Shown: positions 1 to 64,000 of the stretch, piece after piece
Position numbering within the stretch: position 1 is the stretch's first letter
Layout of the letters: each line of letters opens with the position of its first letter
NCBI GenBank assembly: GCA_963281255.1
Contig: OY725489.1
Location: 6,262,523 to 6,326,522 of the forward strand
Source of the DNA: Aphrocallistes beatrix
Taxonomy: Eukaryota > Porifera > Hexactinellida > Sceptrulophora > Aphrocallistidae
Reading direction: 5' to 3'
Length of the DNA: 64,000 nucleotides
Position numbers and translations under genes: made by a program
Notes under the pieces: generated by a model
Seen by the model: the letters and a program-made list of their open reading frames with translations, nothing else
What the model was told of the DNA's origin: nothing
The model's database searches: none

Positions 1-483
1 AAGTTGATAACTTTTTGAAAATTCAACCTAGGGACGAAAACTCAACGGTTTCTGATAGATCTCAAAGAGTACACAGAATTTTGATATTAGGAATAAAAAG
101 AGAATTATAAAAAAATAGTGTCAAAATTACTAAAAATAAAATACCTCAGGTGTTTTGGTGTGAATTTTTAACAATTTTCAAAATTTCAAAAATCTGTCTG
201 TTCATTAGTTAGATTATCGATTTATGATTGAATTTTAAAAGTTTCTAAAAGATTGTAAGAATATTGTTTCATATTTTTTCCTTGTAAAATGACCAAATCT
301 TTTAAAAATTTTTTTATCTGTTGCATTATTTCAATTATTAATGCAGTTTTGCAGATAACTCTGTGATTCAAATCTGCACTGAAAAAATTAAATGAATCGG
401 TTGAAAAAGTCAAAAGTTAGCGATTATAGGAAAGGCCAACCTTAATTAATTAATTAAGTTTTACCAAGGAGATTAATTTAATA

Positions 484-830
484 CAAGTGTGCTCTGCGCA
501 TTTGCATCGCGCGGTTAGCGAACACTTTGTGTTCGCAGAGTCTCTCTGCGAGCGGCTGGAAATGTCAACATATTCAAAAGTCCCTAAGGGTTCCAAATAT
601 TGGGTACTTTCACTAACTCATATCATATTTCATTTTTCGTAAATCGAATACTATTTTTTTACTGTTTGTATAGTATATGTTGTAAACAAAAGTAAAAATA
701 ATTTATAATGCACATCTGAAAATATAATTTTCGAAGTCTACACCCCCCAACTCTTTGTCAACCGTTGAAAGCTAGGCTATTGCATATTTTTCAAAATTCG
801 TCAAATGGTGTGAAAATATGCATATAACCT
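484..830 (-). mobile_element. Helitron-like fragment, GC-rich 3' end
   Basis: The GC-rich block at the left resembles, in reverse orientation, the 3' end of the Helitron family found many times in this window. It holds a hairpin at 518-535 with stem GCGAACAC/GTGTTCGC. The AT-rich part at 660-830 matches in reverse the 141 bp repeat units inside the element at 54710-55920 (motifs about TTTGTTTAC and CTACACCCC). The 5' end is not recognisable. Family assignment rests on repeat resemblance. Confidence 0.5.
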
Positions 831-943
831 TTCTTATTGCTAAACACTATACTAAGTGTCTATATAAGATGTTGTATTAATTACAATGATAGTCTATTGT
901 AGTGTCGTACAATGGAATCAATAGTGAGAGTGAAGCTATGTAT

Positions 944-1547
944 TAGGTGTTTCAAATCTTGGTATTGGCCCCTTGAACATTTTAACTTAAATACTACATA
1001 AAAGACATTCTGAATTCCATTCACTATGAATTTCATATACCAATATAGCAACCTTTCAATTCAAGTACTTTCTTAATTCGATTTGGTCTACTACTCACTA
1101 AATTATCTAAGAATGATTTCGATATTACTATTTTAGCGGCCCGATTGAGAATTTTCGGACGCCCAGACTTTGCCTTTGTTTCCATTGACTGACCACGTTT
1201 AGCGCAGCCCAACATTTTTTAAGGTACCTAATCCGGGACGAACCCTGTGAGCGACATCCTTCTGCCGTGGACTAACATCCAGCATGCCGATTGCTTTAGA
1301 GAGGACTGAAATACCATGATCTCCTACATTAATTTTGATAGGATTGATAGATAGTCAGACAAAGTGAAATTTTTATAATAAGCGAGGATAAATGATTGTA
1401 ATTCGTGGTAATTAATCACATAATAATACGAAAATTGGTATTATATCGCGAGAGGAGTAATATCTAACGCTGTGTATTTTGATTTCCAAGTTTGTTTTCG
1501 TGACTCCATTAGAATAGCTGCCATGACTTTTGAAACACCCTGTATAT
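944..1547 (-). pseudogene. Tc1/mariner-like remnant with helix-turn-helix fragment
   Basis: A 60-residue minus-strand frame at 1033-1215 contains SGRPKILNRAAKIVISKS, resembling the second DNA-binding helix-turn-helix region of Tc1-family transposases. Imperfect inverted ends are visible, AGGTGTTTCAAA on the left and the complement of CAGGGTGTTTCAAAAG on the right near 1530-1547. The catalytic domain is absent, so this is an internally deleted copy of about 600 bp. The match is short, so the call is tentative. Confidence 0.4.
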
Positions 1548-1555
1548 ATAATGTT

Positions 1556-1690
1556 CAGTCGACTTCGCTTAATAGAATGACATCTGTCAAAGGACATTTT
1601 ACCCCGATTAAGCCGAGAACCCTATTAACCAAAAATATTTTGTACTAGTTTCTATTTGTGAGACCTATTCCGAAAAGCTTTTGCATTGGT
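1556..1690 (+). mobile_element. Half of a pogo-type miniature element
   Basis: The segment begins CAGTCGACTTCGCTTAATAG and continues through a block matching the first two-thirds of the complete copies at 23094-23285 and 38669-38857. The right inverted end is missing. Confidence 0.5.
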
Positions 1691-4485
1691 GTGCCTCCAC
1701 CATTATCATGCAGTCGGAGATCCCACAAATGCGGCGAATACTAGTGGTTATTTCTCGTACAGTGTACCTATTCGACAATAATTGTGCTGGAGTATATCTA
1801 TGATATATTTTGGTAGATTATGGAAGAGTATGCATGACCATAGTCACTGGTACGGTTGGCTGGTTTCGACTAGGTACTCTTAAGGATACCGCCCTCAAAA
1901 AACATCGCCTGACATAAAAAAAAATGGTGAAATTTTTTATTGTTAATTCCATCGGATTATTGAGTAGTCTACCATCTAATCGTACTTGTTGGACGGTATT
2001 TATTTTGATATTCTAGAATGAGCACCTAAAGCTCAGTAGTACTAAAAATCGGATAGTTATTCGTGGTTTTGCGGAGCAATCATCAATTATTTTCCAGCTT
2101 ATCTGATATTTTTTCAATTATATGAACCTCAAAATGGTTTTGGCCCCTTGAAATATTATAAGACAGATGAATTTAGAAAAAGAGGCACTTAAAATCCAAT
2201 CAAAATTATCTTTATGAGGGACTTCATTTCAAAAATGCTCGGGAAATGGCCGTTGTGATATTAGCTATTGTGTATAGAAAAGAATTCTGAACATTTTTTT
2301 TAAAAATTTGTTCAGATCCGACCATTATTTCGTAAGTTATAGTATATTGTATGTAAAGTTCGGACATCAAACCTCTCTATGGCCCCGAAAGTGCTCAATG
2401 TCAATGCATAAAAACTATTGAAGATATATAATCTATTATAATCTTAAATGAAAGGATATATATGATAATATATAGGTTCCTCAAACATCTCTTTGTCAAA
2501 AAGTAAATATTTCTTGACTTATAATCGATTTTATTGAAATACAAATTCTATGGAGAACTTTGAATATATTAGAAAATGCCGAATCTTGTTATGAAATAAG
2601 TTCCCAAAAGTAGCTATTATACTCAAAAAACAATGTAATAGTCACTAGCAATGTATACAGAAATTTTGAAGCACTCAACATGATTATTTTGGAAGTTCAA
2701 AGCATTTATCTCCAAAATTGGGTCAAAGCCCCCCATTTATGGTCCAAAAACAGATTCCTCCATATCCTGGAAATATACACCCAAATTCTTAGCTCTCAAT
2801 TCCTAATATACTTTTCAAGACGGTATATATCTGATTCTTAAATAATAAGTGTACTACATGGAATGGAATGCTAAGTTTTAAATTTTTATCACGTGATGAC
2901 GTAGCATTTTTCGAAAATCTTAACTTGGAAACTAAAAGTCGTAGACTCTCGCTCTAACTTCCTAATATACTTTTTAGAAGCTCTTTATTCATTCTAAACC
3001 GATGAATCATACTTTGCAGTGCTATGAATATGAATTATATTCCCTAATTGGTTCAAAATATTCGGGGTTAGAGGCCTCAAGGTATTTTGTAAATTTTCAG
3101 CATAATTTTGCTGTTTTCACCAAAATCTGTTGGAATACATCTAATTCATTAGTATACATGCGATTAAATGTCCATGGACGCTTTTATTTATCGTTAATAG
3201 CTCATTTTACATCGTTCTTAACATCAAAACTTCAAATCCCTATATCTCGGGACTTGAAAATTCCATAATTGACCGTCTTTCAAAAAATTTAACTCAAAAT
3301 TCCCTTGAGATAGAGTTTTGAAAATTTCAGGAGTTGTTCCATATCATTAGGCGACGAGCGTAGGACCACTCGAGTTTCGATATCTTACAAATTTGTGATT
3401 TTATTGCTGATTTCCAAAGAAAATCGTGCTTTTTTCGCCGTTTTTGGACCTTTTTTATTCGGACACCGATAAAATTTACAATTTTCCTAATTTATACTTT
3501 CTTCATGTCCTATGAAGTGGCAAATATGATAGACCATCTATGAATAAATTTTCGAAGCATTTGATCAAAACATGTGCTTTAAAAAAATCAAAGAGTGGAG
3601 GAGGGCTTACCATTAAGATGTGCTAGGGAAGAACGGAAAAAAAACGACTTTGAGACGCTGTAACTCAAAAACTAGAAATGCCAAACAAAAACTGTTTGGC
3701 ATGTCTCAATATTTTTTAATTGCACTACCTGCCCACGCTTAACATTTTATATATCCCTATTCTTTATATATGCTGTAAGCCAAACCTAAGGATTTTTCAC
3801 GGGCGGTATCCTTAATTGAATTTATGCTGCTGAAATGCTAAATTTTAATAGCTCAGGAAAATGTTTAAGAAATCGTTACAAAACCTAAAATTGTCACACC
3901 GCGCAAATACATTATTTAATCCAGCTGTAAATTCAGATTATATTTGTTAATCTTGTCAGTTATTCCAGACCTCTAGACAAACAAACGCACGCATACAGGT
4001 ACAACAATTGTGTTTTAATCATATATATTTCTGGTTCTATTACTTCTCGAATATGTTGAATATGCTTAATATTTAATATCAATTACATTTAGAATTGATT
4101 TTATTTTCAATTTCAAAAATTTGCCAGAACTATGTCAAAATTGCTCAAACATAGTAATAAATGAAAGTTTTCAACTAACTCTTAGTTTTATAGGTGCTAG
4201 TTGGTTCAAGTCCTTAACGGCGTCCAGATTTGCTTATATGTCGCTAAACATCAGACATGAATATATCCCTATAGGTAGCTAGTCGACAAATAATAATCCC
4301 ATAATTATGAAATTATATGAATTAAAATTGAAAACAATGTTATTTTCTTTATTATGTTATAAAATTCTGTTATAAAAGTTATAAAATTAATTATGTTATA
4401 AAATTATGTAATAAAATTCTATAAAATTCTTTATGTTATAAAATTCTTCGCTGGACTAACATGAAATTGAACGAATATTTGGAAG
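1691..4485. other. AT-rich stretch without recognised genes
   Basis: I see no coding sequence I can support. A frame of 88 codons at 3002-3268 has no recognisable motif and its composition is that of the surrounding AT-rich DNA. Short words such as TTGGCCCCTTGAA recur at about 2140 and 965, suggesting old repeats. The last part, 4382-4448, is a short tandem array of a unit close to TTATAAAATT. Confidence 0.5.
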
Positions 4486-4487
4486 CA

Positions 4488-5170
4488 CGACAATTCATCG
4501 CAAACAATTCATCACAGTCAATTCATCACGAACCATTCATCACTGGTGACAATTCATCACAAACAATTCATCACAGTCATTTCATCACTACACTACAATG
4601 CAATGTCTTCATAAATTAGATGCTACAAAGCAGCAAATTGTACGGATGGGACTTTTTAAATTTCTCCGAATATGTTTCAGCAGGTGTATACAATTCATGG
4701 TCAGCAGATTATGGGAAGCAGATTTTTCAACTTGTATACTGCCTTTTACCGAACAAGACCTTTGCAACTTTTGAGGGCATGCTCCAGGCACTGAAAGAAC
4801 AACAACCTGGGCTCAATCCAAGTTGCCTAATGACTGACTTCGAAAAAGGCGCAATTCGAGCATTTCGGTATACAGCACGACTGCCAAACCGATCCTGGTT
4901 TTGCTTCATGGCTACGTTGTCTTCAAGCTTTGGCATCCCTACCACCTGGTGATAGAAAGGGCATTTGACGATCTGCTCTCGGCAGATGAGTTTGATCCAC
5001 GTGCACAGGATATTGCGAACTACTTCGAGGACACATACATTGGATATTATGCAGTAACGAATGGTTTGTGATGAATTGTCACTGTGATGAATTGTTCGCG
5101 ATGAATTGTCACGGCGATGAATTGTTCGTGATGAATTGTCGGTGATGAATTGTTCGTGACGAATTGTCGT
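4488..5170 (+). mobile_element. Short Mutator-like element with box-repeat inverted ends
   Basis: The left end (4488-4590) and right end (about 5066-5170) are inverted copies of an array built from ACAATTCATCAC and related 12-15 bp boxes. Between them lies a MULE transposase fragment. Long inverted ends of about 100 bp are typical of Mutator-like elements. I could not find a clean 9 bp target duplication, so the outer limits are approximate. At about 680 bp it is far shorter than an autonomous MULE and must be internally deleted. Confidence 0.65.
4620..5065 (+). pseudogene. MULE transposase fragment (DDE core)
   Basis: The frame at 4620-4952 carries the motif run QLVYCLLPNKTFATFEGML followed by LMTDFEKGAIRAF, which fits the MULE transposase domain, where the aspartate in TDFE is catalytic. 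After about 4950 the reading continues in another frame with FDDLLSADEFDP and ANYFEDTYIG, also typical of the region downstream of the core in these proteins, so at least one frameshift is present. N- and C-terminal parts are missing. The family is known to act by cut-and-paste transposition. Confidence 0.7.
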
Positions 5171-5234
5171 AGACCCACGCAATAACTTTCTACCCTATAG
5201 TAATTTAAATATATACTGGAAAGAATAAATTGAA

Positions 5235-5477
5235 TAATAACCTGAGGATGTAGTTTATCGCCTGGCTAAATCTTTGGTTCTAGGGAATATCCTTGTTGGG
5301 GATAATTACTTTACCTCTCTGAATTTAGATACAAGACTGATGAATGACTTGAAAATTGGATATATTGGAATAATCCGCAAACAACGTCGAGAGGTTCCAA
5401 AGATTTTTAAAAAATGTAAACATAGATCTCTGCATTCTACAAAATTCGTTTGTGCAAATAATCCAATTCTTATATCA
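5235..5477 (+). pseudogene. piggyBac transposase, middle part
   Basis: The translation EDVVYRLAKSLVLGN, then VGDNYFTSLNLDTRL, then IGIIRKQRREVPKIF matches the piggyBac-type DDE_Tnp_1_7 core, including the catalytic aspartate in DNYFTSL. The frame reaches FVCANNPILISY at 5477, where it is cut by a Helitron 3' end. The next expected part of the domain lies at 27361-27700, so the gene was split by an insertion that grew to about 22 kb. The part upstream of 5235 is missing or replaced near the MULE. Confidence 0.75.
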
Positions 5478-6028
5478 TACAAGCGCGCTTCGCTTGCTTG
5501 TGCTGCGCGGCTGGCGGGCACTTCGTGTCCGCCGGAGGCTCCCTTCGGTCGCCTGTGGGTGACATTGGGTAATTATAAGGGAGATACCAACTCTAAATAT
5601 GTCCATCTTAGTTTTAAAATCGATATTACTCGAAAAATCACCTAATTTGTCAATTTAAAATTTTTTGATGCGTAATGACGACGTCATCACAGAGTGATGA
5701 GTCATCATTTTTTATTATAGTTGCATCATATGTGAGGCGTGTTAGGTTAGTATACATATTCTATTAAAACTTCAGCCATCTAGTATCTCCTATAATGGCT
5801 GAGTTATTCCCGAATAACTGTGTTGCTCAACTTTTAAAAATGTGACAATGACGTCATAATTCCATGATGAGTCGACATTTTGCTCTGAACTCAAAACCAA
5901 CTGGAACCATTGCCAAAATACCGCAACATGCCAAAAATCAGCTTTCTGCGGCTAGCAGTTTCTTCAATCAATTCGTTACAGATATATATATATATATATA
6001 CTAAGTATATATATATATATATCTTATA

Positions 6029-6574
6029 TCCTTACTATTAAAACTCGATTATTGTTTGTATATACATATATATATATCTGTAACGAATTGATTGAAGAAA
6101 CTGCCAGGCACAGAAAGCTTATTTTTGGCATGTGGGAGTCTTTTGGCTATGGCTCCAGTAAGTTCTGAGCTCAGACGAAATGTCGAATCATCATGGAATT
6201 ATGACGTCATTGTCACATTTTTAAAAGTTAAGCAACACAGTTATTCGGACATAACTCAGCCATTATAGGAGATAGAAGGCTGAAATTTTAATAGAATCTG
6301 TATACTAACACGTCTCACATATGATGCAACTATCATCAAAAAATGATTACTCATCACTCTGCTATGACGTCATCATTACTTATCTAATTTTTAAAAATTG
6401 ACAAATTTGGTGTTTTTTCGAGTGATATCGATTTTATAAATAAGATGGACATATTTAGAGATGATATATCCCATTTTAATTAACCAATGTCACTTCCAGG
6501 CGACCGAAGGGAGCCTCCGGTGGACACAAAGTGTCCGCTAGCCCCGCAGCGCAAGCAAGCGAACCGCGCTTGTA
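6029..6574 (+). mobile_element. Miniature Helitron, complete copy
   Basis: It starts TCCTTACTATTAAAACTCG, has a TA-rich tract, the conserved segment CGAATTGATTGAAGAAACTG, and a GC-rich 3' end with a hairpin around GTGTCCGC and final GAACCGCGCTTGTA. Length is about 546 bp with no coding sequence. The next element starts immediately after it, head to tail. Confidence 0.7.
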
Positions 6575-6925
6575 CGTATTAAAACTCTAGGATTTTTTGT
6601 TTGTTTGTTTGTCCGAATTGATTGAAGAATTGGTAAGTCGTAGAAATACGAAAATTGGCATGTAGGTGTCAAATGATGAATCTAGGATTAAGTTCAAAGA
6701 TCTAAGCGAAATGTTTACACCTCGCCGAGATAGGTGACAAAATGTGCTGACCAATCAAATTCGATTATTTTATAATGCAAATACATTGGAATAAAATAGT
6801 AGTGACTTATGCATACAATCAAAAGAACTATTTGTGATTGAAATTCATTGGTTTATGTGAGAACCAATCAATCATCAGCCTTTTATAATTCCATTCATTA
6901 TCCAAATTCTTGAACTATAGTCCTA
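6575..6925 (+). mobile_element. 5' part of a second Helitron subfamily
   Basis: It begins CGTATTAAAACTCTAGGATT followed by a run of TTTG units and CCGAATTGATTGAAGAATTG. This closely matches the start of the element at 54710-54880. There is no 3' end; the sequence runs into the next miniature Helitron at 6928. Confidence 0.6.
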
Positions 6926-6927
6926 AA

Positions 6928-7473
6928 TCTTTACTATTAAAATTCGATTAATGTGTATGTGTATATATATATACATATATATATATATATGTAACGAAAT
7001 GATTGAAGAGACTGCCAGGCGAGAAAGCTGATTTTTGGCATGTGGGAGTCTTTTGGCTATGCCTCCAGTAAGTTCTGAGCTCAAGCGAAAATGTCGACTC
7101 ATCATGGAATTAAGACGTCATTGTCACATTTTTAAAAGTTAAGCAACAGAGTTATTCGAGCATAACTCAGCCATTATTGGTGATAGAAGGCTGAAATCTT
7201 AATAGAATGTGTATACTAACATGCCTCACATATTATGCAACTATCATCAAAAAATGATGACTCATCACTTTGTAATGACGTCATCATTACTCATCAAAAT
7301 TTTAAAAATTGATAATTTTGGTGATTTCTCGTTCGATATCAAATATAACAGTGGGACTGATTTATCTAGAGATGTCATCTCCCATCTAATTAATCAATGG
7401 TAACCACAGGCGCCCAAAGGGCGCCTCCGGCGGACACAAAGTGTCCGCCAGCCGCGCAGCGCAAGCAAGCGAA
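6928..7473 (+). mobile_element. Miniature Helitron lacking its last bases
   Basis: This is the same family as 6029-6574, starting TCTTTACTATTAAAATTCG. The 3' region has two back-to-back hairpins, AGGCGCCC-AAA-GGGCGCCT and GCGGACAC-AAA-GTGTCCGC. The terminal CCGCGCTTGTA is missing after GCAAGCGAA. Coding sequence of the autonomous Helitron begins about 70 bp downstream. Confidence 0.65.
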
Positions 7474-7546
7474 TAATTAATATAATTACTTTCTTTAACT
7501 TTTGGATCATAAAATTTTGTTTTGTTCTCTGTTCAATTTGTTTAAA

Positions 7547-8684
7547 AATGCCCCTTCTAAAGAATAAGCGTGGACGTTCTTGCGAGAAACGTTTGATAGT
7601 GATGCTCAGCGTAAGAAATTTGCGCGGTTGAGTGATACTTCGGAGGCAAGGGAAGCCGGTCTTAATCGACAAATGGAATACCAGGCTGCTCATTACGCGA
7701 AGCAGAGCTCTCAGCAGAAAGCTGAGCGACTTGAAGCGCATGTAGAGTACCAGGCTTGCTTATCGCGAGATGCAGAGCTCCCAGGAGAAAGTTTAGCGAC
7801 TTGAAGCGCAGGTAGAGTACCAGGCTGCTTATCGCGAGATGCAGAGTTCCTAGGAGAAAGCTGAGGGACTTGAAGCGCAGGTGGAATACCAGGCTGCTTA
7901 TCGCGAGATGCAGAGCTCTCAGGAGAAAGCTGAGCGGCTTGAAGCGCAGCTGAGGTACCAGACTGCTAGGAATACAAAGCAGAGCTCTTTACAGAGGTCT
8001 GTTCGCCTGAGATATCAGAGAACGTATCAGTTAGCCAAGAGTAGTGGTAAAACTAACTTTACATTCCTTAATATTGCACGTTCTATGCAAGTAACTGAAA
8101 CTTCTGATTACATAATTGACGAATTTTCAGTTGGACGGATGGAATATCACTGTTTACATTATAATGCTAAATTTTGGGAGAATGAAAAACTCTCCACTAG
8201 CACTAAGGATGACTTCAAGTTTTCCATCTGCTGCGTACAAGGGAAAGTGGCTATTCCCGCCTTACCTTCTCCTTCTGAGCTACTGATGCATCTGCTGACG
8301 GCTACTGACAGTCGAGGCAGAGCATTCAGAGAACACATTCGAGCTTATAACTCGGCTCTAGCGTTCGCATCACTCGGCGTTAATCTCGATAAAGAGCTAG
8401 CTAGCGCTAGGCGCGGAGTGTACACATTCCGTATCCATGTTGTTGTGCATCATTACATTGGGCAGCTGACTCCTCGAGTGGGAGAAGCTCCTTCATTTGC
8501 ACAAATTTACATCCATGATGGTACTCCTGAGGGAGAGCTGGAGAATCGCCAGCGGCACCTTGGAGATGCTTGTCTCCCCGAGCTGCGACTGCAGAACTTG
8601 CTGCATGAAGTAAACCCCTACGTCTCTCACTTCAGACAAGGTTTTGATATGATGAGAGACAAGGGGGAGTGGATGTTAGGATGA
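7547..8684 (+). pseudogene. Helitron N-terminal region with coiled-coil repeats and zinc motif
   Basis: The likely start is the ATG at 7547 (MPLLKNKRGRSCEK), after which the frame shifts near 7580 into DSDAQRKKFARLSD. Next comes a glutamine/glutamate-rich repeat region (7674-8010) with in-frame stops near 7795 and 7852, expected to form a coiled coil. From about 8080 the frame is open, with a Cys/His cluster (CLHYNAKFWENEKL ... FSICC) followed by GKVAIPALPSP, matching the Helitron_like_N domain. It ends at a stop at 8682-8684, and homology resumes in another frame. This region precedes the Rep nuclease in animal Helitrons. Confidence 0.75.
7674..8010 (+). repeat. 69 bp in-gene tandem repeat of the Helitron
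   Basis: About five copies of a 69 bp unit encode versions of a 23-residue motif close to EYQAAYREMQSS-EKAERLEAQ. Copies differ by point changes and small indels. The spacing of Q, E and L suits a coiled coil. Confidence 0.75.
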
Positions 8685-9552
8685 CCATCAGAGCTGATGG
8701 TACACCAGATCCGAGACATTATAACGCTCCAACTGCTCCTGAAATAGCAGTCATAATGCCTGGAAATGGCTACACTGAAGGTGTGGCAACCAGGGATATA
8801 GTGCTGCATTTCGTACAGGAAGTTTAAAACGTATCACTGAAACCAATTGTGCATACGATAGCCCCCATCATGTTTTATTGTATCCATCAGGAGATAACGG
8901 CTGGCATCTGGGCATTCCCCACAGTAGCGGTAAAGGCTGTGTCACTGCAATGGAGTTCTACTCTTACCGCCTGATGGTGAGGAGCTCTCTGAACTATCTG
9001 CATCTCTTTGGCAGACTGTTCCACCAGTATATCGTGGACATGTACGCTAAAGTTGAGCAGCAAAGGTTGAACTACATAAAGTTAAACCTGGAAAAGATCA
9101 GAGTGGATCTATACAAAGGCCTGGCTGATGCAGTATCCGCAGGTGACGTCAATCCTATGGCATATGGAAAGAGGATCATACTACCTTCTTCCTTCACTGG
9201 CAGTCCTCGACAGATGTTCGAGCTCTATCAGGACAGTATGTCTATCGTATGGAAATACGGTAAACCTGATTTATTTATTACATTTACATGTAACCCGAAA
9301 TGGGAAGAGATTTCTTCTGCTCTTTTATTGAATCAGAAAGCGACTGACCGTCCAGACTTAACTATAAGAGTATTTAGAATGAAATTGCATGAACTGCTAA
9401 ATGACATCTGCGTTAAGCATGTTCTAGGGAGACCACTTGCGCATGTCTACACCATTGAGTTTCAAAAGCGCGGTATCCCTCATGCACACATCCTGATCAT
9501 CCTATTTGATCAGGATAAACCTAGAGATCCTACTATGTATGATAAGTCATAG
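8685..9552 (+). pseudogene. Helitron Rep domain, HUH part
   Basis: The first 190 bases contain RADGTPDPRHYNAPTAPEI and VATRDIVLHF, then a shifted frame gives RITETNCAYDSPHHVLLYP and an open run from 8878. Key motifs are FTCNPKWEEI near 9290 and RGIPHAHIL near 9470-9495. The two histidines of HAH are the metal-binding HUH residues of rolling-circle Rep nucleases. The frame stops at 9550-9552, while the conserved continuation follows in another frame. The family protein nicks DNA and forms a covalent link at a tyrosine. Confidence 0.85.
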
Positions 9553-11568
9553 TATGTGCTGAGATTCCAGACAAGGATCACAACCCTAGACTTTATCATA
9601 TTGTGAAGTACTGCATGATCCACAGCCCATGCGGCGTATTAAGGAAACATGCTGCCTGTCTGCGCGATGGAAAATGCAGCAAGAAATACCCCAAAGTATT
9701 TTTTCAGTTTACCACAACCGGTAATGACAGCTATCCTATGTACAAACGTTGAAATAACGGCCGTACAGTTATTGTGAATGGAATTCAAGCTGGACAATAG
9801 GTGGGTTGTTCCATACAACCCGTATTTACTTTTGAAATACAATGCTCATATAAATATTGAGATTTGCTCTACCATTAGTGCTGTTAAATACCTCTACAAG
9901 TATGTGTATAAGGGCCATGATAGAGCTATTGTCGAATTTCGCATAGGTGATAGTGCTGGAAGTAGCACTAACAAAGCAACCATGGACGTCGATGAGATTG
10001 TCAATTATCTTGAAGCGCGTTATGTTTCTGCTACTGAATCATGCTACCGACTCTTTGCGCATGAGCTTCATGCTAACCTACCACATGTCATGAGGTTAGC
10101 TCTCCATCTGGAGCATCACCAGCCTGTCGTGTTTACCGGAAATTCTGACTTGCAGGAGGTTCTTCGTAGACTGAGAGATACCACCCTTACAGGATGGTTT
10201 TTGGCAAACCAAAAATACCTTAGTGCTCACAAGCTCACATACACCAACTTCCCTGATGAGTTTGTGTGGAATAAATCCAAACGTGAGTGGACCGAAAGGT
10301 TGAAAGGACATGGTAACATGATAGGTCGTGTCAATTCCGCCCATCCCGGTGAAGGAGAGCGTTACTTCCTCAGAATGCTCCTTAACCATGTAACAGGCTG
10401 TACCTGTTACCAGGATATCCGCACTCTCCCTGATGGCACCGTCTGCACTACCTTTAAGGAGGCGTGCCGTAGACGAGGCCTGTTGGAAGATGACCAGGAG
10501 TCCGATGACTGTCTTACTGAGGCCGCTACCTGTGCTATGCCAGCACAACTGCGACAGTTATTTGTCACCATCCTTCTATTCAATGAGCCATGTGACCCAC
10601 TAGCACTGTGGAATAAGCATAAGGCGTCTCTTGCAGAGGATTTTCTACTTCGTGCGAGAATTCTTTTTCCCAATGTCAAATTGAATGCGTCTGTTTTGAA
10701 TAGTGCGTTACTAGATATTGAGAATCTATATCTAAAGCTTGAAAAATCTTTGTCCGATTATCCCAGAATGCCTATCCCCACTCAAGATAGGAGTCCATTT
10801 GATCTACCGCGCATCATTCAAGATGAGCTTGCTTATGATGCGCCTGATCTAGCCATAATTGTAGACACCAACGTGCCTTTACTGAACCCTGATCAGCTGA
10901 GTGCATATAACTCTATTATGGAGTCTATAGACAATCCTATTGCTGAAAACAAAGCATTTTTTGTTCACGGTCCCGGTGGTACTGGCAAAACATTTTTGTA
11001 CAATACATTGTTAGCTAAGATTCGCTCCCGTGGTGAAATCGCACTAGCAGTGGCTTCATCTGGAATTGCAGCTCTCCTCCTAGAAGGCGGGAGAACTGTT
11101 CATTCTAGGTTTAAAGTTCCTATCACGTTGAATGAACTATCTGTGTGTAATATCACTAAACAGAGTGCTTTAGCCAAAATTATACAGGGTGCTAAGTTTA
11201 TAGTTTGGGATGAAGCTCCTATGATGCATAAACATGCTGCTGAATGTATAGATCGGACATTGAGAGATCTCTGCTCCAATGATCAACCATTTGGCGGGAA
11301 AGTTATTGCATTTGGAGGTGACTTCCGACAAATCCTACCCATCATTAGGCGTGGATCGAGGGCCGAGGTCGTATCAGCCTGCCTTAACAGATCTTCACTT
11401 TGGCACCATGTCAAAGTGATGAAATTGACCATAAATATGCGTCTTCGAATGGATTCATGTCAGGATCATGAAGAGGTGAGTAACTTCTCTGACTTTTTAT
11501 TGAGGGTAGGAAAAGGTAATTAGCCTCATGATGAGAATAACATGATTCATTTAGATTACAAATATGTA
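9553..11568 (+). pseudogene. Helitron Rep C-terminal part and PIF1-like helicase
   Basis: The start overlaps a short broken stretch encoding IVKYCMIHSPCG and KCSKKYPKVFF. The main frame, 9778-11523, begins at an internal methionine and contains AVKYLYKYVYKGHD (9880-9918), which holds the paired catalytic tyrosines. Helicase motifs follow: Walker A GPGGTGKT (about 10970), Walker B IVWDEAP (about 11205), GGDFRQILPI (about 11316) and LTINMRL (about 11425). A stop falls at 11521-11523, yet helicase-like residues (NNMIHLDYKYVV) continue to the Ginger insertion. The protein would unwind DNA 5' to 3' during rolling-circle transposition. Confidence 0.88.
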
Positions 11569-11572
11569 GTAC

Positions 11573-11690
11573 TGTTGCGTGAGATTTCCACACCCGTGAG
11601 ATTCTTACACCCTTGTATTAGTAAACCAGGGATATCCTAGTAGGAGTGTGAGATTTTCACACCCCGTGAGATTCTTACATTCAATTGGGA
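11573..11690 (+). repeat. Ginger A left inverted end with subterminal boxes
   Basis: After the terminal 17 bp, the sequence repeats near-palindromic boxes of the type GTGAGATTCTTACAC, separated by a spacer containing CCAGGGATATCC. The same arrangement occurs in inverse at 18418-18621. These are likely transposase binding sites, by analogy with other cut-and-paste elements. Confidence 0.75.
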
Positions 11691-11701
11691 ATAATATAGT
11701 A

Positions 11702-12603
11702 CTTAGGGCATTCAATTAGTTCGTAACCCTGCAATTATTTTTATTATTGGGCACAGATTTGGCACACTGGACCATACGCATTAAAAAATATCGTGTACAT
11801 AACCTTGGGGGCCCAGCGATCGGGTCTTGGTAATCCTGGGGGAGCACTCCCTTTTGCCACCCATACCTTATTCTGTTGCTTGCGTGGAGGCTCTGAATAT
11901 CTTACCCAAGTTTCATCCCCGGTACATATTTCAGATAATCGCCTCTCATCGCAATGCTCATATTTTTCAAGCAAGTTTTTGTCCATTCTCAATCGGTTCT
12001 CATTTTGAGCCTGTGTTAAGAAATGTGGCATCCAACGTGAACAAATCTTTGACATACCAAGATGCTTTGTCAGAATAGTATGAACACTTCCCGTTGACAA
12101 GTCCAGGGTGCCAGCTAACTGTTCGACTGTAATATGCGGATCAGAATCACACATTTCAGCTACAAGAGCAATATTGTTGGAGGTAGTAGCAGTAACGGGT
12201 TGTCCCATCCGAGGGTCATCTTCTATCGACTCCCTACCTCCACGAAAACGAAGACTCCACTTCTTAACCGTCGATTCCGAACAGGCCTCTTCCCCAAATA
12301 CGGTAACCAAATCTTGGTGAATATTCCTTGGAGTATCGCTGAGTAATGAGCGAATTTTGATGTAGGCTCTCTGCTCAAGTAAAATTTCGCTCGATTTAGA
12401 AGCCATAAATTCTTCTGTGGTTACTAGTATAGTCAATCTTTAGGAAAGCCTAACTTGGAAATTAATCAATCGATTCTATCAAACTAAATTGTTCCTACTA
12501 GAAGAATATATATATAGCTATATAATTGAAAGCAAATAGGGGAGAATTGTGGTTAAACAATATGAGTAAAAGCAAGGGTTACGAACTAATTGAATGCCCT
12601 AAG
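11702..12603 (-). mobile_element. mariner element, internally deleted
   Basis: Inverted ends begin CTTAGGGCATTCAATTAGTT and run for about 30 bp; both sides are flanked by TA. Length is 902 bp, compared with about 1.3 kb for complete mariners. It lies inside Ginger A about 130 bp from that element's left end, so it inserted later. Confidence 0.85.
11744..12436 (-). pseudogene. mariner transposase, N-terminal two-thirds
   Basis: The open frame has 230 codons. Residues 15-65 form the first helix-turn-helix (QRAYIKIRSLLSD ... CSESTVKKWSLRFRGGR). A second helix-turn-helix follows with TVEQLAGTLDLSTGSVHTIL, and the first catalytic aspartate is in TGDETWVRYSEP near residue 170. The frame ends shortly after VMYTIFFNAYG. 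The segments with the second and third catalytic aspartates (normally in HDNA and SPDL contexts) are missing, so the deletion removed the C-terminal third. It cannot be active by itself. Full-length relatives have about 345 residues. Confidence 0.85.
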
Positions 12604-12744
12604 TATTAGTGATACTATGATCGATATATAAACATGAATTGTCCATGTTTGTATAACGAAAATCTACATTGAGCATTACAAACAGAACACAAACCAAACC
12701 AAACTAAACCAAACAAAGACAGAACAGACTAAAGTAGCAGATCA

Positions 12745-15440
12745 AAGCTCGTAAGATGTTTGTTAACTGAAGAATACGAAGCGATCTCGAACTTCCTTAC
12801 TCAAGATGTGTATCCCACATCTGTTCTCGAATCAAAGAAGAAGACGTGTCAGGTAAAGAGGAACTTTCGGGTCAAAGCCTCACAATATGTAGTCGGAAAA
12901 GATGATAAACTTTTCAAGGTAAATGCATAAACTTTGTTCTAACATTTTATCATTACTTTTATTTCTCAACTATCTAGAACAAGTAATAAGTTATAGAAAT
13001 AAAGTCAACTCCGTTTAATCGGGGCAAGTCTCCAGGAACGAAATGGTTCCCATACATAGAAGTTGATATGTACTAAATTTCATCGCTTAATCAGGACAAA
13101 ATATCCGGGAACAAAGTGTCCCGATTAAGCGGAGTCACCTGTATAATGAAACTGTAAATGGTGATGGGGAGAGTCCATAGGCATGGGACACTAATTGAGC
13201 TGAAAGAATTGGATTATATTTTAGCGAGCTACACCATTTTACCTCACATAGATGGGAAATGGAGTCCGTATCCAAATTCTGGCGGCTCGAGCCCTCCACC
13301 ATTGGAGAGGATCCAATTTAATTTATCAATTTCTCTGAGAAACAGTGGTATGGTATGGACCGTATGGTGCATTGTTTCGTATCATAATACATCCCTGTAT
13401 CTATAATCGACGCATTGGTTTAGTGCGTGGTACAATGTACATGACTGATACTTCAAATATCCGAACTGTTAATTTATTACTTTGATAGGTGGAGATAAAC
13501 GGAAACCAATCACATACCTACAAAGTTGTTGGTTCAAATCGAGTTGCAGATGTTATCAAACTGTACCACAACGGTCCTGCACATCCTGGTATCAACAGTA
13601 CAATCAAGCTTGTCAAACAGAAGTATTTCTGGCCAGGAATGAGCAAGGAAATTAGAGAATATGTATGTTCGATTTTCGCATTGCAATTTTTCTTATGGAT
13701 TGTGTAAACAATGTGTCATTTTGAATTTAGTCTTAGAAAAAAATCCTGATTAGTGACTACTCATAGGATTTCAATACTGGAGATTATTCTAGTCAAAACT
13801 ATGAACCTGCACTTTAATATAAACCTACATTTTAACATAAGTACTGGAGTTATACATTTAGACGTACATCAAAGAACCTTATTTTGATAATTAACACATT
13901 AATTTCTTTTTGAAAGTTTTAATGATTTACTATTATCACCTGACTTTGATAATCAAGTGTGTTATTTGAATTTAGATGAAACCAGATTAGTTACTCAATA
14001 CCACTTGTTCAACAGTGATAAATGCCTTTCATTCAAGTCATTCCTTATTACAAAAATATTTTCTCATTCACGCAATCGTTTGTAATTGTAACTATCAAAT
14101 AATTCCTGACAAATATCTCGCAACTTGAAGATGACTTGTGAAATCGGTAAACATCTTGTTATTGCATTCCATTACTAATTTGATCGTATGTCTTCTTTAG
14201 GTCAAAACTTGTCATGGTTGTCGAACTGAAGCCGCACTACCACCGCAACCTCAAAGAAAACTGCATCCAATCCCTCCCCCAGATCAACCCTGGAAACATA
14301 TTTGTATTGACCTTGTTTGCGATTTACAAGGTACTAACAAAGATTGGTATAAACATCTCCTGGTAACAACATGTTACCTCAGTAAATTCTCTGCAGTCCG
14401 CCCTTTGAAAACAAAAACAAGTAGAGAAGTTTTGACACAACTGGAGAGTATTTATTTTACTCTAGGAGTACCTCAGGTTATCCAGCATTATCAAGATCCT
14501 GAGTTTGTTAGCAAGGCATGTGGCTCTTTGCAAGGAAAACCAATTCCAAAAAGTATTTTTTAATTGTAAAGTTAAATTAATATACGTGTATATCATTAGG
14601 AGTTTCAAGAATTTCACAGGAAATTGGGAGTTGATAATCGCAAGACAACTGCTTACCATCCAGAGAGTAATGGTCTCGTCGAAGCACATAATAAAATAAT
14701 TAAAACCAAGCTCCATAAAATGGTAAAAGAAACAGGAGAAGAATGGCCGAGCAAATTACAAGCTGCTGTTCTGGCTGCAAATACATGTTGGAAGAGATCA
14801 ACAGATTACTCACCATTTACCTGATGTATGGCAGAGAAGCTAACTGTATTGAACTATTTTCTCATACTAATATACGTGTTGAAATTGAAGATATTGAGGA
14901 TCTAAAGTTCTAAACAATATGCAAATTCTAACCAATCCAGATGAAGGAGCTGACACATTCTCCCACAACTCCGAAAATCCTGATGAATGGATATGCCCAC
15001 TAATGGAAGCTCGGTCTATATCACGGACAAATACTCATGCTAACATCTTGAAAGAGCAATTAAAGCAAAAACATGTATTTGATAGTAAAGTGAAGAAAAA
15101 CAGGTAATTTTGCATTAATAGAAGGTAATTGTAGCTGTTTTAATGGGATATCTTTCAACAGTTCGAAAATCAATCAAGGAGATCCAATTCCTTTTTCGGA
15201 ATATACGAAAAGCCAAGAAAATGCCAGGAACTAAGACAGAACCTAAATATATTGGGCCTGTTATTGCAACTGAAGTGACGGATAGTCATGCACTAGTTGT
15301 CAAGGAAGGCAGTGACTCTAAAAGCAGAAAAATTCCGCTTCACCTCGCTAGGCCCTACTTTCCACGGTCTGAAGCCAAACTGACAAAGCGTAAAAACAGT
15401 GATCTCCCAACCAACGTTCAAACAAAGAAATACAAGGTAA
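12745..15440 (+). pseudogene. Ginger A integrase-type transposase, spliced
   Basis: A first exon near 12750-12918 encodes LTEEYEAISNFLTQDVYP and ends at a GTAAAT donor. The exon at 13491-13667 holds the H2C2 zinc finger (HPGINSTIKLVKQKYFWPGM). The exon starting near 14206, after a TTTAG acceptor, begins the rve core (CIDLVCDL, then VIQHYQDPEF). The stretch 14620-14823 has HPESNGLVEAHN with the catalytic glutamate, and 15180-15437 has a GPY-like module (YIGPVIATEVTDSHALVV). The gene is broken in several places. In Ginger elements this protein cuts and joins DNA in the manner of retroviral-type integrases; the element has no LTR. Confidence 0.8.
13002..13141 (+). mobile_element. Degenerate pogo-type miniature element
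   Basis: It runs from AGTCAACTCCGTTTAATCGG to the complement-like end TTAAGCGGAGTCACCTG. It is a diverged copy of 23094-23285 lying in the presumed first intron of the Ginger A gene. Confidence 0.55.
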
Positions 15441-15504
15441 TATAATTATTTTATCATGTACTGACAAAAATTTTGCAAAATTTAAAATTATATTATAAAT
15501 AGGG

Positions 15505-15866
15505 GCATAGTTTGAGTTTATTTGAGCCATGGACACTCGATACAATTGGAGATGATGGTAATTGTCTTTTCAGGTGCCTTTCCAAGATAATTACCGGCAG
15601 TGAGCAGTATCACGCCAAACTCGGTGCGAAATTTGTCGATACATACTCAGCGATGGTAAAGATACAATTGGTTGGTACTTCAGTCAGGTCTTGTCAACTA
15701 CTCCTGCAGAATATCTTAGTGAGAAGTGTATGTATAACACAGGCAACTGGGGAAGTGATGTGGAATTAATGGCTGCATCTGCACTGCTGAAGACTGATAT
15801 TTATGTTGCGAACAAAATATACCGGACAGATGATAGATCATTTCTGAAGTGCGGTGGTCACGTATA
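15505..15866 (+). pseudogene. OTU-type cysteine protease domain of Ginger A
   Basis: After an intron with a plausible AG acceptor near 15503, the translation gives LFEPWTLDTIGDDGNCLFRC, where the aspartate and cysteine of the DGNC motif are the OTU catalytic pair. SKIITGSEQYHAKL follows. Further on, NWGSDVELMAASALLKTDI matches the second half of the fold. The domain would be the C-terminal part of the Ginger polyprotein, since it follows the GPY module directly. OTU proteins remove ubiquitin or cleave polyproteins; its role in Ginger is unknown. This copy is broken. Confidence 0.78.
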
Positions 15867-16254
15867 AGATCCTCCAACGACAACAGCAAAAATAGTGCAA
15901 TATACATTTCCAATTTTTATTATCACTACCAACCTGTTACTAGAATGATTAACAGCCTTACTCCAACATTTAATTGCACTGAAAAACATCAGGATATCCA
16001 AACAATTAATTGAGCCTCCTAAACCACTAATACTACTATAATGAACTTTGACCCGATCGATCTTTCCTCCCTCATTTACTGGCTGAACAAAGTAACACTA
16101 AACACCAGACATCCATCTCAAGTGTATTGCGGGAGAGGCAACGCAACTGACGAGTCCAAGCTGGGACGAAACACATATTGAAACAGAAGACAAGTGAGTT
16201 TCTAAATTAAGTGTCTGGGTGAGTATTCGCAAAGTGTCTAAATTATCTCTGTTG

Positions 16255-16338
16255 CTAAGTTGACTAATTCATTAAAAAATGATAAATAATTATGAATTAT
16301 TCGAATTATTCATTATTTAGTGAATTAGTCAACTTAGG
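16255..16338. repeat. Short hairpin repeat in Ginger A
   Basis: CTAAGTTGACTAATTCA at the left is repeated as a perfect 17 bp inverted copy at the right, 84 bp overall, with an AT-rich middle that is itself partly palindromic. It may be a tiny miniature element. Confidence 0.55.
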
Positions 16339-16568
16339 ACTCTGTTGTGGTATCTAAATGTTTATTTTATGCTATCAAGACGATAATCCAAACATAAAAA
16401 ATAATTTGAGTAAAAAGATTTTATATCAAATTTATTTGAATTTGTTTTCAATTTCTAAATTTTTTAATATCTGTAAATTTTAGGCTATTTTCTAGCATAG
16501 TAATAGACAATTAGATACCACAATTTGTATTTGTCTGTAATGTTGAATCGACCCTACTCTCGCTACTA

Positions 16569-16717
16569 CAGTAGACTCCGCTTAGGACCAATAGGACCAC
16601 ATCGGTCAGAGGACATTTTGGACCAATTAGAGAACCCTATGAAACATAAATATTTTGTATTAGCTATGCAGTATTCCAGTCCTGCCAAAAGGTTGCCCTA
16701 TTAAGCAGAGTCAACTG
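16569..16717 (+). mobile_element. Diverged pogo-type miniature element
   Basis: It runs from CAGTAGACTCCGCTTAGGAC to the inverted end CCTATTAAGCAGAGTCAACTG, flanked by TA on both sides. It is the same family as 23094-23285 with internal loss. Confidence 0.65.
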
Positions 16718-17326
16718 TATTTATTATCAGTACACTCGACCTGCGGTACACTCGACTGGCGGTACACTCGACTATTGAAATACTAATCTGCCCAAAGTAT
16801 TCGTACATCCTAATATTTTCCATACAAATAATAACAATAAGTTAAGTATTTTTAGCAAATCTATACTAGTGGTGAGTGACAAACTTTTTAATTTGTCTTA
16901 AATTCATTCTCTAACTATTCAATTGCTATACTTCCTAAAAGCACTGCTTATAATTAGCTATATGGAAATATTATTGTGTATTAATATTTTTGGCAGGACA
17001 GTAGCTATGCAACCATTGGTAATAAACTCGATTTTGTCTGCATAATTATTGTGTGTAGGAATGCCAATTCAAGCCAGTCTATCATATTTAGATAATCGAT
17101 CGCTCCATTTAGTTTTTCGAAAACAGGCACTTAATCAGGCTATTCTAGAAATGAATGAATACAAGTATAATTCAAACGAAAAATGATACCGACTTTCTTT
17201 AATTGTCGACAATAGTAATTCTCTTTCATGCTAAAATTTCGAGCGTTAGAAATTAGTGATTCTATAAAATTTGAGTGGAGTGGATTGGCATCCCAAACGG
17301 AGCGGGATAACGTTATGTTTAGACGA

Positions 17327-17765
17327 GGCGACGATCACTTTTATACGTTACTACATATTCGCATCGCAACCCTTATAAACAATTATCGTTGGAGAGGAAC
17401 TGGATGGCTAGTGGGGGAGAACCAAGGCCGTAGGAGCAAGTGTGGTAGGTGCGGTGGCTGTCGCACAATTATTTTTGTCCACCGCACCAGAATGGGAATT
17501 CATGCTCTCATTCCGACTAATTTCAATTCTGGAAATATTTGCTAACTACAGCCTTGGAGGAGGAGGCGATCATTTTCAATTAAATTACTATTTACTCGCA
17601 TCGCACTTCTTGTAAATCTATTCGCTGGAGAGGAATGGGATGGCTATTGGGGAGGAGGAGGCCATCACAATTATACCAAATTACTATTTACTCGCATCGC
17701 ACTCCTTGTAAATATATTCGCTGGAGAGGAATGGGATGGCTATTGGGGAGGAGGAGGCCATCATA
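17327..17765 (+). repeat. 96 bp tandem repeat in Ginger A
   Basis: Units contain TTACTCGCATCGCA, CGCTGGAGAGGAA and GATGGCTATTGGGGAGGAGG and recur with spacing of about 96 bp at 17565, 17660 and 17756. An earlier unit at 17327-17425 is separated by about 125 bp of other sequence. A frame of 105 codons over the region is a by-product of the repeat. Related single units lie at 46850-46910 and 60500-60560. Confidence 0.7.
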
Positions 17766-18417
17766 TCTAAAATTAAGCACTAATTGGTGAATGCACACCG
17801 CTCTGTAAACCTAAGTCTGGAGAAACCGAGATGTACATGTACAGAAGAAGAATGCACAGAAACTAGTAATATTTATCTATACTTTCCCATGTTTGAATGT
17901 TGCTTTTATTCGAACTAATTTATTATTATTTATATATTAGTCATCAATTCAAGACATTTGGCTATTAGTTCTTAAAGAAAGCGTTACATGCTTTGGAAGT
18001 AGACGATGTTAGTATCATTTTTAAGGGCAGAGTCATTGTACGTAATTCATGGCTGCATGTTTAAAATTTAAGATTTATAAACAAATTTGAATCCAGATTA
18101 ATCAACAAGGGCATCACCAAACATGAAGCTAAAAATAAAAATTAGTTGAAACACTTGAAACCATAATATCAAAGGAATGAGAACATAATTATATGGTGAC
18201 CTTGATCTCAGGATATCATATAGAAGAGACGCAATTGGTATCAAAACAAACATCTTAAATCTACTGTGAATAGGTACATAGTATTTTCGTGAATAATTTA
18301 AGCTATGGTAAAGAGGAAGGCATTGTTATTGAAACAGTTACTCGCGAACATCATTCAATGTCAGGAAATAGAGAGTATTGAATATTATTAGCATTGCCTA
18401 AGTTTATTTGAGTGTGG

Positions 18418-18621
18418 GGGATGTAAATCTCACGCTACGTAGGTATTCCTGCCTTATCAATTGAGTTGTAAGAATCTCACGCTACTATAATTTCCCTGGT
18501 TTACTAATATAAGGGTGTAAGAATCTCATGGGTGTGGAGATCTCACGCTCCTACTAGGATATCCCTGGTTTACTAATACAAGGGTGTAAGAATCTCACGG
18601 GTGTGGAAATCTCACGTAACA
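18418..18621 (-). repeat. Ginger A right inverted end with subterminal boxes
   Basis: Three rounds of GTAAGAATCTCAC-type boxes with CCTGGTTTACTAATA spacers end in the terminal CGTAACA. This end has one more repeat unit than the left end, whose array is cut short by the mariner insertion. Confidence 0.75.
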
Positions 18622-18625
18622 GTAC

Positions 18626-19322
18626 GTGGTGAGTCTATTGCAGACTTAGCCACTGCTATATATGGTAAATTAAAGAACACTTTAATGATCGTGATTACGT
18701 CACGCCACGTATTATGATGTCTCCTAAAAATGAGACAACTGAAAAGATAAATAAATACGTGATTGATCAACTTCCTGGTGAAGCAAAGGTATTACTGAGT
18801 GCAGACTCAGTAGATATCAGTCAGGCAGCTATGTATCCTACTGAATATCTTAATTCTATTACGCCTACTAGCTTGCCTCCACACCGTCTCTACCTTAAGG
18901 AGTATGCGTCAATTATACTCTTGCGCAGTCTCGATCCCACGAATGGGATGTGTAATGGCACCCGATTACTAATTAGAGCATTTTTAAACAATGTTATAGA
19001 TACCTAAAATTGCCACAGGTATCCATTGTGGCAAACGAGTGTTCATTCCTCGCATTATAATGACTCCTTCTGAAACAGATTTTCCATTTGTGCTCAGACG
19101 GAAGCAGTTTCCCATTCGCCCTGCCTACTGTATAACAATTAACAAAGGGCAGGGGCAGAGTCTAGAATCTGTTGGTATATTTTTACCATCTCCTGATGCC
19201 ATATTCAGTCATGGGCAATTGTACGTTGCCCTGAGTCGAGTTAAGACCCTAAGGGCTTGAAAGTCATGGTTTGCGGAGCAAACTATCCCACTTCGGGTGG
19301 CGTTTGGATTAGGAATGTGGTC
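18626..19322 (+). pseudogene. Helitron helicase, C-terminal part
   Basis: Immediately after the GTAC duplication the Helitron frame resumes with VRGESIADLATAIYG. A shift follows into DRDYVTPRIMMSPKNETTEKIN and, after a further break near 19005, [15 protein letters not shown] and [18 protein letters not shown]. These match helicase motifs V and VI of PIF1-like enzymes; the arginine of the LSRV motif acts in ATP hydrolysis. Past a shift at about 19256, the sequence [12 protein letters not shown] continues to the second Ginger insertion at 19323. Reading resumes at 24223. Confidence 0.85.
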
Positions 19323-19465
19323 TGTTTCGTGCGTTTTTAACTCACTAGTATTACTGGACCAGGGATATCGTGTGATTTTAACTCACTAGTATTACTGGAC
19401 TAGGGACATCGTGTGATTTTAACTCACTCTGTGTGATTCTAACACACTTTATTACTGGGACAGGT
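19323..19465 (+). repeat. Ginger B left inverted end with subterminal boxes
   Basis: Two copies of a unit containing CTAGTATTACTGGACCAGGG are followed by GTGTGATTTTAACTCAC, a near-palindrome. A last diverged copy ends near 19465. The core CCAGGGATATC is shared with Ginger A. Confidence 0.75.
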
Positions 19466-19663
19466 TATCTTCTGCTGTGTGATTTTAACTCAATGAATTA
19501 TAGGAATACCTGCTATTGTATAATATGACTGAAGATGTAAAATTTGTTCTAAATTGTTTAGTATTTTTGATAATTTTCTCGTCATGTCTCACAAAGTAAC
19601 TCCATTATTTAATTAAACCCATTTTAATAAAGGCCAGTACGGTTCAATGACAAAGTATCCCTA

Positions 19664-20880
19664 CAGGGTGGCCGAACGAAATTGAGACAAATATATAGAC
19701 GTATCAACTATATTAGCTATAAAATTGAGAACTTCATTGTTTGAACAATAATGAATGAAATAGAGAAGAGAAAAGTTGTTGAGACCTATTTTCACAATGG
19801 ACAGAGTGCGTCTCAAATCTGGAAGCTTGTAAAAGATCTCGGAATATCACGAGCCACAGTCTACAGACTCGTTAAAAAGTACCAAAATGGTGGAAGTAGC
19901 GACAGGAAATTGGGTCTGGGGGTGAACTGTCAAATATGAACCGTAGTGCGAAGAGAAATATTGCTGATCGTCTGCGCGCAATCCAGCTCAGTCAGTCAGA
20001 AAAATCGCGAGAGAGATGGAATTCCAAAATCCACGGCTCAAGATATCGTCCGAAGGGACTTGAAACTGAGAGCAAGGAAGAAGGAAAAGAAACAAGCGCT
20101 CACAAGTTCCCAAAAGGCAAAAAGAGAGATCCAGAACTATTCGTCGATCGTTGGACCGCGACTCTCACAGACGAGTCTTTTTTTAGCGATGAAAAATATT
20201 TCTTGATGGATCAGCCCCTTAATCGCCAAAAGGATTGTTTACATCAAAGAAGGGACAAAGAAGCCCCTGAATAAGAAAACGATCATGGAAAAGAATAAAT
20301 TTAGCCGAAAACTCATGGTCTGGGCAGGGGCAGCCTATACCTAAAAACAGATCTGGTTTTCTTCAGGCAAGGAGAGACTGAATGCGGATCGGTACCAAAG
20401 AGCAGTTTTAGCTCCTTTTGTCGTTCCCCTTTGTCGTCAGCACAACCTCGCTTTCCAACAGGACTCCGCCCTTGCCACACGGCAACCAGTCGCAGAATTT
20501 TTGAGGACGGAAAATATCGATTTTTTGGACGAAATAAGATTGGCCGTCAAACTCCCCTGATCTCAATCCCCTTGACTACGGTATATGGGGTGAGCTGGAG
20601 TAGGAGGTGTATCGTAAGCCCTCAAAGAATTTGCAGGAACTGGAGAGCAAAATTCGACGAGCTTGGGAGAAATTGGATCTGTCCGAAGTGAACCGGTGCA
20701 TTGATCGATTTAAGGGACGATTGCGACAATGTGAAGATGCAAAGGTAGCCATTTCGAATGAAAATCTTTTGTAATAAACCATATACCGTAACTAGTTTTT
20801 GTTAAGAGTCTAAACTCAATTTAGGAATATACATACCTACGTTATTTTTAAATTTGTCTCAATTTCTTTCGGCCACACTG
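19664..20880 (+). mobile_element. Tc1/mariner-superfamily element, DDxD type
   Basis: Inverted ends begin CAGGGTGGCCGAACGAAATT (left) and CAGTGTGGCCGAAAGAAATT (right, complement), flanked by TA; length is 1217 bp. Inside, 19751-19936 encodes a helix-turn-helix (SQIWKLVKDLGISRATVYRL). Then, across changing frames, come ESFFSDEKYFL with the first catalytic aspartate, AFQQDSAL with the second, and LRYMG-like remains of the third region. At least three frameshifts and stops separate these pieces, so the transposase is dead. It sits inside Ginger B. Confidence 0.78.
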
Positions 20881-20947
20881 TATTCATCCATACAAACCAA
20901 CTTGTGATGAGATTAATTACTTGCTTAAGGAATATGAGCTCATAAAC

Positions 20948-21224
20948 TAGTGGTTCCCAACGGGGGCGTTTGCTTGCCTCAGGGGTCGCTGTGGAGGAAG
21001 GGGGCGGTAAATGAGAATGTATTGTAACACATGTAAACATTGAGAATCACACCAATGTCAAGGATCACATGTTCCAACTTCCATTACTACAAGTACTTAG
21101 AATCTTAGTAAACATATGATAATCACGAATTAAAAACTGGCTTAATAAATAATGAAGTAGAGGGCCTTATGAAAGTTGCAAGCACCTTAGGGGGCGTTAC
21201 AAAGGGAGAGGTTTTGAAACACTG
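20948..21224. mobile_element. hAT miniature element with 8 bp duplication
   Basis: The ends AGTGGTTCCCAAC and CAGTGTTTCAAAAC (complement) resemble hAT terminal repeats. The flanks carry a perfect 8 bp duplication TCATAAAC at 20940-20947 and 21225-21232. Length is 277 bp with no coding sequence. Confidence 0.82.
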
Positions 21225-22029
21225 TCATAAACGATCCATTCCTGTGTATGTATGATATGTTAGAAGATTTATAATTCTTTAATGTATTTTTGAAACCCCT
21301 TTCACTAATAAACATTATATGACAATGTAAGAGTCAGATTTTATTATTTATTGAGTAAATATAAGCATTCATTGTAAAGATATCTCAAAAGAGTAACATT
21401 ATTGATAGTAATATTATTAAGAATATGCTGAATGTACAAGTATAAGTATTTGACAATTCAATAAAATTGAAATGAAAAAAAAGTTGAAAACAAGTGCGTG
21501 ATGGCTTCTCCTCCCCTCAAGCCATCCCTTTCCTCTCCAGATTTTGTCAGATGCACTGTATCTGTTTGTGTTTTGATAATGTATAGATGGAATGTACCAT
21601 AGTTTGGACGAATTTTATTTGAACAGCGAGTTGGTATATTCCAGCTTTAGAGTAACGTGTGTAATGTTGTGTGAGTCTACAGTCAATTCACCAGACAAGC
21701 CTCAACTCAGATGGTTACCCAAGTGAGTAGATGTTTTAAAGCATTCATTCAGGTCAAGGGCAACATCACACAAGGGTTGAGCCATGTAAGTGTGTATTGT
21801 CGACAGTCTATCTCTTATAGTACATCCATTAAACATCAAACTCCAGATGATTCAGATGATTACTCCAAGTGAAATGTTAAAGCATTTTAGTCGAGGTACC
21901 GCCGTGCAAATGTACTCACTATTTTCGCGCCGCGCGAGTTTGTTCCACAGTCGGGTTATTATTGATTTATCAAACAAGCAGACAAAATGATTAACTCAGG
22001 TGTACTTCACATCCTTATTCTTGTGTTTC

Positions 22030-23440
22030 GTTTCGGCTTAGACTCGTCAGTTGCGCTGCCTTTCTCGCAATACACTTGAGATGGTTGAGTGGTGGAAAAG
22101 TGTTACTTTGGAAGTGATTCAGTCGGTAGAGCACGCGAAGAACAATCGTAAAGGCAGGAGGTATTAAGGTGATTTTAGTGGTAGACAGGTGGTATGTGTC
22201 TAATCAATGTTGATAATTTGGGCGGATTTGTCATCTTTATATAATGTTGGTAGGTAGCAGTCCTACGGTCATCTACTGCTAATTTTCGGTGAAATTCTTG
22301 AAATTCCTAATTCAGGAAGGAAAGAATCTGAGAAAATATAATCTTAGAAAATTTCTAATAAAAAGGGAAATATACCTTGCTGACAAACTCAGGTCCTTGA
22401 TCATGCTGGATAACTGATCTGGGGAGGAATTGGTTGCAGTTTCCTTTGAGGTTGAGGTGGTAAATTAGCATCAGTCTGACAGTGATGACAAGTTTTTTTC
22501 TGAAGAGAGAAGATTGGTACGTCATAACACAGGATGTTTACCGAAAGTCAACATAGTATCAGTTTCTATATGACAAGTCATTGAACATGACTTGAGTCAA
22601 AAGTTCAAATTTTGTTCAAGTCATGTTCAATTACCTAATAGCTATCTATGTATTCAATTTTGAATTCTATACTTAGTGGGTCGTCTGAGAAAACAAGAAT
22701 TTATGTTCTCGCGCATAAACTACGCGATGCGAGTACAAGCAAATTTTGATAGCATCGCAACAAAACAAACCATTAATTAATAATCTCAAAAATACATCTG
22801 CAGACAATATAATTTAGCTACAGTTGGCTCTCGTGAAATACAAACACTTGTGGACAAATGAAATGCGTTCATATAATCCGAGATCCGTATTAATCGGAGT
22901 GATTGGAATGTCTATTCATTTGCGAGTGTGGGGGATAAATAGTTCGTTCGTCTTATCCGGAGTTACAAATTTACAAGCCTACTATACGCGTAATGTTCCA
23001 AGTAAAACAAATGTGTAATAAAATACAAAGATCAAATAATTAACTCAATACTTACATATTTTTGATATCTTCATTCATTCCTGGTCAAACATACAGTCGA
23101 CTCCGCTTAATAGGGTCACATCGGTCAGAGGACATTTTGCCCCGATAAAGCGGAGTACCCTATTAACCGAAAGTATTTTGTATTAGCTTCTATGTGTGAG
23201 AGCTATTCCGGTCCAGCCAAAAGTGGCCCGATTAATTAAGCGGTTGACCCGATTAACCAGTGACCCTATTAACCGGAGTCGACTGTATTTCTGTCCGATA
23301 GCTTTTATGGTAGCGTTGATGCCAGGGTGCAAGACTGTCAGGACCGTCATGGTACAGTTTGAGTCTTCCTCTTCAACTTGACCTGAACAAACTACTTCGT
23401 ATGAAGTTACTTTATTTCCACTGATGATCACCTACTCAAA
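22030..23440 (-). pseudogene. Ginger B transposase remnants
   Basis: On the minus strand, 23286-23430 encodes VIISGNKVTSYEVV and HPGINATIKAIGQKY, the zinc-finger exon. The block at 22380-22500 matches the part of the Ginger A core that encodes VIQH-DQ-PEFVS and the proline-rich lead to it. The block at 22030-22095 matches in reverse the sequence following the OTU domain of Ginger A (16100-16170). Intervening exons are missing. A pogo-type miniature element sits in the zinc-finger exon. The gene is broken and heavily reduced. Confidence 0.7.
23094..23285 (+). mobile_element. pogo-type miniature element
   Basis: It is 192 bp long, with ends CAGTCGACTCCGCTTAATAG and the inverse CCGGAGTCGACTG, flanked by TA. 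Most of the element is a palindrome built from variations of CCCGATTAAGCGG. It is inserted in the zinc-finger exon of Ginger B. The TA duplication and ends suit the pogo/Tigger branch of Tc1/mariner. Confidence 0.82.
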
Positions 23441-24077
23441 ATTAATTAATATTAATTAAAATTATTGCCAAATGTCATCATACATACAAACTACTGTATA
23501 TCAGTATAGCCGCGCTCCTAGAAACCAGAGATGCCAACTCTCATGGAATCACGGAGTTTACAAAAATCTTACGGTAGCATGATCTCACAAGCAATTCCCC
23601 AATCTAAGAATTTTCTTATTTCAGCCCCAAATTAATCTCATATAAATCGCTAAGGGGGAGGGCGGCATTTTATTAGCAATTTTGTGATTATTCAATGAAG
23701 CCATGATGCAGCAAACAAGTTTTCAATCAATAAATTTGTTCCGAATAAATTATCAATAAAAAAACAACCTTGAATATCATGTTATCCTCTCCAATCTGAT
23801 ATTGCGAAGTCTTTACCCGAAAGTTCTTCTTGGCGTGACATGTCTTCTTTGACTCGAGAACGTACTTTGGATACACATTCGTGTAAGAAAGTCTGAGATT
23901 GCACTGTACTCGTCTGTTTTCATCTTCGCGAATTACAATGCTGTTACTGATACGTATTGTGAAAAATTCAGCTTTGAAAAAGTCTGTTTTGGTTGAATTA
24001 GTACATCAAACAATCAACAATTTATATTATCAACTAAAAATACACTATGCAGAATATACCTGTCCCATTAATAAAGT

Positions 24078-24218
24078 GAGTTAGAATCACACAGAGTGAG
24101 TTAAAATCACACAATGTCCCTAGTCCAGTAATACTAGTGAGTTAAAATCACACGATATCCCTGGTCCAGTAATACTAGTGAGTTAAAATCACACGGTGAG
24201 TTAAAAACGCACGAAACA
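24078..24218 (-). repeat. Ginger B right inverted end with subterminal boxes
   Basis: It mirrors the left end: GTGAGTTAAAATCACAC boxes alternating with CCCTGGTCCAGTAATACTAG spacers, then the terminal CGCACGAAACA. Confidence 0.75.
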
Positions 24219-24222
24219 GGTC

Positions 24223-25050
24223 TACCGTGAGGTATTCCAAAACCATAATATCAATCCATCCCTTAATGATACCATGGATCTTTCTCAAATGGATATATCA
24301 TTGAGTGAAATTTCATTTTCTACTGCAGATTTTAGGAGTCGCTCTGAGGATGACAGGGGTCCAGCTCCCAGTCAACCCTCAATTCTTATTAGAGCAGCAG
24401 TATCTCTAACAGGTACTGTCAATCGCTTCTCCCTGAACATGAGGACTCAGTTAGTCATAAGTATTGACATGGATCCTGAGTTGATTGCAGACTATGAGAA
24501 CACTTTTGTGAATATTATTGATAGCTGTTTAGGACTATATTATAGATCCCTACGAATATGGCTATCACAAATGTTTGGGGACACTTTAAATCTGCGTCCT
24601 GTCATTGGGGACTGTAATTGTCTTGACCGTTCTTTATCCCATATCATATTTGGTACTGAGAAACATTACGACGATTTGAAATCAAAATTGATTACAAAAT
24701 TCCGCAATAGGCCAGAACACACCTTAAATGTCATGCACATGTCAGGCATTACAAGTGAAGAGGAGTTGGACGATCATTTTCCGCTAATCAACATTCCGAA
24801 CGAATGGGGTACAAATGTAGAATTAGCTATTTTAGGTGCTCTAGCGCATCTAGATATTTTAGTGATCAAATGCAACTAATAATGATCACCAGTTTTGGAG
24901 AGTGGATACCATTTATACACACAATATTGTGCCCACTATTTCTCTGTGTGACCCTACCTTTAATGGTCAGAGGTTGGGTGTAGTACTACATCGACTACAC
25001 AACAGCGACATGCTATACCATTTCGATCTATTTTATTACAGTAGCTCATA
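24223..25050 (+). pseudogene. OTU domain at the C-terminus of the Helitron
   Basis: After the GGTC duplication the Helitron frame continues with YREVFQNHNINPSLNDT into the open run 24274-24879. The OTU motif is VIGDCNCLDRSLSHIIFGTE near residues 110-130 of that run; the usual DGNC is changed to DCNC but the catalytic aspartate and cysteine positions are kept. WGTNVELAILGALAHLDI matches the central sheet. A stop falls at 24877-24879, but in a shifted frame the homology goes on to HNSDMLYHFDLFY near 25040, which holds the expected catalytic histidine. OTU-bearing Helitrons are known in animals; its job is not established. Confidence 0.8.
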
Positions 25051-25970
25051 GGAATTTTTGTGCAGACGAATTCAGGATTTGAAAGCTGGCTAGCTGGATT
25101 TCCTGTGAGTGGCGCCTTTCTTGACGTTATGTCATGTGTGGCTGCTTTGAGCGCCCCTGATTCTATTTTGAGCTACTTTAAATGGCGAAATTACCACCAT
25201 CTGTATAATCATCTCAACAAATCTCCTATTTTGTAAGCATATTATTATTAGTTAAAGTAGTATCGACTCATGGAATATATTATTCTCTCTAAAATAGTGT
25301 AGACATCCTATAATACCTCATTCAACATGATTAGATGACACCAAATACAATTATTCTATTGCTGATTCAATTGATGGTAATTACAATTCATTGCATTTGC
25401 TGTGAGAACACTTCAACTGCTTATAGGTATGTTTTTTAATTAATATATTTATCCATATATATTTTGAAGGCGATATATCAGTGTGATATCAATCATCATG
25501 CACTATTTAGTTAATAATTTTCATTATGGAAATATTCATAAGCATAAATGCGATATGTGACATTTAAATTGACTAAAGATATCTGAGTTTTGTTTTAAAA
25601 TCGAGTTAGTAGTATTACCTGGGATCCGAATTGATCAACGAGTATGTGATTCGTAGTTTGAACTTAATTTAGTTCGAACTTTTAGATTTTCTCATTAGTT
25701 CCGATTAGTTGCATATTGAGTTTACTTTTAGAAATATATTTCAAGCCCGATTGAAATTACGTCAAATCGAAATTCCATTGATACTAAGTCTTTTCAAAAT
25801 CTATTTTCAGTTTGATTGAAATTCAATGGAAATTCTATTAAAATTGAAATTATTTTTGAAACAGTGATTAATTAGGAATCATACTATATTAATATAACTT
25901 ACAGTTCTTCAATGTAGCGTATTGAATCATGAACGTCCAGTCCAGGTAGGTAAGTTATAATAACCAATTG
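25051..25970. other. AT-rich stretch, no gene seen
   Basis: A slightly GC-richer patch at 25070-25170 has no recognisable motif. The rest is AT-rich. I see neither a Helitron 3' end nor inverted repeats here. Confidence 0.4.
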
Positions 25971-25974
25971 TATG

Positions 25975-26375
25975 GAACGAATGTGTACTAATGTGCGCTC
26001 TCTTACATACAGATATACCACGAGATGGATGTGCACTCTCTTACATTGCAGATACAACACGAGACGAATGTGCGCTCTCTTACATGCAGATACACCACGA
26101 TACGAATGTGCGTCTCTTACATGCAGATACACCACGAGACGGATGTGTACTCTCTTACATGCAGATACACCACGAGACGAATGTGCGCTCTCTTACATGC
26201 AGATACACCACGAGACGGATGTGTACTCTCTTACATGCAGATGCACCACGAGACGGATGTGTACTCTCTTACATGCAGATACACCACTAGACGGATGTGT
26301 ACTCTCTTACATGCAGATGCACCACGAGACGGATGTGTACTCTCTTACATGCAGATACACCACGAGACGGATTTC
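25975..26375. repeat. 38 bp minisatellite
   Basis: About ten copies of a 38 bp unit containing ACTCTCTTACATGCAGATAC and CACCACGAGACGGATGTG. Because 38 is not a multiple of three, all three forward frames stay open and give repetitive frames of 99-151 codons; I do not regard them as genes. Confidence 0.88.
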
Positions 26376-26545
26376 TCAAAACTCACCATACAAAACACAT
26401 TTCTAAGTCATAGAATCGAAAAATATTTTAAAATCATTGAAAATATTCGAATTACAATCTCTAAGGACCATAATAACTAAGATCGTTTGTGTATAAGAAA
26501 TTTTATACCTAATGAAGCTTGTAACAGAACTTATGTGTCACCCTG
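26376..26545 (-). mobile_element. Partial copy of the foldback element at 33363-34133
   Basis: It matches the right arm of that element and ends in GTGTCACCCTG followed by TA. The left part is absent where the minisatellite begins. Confidence 0.65.
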
Positions 26546-26699
26546 TATATCAATGAAAATCTGATCAATGGAAATCTGTTCACAATTTACTTGATTCAGA
26601 GAGTATTTAAGTAATCTTACAGTAATTTTTCGAATTAAATACATTAATTTAATGAGATAAGAATCCCATCATATCCAACAGATATTTTCGATTACTTAG

Positions 26700-26870
26700 A
26701 GTGATGCAATTGATGGAGCTACACGATCACGTACAGTGTTGCAACAGATGGAGCTACTCGATCACTTACAGTGTTGCAACAGATGGAGCTACTCGATCAC
26801 TTAGTGTTGCAACAGATGGAGCTACTCAATCACTTACAGTGTTGCAACAGATGGAGCTACTCGATCACTG
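26700..26870. repeat. 35 bp minisatellite
   Basis: Nearly five copies of a unit containing GATGGAGCTACTCGATCACT and ACAGTGTTGCAACA. One copy is 4 bp shorter. Confidence 0.85.
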
Positions 26871-27132
26871 ATATCAAACCAGACGTGTTATTATTTGATC
26901 ATTAATATTGATATATTTATTTCTATAATTTTCTGATAAATCATTATAATCATATAAAGACAAATAAATAAAATATCAACTCATAAATTAGTTTAGTAAT
27001 TGCTAATAAATGGAATCAAGATATGGAACGAAAAGATAATCTAACATGATAGTTCAATTTCACCCTACTTAATGTGGCCATTAATTAGTGAGAGTAATCA
27101 ATATTAAATTATTGCGTAACAAATTAAAGAGT

Positions 27133-27209
27133 AAAACTAGGCGCCCGCAAGTTGATTCTACGGACAAGCAGTGTCTGTAAGCCGCGCAGCACAAGCAAAC
27201 GAACCGTGC
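27133..27209 (+). mobile_element. Helitron 3' end, isolated
   Basis: AGGCGCCCGCAAG leads into a hairpin around GACAAGCAGTGTC, then GCCGCGCAGCACAAGC and GAACCGTGC. It could be the 3' end of the interrupted autonomous Helitron or of a lost miniature copy. Confidence 0.5.
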
Positions 27210-27324
27210 AAACTATTTAGAGATGTTATCTCCTATATAATTAATCAATGGTGACAACAGGCGCCTCCGGCGGACACAAAGTGTCCGCCAGCCGCGCAGC
27301 GCAAGCAAGCGAAGCGTGCTTGTA
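27210..27324 (+). mobile_element. Helitron 3' part, second in tandem
   Basis: It matches the last 115 bp of the miniature family, including the hairpin GCGGACAC-AAA-GTGTCCGC and the final GAAGCGTGCTTGTA. It directly follows the previous 3' end and abuts the 5' end remnant of the outer minus-strand element. Confidence 0.6.
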
Positions 27325-27360
27325 TATAATTATACATTAATCGAGTTTTAATAGTAAGGA

Positions 27361-27700
27361 TATGGCGAAAAAATCGAAGAATATCTTATTGTTAACATAT
27401 GTGCACAATTCTGTTGAAATTTCTAGTGGTTTTAAGTCCAAACCGATTATTATTTTAGACTATAATCGTGGGAAAGCTGGGGTAGATTTGTTAGATGAAT
27501 TGGTTGGATAATTTAGAAGTTATTGACCTACCAGGCGTTGGCCCTGCGTGATTTTCTATAATTTGACAGGATTTTTGTGTTATGCGGCCTACGTTTTGTT
27601 TTGTATAAAATTTCAATATTATCCTATAGTAAAGAAGAAAAGAGAAAGCAATTTCTTTATTTATTAGGAAAACAGCTTGTAAATCCCCAAATTTGACAAA
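27361..27700 (+). pseudogene. piggyBac transposase, C-terminal part
   Basis: The translation KSKNILLLTYVHNS, then KPIIILDYNRGKAGVDLLDE, then RRWPCVIFYNLTGF and FLYLLGKQLVNPQI fits the region after the catalytic core of piggyBac proteins; the aspartate in DYN is the last catalytic residue. Two in-frame stops occur, around 27508 and 27520. It directly continues the part that breaks off at 5477. The C-terminal zinc-binding tail is not attached here. Confidence 0.8.
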
Positions 27701-27753
27701 ATTATCCTACCTTCTCTATTCTTAATTACCCTACTTGGACTTGGGATAAAAGG

Positions 27754-27760
27754 TATAAAT
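27754..27760 (+). promoter_or_regulatory. Possible TATA box
   Basis: TATAAAT lies about 106 bp before the ATG at 27866, followed by a run of CTTTCA units. Position and sequence suit a core promoter of the piggyBac-like fragment, but nothing proves use. Confidence 0.3.
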
Positions 27761-27865
27761 AGAAAATTCCCACTTTCATTTTCACTTTCAATTAACTTTC
27801 ACTTTCACTTCAACAATCCGAATCCAAGTAGAGCTAATAATTTTATTAAAAATATTATCTTGCAA

Positions 27866-28200
27866 ATGTTGAGTGAAAATAACACTGATAATTTTGACAC
27901 CCACATTGAGGTTTCCGTAGATTATGATAACTCTATTTCATTACCTGAACCTGATAATATCTCTGCTTTATCTATTAATTCTATTGTACCTGATAATATA
28001 CACGATAATTATTCTATTGAACCTGGTCCTATAGTTGTTTCTGCAGAACCTCTGTTAAATGATAATTCTCCAATTTCTGCATCAATTGAAAAAAAGATTA
28101 AACGTGGAAGATGTCACATATGTGATAGATACATACACTGACAAAAAAATTCTAAAACGAGCCATTATGCAAAAACTTCATATGTCAGCCGCATTCCACT
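27866..28200 (+). pseudogene. Internally deleted piggyBac-like gene: acidic N-terminus joined to Cys-rich tail
   Basis: From the ATG at 27866 the protein is acidic and rich in D, N and S. It then switches abruptly to KIKRGRCHICDR near 28100, resembling the Cys-rich zinc-binding tail of piggyBac transposases. The frame stops at 28139-28141, while tail-like residues (KNSKTSHY) follow in frame after the stop. The catalytic core is missing, so I read it as a copy that lost its middle. A different small gene cannot be excluded. It lies on the same strand as the split piggyBac just upstream. Confidence 0.4.
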
Positions 28201-28770
28201 AATTTTTATGTTGCTCTAGCTGCCGAGCAGATATTATCTAATTTTGAGTTTATTACTGGCTATACTAGAAATACGTTTAAAGCTGGTCATTGAAAATTGG
28301 ATAATTTTGGTAGATTATGTTAAAAAAATGGAATTTTAAACATTTTGAAAATATAGGCCTTTGAGTCTATCGCTTAAATTGTTCCTACTTGCCTTTTATG
28401 TCTACAATTACTCTACATTTGAACTCTGGTTTAAACTTAAGTTCTAATCAATTCTAGTAATTTGGCATTATCAAATTTCAGGAGTTTGAGTTTAAGTTGA
28501 AAATAATAATTTTCTCTCCTTAAATTCTTCATAAAATCTAATACTGTCCCATCTGCAGAAGTTGGGGAGCTCAAGACGACGAAAATGTACCTACACCCCA
28601 TTCCCCACTTATGAGTGTTTACAAAAATGACAATACATATGTTTAGCCAAAATTGTTTGAATAAATCAAAATATTCCAAATTCAAGCATTTTTAGGAATT
28701 TGTAGTCCATAATGCATCTAGCTGAACTCAATATTCTTTTCTAGCTCAAATCAGGTCAAATTAAGATCCA
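28201..28770. other. No feature recognised
   Basis: This is AT-rich DNA. A frame of 82 codons at 28437-28685 on the minus strand has no motif and lies in low-complexity sequence. Confidence 0.4.
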
Positions 28771-28772
28771 AA

Positions 28773-30770
28773 CATAGCTTACTGTACATAAAGCCTCACA
28801 GTAACTTGACTTAGGGATGCGGTAGAAGATGGTTGAACTATTACATGAACTGCCTTAAATCATTAACTAAGCACAATAGAGCTTAGGAATGTATTACCAG
28901 CATATATAAATATGGTGTCAAAGTACCCATATCCGTTATTAAAATTTAGACTAGTCACCATATGGTTGCGAATAGGTGATATTTGTGACAAATTTAGTGA
29001 TTTTCATAGGTCGTTTAAGGGCACTTCTAAGTGTTTTTATTATAAAGTTTTCTGCATCGAACTAAGGTGTGAATGGGTTAACACGAAAAATCAGAAATTT
29101 TTGATGGAATGTTGCCACATTCCAGTGTTATATGAAACGAGTTTTGGTCAGTTGGGGTTATATCTTGAAAACCGCGATAGCTAGACAATCAAATTTATTT
29201 CCATTTAATAGCCAATACTATTTCCATAGCCTACTGTATATAAGGCCTCACAGTAACTTGCGGATTTGGGACTAGGGATGCGGAGGAAGACCGTTGAACT
29301 AATACATGAGCTGCCTTAAACCATTTACAAAGCACAATAGAGCTTAGGAATGTATTATTAGCATATATAAATATGGTGTCAAAGTACCCGTATCCGTTGT
29401 TAAAAATTTGATTAGTCACCATATGGTTGCGCAATGGGTTATATTTGTGACAAATTTGGTGATTTTCAGAGGCCGTTTAGGGACACTTCTAAGTGTTTTT
29501 ATTGTAAATTTTTCGCATAGAACTGAGATGTGAATGGGTTAATACGAAAAATTTGGAATTTTTTCATGGAATGTTGGTACATTCCAGTGTTACTATGGAA
29601 ACGTGTTTTGGTGAGTTGGCGTTATATCTTGAAAACTGCAATGGCTACACATTCAAATGTAATTCCATTTGATAGCGAATATACTACTTCCTATTAAGTG
29701 ATAATATAATTTCGACCTCTAAATTCAATAGTTTATGAGATATTCGACAAATTATCAAATGTGACCAATATGGTACATTGTCGAATATCTCATAAACTAT
29801 TGAATTTAGAGGTCGAAATTATATTATCACTTAATAGGAAGTAGTATATTCGCTATCAAATGGAATTACATTTGAATGTGTAGCCATTGCAGTTTTCAAG
29901 ATATAACGCCAACTCACCAAAACACGTTTCCATAGCAACACTGGAATGTACCAACATTCCATGAAAAAATTCCAAATTTTTCGTATTAACCCATTCACAT
30001 CTCAGTTTTATGCGAAAAATTTTACAATAAAAACACTTAGAAGTGTCCCTAAACGGCCTCTGAAAATCACCAAATTTGTCACAAATATAACCCATTGCGC
30101 AACCATATGGTGACTAATCTAAATTTTAACAACGGATATGGGTATTTTGACACCATATTTATATATGCTAATAATACATTCCTAAGCTATATTGTGCTTA
30201 GTAAATGATTTAAGGCAGCTCATGTATTAGTTCAACGGTCTTCCTCCGCATCCCTAGTCCCAAATCCGCAAGTTACTGTGAGGCCTTATATACAGTAGGC
30301 TATGCTATTTCCTATTAAGTGATAATGTAATTTCGACGTCTAAATTCAATGGTTACAAGTTATTAGACAATTTATCATATTGGCCACATTTGGTATCACT
30401 GAATTTAGAGTTCGAAATTATATTATCGCTTAATTTGGAAGTTGTATATCCGCTATCAAATGGAATTACACTTGAAAATCTAGCTGTCGTTGTTTTCAAG
30501 ATATAACCCCAACTGACCAAAACACGTTTCCATAGCAACACTGGAATGTAGCAATATCCCTTGATAAAATTCTAAATTTTTGTATTATCCCATTTACATC
30601 TCAGCTCTATGCTAAAATCTTATAATAAAAACGCTTAGAAATGACATTAAACGACCAACGAAAATCACAACATTTGTCACATATATAATCCATTGCGCAA
30701 CCATATGGTTACTAATTTAAATTTTAACAACGGATATGGGTACTTTAATACCTCTACCAATCTGCGCATG
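28773..30770. repeat. Four-unit inverted duplication
   Basis: A unit of about 440-520 bp occurs twice direct (28773-29215, 29224-29740) and twice inverted (29790-30304, 30305-about 30750). Shared words include GCCTCACAGTAACTTG, TAGGGATGCGG and TGGTGTCAAAGTACCC. The inner pair is the more similar and forms the palindrome listed separately. Frames of 60-90 codons inside are reflections of the repeat and contain no known domain. Its family is unknown to me. Confidence 0.8.
29225..30304. repeat. Palindrome of about 1.1 kb
   Basis: The arms 29225-29751 and 29778-30304 are near-perfect inverted copies separated by about 26 bp. Close to the centre, the words ATTCGACAA and TTGTCGAAT pair. High arm identity suggests a recent inversion-duplication or ongoing gene conversion. 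Confidence 0.85.
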
Positions 30771-30827
30771 CCTACGTATTTAGGCCAAGACCAATCGGCA
30801 TCTCTATTCTTGTGTAGATATGCACAT

Positions 30828-30985
30828 GCTCCCATATAGATAGGCTCATGCTCCCAGATAGATAGGCTCATACGCCCAGATTGATAGGCTCATACGCCCA
30901 GATAGATAGGCTCATACGCCCAGATAGATAGGCTCATGCTCCCAGATAGATGGGCTCATACGCCCAGATAGATAGGTTCATGCGA
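30828..30985. repeat. 22 bp minisatellite
   Basis: About seven copies of GATAGGCTCATACGCCCAGA plus two bases, with a variant in which ACGCCC is TGCTCCC. Confidence 0.88.
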
Positions 30986-31640
30986 ATAAGACACGTAGAG
31001 TATCTATAGACTCATCATTTATTAAGTTTGGTCCTCAACTTATTACAAAGGTAAGCAGCTGATGAAAATACTCGTTCAGCTTCTACTGATGTTGGTGGGA
31101 CAATTTACACCATTTGGTATATGTTTGACAATTTACCACATTAAGATCTTTTATAATTTATCCAAATTTCTGCACCTTCAAATTTTAGAAAGATAACCTT
31201 TTCTCTGCCATATTGATAAATGAGTAAGAAAAAAACTTAAAATAGGATTATGTATCATGCGATATGCTGACATTTGAGCAACCTCATTGCTTTGTTAATA
31301 TCAGAGAATGAGATAAATCCCGGGATTCCAAAATCTAATCCCGGGTGAAAATGGGATGGGATTCGGGATTGGGACGCCTACTCACAAGTGGGCCCGCCCT
31401 GCCTACCCTTTAAGGTTGGCCTTTCCTATGGGCATTTTGTTTTTTATCAAAAATATGCCAAAAGACCTTTTTAATCATTTTTAGATCCCTAAAGGGGTTC
31501 TAAACTTTAATTTCGATTTTTAGAATTTCAATGCTAATATTTCGCCACTTATACCACCTGGTGTCGCCCAACAAAGGACACATTTTTGAACAGAATGTCT
31601 CATATCCATAACTTCTTTGAACCATGTCAGATCATCATTT
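30986..31640. other. No gene seen
   Basis: It holds a GC-richer patch at 31320-31440 with repeated CCCGGG words (ATCCCGGGATT, AATCCCGGGTGAAA). This may be a remnant of a hAT-type miniature element related in style to 39926-40685. The phrase AAGGTTGGCCTTTCCTAT at 31424 occurs inverted at about 427-445. Confidence 0.35.
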
Positions 31641-31770
31641 TTACGCTGCGGTTTACTATTCCATTATTTGTGTAGCACAATAAATTTTCTAGAGCTCGAT
31701 TTTTTTTATTCATCATAGAAAGATTAGAAAAGGGATGGTAAAGAGTTTACTATAAACTTGGGACTTAATC
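31641..31770. repeat. Inverted repeat arm, left
   Basis: The sequence from TTACGCTGCGGTTTACTATT to TTGGGACTTAA is found inverted at 35096-35230, including CTAGAGCTCGATTTTT and GATGGTAAAGAGTTTAC. The 3.3 kb between may be one element, but no terminal duplication was found. Confidence 0.65.
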
Positions 31771-32139
31771 TTCATCCGATTTATATTTAGGGGATGAATC
31801 AAATTATTTTATAATAAACACTCAAATACAATCGCTAAAAATCAATTTAGTTCATTTATCCATGCTTCAACCACGAATGACGAAAAAGTAAAATATTTTC
31901 AGAAGTTATATGTTATTATCCATGGTCAAGAATGATTCGGATGTCATATGCATTCTGTAAATGAAAATAATTGAGATACTGCCATGCAAGAACATAGGCT
32001 CCTGAGACTGGTGGTAGGTCCAGCTGCAGCCGGACCAATGTTTGCCCCAAGTTACTTCATAGTCACACTAGTGCTTATATCGAAGAGTTGATTGAAATGG
32101 ATTCTGCAACTGAATGTGTTGGCGAGACTCACACGGACA

Positions 32140-32470
32140 GTCTTTTTAGATTCCTGTGTTCCATCCATCCAGGAGCTACGCGTTTCCTGTGCTTATGTTT
32201 GGCACCCAGGGAGAGAAACGTTCGTTTAGAGCTGAGTGGAGTACGACTGGCTTCAATACGATCGCCTTGCCGATGCTGCTTTCTAACCTTTGTACGCTAG
32301 GACCAAGCGCGATCCTGCATTCAGCAAAAGATACTAGTATAACGACTGAAAGGCTGCTACTGCCGGGTTCAACACACACTTGGCTACTCGATGTCTCAAA
32401 GATGCTATTGGAGGGAGGGCATGGGAGATGGAAGAGAAGAAAGGAAGTAATTATTAGTATTTTATCTCAA
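32140..32470 (+). pseudogene. hAT-type transposase N-terminal zinc-finger fragment (TTF type)
   Basis: In a GC-richer island, one frame gives FGTQGEKRSFRAEW. A shifted frame then gives EYDWLQYDRLADAAF, KRDPAFSK and AATAGFNTHLATRC. The order resembles the TTF-type zinc finger (KRSF..EWF...WL.YD...DAAFC...FN.H) at the N-terminus of hAT and ZMYM-like transposases. The cysteines expected after AAF are altered. At least two frameshifts or stops are present, and no catalytic domain follows. Its sharp composition change from the AT-rich flanks fits an inserted gene fragment. Confidence 0.55.
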
Positions 32471-33362
32471 TGCAAATATAAATTACCGTATACGTAAATC
32501 GAATAGTAGCCCCCCTCGAAATATAATAAGCTAATCAGGCATGGAACTATTCGGTGCGACCCTGGAATTTTTGAGGTGGCGTCCCCATTTTGGTTACTCT
32601 TCGCCGGACACGCGGCACCAGGGAAATTACGACACCTCTAGGATAATTTTTCGCACCTGGAATTTTGTGATGATTAGTGTGCTAGAAAATATTCATCCGC
32701 CTGAAGGTCTGTCCCATGTCTGACTGCCTTGATTATACATTCTATTTTACAATATTTTGATTATGTAGTGTTTTTATTAACTCATAACAGCAACTGTGTT
32801 TTGTTAGTTTGCCGGCGTCAGTGGTTTTAGGGTAACGCACCTTCAATGTTTTGAAGCAAAAAATTATAACCGTTCAACTATGCGCTAAGAACATTTAAAT
32901 GGGCTGGCCATGCTTAATATCAAAGATGTTATACGAGAATTTGATTTTTCCTCATTAATTATTAATGCATTTACAGAAAAAAGCTAGAAAAGTATTCATA
33001 AATTTGTGAAAGTGACCAATATTTGGCACCTGTAGGGACTCTTCTGAAAGTGTTTATTTTTCCAGGGCGACGAAGTGTTCATTAGCCGCGCTACAAATTA
33101 AACATTAAAGTTTGTACTTTCATCAATGTGTAAGGTATTGACAATCAACTCTAGGCGTCGTCGTATTTCACATAGAAATAATTTACCTGTGCCCTAGCAA
33201 GCTCCAATCCCTAGCTACACCAGTGTCCACCCCTTATACAATACTTGTATTTGGACTCCTTAGGTAATTCTCCACTGATACCACAATCTTTTGCAGTCAA
33301 AAACACACCAATGCTGTTATACGTACAATTGTCCTTTCACCACAAATCTACCCACCTATATA

Positions 33363-34133
33363 CAGGGTGGCTCATAAGTTCTGATACAAGCTTCTTTAGG
33401 TATAAAATTTTTTATACTCAAACAATCTTAGTTATTATGGTCTTTAGAGATTGTAATTCGAATATTCTCAATGGTTTTAGAAGATTTTTCGAGTCTAAGA
33501 CCTGGAACTGTGTTTTGTATGGTGAGTTTTATGGGGAAAAATGTGTCCTGGCACGCAGCAAAAATCGAGAATCAAGGTCACAGCTTTTGTAAAAAATGTC
33601 TTCATAATCGATGTTCTATGACGATTTAACACCAGATACCTTTCATTCACCATGGAAATATTTCATAAATTCATTGAATTCATTATCAGAAACGGGAGAA
33701 AGTTATTATTTAACTTGTTCAAATTAGGTATAATTTGCAAAATCACCCAAAATGGCACTTTTTTTCACATCACCAAAAATATGATCCAAATTGCTCTCAA
33801 TATGTACTGATATGAACATCTTAATATTCTACAAATTTAGAGTGTTCGATAGAAATGTGAGAGCCAATTTTTCCTAGAATTTGAAGACTCTAGAAAGATT
33901 ATTCGAAAAGCAGTGAGCCCTGATACTCGATTTTCGCTGCGTGCTAGGACACATTTTTCCCCCATAAAAATCACGATACAAAACACAGTTCCAGGTCTTA
34001 GACTCGAAAAATCTTTTAAAGTCATTGAGAATAATCGAATTACAATTTCTAAAGACCATAATAACTAAGATTGTCTGAATATGAGAAATTTTACACCTAA
34101 TGAAGCTTGTCAAAGAACTTATGAGCCACCCTG
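33363..34133. mobile_element. Foldback miniature element, Tc1/mariner-type ends
   Basis: It is 771 bp long, flanked by TA, with ends CAGGGTGGCTCATAAGTTCT and its inverse. Arms of about 250 bp pair with each other; both contain the complement pair for CTAAGACCTGGAACTGTG. No coding sequence is supported: the frames at 33245-33592 and 33837-34113 are the two arms read in opposite directions. Confidence 0.8.
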
Positions 34134-34371
34134 TACAAATGTCACACTACTTCCCTACACAACCATTTCACTAAACTTTTACAATGACTTGTCTGTGCCC
34201 AAATGTCGAAATTTCATCATACGAATCATACGTATCTGCTTTGTTTCCATGACTCTTCGCTCAAAAACTATATTATCATCAAATACTATATTATTGTGCT
34301 TGAATATTTGTATTCATCTAGCTAGTTTATCGTCGACTTTAATCGTCGACCTTTGTTTACACTATTTATAT

Positions 34372-34487
34372 ACAGGAAAAAAATTCCAAAATATGTTAGA
34401 TTGACTGACTCCAGGCGCCCGCAGGGCGACTCTGCGGACACCCAGTGTCCGCAAGTCACGCAGCGCAAGCAAGCGAAGCGTTCTTGT
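34372..34487 (+). mobile_element. Helitron 3' end fragment
   Basis: GTTAGATTGACTGACTCC leads into CAGGCGCCCGCAGGGCG, hairpin GCGGACACCCAGTGTCCGC, then CACGCAGCGCAAGCAAGC and a final GCGTTCTTGT. It is related to the 3' end of 54710-55920. Confidence 0.6.
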
Positions 34488-34499
34488 TCGAAGATAGAT

Positions 34500-35095
34500 G
34501 CTCATCCAACTTTTTATCATATAATATAACAGCTGCTTTGATTAGCTAAATTCGGATGCCACATTATTATTACACTCACATTCCACAGCCCTGAGCGAAT
34601 ATTCTTATGGCCACTGGAAGATCGAGTCCAAGACTTGACTGTAGCGGTGAGAAGATGCAAGAGAACCAGCAGAACCTGTGGCAAGTGAAAAGCTACCATG
34701 AGACAGCTACACTTTTCACACGAGTCCCAGTCCAGTTGCGATGCATGTGATGGAGCTGGAATCTATCAAATATGAGCATAGAGAGGACTATGATAAGTAT
34801 ATCACAGGTTGGGAATTATCTTGTTTATTTCACTAGTTATTTTAGTAATGTATAATTATTATTGAGGTACTGTAAGTTGAAATTTTCTTTAACCTTTACA
34901 CACTTCGAGGCCAGTTTAGAAGCTATCTTAGACTTCGCAAACACATTCTACTAATTTTGGTGTTATAAAATGAGATACCGACATTTCGTTACACGACACT
35001 TCGCTACTAATTTGGTGGGTTATTAAAGTTACTATACGATTTTCAATCCGGCACTTCTCGACACAATTGTGCCACTATGTGCCTTTCAATTATAA
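34500..35095. other. Unassigned, partly GC-richer stretch
   Basis: The segment 34600-34780 is richer in GC than its surroundings, but no frame shows a motif I know. The rest is AT-rich. Confidence 0.3.
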
Positions 35096-35230
35096 CTTAA
35101 GTCCCAAGTTTATAGTAAACTCTTTACCATCCCTTTTTTTATTCTTTCTATGATGAATAATAATAAAAATCGAGCTCTAGAAAATTTATTGTGCTACACA
35201 AATAATGGAATAGCAAACGGCAGCGTTAAA
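35096..35230. repeat. Inverted repeat arm, right
   Basis: Inverse of 31641-31770. Confidence 0.65.
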
Positions 35231-36012
35231 AGATTTATCAACTTATTCTTACAAACTTGACACCATTGGAAAGATGTAAATGTTTTTGAACAACTTGAAC
35301 ATTAATTTTTCTTCGATCCTAACCAGAATTTTCGCAATTTCAATTTAAACTCAAATTTCTAAAGATATTTATCTCTTCTGTTAAATTGTTACTCATAATA
35401 TTTCTTATCGAAATACTTTATGTAATGCAGAAGTCAAATTCGGGAAGATGTTACAAATAGAAAAACCTCGTGATGAAATTTTTTGCTTATAATGAATTCA
35501 TTGATTCGTACTTGATAGATCAGATAGAACAAGTGATATAGAATTTCTTTCTTGAATAATTTTTTTAAAAATTCCCTTTTACCTTTTTTATATTAATTGT
35601 TATTTAATGATCAAATTGATTGAGCATAAGATATAGCATACTATTATTGTTGCCATCCGAATATAATAATCTTTGATAATATGAACTTTGTAGATTCAAA
35701 TTTTCATCACATTCGGGGATAGTTTGCTTTATATGAAGTAAATTCTATTTAACATGACCCAAATATTCCTACTACAGCTCAGATTTCATTAATGTAACTC
35801 TACACAATTCAGCAATCCTTAGTAGAGAAACAGAAAGCGACGTATTGTTTCTTTGATATCCCCAGGCGCCACTGACATTGACTATCGAAAAATTAAAAAC
35901 TTGCGTGACAAATATCCTCCCACATTCAGAATTTTTATTCAAATTTTGTGGGATTTGAGTTGGATAGTTTGGATGCTTGTTTTGCTATGGTATAGGAATT
36001 TAAATTGAATTA
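35231..36012. other. AT-rich stretch with a Helitron trace
   Basis: The segment 35720-35870 (GAAGTAAATTCTATTTA, TTTCATTAATGT, CGTATTGTTTCT, ATCCCCAGGCGCC) matches 62385-62510, the 3' half of a third Helitron subfamily, without the final hairpin. No gene is visible. Confidence 0.4.
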
Positions 36013-36060
36013 CAGTCAGGGTCGCTTATTATGAACCACCAGGGGACAATAAATTATTTT
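36013..36060 (+). mobile_element. Left end of a miniature element
   Basis: CAGTCAGGGTCGCTTATTAT matches the end of the element at 38325-38503; the remainder is missing. Confidence 0.5.
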
Positions 36061-36074
36061 CATAATTTCGAATA

Positions 36075-37428
36075 CAGTGTGTTCGGAAATTATTGAGACT
36101 AAATATAATTATCTTAAACTATTCATTGGTGGCTCTTAGCTACGCTTAAATTAAGTTAATATACATGTCCTTAAACGAAATTCAAAATTGAATCCTGACA
36201 ACTTTAATAATTAATCTTTTTTCCCTTATTTTTCAAACAAAGCTTAATTCTTTTTGGCATTGAACTGCAAAAAGGCCGGAGAAATTCTGGATCAAAAGAC
36301 TCCCAAATCTCCCGTATAGACTCTTTTAGTTGGTCTATGGTTTTAGGATGTCGTACAAGTAGCCTTCTCTTCAAAACCGCCCAAAGATTTTCGATTGGGG
36401 CAAGGTCTGGACTATTTGGTGGCCAATCGATTCGAAGGGGGACAAACTCTGCTTTCCACCCCTTGGCTGCCTTGCCAGTCTGTACAGGACTGTTGTCTTC
36501 CTGTAAAACCCAACTTTCTCCGTATTTCCCTTTAGCCTCCTCAATAAGACACTCGCTAAGAGTGGAAATGTACACAGCTTGATTAAAGTTTTCGGTAAAA
36601 ATTTTAAGATGTGTGGTCCCCATAAGCGAAATCCCACCCCAAAGATGAACTTTAGAAGGATGTTTGAAAGTCGGCAAAATAATTGGCTGCCCATTCGTCC
36701 ACACATTAACCCTTCCGGAATCAAGCCAAACTGAGCACTCGTCAGTAAAGAATGTTTTGCTCCAGTCAAAGCCTTCCTTACACCATGCGATTCTTTTGGA
36801 GACATGGAGGTCAGTGAGAGCTGGGACTCGGACAGCACGTGTGTTCAGGAAGTTCTGCCTCATTACCTGGGCATGGAGGGTGCTGATGGATACATTCACT
36901 CCTAACTTTGGTAGAATGGAACGTAATGAAGTCCTCGGATTGCAATTTAGAATGGATGCAATTCTTTTTTTGTCATTTCCCTGGATTTTAGTTGGGCGTC
37001 CAGCTCCTTTCTTATGCTGGAGGTTTTTTTTCTCTCTGATAAGGGATAAGACACGAAAAACAGTCGGCTTGGGAATGTTCGTCCGCCTAGAGATTTTCAT
37101 TCCTCTGGTAATTCCAGCGTTATACAAGGTCTCTATTTGATTTCTGCGTTGTTGTTGTGTAGAAAACATCGATGCAGTACCGAATAATTCAAATTGAAAA
37201 TGAAAATCCGGTAGTAAAATATTTGTTAAAAAAAATAGAAGATTTTGTTTGTTTTGTCAATGAAATTTTTTTTTGATAGTGGATATCTTAAATCCGTGAT
37301 GAATTATCTAGTCTAGCCAAGTCTAGCTATTCAATAACACTGATGGTTATATAATATGTGCTTGTACTAGGAATATATTGCTAATTGAAGGCAATTCGAA
37401 AAAGTCTGAATAATTTCTGAACACACTG
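36075..37428 (-). mobile_element. Complete Tc1-family transposon
   Basis: It is 1354 bp long, flanked by TA on both sides. Ends are CAGTGTGTTCGGAAATTATT (left) and CAGTGTGTTCAGAAATTATT (right, complement), differing by one base over this stretch. A single full-length transposase frame lies between the ends on the minus strand. This is the only element in the window that looks complete in both ends and gene. Confidence 0.92.
36204..37169 (-). CDS. Tc1-type transposase, intact frame
   Basis: The protein has 321 residues from the ATG at 37169, typical of Tc1-family enzymes. Residues 1-55 form the first helix-turn-helix (QQRRNQIETLYNAG ... PKPTVFRVL), followed by a GRPTKI hook and a second helix-turn-helix to about residue 115. 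The catalytic triad is D in FFTDECSVWL, D in LQEDNSPVQ and E in LAPIENLW; I count 34 residues between the last two, so DD34E. The usual WGGISLMG glycine-rich box is present. The ending GKKINY is close to the element end. No stop or frameshift is visible, so the protein may be functional, though activity is not shown. Confidence 0.93.
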   Translation of the reverse strand: MFSTQQQRRNQIETLYNAGITRGMKISRRTNIPKPTVFRVLSLIREKKNLQHKKGAGRPTKIQGNDKKRIASILNCNPRTSLRSILPKLGVNVSISTLHAQVMRQNFLNTRAVRVPALTDLHVSKRIAWCKEGFDWSKTFFTDECSVWLDSGRVNVWTNGQPIILPTFKHPSKVHLWGGISLMGTTHLKIFTENFNQAVYISTLSECLIEEAKGKYGESWVLQEDNSPVQTGKAAKGWKAEFVPLRIDWPPNSPDLAPIENLWAVLKRRLLVRHPKTIDQLKESIREIWESFDPEFLRPFCSSMPKRIKLCLKNKGKKINY

Positions 37429-37430
37429 TA

Positions 37431-38324
37431 TATTACGCCAAGGCTGGATTCGGTTAACCGCCGTCAATCTCTTTTAAGGTTTGAGGAAATCTTAGAGCGG
37501 TTAACCGATCTGCTTTATTTTCTAAATATCTTTTCACTGATTTAATTGTTTTTCGAGGGAAATCCATATTTCAAACAATTAATACTGACATCGGTTAAAC
37601 GGAGTATATCAGGAAATTTAATTACATATATTAAATTTCGTTTGCCAAACAAATAAATGCTCAAAGATACCCCAATTCTACTCTTGTGGTTGTGTTTTCA
37701 TAGATGTCATTAATGCAAAATTTAGGGACTTAGTCTATTGGACTCGAGACTCGAATCAAAAAATAAGAATAGGTGGATGAATAATCCTAGGAATTTTCAA
37801 CGCAATCAAACAAAAAAGCAAAAGGCACTACTCAGGCTAAAAGTATATTGAGTATATACCCCTCGTTATAAAATCATTACCTCTTTTCTTTCTTAATATA
37901 GTCGCTTCTATAAATGCATTCTGACGTGTGAAAATATGCATAAATACATATGCTAATAACTCACGAAAGATACTCCGTCCATGCCATAAGGGCATCTCCC
38001 TATAGGAGCTGCACTAAAAATCACAATCTTCCCCCCCCTGCTGCTGTGGCGCACTTGTATTGTTTTGAGAACTCTCATTTCTAGTGCATGCTTTATTGAA
38101 TGACGGTGTCGAACGCACGTCTGCGTGATCTTGGAAAAATAGTATTATTATAATGAAATTTAATCATATTTTCCCACCTTTTTATGTAAACGTATATTTT
38201 CTGATTGAAAAGAAATCTCAATGGTTAATAAGCCTGTAATTTAGTAAAAGTAGATTTCGATATTCGCACTTATAAAATGGTAATATCAAAATTGAATGGT
38301 GTAATAGCATATATCAATATGTAC
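37431..38324. other. No gene; short conserved block near 37968-38019
   Basis: This is AT-rich sequence. The 52 bp block 37968-38019, GATACTCCGTCCATGCCATA and onwards to GAGCTGCACTAAAA, is nearly identical to 62715-62766. Confidence 0.5.
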
Positions 38325-38503
38325 AATCAGGGTCGCTTATTATGAACAAACCTCCCTCTGTGTACCAATTTTGGCCGGTTCTATAGAATTTCTATTATTT
38401 CGATTTTACTATGTATGACTCTCTCTCTCTCTCTCTATTGTCTCTCTATTGTGGAAATATTTTGGGTCCCCATGCGGTTCATAATGAATTGCGACCCTGA
38501 CTG
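38325..38503. mobile_element. Miniature element with TA flanks
   Basis: It is 179 bp long, with ends CAATCAGGGTCGCTTATTAT and CAGTCAGGGTCGCAATTCAT (complement). A CT-repeat and a nearly duplicated CTCTCTATTGT lie inside. It belongs with other Tc1/mariner-type miniature elements by its TA flanks. Confidence 0.72.
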
Positions 38504-38668
38504 TATTTTTACAATTTCGATACTATTATTGACTGTTTTTGTGGTGCTTTTATATCGGTATGTCGACCGATATTTTTAGTATAAGTAACACAGTTGCAAA
38601 TTATCTGGGGATAGATTGATGCATAGATATTTAATATAGTATAAATGAACAAACAAGTATATCATATA

Positions 38669-38857
38669 CAGTTGACTCCGCTTAATAGGGTCACATCGGT
38701 CAGGGGACATTTTGACCCGATTAAGCGGAGAACTCTATTAACCGAAAATATTTTTGTATTAGCCTCAATGTGTGAGAGCTATTCCGGTCCTGCCAAAAGT
38801 GACCCGATTAAGCGGCTGACCCGTTTAAACAGTGACCCTATTAAGCGGAGTCGACTG
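38669..38857 (+). mobile_element. pogo-type miniature element
   Basis: It is 189 bp long, with ends CAGTTGACTCCGCTTAATAG and the inverse of CAGTCGACTCCGCTTAATAG, flanked by TA. It is a close relative of 23094-23285. Confidence 0.82.
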
Positions 38858-38893
38858 TATTATAATGGAAGCATGCTACAACAGAAACTATTG

Positions 38894-39262
38894 TTATACA
38901 GGTTCTACACAGGACTCGAATTCCGAGTCACATTTCCTACAGATATAAGGATAATCTCCCACGTCCTTTAGACTGGTATTGACGCATCCACAGTGAAACC
39001 ATCTCAGGCAGAACTCGCAACCTAACCAGTCATCATTCGACCTCTTTCCCCTGGTTGGGCAGTCGTGTTGTTCACATTCCTCGCAAACTGTTTCAGAGTC
39101 ATCAGGGTTAACACTCGTGGAAGGTAATTCTTTCATGGCAACAGATGAGAGCTCAGTTCCAAAACCTCATTATCAGACCCACTTGGCTCCATGCTAGATT
39201 CAAAATCAGCCGGAATGCAAACCTTCGGGAGATCTGCGCTGCAGAATGTAGAAATAGTTTCT
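38894..39262 (-). pseudogene. PHD-finger exon, Mutator/PHD gene fragment
   Basis: The frame 38894-39136 contains CEECEQHDCP, then DDWLGCEFCLRWFHCGC and YPYICRKCDSEFE. The spacing of cysteines and the histidine is that of a PHD zinc finger, which typically reads histone tails. It closely parallels the PHD at the end of the gene at 48166-50309 (DDWVECDFCDSWYHTGC). Upstream, 39140-39260 gives PADFESSMEPSGSDNEVLEL in another frame. The remainder of the gene is absent, so this is an isolated 3' part of a second copy. Confidence 0.65.
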
Positions 39263-39393
39263 TGTTCTGTAGAATAATTTTTTTGAATTTGTTATGACAT
39301 TAATTACTTCCCTACTTGTACATACTGATTCAGTGTAACTCGTTAATTAACTACAGCTGTAGTGCCCATAATTGTTCCACCTCACAGACTAAT

Positions 39394-39553
39394 CAGGGCC
39401 GGCGCCATCGGGGGGGTGTCCTGGGTGTCCAGACACTCACTGCGTCTTGTTTTATCATATTGTACAATATGTATCCCTCCATAAATGAACACCCACTTTC
39501 AGATAAATCCCTCTTAGGACACCCACTGACGATAAAACACGGCGTCGGCCATG
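39394..39553. mobile_element. Possible hAT-type miniature element
   Basis: CAGGGCCGGCGCCATCGGGG on the left and the complement of CATGGCCGACGCCGTG on the right resemble hAT-type ends. The flanks are similar (ACTAAT and CTAAT) but do not form a clean 8 bp duplication. Confidence 0.4.
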
Positions 39554-39925
39554 CTAATAATATAACTAGTTTCTTGTAATGCAGTGGTATAATTCTGAAT
39601 TTAGCCATGTACCGTACACATGCACATGTTGATATTTTTAGGAATTTGCTAATTATGGATGATGTTTGCATTTCTCAATTTCTTACTAACCTAAATTCCA
39701 ATTACACTTGGTTGTAACGTGCTTACATATCTACTGTTATGTGTACATTGATATTGTGACATATTGTTGTCTGGGATGGAAAATGGAGCCTTGAATGGGG
39801 CACCTCCCAATAACACGCACCCTTATGTGGTCTCTAAAAAACATTTTTTTCACTCGGATCACTCGAGATAGGGTTCAAACAAGCTGTGAGAATGGAATGT
39901 TGTCACATTCCTATGCTGCTATGAT

Positions 39926-40685
39926 CAGGGTTGGAATTTTACCCGGGTTTAATAGGTTTCGCCCAGCCCAGTGGGTTAAACCCGGGTAAAATCCGGGTTA
40001 AAACGGGTTTTATTCTCCAGAAACGGATTTACCCAGTTAATGTCCTTGTTTTCAAATTCAACGATATAATTAATTATACATATAAGCGTATTTATTGTAA
40101 GAGGTGAATTCAAAATTTAAAACAAATGAAAAGCAGATCACCAATCAAACTCCACTGAACCTCTCAATTCGCGATAACAGGTTACCAATTTTACTGGTTC
40201 TCTAAGCCTAATATATTTCGAACTTTGTTCTGGACTAAACTAAAGTTAGAAAACATCCACTCAATTGAAGCATTTATTCACCTTGGACTTTCTACTTTTT
40301 TTTCACCTTGGACCTTCTACTTTTAGAAAAAAGCTTTGAACTGGATCACTGGACCACCAACAAAACTAGCCATTATACATGTAGAAACCGCTATGATTAG
40401 AATAGGTAAGATGAGCAAACTGCTCTACATAATACTAGTATCCTTTTATTGTTTACTTAAAGCACCTCAGATTGTTGTAACTTTTAAGAAATTCCATTGT
40501 TCGTACATCAGGTCTTATTAAAAATATCATTACGGAATCTTCATATAATACTTGCAGAATAAGGATTTTCAATCTAAACAATTGATATCGCTAAAATTAA
40601 CTTGATTTACAAGTGCATTAGAATAAAACCCACTTTAACCCACAAGGGGGGTTTTGCCCAGCCCGGGTTTAATTAGCCAACCCTG
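39926..40685. mobile_element. Non-autonomous hAT element
   Basis: It is 760 bp long, with ends CAGGGTTGGAATTTTACCCG and CAGGGTTGGCTAATTAAACC (complement) and repeated AACCCGGGT words near both ends. The flanks form an 8 bp duplication with one difference, GCTATGAT at 39918-39925 and GCTATGCT at 40686-40693. No transposase frame is seen inside. Confidence 0.8.
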
Positions 40686-40693
40686 GCTATGCT

Positions 40694-41370
40694 GTTGCTA
40701 GGGGGCTAAATGTCTAGTTACTTGGTTCTTGATTCAGATGTTGGCATAGTTGGGCAGTGATAATCACTTCAAAAATATTGTACAACTGTCACTAATCGTT
40801 ATTATTAAATGATGTAGGTATACAAAATTATAAATATAAATATTGATTTTAGATCCCTTAATTATTCATTAAGAATATCAATAAACCGAGTTGCGTAATT
40901 TGTAATTTGTAAAGAGTTTAGTTCAGGGTGTACAAAACCCTCAAAATTTTACTCGAGAGTGCACATAAAACCAAGCACCCTCATACTTAGTCCTATAATT
41001 TTAAAATCTTGCTCCCCCCTGCCTCCGCGCCTGTAGATAATATGATATGTATTACTGTGTGATACATCAACTAATTTCATTCAACCCTCCCGTATAATTT
41101 AATCCCCCTCATTTATTCGGACTACTAGAGTATATTAACATGCTCCTCTCAAAAATTTTCTATATTTATAATGCAAATTCCTTGGAAAGTCCAGGGAAAT
41201 TACTGATGTCTTTTAAACTCAGGTCTGTGAACCACTTGCGCCAGACCGGACTCCAGCACTCATTTTAGAACTGTGCTACTTTATTATATTGGATCATAGA
41301 TCCAATATAATAATATATTACTAATATTACTAATTTTTTTATTAATATTATTATTTTTTATTATTATTAT
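40694..41370. other. AT-rich stretch with a small hairpin
   Basis: At 41281-41314, TTATTATATTGGAT and its inverse flank a short loop; a nearly identical hairpin is inside the Helitron at 62210-62245. No gene is visible. Confidence 0.4.
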
Positions 41371-41371
41371 T

Positions 41372-41907
41372 ACAAGCGCGCTTCGCTTGCTTGCGCTGCG
41401 CGGCTGGCGGACACTTCGTGTCCGCTGGAGGCTCCCTTCGGTCGCCTGGGGGTGACATTGGTTAATTATAAGGGAGGTATCATCTCTAAATATGTCCATC
41501 TGTGTTTTAAAATCGATATCACTCGAAAAAACACCAAATTTGTCAATTTTTAAAATTTTGATGAGTAATGATGACGTCATAGCAAAGTGATGAGTCATCA
41601 TTTTTTTGTGATAGTTACATCATATGTGAGACGTATTAGTATACAGATTCTATTACAATTTCAGCTTTCTATCTCCTATAATGGCTGAGTTATGCCCGAA
41701 TAACTGTGTTGCTTAACTTTTAAAAATGTGACAATGACGTCATAATTCCATGATGACTCGACATTTTGCTCTGAGCTCAGAACTTACTGGAGCCATAGCC
41801 AAAAACTCCCACATGCCAAAATTAGCTTTCTATGACTGGCAGTTTCTTCAATCAATTCGTTACAGATATATATATATATATACAATAATCGAGTTTTATT
41901 AGTAAGG
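41372..41907 (-). mobile_element. Miniature Helitron, complete copy
   Basis: It is 536 bp long in reverse orientation, from the complement of GCGCGCTTGTA at the left to the complement of CCTTACTAATAAAACTCGAT at the right. Both 3' hairpins are present, one around GACACTTCGTGTC. It sits between a TTA repeat on each side, so it inserted into a microsatellite. Confidence 0.75.
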
Positions 41908-41982
<75 letters not shown>

Positions 41983-41995
41983 AATTATTATTATT
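41908..41995. repeat. TTA microsatellite
   Basis: About 28 copies of TTA with one interruption. The same repeat precedes the Helitron copy at 41330-41371. Confidence 0.9.
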
Positions 41996-42355
41996 TTATG
42001 TTCTGATTGCACTCCCCAATTCGTAACTTTCCTGGGACAAACTGGATATCACAAGGGAGGATGTTAGATGCACGTTGATGTGTACTCATTTTTCCCAAAA
42101 TTTTATTAGACATTTTCAGGTTTATTTTGTAGAATGATTTTTTTAATTTACTTTGAGCACATTTATCGTATTTATGTCTTTTTAATAGATGTGTCTGTGT
42201 ATGAGTGTTGCTAAATTTAGACATGGTCTATGGATATAATATATCTATTTTTAGACTAAACTACCTTTTTGTTATTAATTCCAATGCGTATAATGCCTAA
42301 AACGTAGCAACCCGTTTGACGTTTAGAACTTGAGGGCTTGCATTTGAACTTATGA
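41996..42355. other. No supported gene
   Basis: A minus-strand frame at 41991-42224 (77 codons) is rich in K, N and H but has no clear domain. I leave it unassigned. Confidence 0.3.
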
Positions 42356-42600
42356 AACACAAGCGCGCTTCGCTTGCTTGCGCTGGGTGGCGCTGTCAGA
42401 CACTGTGTTTGCCAGACTCACCCTTGAGGTGCCTAGGCTCACACTGGTTGAAGATAACACATCACTCGAAAAATCACCAAATTCGTCAATTTTTCAATTT
42501 TTGGTCGCGCAATGATGACCTCATAATAGACTGGTGAGTCATCATTTTTGATGAGAATTGTACCATCTTTGAAATATATTAATTCACTTTATTTTGAGAT
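42356..42600 (-). mobile_element. Diverged Helitron, 3' part
   Basis: It starts with the complement of the family end (ACAAGCGCGCTTCGCTTGCT). A changed hairpin follows (GGCAAACAC/GTGTCTGAC in reverse), then CACTCGAAAAATCACCAAAT and TGGTGAGTCATCATTTTT as in the other copies. The 5' half is gone. Confidence 0.6.
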
Positions 42601-44089
42601 AAGAATAAAAGTTAATATATTATGTGTTACGATGTAGTATATTATATTGAAATTTATCAGTTTTGAATCTTTTAACCTGAATAATTATTGTTAGGTGTGA
42701 CATTATCAACTTTGTGTCACTCATCACGATCTGAAGTGCCAATTATAGTCAATAGCCACCGATGTGTTAAGTTGCACATGGTTATACAGTGTGTCAGATA
42801 ATTTTTTCGCAAATTAATTAAATAAGAGTTTGATTATAGTTAGTAACGCAAGCTAATGTTTTTCATCGAAGTATGAATAGAAAAGATCAATAATTTATCT
42901 TTGAACCACTACTATCGATAAAGAGTTGGCATCTCGTAGGCATTCAAGCCCAGCACTTCATGTAGCTGGATTGACAGATACTGACTTCACAACAAATTTC
43001 TTAATATTTGAGTTTTGGTGGAGAAATTTCTCAAAAATTTCTCTGAACTGAAAATAATATTGTAAACCGTTCTCTTTTTTTTACATACATACTATTGAGT
43101 TGATCTCCTTTACTGTGTTTTTTCCTTCTAATATAGAATTTTTATATGTTTGCGCTGTTCCAACTCTGGCATTGTAAATATTTTAGCCTATCAATCAGTA
43201 TTGCTTCAAACCAAGAATATGCAAACCTACTTGTGAAAATAATTATCTAACATACGTACTGTATTTACATTGAAATAAAGAATCGAGTTGAGAGTATCAA
43301 AGCTGAGTAATTTTAAATGAATGAATGACGAATCTCAACACATCACTGCATGATTTTCAAAAGCTATATATTATTTATTATAATTATTAATATTATACGC
43401 ATCCCTTGCCTTACACCTAGAAGTGTACAGTATAATCAAAGTTGCTTACCTACAATCTAAATTGAATGGGGGTTACCGTGGTATGATTTTCCATAGATAT
43501 GAGGACTAATACTTGGCAACTTTGAAAATTAGTAACCTGGTAACAATCCATAGTTAATTGAAATTAGAAATTGTGTGCGTTTGATAGAGAAGAGTTCTTA
43601 TAATGGATCTTATACTACATATTTGTTTTTCTAATGAGTGAGTTTATTTATTCTCTAAATAAAGAATAAATATAGGTTTACATATCAATCATGCAGCTCC
43701 AAAATGTGCCGGACTCACTAGAGCGATACAAAACTCAATTATTATTTTGATCAATTAAAGAATATTAATTTTAGAGCCTTCTAAGTGTGTATCCTGAAAT
43801 CTACATGATGCAGTGCATTATTATATGCACTGTTGATATATCATTTCAATCATAAAATATGGATCACACGGACGCCCTACACCGTCCATCCTGAAAAAGG
43901 CAGCTCCTATAATACAAGCTTTGGTGTCAAATTGTATTAGTCAATCAGAATCCAGTAATTTAATCAGTACAATCGACTTTATTTTATTGACTAAAAGGGA
44001 TTATAACCTAACTCGACATGTTAGAATCATTCTCTAACTAGCAAATAATTATTTATATTTGATTAATGAGGTAAATGTTATCCTTACTA
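42601..44089. other. AT-rich stretch, no gene seen
   Basis: I find no frame, repeat or inverted end that I can support in this stretch. Confidence 0.4.
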
Positions 44090-45396
44090 CAGTGTGTCCG
44101 GAAATTATTGACACAAAACTTGGACTTTACGTATAGTGAGACCTATGCTTGAGAAGAGTATTATAAATTCAAGATGACTTCATTAGGGTATTCCATCCCA
44201 TACATATATACACTATTTTCACACTATCATGCCTTGCGGTTAGTCTGCATCTTTTCTGGAATGGTAACCCATTTTTTTTAGAATTAAAAAAAACCCTATA
44301 ACTGTATACCACAGTATTGCAATCTATTTGAGAGGGTTACTTCTAAACGGTACGGGATACAGCTAATCGGATTCCAGATTCGAATAATACGCATTCAAAT
44401 TAGTCACAGGTTAATTTTTCTGATTAATCATTCATTCCTAACTTTATGTAATTATCAATAAGTGCTACTTTATGCCACATACACCCATTTTGACCACTAT
44501 ACATGATGGCAATGAATTACCTATGGTGGCTCAGACTGATGATTGTTCATTGAGTTGAGTAATTTATTAATTATGTTCTGTCAGGCCAAAATTGGTCCCT
44601 CCTGGCTAAATTTGGTCTCCCCCGGACCAGTTTTGGCTGCCAAAATTAGTCCGGGGGACCATTTTAGTGCAGTTTCTGCAGAGAGAAATCCTATAGCAAA
44701 GAGGGTGTACCACATCAGTCCATATGTATGTATGTATCTCCGTACGCTGGGAAATTTGAGTTTTCAAAAATATAGTAGTCCCGATGTATTACAATATTCA
44801 TATCTCACATGCCAAGTCATCCACACTATCGGTCTACCGACAGACATTTTTTTAACATTATTAATGCCAACTTGAGTCATGATCAAAGCGGGCGCAGCGT
44901 TGAAGGGAAATGGCGGGACGCAATAGTAGAACTTCTACATACTTATAGAATCAGAAAAGTGGACGGACGTCCAGTCATAAACGGGCAGTTGGCAAGTATT
45001 GAATAGACTCCCTATTAATAGAGACCCCCTAGAGTGATTGTAATGTCATCACATCCTATGAGGAGTGGACTACTTTAGTGTACGCAATTAATGACTCAAA
45101 ATTTAACCTGGACCAATTTTGGCCTTTTTCTCGTGACAGTTCAACTATGACTAATTCGAATGTGTAGATTCTGGAATCAGATTTTTAGTATCTCTTTGAA
45201 TTTTAGCGTATTGCCCTTCATGCAAAAAATTATTATTGTGTATGGGAAAGGATCAAGTGTTGGTATACTTTTGTCCGGTTGGTGTAGGATGAAAATACCT
45301 AAATGAAGTCATCTTGAAATTACAATCCTCTTCCCAAGCATAGATTTCACTATACGTAAAGTTAAAGTTTTGTGTCAATATTTTCCAGAAACACCG
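44090..45396. mobile_element. Non-autonomous Tc1/mariner-like element with long inverted ends
   Basis: It is 1307 bp long, flanked by TA. About 130 bp at each end are inverted copies, including ATTGACACAAAACTT, TTTACGTATAGTGA and ATGACTTCATT. The terminal bases differ more (CAGTGTGTCCGG and CGGTGTTTCTGG). Inside, 44575-44670 contains a palindromic GGCCAAAATTGGTCC stretch. The frames at 44543-45006 have no transposase motif. Confidence 0.68.
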
Positions 45397-45475
45397 TATT
45401 GCATAGTATAAATATACCACAGGAGTATGAAATGAATACCCGTATACATAGTAAAATCCTTCGCTATTTTTTCAA

Positions 45476-45950
45476 TACAAGCGCGCGGCTGGCGGACACT
45501 TTGTGTCCGCCGGAGGCGCCCTTTGGGCGCTTGAGGTCACATCGATTAATTATAAGGGAAATAACATCTCTAAATACGCCTGCCCAACTGTTATAATCGA
45601 TATCGCACGAAAAGTCACCAAAATTATCAATTTTTAAAATTTTGATGAGTAATGATGACGTCAAAACAAAGTGATGAGTCATCATTTTTTATGATAGTTG
45701 TATAATATGTGAGGTATGTTAGTCTACAGATTCTATTAAAGTTTCAGCCTTTTATTTCCTATAATGACTGAGTTATGCCCAAATAACTGTGTTGCTTAAC
45801 TTTTAAAAATGTGACAATGGCGTCATAATCCCATGATCAGTCGACATTTTGCTCTGAGCTCAGAACTTAGTGGAGCCATAGCCGAAAGACTCTTACATGC
45901 CAAAATCAGCTTTCTGACTGGTAGTTTCTTCAATCAATTCGTTACAGATA
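45476..45950 (-). mobile_element. Miniature Helitron missing its 5' end
   Basis: It runs from the complement of GCGCGCTTGTA through a clean pair of hairpins (GCGGACAC-TTT-GTGTCCGC and GGCGCCC-TTT-GGGCGC) to TTCGTTACAGATATA. There it meets TCCTTACTATA, which looks like a 5' end in the opposite orientation. Confidence 0.65.
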
Positions 45951-46009
45951 TATCCTTACTATACGTAGATACCATCTGGGTGCAGGGTTACTGTCCAACA
46001 TGACTGCGA

Positions 46010-46258
46010 TTAGGCTGTTATCTTGGCAGTTCCATCCCCATTCGGTGACCTCCATACGATCAGCCGTGCCCATCCACATCATCACCTGGAAATAGCACCT
46101 CAGAGAGTGAAATTCGTGGTGGAGGCTGTAGGTGACAGTCTTTCGGGTATAGCGAAGCTTTTGGCTGCACTCACTTTCTTGCAGAGGATAGTGTATCTCA
46201 AGTCGCGAAAACTATCCCTCATTGATGTTTACACAAGACTCCCGCCTAACATGGTGTG
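46010..46258 (+). other. Possible exon of unknown function
   Basis: A frame from about 46023 gives PFGDLHTISRAHPHHHLEIA, then VVEAVGDSLSGIAKLLAAL and a strand ending PPNM next to GTGTGT, a usable splice donor. GC content is raised relative to the flanks. I do not recognise the family. A repeat tied to Ginger elements follows at 46680-46910, so it may be a transposon exon. Confidence 0.25.
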
Positions 46259-46679
46259 TATTCATTTTATCTTATTTTTATCATGTTGATTATTCGTATG
46301 ATTACGAATATATTGATGCTTTAATGATTTTTATGTTGTGCTATGGGTGATCTACGTACGTATGGTCTTATAGAGAAGTATAAAAGCACAGTTATTAAGT
46401 CGGATCATCGTTTTTCTAGTTAGGTTAATATCTCGCCAATAAGAAAAAAGAAGTGAACTTATGATTCATCAACTGTTGTTGAGTACGATGTGTTAGTCTA
46501 CAATGTTATGCTACATATTATTATATTGTGAATTATTTTAATTAATGGTTTGTAATTAGACGATGAAAAAACAAAGGTAGCAACCATTAATCCAACCCTG
46601 ATACTAGCAAAGTCAACAAAATAAGAAGTTAGAGGCAGATCCATTATGAGTAAACGATGCAAATAAATACCCCAATCCA
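46259..46679. other. AT-rich stretch, no gene seen
   Basis: A frame of 83 codons at 46498-46749 on the minus strand has no motif. Confidence 0.35.
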
Positions 46680-46910
46680 TATTCAGTTGATAAAGTGTCA
46701 AGCCATGTATTGCACACACACTATCTACTAACTGCAACAAGACATCCAATATACCAATTAACCTTTCAAATTCTCACAAACACTACTTGTTGTGCAGTAA
46801 GGTTATCACATCACAATTGAATGTACACCACCACTTTCATAGATCTATTTTGAATGGAGAGGAACAGGGAGATGGCTATTAGGGGAGGAAGAGGCCATCA
46901 TAGTAAATCC
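46680..46910 (+). repeat. Ginger-associated repeat block
   Basis: It is direct and similar to 60375-60560: TCACAATTGAATG, then a ruler of AGATCTATTTTG, GGAGAGGAACAGGG and ATGGCTATTAGGGGAGGA. The second half matches the 96 bp units in Ginger A at 17327-17765. Confidence 0.65.
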
Positions 46911-48165
46911 ACTTCTCCTAGAGAGGAACGAGAAGCTAGAAGGAAGATTACAGACTCTGCATAGCTTTACTTATATATTCACCTTTGTATGTATTTTATA
47001 AAATATAACTAATATTTACTTATTTATTATTATTACGGCACAGAAGTTAAAGTATATATTGTACACAGAAACCTTTGGTAACAAGATCGTATTTAAAGTC
47101 AACGCACATAGTCACATGCGATTTGGGGCTAAAAAGTTTTAGCAAAAATCGGCATTACATTAATACAAGGATCCAATGTCTACCGTATTCATTCGAAATG
47201 GGCTTTATTGGGGAGTCTTGTTATCAATAATATCCCCAACCAGGTGCTCCTGGTTCCATGTTTTCCAAATTTCCATCGAGTTGAGTTTGGAAAATAGAAT
47301 ACCCTTACAATTGATCCAGAATTAAAATTCTCCCATTTGAACTTGGTTTTCCGCAATTGCAATGCTTATTTTTAACATACGTACGTAACTTAAAATTATA
47401 TATCTTCTGTATATACACATAAATAGATATGTAAATATATAATATAATCTTACTCTGTCGCCAGGATTCAACTATTAGCTAATTTGCTGTATCAATTTGA
47501 TATGATCCAGACAACTATATTTTTCGCTAAATGAAATCGATCACATTATGTCTTGGACACCTATGACTTGCCTCATCTTGCCTGCTTCACCTACTAGCAA
47601 GAACGTGAGTTTAATTTATTAATAATACTATTGCTATGTGTACTGAAAAAATCCAAAATTCCAAAATTCCAATTGCTAGTATGGACAAATTCCTATCTTG
47701 AACATTAAAGTTTGTACTTTCATCAATGTTTAAAGTTTGTACTTTCATCAATGTTTAAAGTTTGTACTTTCATCAATGGGTACTCCTCCACAGTTACTAC
47801 AATTTTGTAGTCAAAATTTATACACCATTTACCCGAATTGACCTAATTCATTATAATTTCTCCTGATATAATGGGAATTGAATCGTATCTTGATTGTGAT
47901 AAATTTGATCCGATAGCTCAGTTTGTTCCAATAAGCGGTGTACTTCCAAGCAATTGTTTCTTCAATTGTATATAGATATTTTAATTTTATCACATAGTAT
48001 ATACGTATTAATAAAAAGGATTATGTTTATATTTTTTTAAAAACACACCAATAATTTGATGCATTGTTTACCGAATTAATGTATATATTAGCGATTTTAT
48101 AAAGAACAAAGGGATATGTTTATTTTAATGATGGTATATTACTACAGAAATTATATAGACGTAGA
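46911..48165. other. AT-rich stretch with a 27 bp tandem repeat
   Basis: At 47703-47778 three copies of TTAAAGTTTGTACTTTCATC plus AATGT occur in tandem. A single copy is at 33101-33127. Otherwise no feature is visible. Confidence 0.6.
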
Positions 48166-50309
48166 TTACACTTTATTCCACTCTTGCTCGCATTTCCTAC
48201 AGACATAAGGGTCATCACCTATATCCGCTAACCATACATCTTCACAGCCAGTGTGATACCAACTATCACAGAAATCACATTCCACCCAGTCATCATTTTT
48301 CTGGTCTCTCAGAACTGGACAATCATGCATTCCGCATTTCTCGCAGGCATCATTATCATCCTTGTCAACGACAAGAATGGGAGAAGTGACTTATTTACTG
48401 CCAGAAGAGAATAACTCACTACCAAAGCATCCAGATTTATACGTAGTCGCGTCTTTTTCGCGTTTACGCCTTGAAGATTCGGCAATCAGGAATTGACTCT
48501 TCAGAAGACGCCTGCGTCTTTTCTGAGTATCTTTAACAGCCTTTCTCTTGCATCTATTCCGTTCCTTATCCATCGTTATGAGGTGAGCTAGAGTCACATT
48601 AGTAGATTGCACCCCCATATCCGCTAAGATTGATGCGAGTATCAATGAGCCTTCATTGAAAGTTGACACAGCTATTGACGCAGAAGCTTGGAGAGAGTAT
48701 TGTCCTACCCGGTTTCCTTTAGGAGCATTGTGCCACAGAACTGAATGTAGGGATTCATTGGCATTTTGTGTTAAACCAAGTGTCAAGGCGGAACACATGT
48801 CTAGGCTTGCAAACTTCTTGCAGTCGTGATAACTCATCACCATTCAGATATGGTAGTCGCAGGTTAGGAGGTGGAATAGAGCTATCTTCGACTGAAGTGC
48901 AAGGGTCTTTTGAAAGTAGCACCAAGAACTCTTCGAAAATGGACAACTTTCATGCTTCTCAACCAAATGATCGAGTAGTGTATAGAGAGCCTTTGAATGT
49001 CTATCGCTGTTTTCCTTCTGTTCTGAACGATAACAAGTGCGTAAAGATGGCCAATCCTCTGAACCTTTGAAGGAGGTATTGGTTTGGATGTTAACGTTTT
49101 CGTAGTTTTCTTCCTCAATGCCTTTTTTAATCTCCCTTGCGCATGCCCGATGCACTCCTCCTTTCGTAGATTTTCTAAGCCTTTGTACGGATCGCTTTCT
49201 CGTAACCGCTTAAAAGAGCTCGAGTCTCCATCGCCTACATATGTAGTATAAGCAAGAGAATGTTTGGTGACAGATCTCCCCCAAATTTCAAGTGCAGCTG
49301 AAGATTCCATTCCTTGACTAGTCCAGAAATAATTTGCCGGAAACTCGCCGGAATGTTTCTTCTAGTATTCGCTATACTCATCTGGATCGTCTTTCTTCCT
49401 CTCTTCAGTCCATTTGAGACATTTGCTGCACACGCGTTCATAGAGGACGTAGTCTAATACCTCACCGCTATATACCTCAATTGCAGCCGGCGAACCCTTG
49501 ATTCGAATAGTGACCTCTTTGATGCCAAGAACCATCGTAACTTACTGTACAATTCTTACAGTCTGGGAATTTTGACGTGTCGGCTGTGTCGCGTACAAGT
49601 TTAGCTGACATAGACATGGATTGCTGATAGATTGTATTTGCTGATTCGACCAATTTCAAGAGGGAAACTTTGTTCATCCGCTTCCAGGTATTCTGTATTC
49701 CAAGGAGATTGCACGAGAGTAAGAAATCATTCCAACTGACAGAGGTGCAGTGCACTGCTAATAAAGCCCTCACGTTCACTTCCGACTTTTTCCGGGATAG
49801 CATTTGGGGATCATTCACTGCTTCCGTAGGGAAGTTGGGAATTCGGCTATCACAAGATGGCAATAGCTACACTTTAATAGTAAATATGACTGTAAGCCAT
49901 CTCGAAAGGCGTATTGATATAGTTTGAGTGGTCCTGTACATTTTGGTTCAGTGCATCTTAATAGAGAGAATACCATGCTAAGTAAGTCCATGTCGATAAT
50001 TTGAGACCCATGGGGAATTAATAGATCACGAAATGAGTGAGTTTCATCTTTACGCAATTTGATGCTTATAGATTTATTTGGAGAGGGAAACTTTACTTGT
50101 TTGAATAGTCCAGATGTCGGCTTTGTTGGTAGTCTCTCCAGGTAATGGCGTGAAAACTGATTTTCTTTTCAGTCCTTCCCCTTTACGAAACTTCCCAACG
50201 TTGACTTTTTTTACTCTCCTTTTGCATTCTAACCAACGGGAGATCGGCACTTCTAAATATTGGAAGTTTCTTGCTCCGAAGAAGACATTTCTTGTTCTGA
50301 AAAAGACAT
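48166..50309 (-). pseudogene. Mutator-domain gene with C-terminal PHD finger
   Basis: A likely start at 50309 encodes MSFSEQEMSSSEQE. Downstream are a CxxC region near 50000-49860 (CSYCHLV), DGSWHQRGHYSNQGFAG (about 49490), TTYVGDGDSSSFKRL (about 49240), NANESLHSVLWHNAPKG (about 48760), an RKREKDATTYKSGCFGSE tail and a PHD finger (CEKCGMHDCP ... YVCRKCEQEW) ending at 48166. The order fits the Mutator-like (PF20700-type) family; the aspartates in DGSW and GDGD are candidate catalytic residues. Pieces lie in different frames with at least five frameshifts or stops, including one in frame just before the PHD. Whether such genes transpose themselves or are domesticated is not clear to me. Confidence 0.72.
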
Positions 50310-50398
50310 TGTAATTTGTGTTTGTATATATTTATCAATAAATTTCATTATTTTATATCCATATTTATACCAACTATATTTCTTTAAACTTCTTAAAA

Positions 50399-50745
50399 TG
50401 CCTAATTTTAGACTCTATATAGCAGTGAAGGAATTGGATTCTTGCCATGTGATTAGATTTGAAATAAAGCATATACAATATTGTCTATTTTTAGACTCTA
50501 GTTTCTATTTGCAGTGAAGGAATTGGATTCTTGCCATGTGTTTAGATTTGAAATAAAGCATATACAATATTGTCTATTTTAAGACTCTAGTTTCTATTTA
50601 GTACTGAAGGAATTGGATTCTTGCCTTGTGTTTAGATTTGAAATAAAGCATATACAATATTGTCTATTTTTAGACTCTAGGTAGTTTCTATTTAGTACTG
50701 AAGGAATTGGATTCTTGCCAATTGTTTAGATTTGAAATAAAAAAA
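50399..50745. repeat. Tandem repeat of about 90 bp
   Basis: Units begin at 50427, 50515, 50606 and 50701 with GAAGGAATTGGATTCTTGCC. Spacing is 88, 91 and 95 bp. The array lies just upstream of the Mutator/PHD gene start. Confidence 0.85.
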
Positions 50746-51225
50746 TGTCGGTCGACAGACCAATAGTGCAGCTCCAGGAAGTGATTCGAAGGAACAAGAT
50801 ATGTGAATATCGGAATACATTGGAAAAAACTCATTTTATAGCATTCTAATTTGTGAAATTTGGAATCTACATATTAAAATGCCTTATATTAGCTGTTGAC
50901 AACTCGCATTTAGCTCAAAATATGATTTTTCAAAAGGTGTGAAAATATGTTCTATATTAACCCTTGAGAACTCGCATCTAGCTCAAAATAATATTTTTTT
51001 CAAAAGGTGTGAAACTATGTATATGTTGCAGGCTAAATGCGTTTTCAGGCCAAACGCGTTTGGCCTAGGCAAGATGCGTTTTCGTTATTTTCTAAAACCT
51101 ATGGGTGTATTTCTAATTAAATAATTGAAGTTGTAATATATGTACATTATTCCACGGTTAGAAATCATAGGAAATATTACAACACTTTACATATTTCTCA
51201 TAATTAGACTGTATTTAGTTATAAT
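50746..51225. other. AT-rich stretch, no gene seen
   Basis: The palindrome GCCAAACGCGTTTGGC lies at 51049-51064. Two similar blocks with CTCGCATYTAGCTCAAAATA occur at about 50903 and 50970. Confidence 0.4.
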
Positions 51226-52075
51226 GTTAATCATTGATGATTTTATTTACATACGATAGATTTTAAATACAAAGTTATTGATTCAATATACTTTTGCTGT
51301 ACTCGATTTTATAAAGATTCGTAACTCTGCCATTTGTTTGGTATCTCGTCATATCAAACTCTAAAATACCTAGACTAAATATAGATTTCCTACCGCTCTA
51401 TTAACTGAATGGAATTTAAATACAGTACATCCTCGATAATCTGGACAGCTCTCGTTCAGATTAGTGAATTTGTTCCAATTAGTAAAATAACACTAATAAA
51501 AGGCATTAATTGTAATAAATTTGTATTGTTAGAATATTAAGGCTATTATTTCGCCCTGATTGCTTACTTAACGAATTTTTCAATCTTATTGATAGATTTA
51601 AGTTTATAACTTTTATTCAAAGCACGGAGGAGAATAATAATATTTTTCGGGTGTTCGGAGTAACGAGGGTTCGGATTGGCGAGGTTCGGACTATCGAGGG
51701 TGTACTGTAATAAGATTTCTTAAACGAACGAATACCAGAAAGTAGGGGCGCATTCCTTTTGTCTAATCCTCTCTCTAAACAGCAAATAGATTTGTTGCTC
51801 ACGTAATGCAAGTTTTTTGTCAAACTATTATTCGATTTTTTTGTTTGAAACCCAAGTGTTTTGTGGCATTTTGAGTTACAGGTTTTGCGCGAACGTCTGC
51901 ATTTGCATCTTTTAGAATTGCATCCTGATGTACAATTGCATTGTAGCTTGTTCCAAGGACTTTTATAGAATACACGGACGGGAAACTCGCAAAGTGTTGG
52001 AAAAAAAACTAGAAGCTGATTTTTAAAATTTCATTAATTCCTTTATTTCAACCTTAACGACTCATTTTTTTAAAA
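51226..52075 (+). repeat. Left inverted arm of element C
   Basis: It pairs with 59588-60184. Matching words include GATTCGTAACTC, GGTATCTCGTCATATCAAAC and ACACGGACGGGAAACTC. Confidence 0.8.
51423..51707. mobile_element. pogo-type miniature element in the left arm
   Basis: It is 285 bp long, flanked by TA, with ends CAGTACATCCTCGATAATCT and CAGTACACCCTCGATAGTCC (complement). The right arm of element C lacks it, so it came later. Confidence 0.8.
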
Positions 52076-52362
52076 TTGGGTAAATTTTAACAGGAGAGTA
52101 ACTCCTGATATTTTTTACCTTTATGACCGTGTAAAAGCTGAAACCATCCCAAAGAATGGGCGAACAAGCAAATTTATCTTCATCATATTGCTTGTAGATC
52201 CGATTTATTCCATGCTAATCGCTCCATATATATGCTAAATAACTTCACTCATAGTCTAGAACTTAGAAATATCACTTTGAAGAGGGTTATTTATGTGCAT
52301 TTAAATTGTGGTGAAGATAAAATGTGTAGAGGTATAAAGACAAGTCAAATAGGTCTGTTTCA

Positions 52363-52434
52363 TACGATTACTATCCACCGTACGATTACTATCCATCGTA
52401 CGATTACTATCCACCGTACGATTGTTATCCACCG
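52363..52434. repeat. 18 bp tandem repeat
   Basis: Four copies of TACGATTACTATCCACCG with two substitutions, followed by a similar decayed region. Confidence 0.85.
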
Positions 52435-52539
52435 CAAGTTAGTATAGAATCATTCTCACTTACACAAGATCATTCTCACTCATAATCAAAGTCATTCTTA
52501 CAGTAAATGATAATTGTATTTACCGATTCAATAAGTATA

Positions 52540-53876
52540 CAGTATGTCCCATAATTATTTAGAATTTTAATAATGACTCAGAATTTTTTTTGTTAATTAG
52601 TAACATTGTTCGCCTGCTTTTATAAGATAACTGATATTGTGTAGTTTAATATTTTATTTTAGAGCCATTGTTATCTATCAATAGTTGGCACCTCTTTGGC
52701 ATCGAACTCCAATATGGCTCGAGAAAAAATACATCTATACTTTCCCATATAGCAACAACATCATCCTTGAGTGCTTTTAGAGTAGCTGGACCTCTTTTAA
52801 TCAATTCCTGTTTCAACCACGCAAACAAGTTCTCGATGGGGTTGACATCTGGACTCTGACTGGGCCAGTCTATGGTATTTTGTGGCATATTCTCTTCCAT
52901 CCAAGCCTTGGTTATCTTAGCAGTATGTTTCGGGTCATTATCTTGGACGAGAAACCACTTCTCTCCATGTAAAACACGTGCCTGTTGTAACAAATGTCCA
53001 TTTAAAATCTCGCAAAATATCTGGGCAGTTAGATTCTCCCTAAAAATATATAGTGGGAATGGTCCCAGCTGACGAAAATGAGGCCCAAATATGGATTTTC
53101 TGGGTATGTTTAACTGTTGGTGTAGTTCTGCTGGTGCCATTTTTGGTCCACATGCGAACATGACCTCTATTTATCCAGATGGATGCTTCATCAGCGAAGA
53201 TTGCGTCTTGCCAGAAGTTTCTGATATTCCTGTAAGCCCATTCAACCCTATTAGAACGATTTTTTTCAGATAACATCGGAACTGGGGTGGGGTACGGCTT
53301 AGTGTAGTTTAATTTTATTAAACATCGAGCTACGGTATTTTTTGACACATCAACTGGACATTTGCTTTCCATAGATCTTAAAGAAATATATGGCGTCCTT
53401 CGTATTTGTTGTGCAATGCTGTTTCGTAGAAGTGGAGCCAATTTAGAGGGTCTGCCACCTCCCTTGCGATGTTTCATTGAGATATTCGCCTGAATCCGGG
53501 ATTTAACGTTGTAGACTGTAGCAAGAGAAACACCAATAAGATCAGAAATTTCTCTAGGTGTATGTTTTTTAGCGTCTAATAGCACTCTAATCCGAGCTCT
53601 CTTCTCAGTTTGAGTCATTACAATTATATGGACCTAATATATGAATAGTTAAATACAGATTAAGAAACTATGCAATTTTGGTCGCATCATCATGACGTCA
53701 TCATTATATAAAAATTGGAAAAATCCATTTTAGAATAGGTTTTAGTGTATTACTACATTATCAACGATTATTGACATAAGGGTGATTAATAAAAGTACCA
53801 GTATTAGAGCTTAATCTAGTCAGATATCGAAAAAGATTGAATCAAGCAAAATTCTAAATAATTATGGGACATACTG
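52540..53876 (-). mobile_element. Tc1-family transposon, nearly complete
   Basis: It is 1337 bp long, flanked by TA. Ends are CAGTATGTCCCATAATTATT and the exact inverse, about 28 bp. It contains a transposase with one apparent frameshift. Confidence 0.9.
52646..53618 (-). pseudogene. Tc1-type transposase with one frameshift
   Basis: The N-terminal frame 53040-53618 starts MTQTEKRARIRVLLDAKK and carries two helix-turn-helix regions, the hook GGGRPSKLAP and the first catalytic aspartate in IFADEASIWI. Near 53045-53060 the reading shifts by one base. The C-terminal frame then runs through FLVQDNDPKHTAKI (second aspartate) and DVNPIENLFAWLK (glutamate), ending NNGSKIKY at 52646. I count 35 residues between the last two catalytic positions. 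Apart from the shift no stop is visible. It is about as long as other Tc1 enzymes, so it died recently or the shift is a sequencing error. Confidence 0.88.
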
Positions 53877-54243
53877 TATACCACTTATTAGAAATTTCAA
53901 TCTTGTTCATGATGTATCTGACAATTTATTTGTAGGTTGTATTCTTATAAGTAATAAATGTTTCAGTGAATAACTAATACACTTAGAAACAAAAGTTTAA
54001 TCTAGACACTACAATAATATATTAGGAACTACTAGAAATAACATTCATTCAACTGTATATGTTTCCATTTCCTCTGAGTCAAAATAAGTTGGAATAACGC
54101 TATTCATCATCTTGCATACTGGCTCATAGTGATTATCGAAATTTGTAATATAAATGGAATTTGTTGCGCAAATGTCATTGGCTGCTTTAATTCGCGACCA
54201 CCTTACTTCAGGTATAAGGGTATCAGAAGTCTTATAAAATTGA

Positions 54244-54690
54244 TTAGCGACATATACATATATTAGTTTTCAATATAGAAGAAAATGCCATTAATTCAAT
54301 ACCACTGCCCCAGATGACTTCCATCACCATTCCACTCATCCTCAAGTATTGTGCAGGGGTATTTGAATGCACCTGATTAAAGTACCAACCCATTGTATCC
54401 CTTCCTGTTGTAATCATATAGCGGCATATTTCCCCGCGAATCTTCAGGTGATGTTTCTCAGTCCCAGTGACTATCTTTGAAAAGCATCTGAAAAGACAAT
54501 TTCCATCACTTTTAATGTCTTCACATTTCCATGGCTGAAACCATTTTATTTTCTCCCCATTTAAGCGCATATGTTGTTCAATATCGGACTCAAATTGAAT
54601 TCGCAATAAATCACATTTATCCTTTTTCCATTCAGTAGAGGGATTGGAAATAATGGGGTCGTCGGACTGCATGTGAAATACATCGAAAAG
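54244..54690 (-). pseudogene. OTU domain of element C
   Basis: The 142-codon frame contains KWFQPWKCEDIKSDGNCLFR, where DGNC is the OTU catalytic motif, then SKIVTGTEKHHLKIRGEIC and GSGIELMAFSSILKTNI. It is closest to the Ginger A OTU domain at 15505-15866 (CLFRC/CLFRCFSKI, ELMA). The final beta region with the catalytic histidine should lie further toward 54050 and is not clearly readable. It follows the integrase-like exons of the same strand across an intron that holds a Helitron. Confidence 0.75.
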
Positions 54691-54709
54691 AGATTCATCA
54701 ATTAGTTTA

Positions 54710-55920
54710 TCTTATATATTAAAATGCTAGGATTTTTTTGTTTGTTTTTTTATGTGTTTGTCCGAATTGATTGAAGAATTGGGAAGTCATAGAGGTGTGA
54801 AAATTGGCATGTAGGTGTCAAATGATATGGCTACGATTAAGTTCTAAGATCTAAGCGAAATTTTAACATCTCTGCAAAAAAAATGGAAAACAATTTTTCG
54901 CACCTTTTCCATACAAAATAAATGACTACACTATTACAATAGAAATCATTGTACAAGTACGACACTACAATAAATAGATCGTCATTGTTATTAATACTTC
55001 AAAGCCACAACTTATGTTTGATATCTTAAATGTATATAGTGTATGGCTATCAAAAAGATTATCTGCATATTTTCACACCTTTATATACATATTTTCACAC
55101 TATTTGATGAATTTTGAAAATAATTCTAGAGGCTAGCTTCCAACAGGTGACTTGGGGTTTTCAGGGGTGTAGATTTCGAATATTATATTTTCAGATGTAT
55201 ATGATAAATTATTTGTTTACTTTTGTTTACAATAGATACATAAAGTAAACAAATTGCAAAAATAGGCTAGAGACTAGCTTCCAACGGGTGACTTGGGGTT
55301 TTCAGGGGTGTAGATTTCGAATATTATATTTTCAGATGTATATGATAAATTATTTGTTTACTTTTGTTTACAATAGATACATAAAGTAAACAAATTGCAA
55401 AAATAGGCTAGAGACTAGCTTCCAACGGGTGACTTGGGGTCTTCAGGGGTGTAGATTTCGAATATTATATTTTCAGATGTATATGATAAATTATTTGTTT
55501 ACTTTTGTTTACAATAGATACATAAAGTAAACAAATTACAAAAATAGTCCAGAGACTAGCTTTCAACGGTTGACATGGGATTTTTAGTGGTGTAGATTTC
55601 GAATATCATATTTTCAGATCGATATGATAATTTTTTTGTTTACTTTTGTTTACAATAGATACACAAAGTAAACAAATTACAAAAATAGGCTAGAGACTAG
55701 ATTCCAACGGTTGACATGGGGTTTTTAGTGGTTTAGATTTCGAATATCATATTTTCAGATCGAAATGATAAATTAATCGTATACTTTTGTTTACAATATT
55801 CATATAAAGTAAAAATTCCCAAAATAGGTTAGATTGAGCAACTTCAGGCGCCCGCAGGGAGACTCTGCGGACACGCAGTGTCTGCAAGCCGCGCAGCGCA
55901 AGCAAGCGAAGCGCGCTTGT
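54710..55920 (+). mobile_element. Helitron (second subfamily) carrying a 141 bp tandem repeat
   Basis: It starts TCTTATATATTAAAATGCTA and ends with CAGGCGCCCGCAGGGAG, hairpin GCGGACACGCAGTGTCTGC, and GCAAGCGAAGCGCGCTTGT. It is 1211 bp long with no coding sequence. It lies in a presumed intron of element C. Confidence 0.7.
55124..55830 (+). repeat. 141 bp tandem repeat inside the Helitron
   Basis: Five units start with CTAGAGACTAGCTTCCAACG or close variants at about 55124, 55265, 55406, 55547 and 55688, exactly 141 bp apart from the second on. Single or partial units in reverse are at about 660-790 and 60700-60880 in other Helitron copies. Confidence 0.88.
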
Positions 55921-56198
55921 TTCCTATAAATTCCATTGCCTAGAAATAGAATTAAATATCATAATTATTCCAGTTCAGCATTCCTAAGTGTCACACTATA
56001 ATTTGTTATCATACATCACTTACCATGCCATACAAAACTTTAAAGACATAATCAGAAGAACGTGTTACTCCTATTTCTGGAAAAGGATCTTTGAATATTC
56101 CAATAAGTTAAACAAGATTTCTCTTCTCTATAAAAAGAGTTCACAGGTTAGTAAAAGGCACAGAGTGTAAAGTGTTTTTGTTTTTTTTATATTAAGTC

Positions 56199-58296
56199 TC
56201 ACCATTGATTCAACTGTAGTATCCTTCAGAAAGTCAAATATGAAGGTATCTGGTGCATAAAACCCTTTCTTACAGGACTGTAATTCTAATTGTTCATGGA
56301 GTTCTGATAAATATTCTCCTTTTCTCAAAAGCTCCGAAAATGTAAACTAAAAAGTGGAACGGCGGAATAAAATTATTATTGGTCTGGTCAATGCTGAGTC
56401 ATGCAAATTTGCCCTGTTGTAGTATGATAGATAGGCCAAATTAAGCTAAATGGCAAAAGGTTGTTCTGGCCATGACCAGACCGTAGTCCGGCAGCTTCGC
56501 CTGCCCTGAAAAAATGTACATTTTTTCTCAAAGCAGATGTATATACATAAACTCTACGGGACAAAAGTGATTGAACACAAACATTAACTTTCCCATTAGA
56601 ATTAATTAATAGCAGAATGGGTCTGTTCCTAGTTTTAGTATGAATATGAATGCAGTACCTACCTTAAAGATGTTCAATTTATCCATGATAGTTTGCCTTT
56701 CAATTCCGAATACCCACTTTACACTCAGTTCAGGTGTTTTCTTCACCTATATTATAAGTGATTAAGTTTAAATAATTTAAGTAAAACTAGTCATTAGTAT
56801 CGTGCAATCATTGATCGCTCGATCACGACACATTTCTTTACGATCGAAGGATGATCGGCAATAATATTTTCGATCATTTTCACTTGAAAAGTTCCCGATA
56901 TTTAAAGAATGATTACTTTATCACTCATTAAAAATCGTGATTCTAGATAGTTTTAGTGAAAATAGTTGAGACTCGTTTCTAACTTTTCAATCTTAAGTAT
57001 AGATGTTTGGTATGGTGCACACATAATTCATTAATACACTAACACATATATAAACACATACGATTGATATCTATCGTGCTATAAAGTCCAACATCATAAA
57101 AATGATCGAGATCGGGTTCGCGATCCTTACTTGTTGATCGACTAATGCCTTAGTAATGACTAACTTCTACAATTATTATATAACAAGCGCGCTTCGCTGG
57201 CTTGCGCTACGCGAGTGTCACTCAAAAAGGCCGTTTTGCGGCCTTTGTTCGTTCGCACTCATCCGCTTCGCGGCTTCGCTCACGGCCCCTTTGGGGCCTT
57301 TAGAACCTAATAAAGTGTTTTATTAGTATAGATAACATGAATTACCTACCTTTATGGTCTTTGACTTTTTAAATGGACCAATTGATGATGGTAAATCTGT
57401 TGTACTCAGCTTTCTTTATTTTGAGTGCAATCAGGGCGTGGGTTATATAAACGAGAAATACCAAGCGGGACTCTTTTATTTTTGGAATTCTTAAGTTTAT
57501 CTAATATAATGTGTGTATCAGTCACTCGATGAGCATTTAATGGACCAATATACTTTTGTTGATCTTTTGTACCGGGCATTTTCTTATATTTCGGCATGTT
57601 GTGATAGAGTATCAAATCGCCTGGATTAATCTCGGAACTAAAAATAATACTTTATTAACCATGAAAATTATACATTATTGAAAAATAAATAAAATTTACC
57701 GGTTCTTTTTCACTTTTTTGTAAAAAATACATTTTTGAACTAGTTGTTCTGATTGAATATTCTCCTGTGCCTTCTCTCGGTCTATATTTATTTCTTCAAG
57801 GTATTCGGGACATTCTTGTGTATCGACAGGCGAGTTTTGAGTTGTGTCAACTTCGATCGATTCATTTTCTCTTTGCAAATCATCTCGGTGATAGAAATTA
57901 CGAAATTTGAAAAGATGCACTGAGTTAGCTTCGCGACCATACATTAAATAAAATGGAGTATATCCTGTGGACCGCTTCCAACATGTGTTAGCAGCAAGGA
58001 TAGCATATTTTAGCATCTCTGGCCATTCACTATCTGACTCGAACATCATTTTATCTTCAGAAGAATATAGGCTATTCAAAAAAACTAGCTCACCCTTCAC
58101 ACCCTTGACGTACCAAAAACTTATTGATGTATTTCATTCTAGAATAGTATAATATATACGTAATCAATAATAAAGATTAAAATATTTCCTTACGTTTTGA
58201 GAAATTTGTTGTGGGCATCAACCAAACCATTACTTTGAGGATGTTAGGCCGCAGTAGAACGATTATCTGTAAGCACTGATGAAATTCGGTAAATTC
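56199..58296 (-). pseudogene. Element C integrase-like transposase, spliced
   Basis: Minus-strand exons with plausible splice sites appear in order. 58194-58296 has HPQSNGLVDAHNKFLK, matching the last catalytic motif region of the rve core. 57700-58138 has PEMLKYAILAANTCWKRSTG and LMYGREANS. 57350-57640 has KMPGTKDQQKYIGPLNAHRV, a GPY-like module. 56668-56746 encodes KKTPELSVKWVFGIERQ, and 56199-56348 encodes LRKGEYLSELHEQLELQSCK. The zinc-finger exon and most of the core are not found. It is a relative of the Ginger A gene and is broken. Confidence 0.68.
57183..57330 (-). mobile_element. Variant Helitron 3' end with changed hairpins
   Basis: ACAAGCGCGCTTCGCTGGCT is followed by AAAGGCCGTTTTGCGGCCTTT and later GGCCCCTTTGGGGCC, which are two hairpins in the same places as in other copies but of different sequence. 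No 5' end is recognised. Confidence 0.5.
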
Positions 58297-58410
58297 CTAC
58301 AAAATAATTCAGAATTAAAAAAGAGAATATTTAGAAATCGTGAGTCATAATGAATATGAAATAACACGAATTTTATATTTTTTTGTCAGATTTATGAGCT
58401 ATTTAACATA

Positions 58411-58520
58411 TACAAGCGCGCTTTGCTGCTTGAACTGCGCGGCTGCGGACACTTCACATCCGCCGGTGTCGCAAATGGAGCGCCTCGTGTCTCATCAACT
58501 AACAATGATTTCAAACTGAT
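58411..58520 (-). mobile_element. Helitron 3' end fragment, degenerate
   Basis: TACAAGCGCGCTTTGCTGCT, then GCGGACACTTCACATCCGCC with a mismatched stem, then GCGCCTCGTGTCTCATC. Only the 3' part is present. Confidence 0.5.
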
Positions 58521-58799
58521 TGGGACGGGGTTAGTATACAATAATAAATCAGTATAACAAATCATGTTTGACGTTGGAACCGTTTTTAACTAATTACAAG
58601 TACCATTTAGTTTGAACTGCTGCGTCTGAACTTGGATCTTTGAATTCTAACGTTTTCGTTTTCTCTGTGAACCAATTATTTCAAATATTTATAATCAAAT
58701 GGATAGGGTCGTAGAGTAAAAATAGGGAAGGAAAGGAAGAGTTTGGATTAGAGTGATCTATGGAAGTAATATCTGAACTAACGTACCGATCGTAATACA

Positions 58800-59460
58800 A
58801 TCTGAATTTTTTTGATTGACACTTAAATTATCAGTCATCACGGAGAACACTACACCACCAGATTCATGGATGATATTAATAAGAATCTGCAATTATTCAA
58901 ACAGAAATTCGCTGTTAAATTCATTACTGGAAGTAATCGAGCTACAAATGCAGGAGCACCAAGTTAAGGAGATGGCGAACAAGATTTTTTTTTACCCTTT
59001 ATTAGCACTAAGTTGAAGATCATCAGAAATGACAAGTGAGTGTTGACAGAAACAAGTGAGTCATCCAGTTTTACCAACCTTATGGAATCCTTCAAATCTT
59101 GAAAGGCTACGGGTAGAGATCGAAGGTATTTCACGAGATTATTCCAGCAAGAGATAGTATCTTTCTTCAGATTTAGTCGTTCTGATGTCTTTTTGACGTG
59201 TTTCAGACGATACTCCACGTTTGTCAATCTCCCGTACAATAGTTTTAGAGCTTTGTGGTGTGAGGGAATTCGGTAGACCAAATATGAATGGTGGGTCAGT
59301 TGGCTTGCAATTCGAACCTTGTACTTTTACTGTCCGATACCCAGTAGGCCAATATTTTATGCATATACGTACCAATACTCGGGGTGATTTCGGATATTAG
59401 CTTATTCGGAAGGCGGTCTACCCACCGCTTGCGCTCAACGAAATCTTTCGGGAGTTTTTA
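58800..59460 (-). pseudogene. Possible P-element-like transposase fragment
   Basis: On the minus strand, 58800-58900 gives INIIHESGGVVFSVMTDNLS, resembling the strand with the second catalytic aspartate of P-element/THAP9-type transposases. Upstream, 59000-59370 gives NLVKYLRSLPVAFQDLKDSI, preceded in another frame by YWPTGYRTVKVQ and PTDPPFIFGLPNS. Several frames are used, so it is broken. The match to the P family is short; it could instead be an N-terminal exon of another transposon. Confidence 0.4.
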
Positions 59461-59587
59461 CCTTTTCTGGATTGGTATCGTAACCAGACTTACAGCTTTC
59501 TCCATTATTAAAGGTACATTTCCGCCCCATCCTAAGGCATAAAAGAACTCTAACAGGCTAACAAGTAAAATAAATCAAGATTGGGTT

Positions 59588-60184
59588 TCCTTATTTATTC
59601 CAAACAATTTAAAAAATCGTTAAGGCTGAAATGAAGGAAATAATGAGAAATCAGTCTGTAGTTGTTATTTTTCAACACTTTGTGAGTTTCCCGTCCGTGT
59701 ATTCTAGAAATCCTTGGAACAAGCTACAATGCAATCGCACATTAGGATGCAATTCAAACAGATGGAAATGCAAAATCGCAAAAAAACTGTAACTCATAAT
59801 GCCACAAAACATTCGGGTGTCATAATAAGACAATCGAATAATAATTTGACAAACAACTTCTTGCATTACGTGACCACACACATCATCGTACATCTCTAAC
59901 ATTTATAGCAACTATTTGTTGTTTCCAGAGAGGATTAGACAAAAGAAATACTCCTACTTTATGGTATTCGTTTGTTTGAGAAATCTTGTTATTTAAATTC
60001 CATTCAGTTAATAGAGCGGTAGGAAATCTATATTTAGTCTAGGTATTTTAGAGTTTGATATGACGAGATACCAAACAAATGGCTGAGTTACGAATCTTTA
60101 TAAAATCGAGTACAGCAAAAGTATATTGAATCAATAACTTTGAATTTAAAATGTAAATGTAAATAAAATCATCAATGATTAACA
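59588..60184 (-). repeat. Right inverted arm of element C
   Basis: Inverse of 51226-52075 without the miniature element. Confidence 0.8.
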
Positions 60185-60374
60185 AATCCAAGAAAAGGAA
60201 TGTTTAATTCTTATTTCGTCTTGACCCAATTATCTTGTCTTTACTATTTATTTAACTTTAGATATGAATTTGAGAAATACTGAACAATATCAAAATACTC
60301 CAAGCATCTACCTAGAATTGGAAGTGTAAAGATATTCCTTGGTCAATATTCAGCTGCTACAGTCATTTAATTGC

Positions 60375-60560
60375 ACGCACACAATCTAACTGCAAAATAC
60401 ATCCAATATTGCAATTGACCTTCCTCGAATTTATCACAAGCGCAATATTTCAATAGTAAGACCATCCAATCACAATTGAATGCATCCCACCGCTTTGTAG
60501 ACCTATTTTGCGTGGAGAGGAACATAGGGATGGCTATTAGATGAGGAGGAGGAGGCCGTC
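60375..60560 (+). repeat. Ginger-associated repeat block, second copy
   Basis: It parallels 46680-46910, with TCACAATTGAATGCATCCCA, CTTTGTAGACCTATTTTG and ATGGCTATTAGATGAGGAGG. Confidence 0.65.
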
Positions 60561-60639
60561 ATTTATTAACAAATTATTACTACAGTCGAAACCGTTTTTT
60601 TCTTACTATTTCTTTACAGGTTCAAACAGTAAGAAAAAG

Positions 60640-61170
60640 CCTGCGCTGCTCACCTTGTAGACACTACGTGTCCGCAGAGTGTCCCTGAGGGCGCCTGGAG
60701 TTAGTCAATCTAACCTATTTTGGGAATTTTTTAACTACTAAGTATATGAATATTGTAAACAAAAGCTAACGAGTAATTTCTCAAATGAATCTGAAAATGT
60801 AATATTCTAAATCTACACCCCTGAAAACCCCATGTCAATCATTGGAAGCCAGCCTCTAGCCTATTTTTATAATTTGTTTTTATATATATCAACATTTAAT
60901 AGCTCAGAAAATATAGACATTGTTTCTTTCAATGTGCGAAAATCGGAATCTACATATTAACATATCCTATTAACCGTTCGCTTTTAGCTTAAAATAATAT
61001 TTTTTTCGAAAAGGTGAAAATATGTAATATGTCAATAACTTATAAAACATTCATATTATTACTTTCAAAGCGCGAAAATCTGATCCTACATGGTGTAATA
61101 CCTTACATTAGTCGTTGAGATCTTACTTATATCTTTAATTAAACTAAGCTTTGGTGTGGTGCTGTTAAAA
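60640..61170 (-). mobile_element. Helitron fragment of the second subfamily
   Basis: The degenerate GC-rich 3' end (GTAGACACTACGTGTCCGC) is at the left. It is followed in reverse by sequence matching the 141 bp unit of 54710-55920. The 5' end is not clear. Confidence 0.55.
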
Positions 61171-61217
61171 TATGAATATCCTTACTATTAAAACTTAATG
61201 TTTGTGTATATATGCTA

Positions 61218-61375
61218 CAGTCAATCTGTATAATCAGTTATTTCATGAAGAGCCTAGTGATTTCACGAAATTACTAGGCTTTTCGTGAAAAACCCACACT
61301 CATTTCACGAAATGCCTAGTAATTTCGTGAGATCACTAGGCATTTAATGGAATCCCTAATTTCACAAACTGACTG
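61218..61375. mobile_element. Miniature element, 158 bp, TA flanks
   Basis: Ends are CAGTCAATCTGTATAATCAG and CAGTCAGTTTGTGAAATTAG (complement). The inside repeats TTTCACGAAAT and CCTAGTRATTTC words in both orientations. Confidence 0.75.
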
Positions 61376-61398
61376 TAACATATATATATATATATATA

Positions 61399-61689
61399 CA
61401 GTAGAACGTCAGTTATCCGAACCCCTTGGTTGACCAAATTAAAATATAATAAATGTATAAATGATGCATCCTGAGTTGAGAATTTAAATTATTACACTGC
61501 CATCATTTTAAATACTATTGATGATACCTACATAAGCTAATAAGTATTTTATCCATATTCATCATTGTGACTACTTAGTACTACTGACCAACTTTTCTAT
61601 ATAATCACATAACAACTTCAGTTATCCGAACATTTCAGTTCTCCGAACCCCCGCGGTCCCAACCCGTTCGGATAACTGACGTCCTACTG
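61399..61689. mobile_element. pogo-type miniature element, 291 bp
   Basis: Ends are CAGTAGAACGTCAGTTATCC and CAGTAGGACGTCAGTTATCC (complement), flanked by TA. A second CAGTTATCCGAAC-like box lies 60 bp from the right end. Confidence 0.8.
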
Positions 61690-62166
61690 TATATATATAT
61701 AACGAATTGATTGAAGAAACTACCAGGCACGGAAAGGTCATTTTTGGAATGTGGGGGGCTTTTGACTATGGCTCCACTAAGTTCTGACCTCAGACAGAAA
61801 TGTCGACTCATCATGGAATTATGGCGTCATTGACGCCTTTTTTATAATAAGAAATTTCAGTTTTTTTACTATAAATCAACCATTTTAGGTCATAGAAGGC
61901 TGAAATATTAATACAATGTGTATATAAATATATCTCACATATGATGTAGCTACCATCAAAAAATGATGACTCATCACTTATGACGTCATAATTACGCATC
62001 AAAATTTTAAAAATTGACAAATTTGGTGATTTCTCGTGCGATATCGATTATAACAGTAGGACATACGTATTTAGAGATGTTATCTCCCTTTTAAGGCCCA
62101 CAGGGCGCCTTCGGCGGACACAGTGTCCGGCAGCCGCGCAGCGCAAGCAAGCGAACCGCGCTTGTA

Positions 62167-62571
62167 TCTTATATATTAAAATACAATGTTTTTTCAGTAT
62201 GCTTCCTATTTTATTATATTGGTTCTATGATCCAATATAATAATATAGTAGCAGTACTAAAATGAGTGCGGGTGTCTGTCCGGCCGGCCGTAAGTGGTGT
62301 ACAGACCAGAGTTATATCGCCCTGAAATTTTTGCGAAGCTGCAAACATATATGTAGATCTGCACCTCCTCATAGATTAGTTTACTTAATACGAAGTAAAT
62401 TCTATTTATCCTAAATTTTCTGCTACAGTTCTGATTTCATTAATGTCAAATGACAATTCAGCATACTTAGTACAAACAAGAATGCAACGTATTGTTCTCT
62501 AATATCCCCGAGGGCCCACTGGGTAACTCTGCGGACACACAGTGTCCCCAAACAAGCGAAGCGCGCTTGTA
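62167..62571 (+). mobile_element. Helitron of a third subfamily, head to tail with the previous one
   Basis: It starts TCTTATATATTAAAATACAA right after the preceding 3' end. It contains the ATTGGTTCTATGATCCAAT hairpin and ends with GCGGACACACAGTGTCC and GCGAAGCGCGCTTGTA. It is 405 bp long with no coding sequence. Confidence 0.7.
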
Positions 62572-64000
62572 CTTATAAAAACCGGAAGGTGATGAGATTT
62601 TTTTAACAGTGCACGTCTACACCATAATAAGAACCTACATACGAGATTTGGTAAAAATCGGTTTGTTAGATTTCGCAGTAGCGCGAGTACGGACATACAT
62701 ACATACGGAGGGGCGAGATACTCCGTCCATGCCATAAGGGCATCTCCCTACAAGAGCTGCACTAAAATGAATTTGGGATCAGGAGGTTAGTTCATAATAA
62801 ACGAATATTCATATAAAGCGGGTTCCTAATAAGCGACCATGACCATATTTAATTATTACTCAAAAAGTAAAAAACCATCTAGTTAAATATTATAGCATCG
62901 TGTTCAAGAGCTCGAGTAAAAGGTATCATATTATCTAGTATTAGAATTGAATAGTCGAAAGAATTCAGATATAAAATAAATTATACAAAAATATTCGCAA
63001 TTTATGATTTTTGTTCACTTCATGTAGTAATGTACAATTATTCACAAAATGAACAACGGTCATATCATTTTATAGAGTAGTATATTGCACGTTATTGGAG
63101 TTATTGGCATGATATCCAATTTACGAGTAAAATTGAACAATGTAGAAGCAGCATTTATACTGCACTTATATACTTGTTTGAATTTATTTTTTGTGCATAT
63201 TAATTTGAAATAGTTGGAATAACTCGACTACCTACAGTTTCACACATACAATTTCATCAATTCTACTTCCGGAATGTTTAGTATATTTATTCGTCTTATT
63301 TAGTCCTCGGATTTCTTTGGCGTATTTTGGCATGAAATGCGATTTACTCGATATTAATATAGAGAAAATTCTCTATCAAATGTATTTGGTTGCTAAGTGA
63401 CTAAACATGACTAAGAAATTCTGGATTCTATATAAAGGTACCCGCCGCCGAAAATATTTCCGATTTTAGTAAAAAATTGACTGTTTGAGATACATGTGGT
63501 TGACTAAAAATGAGTTTTTCAATACTTATTTTCTTGAATCAGAATTTATTATAGTATTTATTTGCTTCAAAGTACTCGTACGTTCAAGCATGAATAAAAG
63601 AAAGAAGAACAAGTATTCATTTCATCTTACAATAATGTTACGAAATTTCGTGAAGATTCTTGTTTAGTGAATGAATTGTGGTATTTTGACAAAGGTCTTG
63701 GCTCACCAGTTGGCATATACCATTCCTATTATTCCTATCGAGCATATATAAATCTTTAGATGATGAATAGAACATAGTGTCATAATGTAACTCCATTATT
63801 GATGAATAAATAATGTTACAATGTTGCACTCTAGCCTGTATTACAAGCATCTTTTTTCACAAAAATACAAGTTTTGAGAAATATGCTGTGTCATCATAAG
63901 CCATAAAATAGAAGCCATATTCATTTTTCACTTGGCTCAATCGATTTATCATACCTGATAACCCATAGGTGCATAATACATTTCATAGCTCTAACATGAA
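62572..64000. other. No gene seen; conserved block at 62715-62766
   Basis: 62640-62766 is GC-richer and includes the block shared with 37968-38019. Another short stretch at 62785-62840 has words like those of the miniature element at 38325 (GTTCATAATAA, TAATAAGCGACC). The remaining 1.2 kb is AT-rich. Frames of 60-70 codons at 63485-63850 have no motif. Confidence 0.4.

Follow-up and report, generated by a model that had tools for sequence, protein, structure and literature searches.

Canonical Helitrons (Helitron1/Helraiser) combine a Rep-helicase protein with a 5′ TC, an A|T target that is not duplicated and a 3′ hairpin at a spacing of 10–12 nt. An OTU-like domain past the helicase is reported in Helentrons and in some animal Helitrons. 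In the available text of PMC5148889 and PMC4067079, the canonical 3′ end is CTRR. Ginger1 DNA transposons, in the available part of their description (Bao, Kapitonov, Jurka 2010, PMC2836005), encode a Gypsy-integrase-like transposase with an H2C2 domain and an OTU domain, and have TGTNR ends, TIRs of 40–270 bp and 4-bp duplications of CCGG or CCGT/ACGG. A GPY/F motif is also expected of Ginger1 members, and Ulp1 may stand in place of OTU. Nested transposons and Helitron self-insertion are already known, and the nest described here is a clear example.

The window is a stretch of 64,000 nucleotides from the glass sponge Aphrocallistes beatrix. The nest that it contains is real and has five levels: a piggyBac gene holds mini-Helitron X, which holds Helitron A, which holds Ginger#1, which holds a mariner. 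A sequence-only reading had proposed five-level nesting inside one piggyBac gene, and this is borne out by exact ends at each step. The piggyBac, Helitron, Ginger, mariner, Tc1-like, hAT-like and pogo-like elements that it named were all found, with slightly corrected coordinates. The piggyBac gene is represented by two pieces.

5241..5479, plus strand: piggyBac transposase, left piece, where the C-terminal half starts
27361..27658, plus strand: right piece of the piggyBac transposase, interrupted by in-frame stops

The left piece matches Pfam DDE_Tnp_1_7 (4.7e-6), residues 343–402 of the piggyBac transposase in PDB 6x67 (E 4.7e-5) and residues 2–80 of relative L096 (53% identity). The right piece alone matches no Pfam family, and is assigned to piggyBac because relatives carry both halves consecutively. 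In tblastn, the halves align to adjoining residues, ~2–81 and ~82–180, of L096, L097 and L098, which rank alike or nearly so for either half. Judged from these alignments, the pieces are consecutive parts of one gene, as had been claimed; an origin from two different piggyBac elements is ruled out by the adjoining residues in the same relatives. The break had been placed between 5477 and 27361; the gene does resume at 27361, and its stop is corrected to 5479. The gene is worn, and only its C-terminal part was found here. The N-terminal half was not found in ten longer upstream open frames on the plus strand. A DNA search of the genome gave no second copy, and since no other place in the genome matches the left flank at the DNA level, there is no empty piggyBac site for comparison. 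A protein search found 30 other places with 37–63% identity, the best with good coverage having 53%.

The gap between the piggyBac halves is filled by X, a 580-bp mini-Helitron split by Helitron A.

5480..6021, minus strand: mini-Helitron X, 3′ part, with the 3′ terminus CTTG at 5480 and an A|T target, supported by family copies in the genome
27323..27360, minus strand: mini-Helitron X, 5′ end (TCCTTACTATTAAAACTCGATTAATG...), matching the 5′ ends of L002, L003 and L007
6022..27322, plus strand: Helitron A, of autonomous type, all inserts included, with TC at its 5′ end (6022) and CTTG at its 3′ end (27322)
8779..9549, plus strand: Helitron A Rep piece (Helitron_like_N, Pfam 9.4e-60)
9778..11520, plus strand: Helitron A helicase piece (PIF1, Pfam 3e-80)
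18669..19257, plus strand: Helitron A helicase continued, Pif1_2B and UvrD_C_2-like (Pfam 1.2e-14 and 0.0017)
24205..24876, plus strand: C-terminal end of the Helitron A helicase, plus an OTU-like domain, downstream of Ginger#2 (Pfam OTU 0.0066, below the cut-off)

The 5′ end of X is cut off by Helitron A and rejoins 5480–6021 through a TA microsatellite, which restores an element of ordinary family length on the minus strand. The junctions of X and A are A|T sites and show no duplication. Alternatively, X and A could form one composite Helitron whose 5′ end is inverted, produced by read-through or template switching in rolling-circle replication and moved into piggyBac as a unit. Helitrons with multiple termini have been described in Fusarium (PMC5148889, available text), and a head-to-head arrangement like that of X and A occurs 165 times in the genome; four repeats among the 29 head-to-head spacers listed (25 distinct) may reflect whole copying of some. 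Most of these spacers differ, however, and minus-strand 27360–27323 plus 6021–5480 make up both ends of a single typical mini-Helitron, as long as others of its family. Copies of Helitron A with other flanking DNA, in L085, L089 and L091–L092, point to separate mobility, although A could still have reached this locus as part of a composite. Transfer as a unit is considered unlikely, and insertion of A into a resident X is preferred.

Helitron A contains Rep and a PIF1-type helicase, for which Helraiser (PDB 7lcc) is the top structure match (E 7.5e-112). The helicase part at 18669–19257, located between the two Gingers and containing one frame change, is contiguous in relatives, and the frame ...NVVYREVFQ continues over the joined Ginger#2 flanks. 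The element resembles canonical Helitrons in its Rep-helicase, its 5′ TC, its insertion between A and T without duplication and its 3′ hairpin. It differs from them by the OTU-like domain after the helicase, and by the lack of a CTRR 3′ end, CTTG being found here and in L091–L094, where the 3′ end recurs. The 5′ end is common to three relatives (L085, L087, L089). The 3′ hairpin, a predicted fold with a 9-bp stem (GGCGGACAC/GTGTCCGCC), stands ~35 nt from the end, farther than in canonical elements. Helitron A departs from the canonical Helitron1 ends, and its identity as a Helitron rests on its protein and its target. Its interior houses two Gingers with 4-bp target duplications and two mini-Helitrons, which the earlier reading had missed.

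6029..6572, plus strand: mini-Helitron B, within the 5′ end of A
6928..7473, plus strand: mini-Helitron C, within the A 5′ leader, lacking the final ~9 nt at the 3′ end

The sites of B and C are empty in all three relatives whose 5′ regions were compared (L085, L087 and L089). After B, Helitron A resumes with four letters that are absent from the relatives.

The first Ginger interrupts the helicase region and has inserts of its own.

11573..18621, plus strand: Ginger#1, 7,049 bp, ends TGTTG/TAACA, TIRs of ~107 bp, duplicated target GTAC
13489..15442, plus strand: Ginger#1 integrase pieces, with H2C2, DDE core and GPY/F-like tail (Pfam and motifs)
15503..15864, plus strand: Ginger#1 OTU-like domain, broken
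11702..12603, minus strand: mariner in Ginger#1, TIRs of ~47 bp, TA target
~13002..13141, unstranded: pogo-like miniature element in Ginger#1
16569..16717, unstranded: second pogo-like miniature element in Ginger#1, 74% similar to that of Ginger#2

Copies of GTAC flank Ginger#1 at 11569–11572 and 18622–18625, and the site is empty in 18 of 24 Helitron loci and filled in none. Integrase_H2C2 was matched in Pfam at 2.9e-13, while rve (0.0034) and rve_3 (0.015) were both below the cut-off. We take the DDE core and the GPY/F-like tail to be such from their motifs; what is presumably the position of the second catalytic Asp reads Tyr, and a GPV-containing stretch was recognised by eye, without a supporting Pfam match, where GPY/F is expected. 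The OTU-like domain has no Pfam match of its own and is 52–53% identical to the Pfam-confirmed OTU domain at 54247–54711. In the mariner, a Mos1-type HTH_48 was matched at 4.7e-6 and Transposase_1 at 7.3e-4, the latter below the cut-off. Six further Ginger#1 copies have an unoccupied mariner site; the mariner alone looks new to this copy or its close parent. The element at 13002–13141 did not arrive here separately: it is present in all four siblings that cover the site (L038, L039, L041 and L047, L039 on one side) and the site is empty in none. The family name pogo, for the miniature elements of both Gingers, is our presumption.

The second Ginger contains three passengers.

19323..24218, minus strand: Ginger#2, 4,896 bp, integrase remnant, duplicated target GGTC
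19664..20880, plus strand: Tc1-like passenger, TIRs of 32 bp, TA target
20948..21224, unstranded: hAT-like miniature passenger, 8-bp duplication TCATAAAC
23094..23285, unstranded: pogo-like miniature passenger, TIRs of 26 bp, TA target

Copies of GGTC flank Ginger#2 at 19319–19322 and 24219–24222; the site is empty in 14 of 24 Helitron loci and filled in none. Pfam matches of the Tc1-like element are to HTH families and to no DDE family, the TA target and TIRs being seen directly. The hAT-like element has the ends TAGTG/CACTG next to its duplication, and alignment gave no terminal TIR. The pogo-like element has 25 of 26 TIR positions matching and no coding part.

Comparison with other Ginger#2 copies bears on the order of arrival, which had been thought readable from the nesting. 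The Tc1-like element occupies the same site in five other copies (empty in seven), the pogo-like element in five (empty in two) and the hAT-like element in two (empty in seven); in three further copies only the first ~16 bp of the latter are covered, and the total length fits. If each inner element had landed here separately, nesting order would equal arrival order. The nesting and the target duplications are real, and separate arrival suits the mariner, B and C. It is refuted for the three passengers, shared at the same positions by other Ginger#2 copies and lacking from further relatives, as well as for the Ginger#1 pogo-like element near 13.0 kb; as an account of the whole it is very improbable. 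Since the passengers occupy the same positions in other copies, Ginger#2 landed carrying them, and the nesting does not give the order directly. Ginger#2 is a non-autonomous composite that was copied with both ends to at least four other places. Three of these copies measure 4,938, 4,926 and 4,929 bp, and a fourth, internally deleted, 4,633 bp.

Of 12 candidate Ginger end pairs, 10 have identical 4-bp GNNC duplications. The flanks are unequal in two, a Ginger#2 copy on C6 and a Ginger#1 pair on C8 spaced 12 kb apart. Ginger#1 shares with Ginger1, as far as the available text of PMC2836005 describes it, the H2C2 integrase, the OTU domain, TGTNR ends (TGTTG/TGTTA), the TIR size and a 4-bp duplication, whereas Ginger#2 starts with TGTTT, outside that pattern, and is a composite with foreign passengers. 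Both are filed as Ginger1-like and not as strict members, because their duplications are GNNC and not CCGG or CCGT/ACGG.

Junctions of unrelated contigs could in principle mimic a nest, and the DNA of the region is highly repetitive. The junctions, however, coincide exactly with biological ends, the duplications match and the reading frames continue, all within a 7.6-Mb contig. The duplications reported at the Ginger (GTAC, GGTC), mariner (TA) and hAT-like (8-bp) steps were confirmed, and a TA target is found at the mariner, Tc1-like and pogo-like junctions. Unbroken relatives could be compared across junctions as had been suggested, with empty sites for both Gingers, and reading frames run on across the rejoined flanks of inserts. 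Together, the empty sites and the frames rule out chance and render misassembly very unlikely; we consider an artefact of this kind extremely improbable.

Ends, target duplications, empty sites and shared passengers are thus observed directly in the nest, and successive transposition, with Ginger#2 arriving pre-loaded, is very probably the best overall explanation. By this route, X would have inserted first by rolling-circle transposition, at an A|T site in the piggyBac gene and without duplication. Helitron A, on the plus strand, would next have entered the TA microsatellite just inside the X 5′ end, and then received B, C and the two cut-and-paste Gingers, each Ginger duplicating 4 bp (GNNC). 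Ginger#1 would then have taken in the mariner, and Ginger#2 would have come with its Tc1-like, hAT-like and pogo-like elements aboard. The protein of Helitron A or a related one may have moved X, B and C, and an intact Ginger may have moved Ginger#2 in trans. Divergence from siblings fits this order for X (7.4%), A (1.6–2.7%), Ginger#1 (1.4–2.6%) and Ginger#2 (0.5–1.1%). The values of B (6.5%) and C (11.4%), both inside A, go against it. Because of this contradiction the divergence clock was rejected as unreliable; B and C are probably from older subfamilies.

The genome contains 4179 exact Helitron 3′ ends. Among 1180 3′ ends that lead into TATATA, 277 (23%) adjoin the 5′-end motifs of another family member. 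Each mini-Helitron bears a TA microsatellite ~38 nt inside its 5′ end, and most long TA tracts in the sample belong to the Helitron family. With a preference for TA repeats and TA tracts of its own, the family would repeatedly insert into itself in both orientations. That it makes its own landing pads, preferring A|T in TA repeats that are mostly self-supplied, so that nests grow, is a proposal for which we see an even chance.

The locus is a worked example of how nesting alone misleads on arrival order, with a Ginger that multiplied with three passengers aboard; tools that date insertions by nesting should be checked against sibling copies. In this genome, hundreds of natural insertions are at hand for testing Helitron targeting of self-carried microsatellites, along with a Ginger1-like group whose target is GNNC and not CCGG.

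In the available text of the literature on Helitron self-insertion, microsatellite targets and passengers, nothing was found that describes self-landing of this kind, though related work exists. The self-inserted Helitrons of Fusarium oxysporum (PMC5148889) likewise comprise Helitrons within Helitrons and tandem copies, but the available text gives one nested non-autonomous example, whereas hundreds of matches are concentrated here in the TA microsatellite. MuTAnT MULEs of Medicago also target (TA)n; their target repeats, in the available part of PMC4486113, are genomic, whereas most long TA tracts sampled here are Helitron-borne. DINE-1/Helentrons, in the available text of PMC4067079 and PMC2374699, are likewise abundant short non-autonomous rolling-circle elements with a microsatellite, but they show TT insertion and GTCY-type repeats, where the present family has an A|T target and a TA repeat.

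The outermost layer of the nest is a piggyBac transposase gene. In the 100.5-Mb eukaryotic assembly searched (28 contigs; the window is G000:C2:6262523-6326522), three related frames (L096–L098) align with the left piece over residues 2–81 and with the right piece over residues 81/82–180, L096 being the top relative of both. The left piece, starting at 5241, matches Pfam DDE_Tnp_1_7 (4.7e-6) and residues 343–402 of the solved piggyBac transposase 6x67, and the right piece by itself gave no Pfam match. When the flanks are joined across the insert, the frame continues without gain or loss. This continuity and the adjacency of the residues in the relatives indicate a single gene, broken after 5479 and restarting at 27361; the sequence-only reading had likewise described a piggyBac gene interrupted by transposon layers. 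This gene is old and degraded, with stop codons in its right piece, and a scan of ten upstream open frames recovered no N-terminal part. As the left flank occurs only once in the genome as DNA, no empty site can be demonstrated for the piggyBac/X step.

Features of the nest (window coordinates)
27360–27323, minus strand: mini-Helitron X, level 2, 5′ end (TCCTTACTATTAAAACTCGATTAATG)
6021–5480, minus strand: mini-Helitron X, remainder, terminus CTTG
6022 (TC start) to 27322 (CTTG end), plus strand: Helitron A, level 3
6029–6572: mini-Helitron B, inside A
6928–7473: mini-Helitron C, inside A
11573–18621: Ginger#1, in the helicase gene of A, level 4, duplication GTAC
11702–12603: mariner, in Ginger#1, level 5
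19323–24218: Ginger#2, in the helicase gene of A, level 4, duplication GGTC

Mini-Helitron X totals 580 bp, lies at an A|T target without duplication, and has ends identical to those of family copies elsewhere (at least 42 genome matches, with 40 of 4170 first-look candidates scored). Within its TA microsatellite sits Helitron A, and a second A-type copy (L087) adjoins a mini-Helitron 5′ end in like manner. The 5′ end of A was confirmed in three relatives and its 3′ end in four. It encodes Rep (9.4e-60) and PIF1 helicase (3e-80) domains, with a weak OTU match below the Pfam cut-off (0.0066); its helicase matches Helraiser best. Neither B, followed by four letters unmatched in relatives, nor C, whose 3′ end is short by about 9 nt, has a counterpart in the 5′ regions of three relatives. 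Helitron A also carries tandem repeats of about 69 bp in the open frame preceding Rep (7674–7990), variable in number among copies, and 38-bp and 35-bp minisatellites in its 3′ part (25987–26416 and 26700–26870), between which relatives have about 1 kb of other sequence, replaced in the window copy. At locus L093, Helitrons stand head to tail: directly after a CACTTG 3′ end, another A-type copy begins with its 5′ end TCTTATATATTAAAAC.

Alignment of genome copies of the host element across the junctions, the check suggested beforehand, bears out both Ginger insertions. Among 24 non-window Helitron loci, fetched from 45 places, the Ginger#1 site was crossed without insert in 18 and the Ginger#2 site in 14; none was scored as filled, the remainder being truncated, rearranged or ending short of the site. 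The mariner was absent from six other Ginger#1 copies (two with common outer flanks) and present in none, and a pogo-like element at about 13.0 kb was found in all four Ginger#1 siblings covering the position. Identical 4-bp flanks bound 10 of 12 candidate Ginger end pairs, two of the ten not being independent as they have outer flanks in common; the other two pairs (C6, C8) are unmatched. All ten duplications are GNNC, in contrast to the CCGG or CCGT/ACGG given for Ginger1 in excerpts of PMC2836005. The Ginger#1 copies at G000:C12:2542180-2549514 and G000:C2:5777708-5785047, oppositely oriented, have common 8-bp outer flanks, suggesting that the DNA around them was duplicated together with the elements; a third Ginger#1 end, at C2:5557872, has one of these flanks. 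The Ginger#2 composite at G000:C6:963928-968853, with unequal flanks GACC and GTAC, is perhaps recombined.

Ginger#2 carries passengers. The Tc1-like element recurs at the same place in five other copies (C1, C6, C16, C2:6.73 Mb, C13), and seven have an empty site. For the hAT-like element, two copies (C16, C13) are occupied and seven unoccupied, three further copies ending about 16 bp into the element. Five copies contain the pogo-like element and two show its empty site. Three two-ended copies measure 4,938, 4,926 and 4,929 bp, and a fourth, in which about 280 bp are deleted, 4,633 bp; the window copy, which lacks part of the integrase, measures 4,896 bp. Common passengers, copy lengths and integrase loss together argue that a non-autonomous Ginger bearing all three passengers multiplied, and that one copy entered Helitron A. 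The earlier expectation that target duplications would give the order of arrival directly fails for these inner elements, which already occupy the same places in siblings.

Divergence from the sibling majority was considered as an insertion clock. It amounts to 7.4% for X, 1.6–2.7% for A, 1.4–2.6% for Ginger#1 and 0.5–1.1% for Ginger#2, but B and C, both inside A, differ by 6.5% and 11.4%, respectively. The clock was dropped because, for the series to agree with the nesting, these two would have to stem from divergent subfamilies.

Outside the nest, an element at 4487–5171 has subrepeats of about 14 bp (GACAATTCATCRC) in inverted ends flanking a fragment of a MULE transposase (4.9e-5 to Pfam MULE, short of the cut-off), with no recognised target duplication. 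A long, near-perfect palindrome at 28800–30300 has arms (29528–29760 and 29768–30000) that are 98% complementary across a 7-nt gap. On the minus strand lie Tc1-like transposase frames at 36207–37256 (DDE_3 6.5e-11) and 52649–53633 (assigned by eye), and a third Ginger-like element at 54173–58133 (OTU 8e-9, integrase-like open frame). An A-like Helitron 5′ end apparently abuts the latter at about 54717, so a similar nest may exist there.

The TA setting of the X/A junction recurs genome-wide. The exact 19-nt Helitron 3′ end plus following T occurs 4179 times, followed by ATATATA in 517 cases (12.4%), against 0.21–0.85% of A|T sites in the window and fetched DNA, a transposon-rich sample. After the 1180 copies of CGCGCTTG+TATATA, an inverted mini-Helitron 5′ motif lies within the allowed gap in 165, where about 2–5 are expected by chance, and a same-orientation inner motif in 112; the sets were counted separately and may overlap. 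All reversed-pattern controls gave 0 matches. The window junction is of the same type, yet falls outside the 165, its 3′ end reading CGTGCTTG. As 25 different spacers occur among the 29 inverted matches listed, most inverted arrangements are not mere copies of a single nest, even if copying may explain some of them. A mini-Helitron 5′ motif adjoins 10 of the 14 TA tracts of at least 12 bp in 305 kb of sampled sequence, whereas among tracts of at least 8 bp the share is lower, 14 of 45. The simplest mechanism of nest growth would be that the family prefers A|T within TA repeats, the longest of which its own copies would provide; self-recognition by Helitrons is unnecessary for it.

Two points deserve attention: the passenger-loaded Ginger and the TA landing sites supplied by the Helitron family itself. 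Nested transposons are already in the literature; PMC2836005 describes OTU domains for both Ginger and Helitron proteins, and PMC5148889 Helitron self-insertion. We judge this nest a well-resolved new example of a phenomenon already described.
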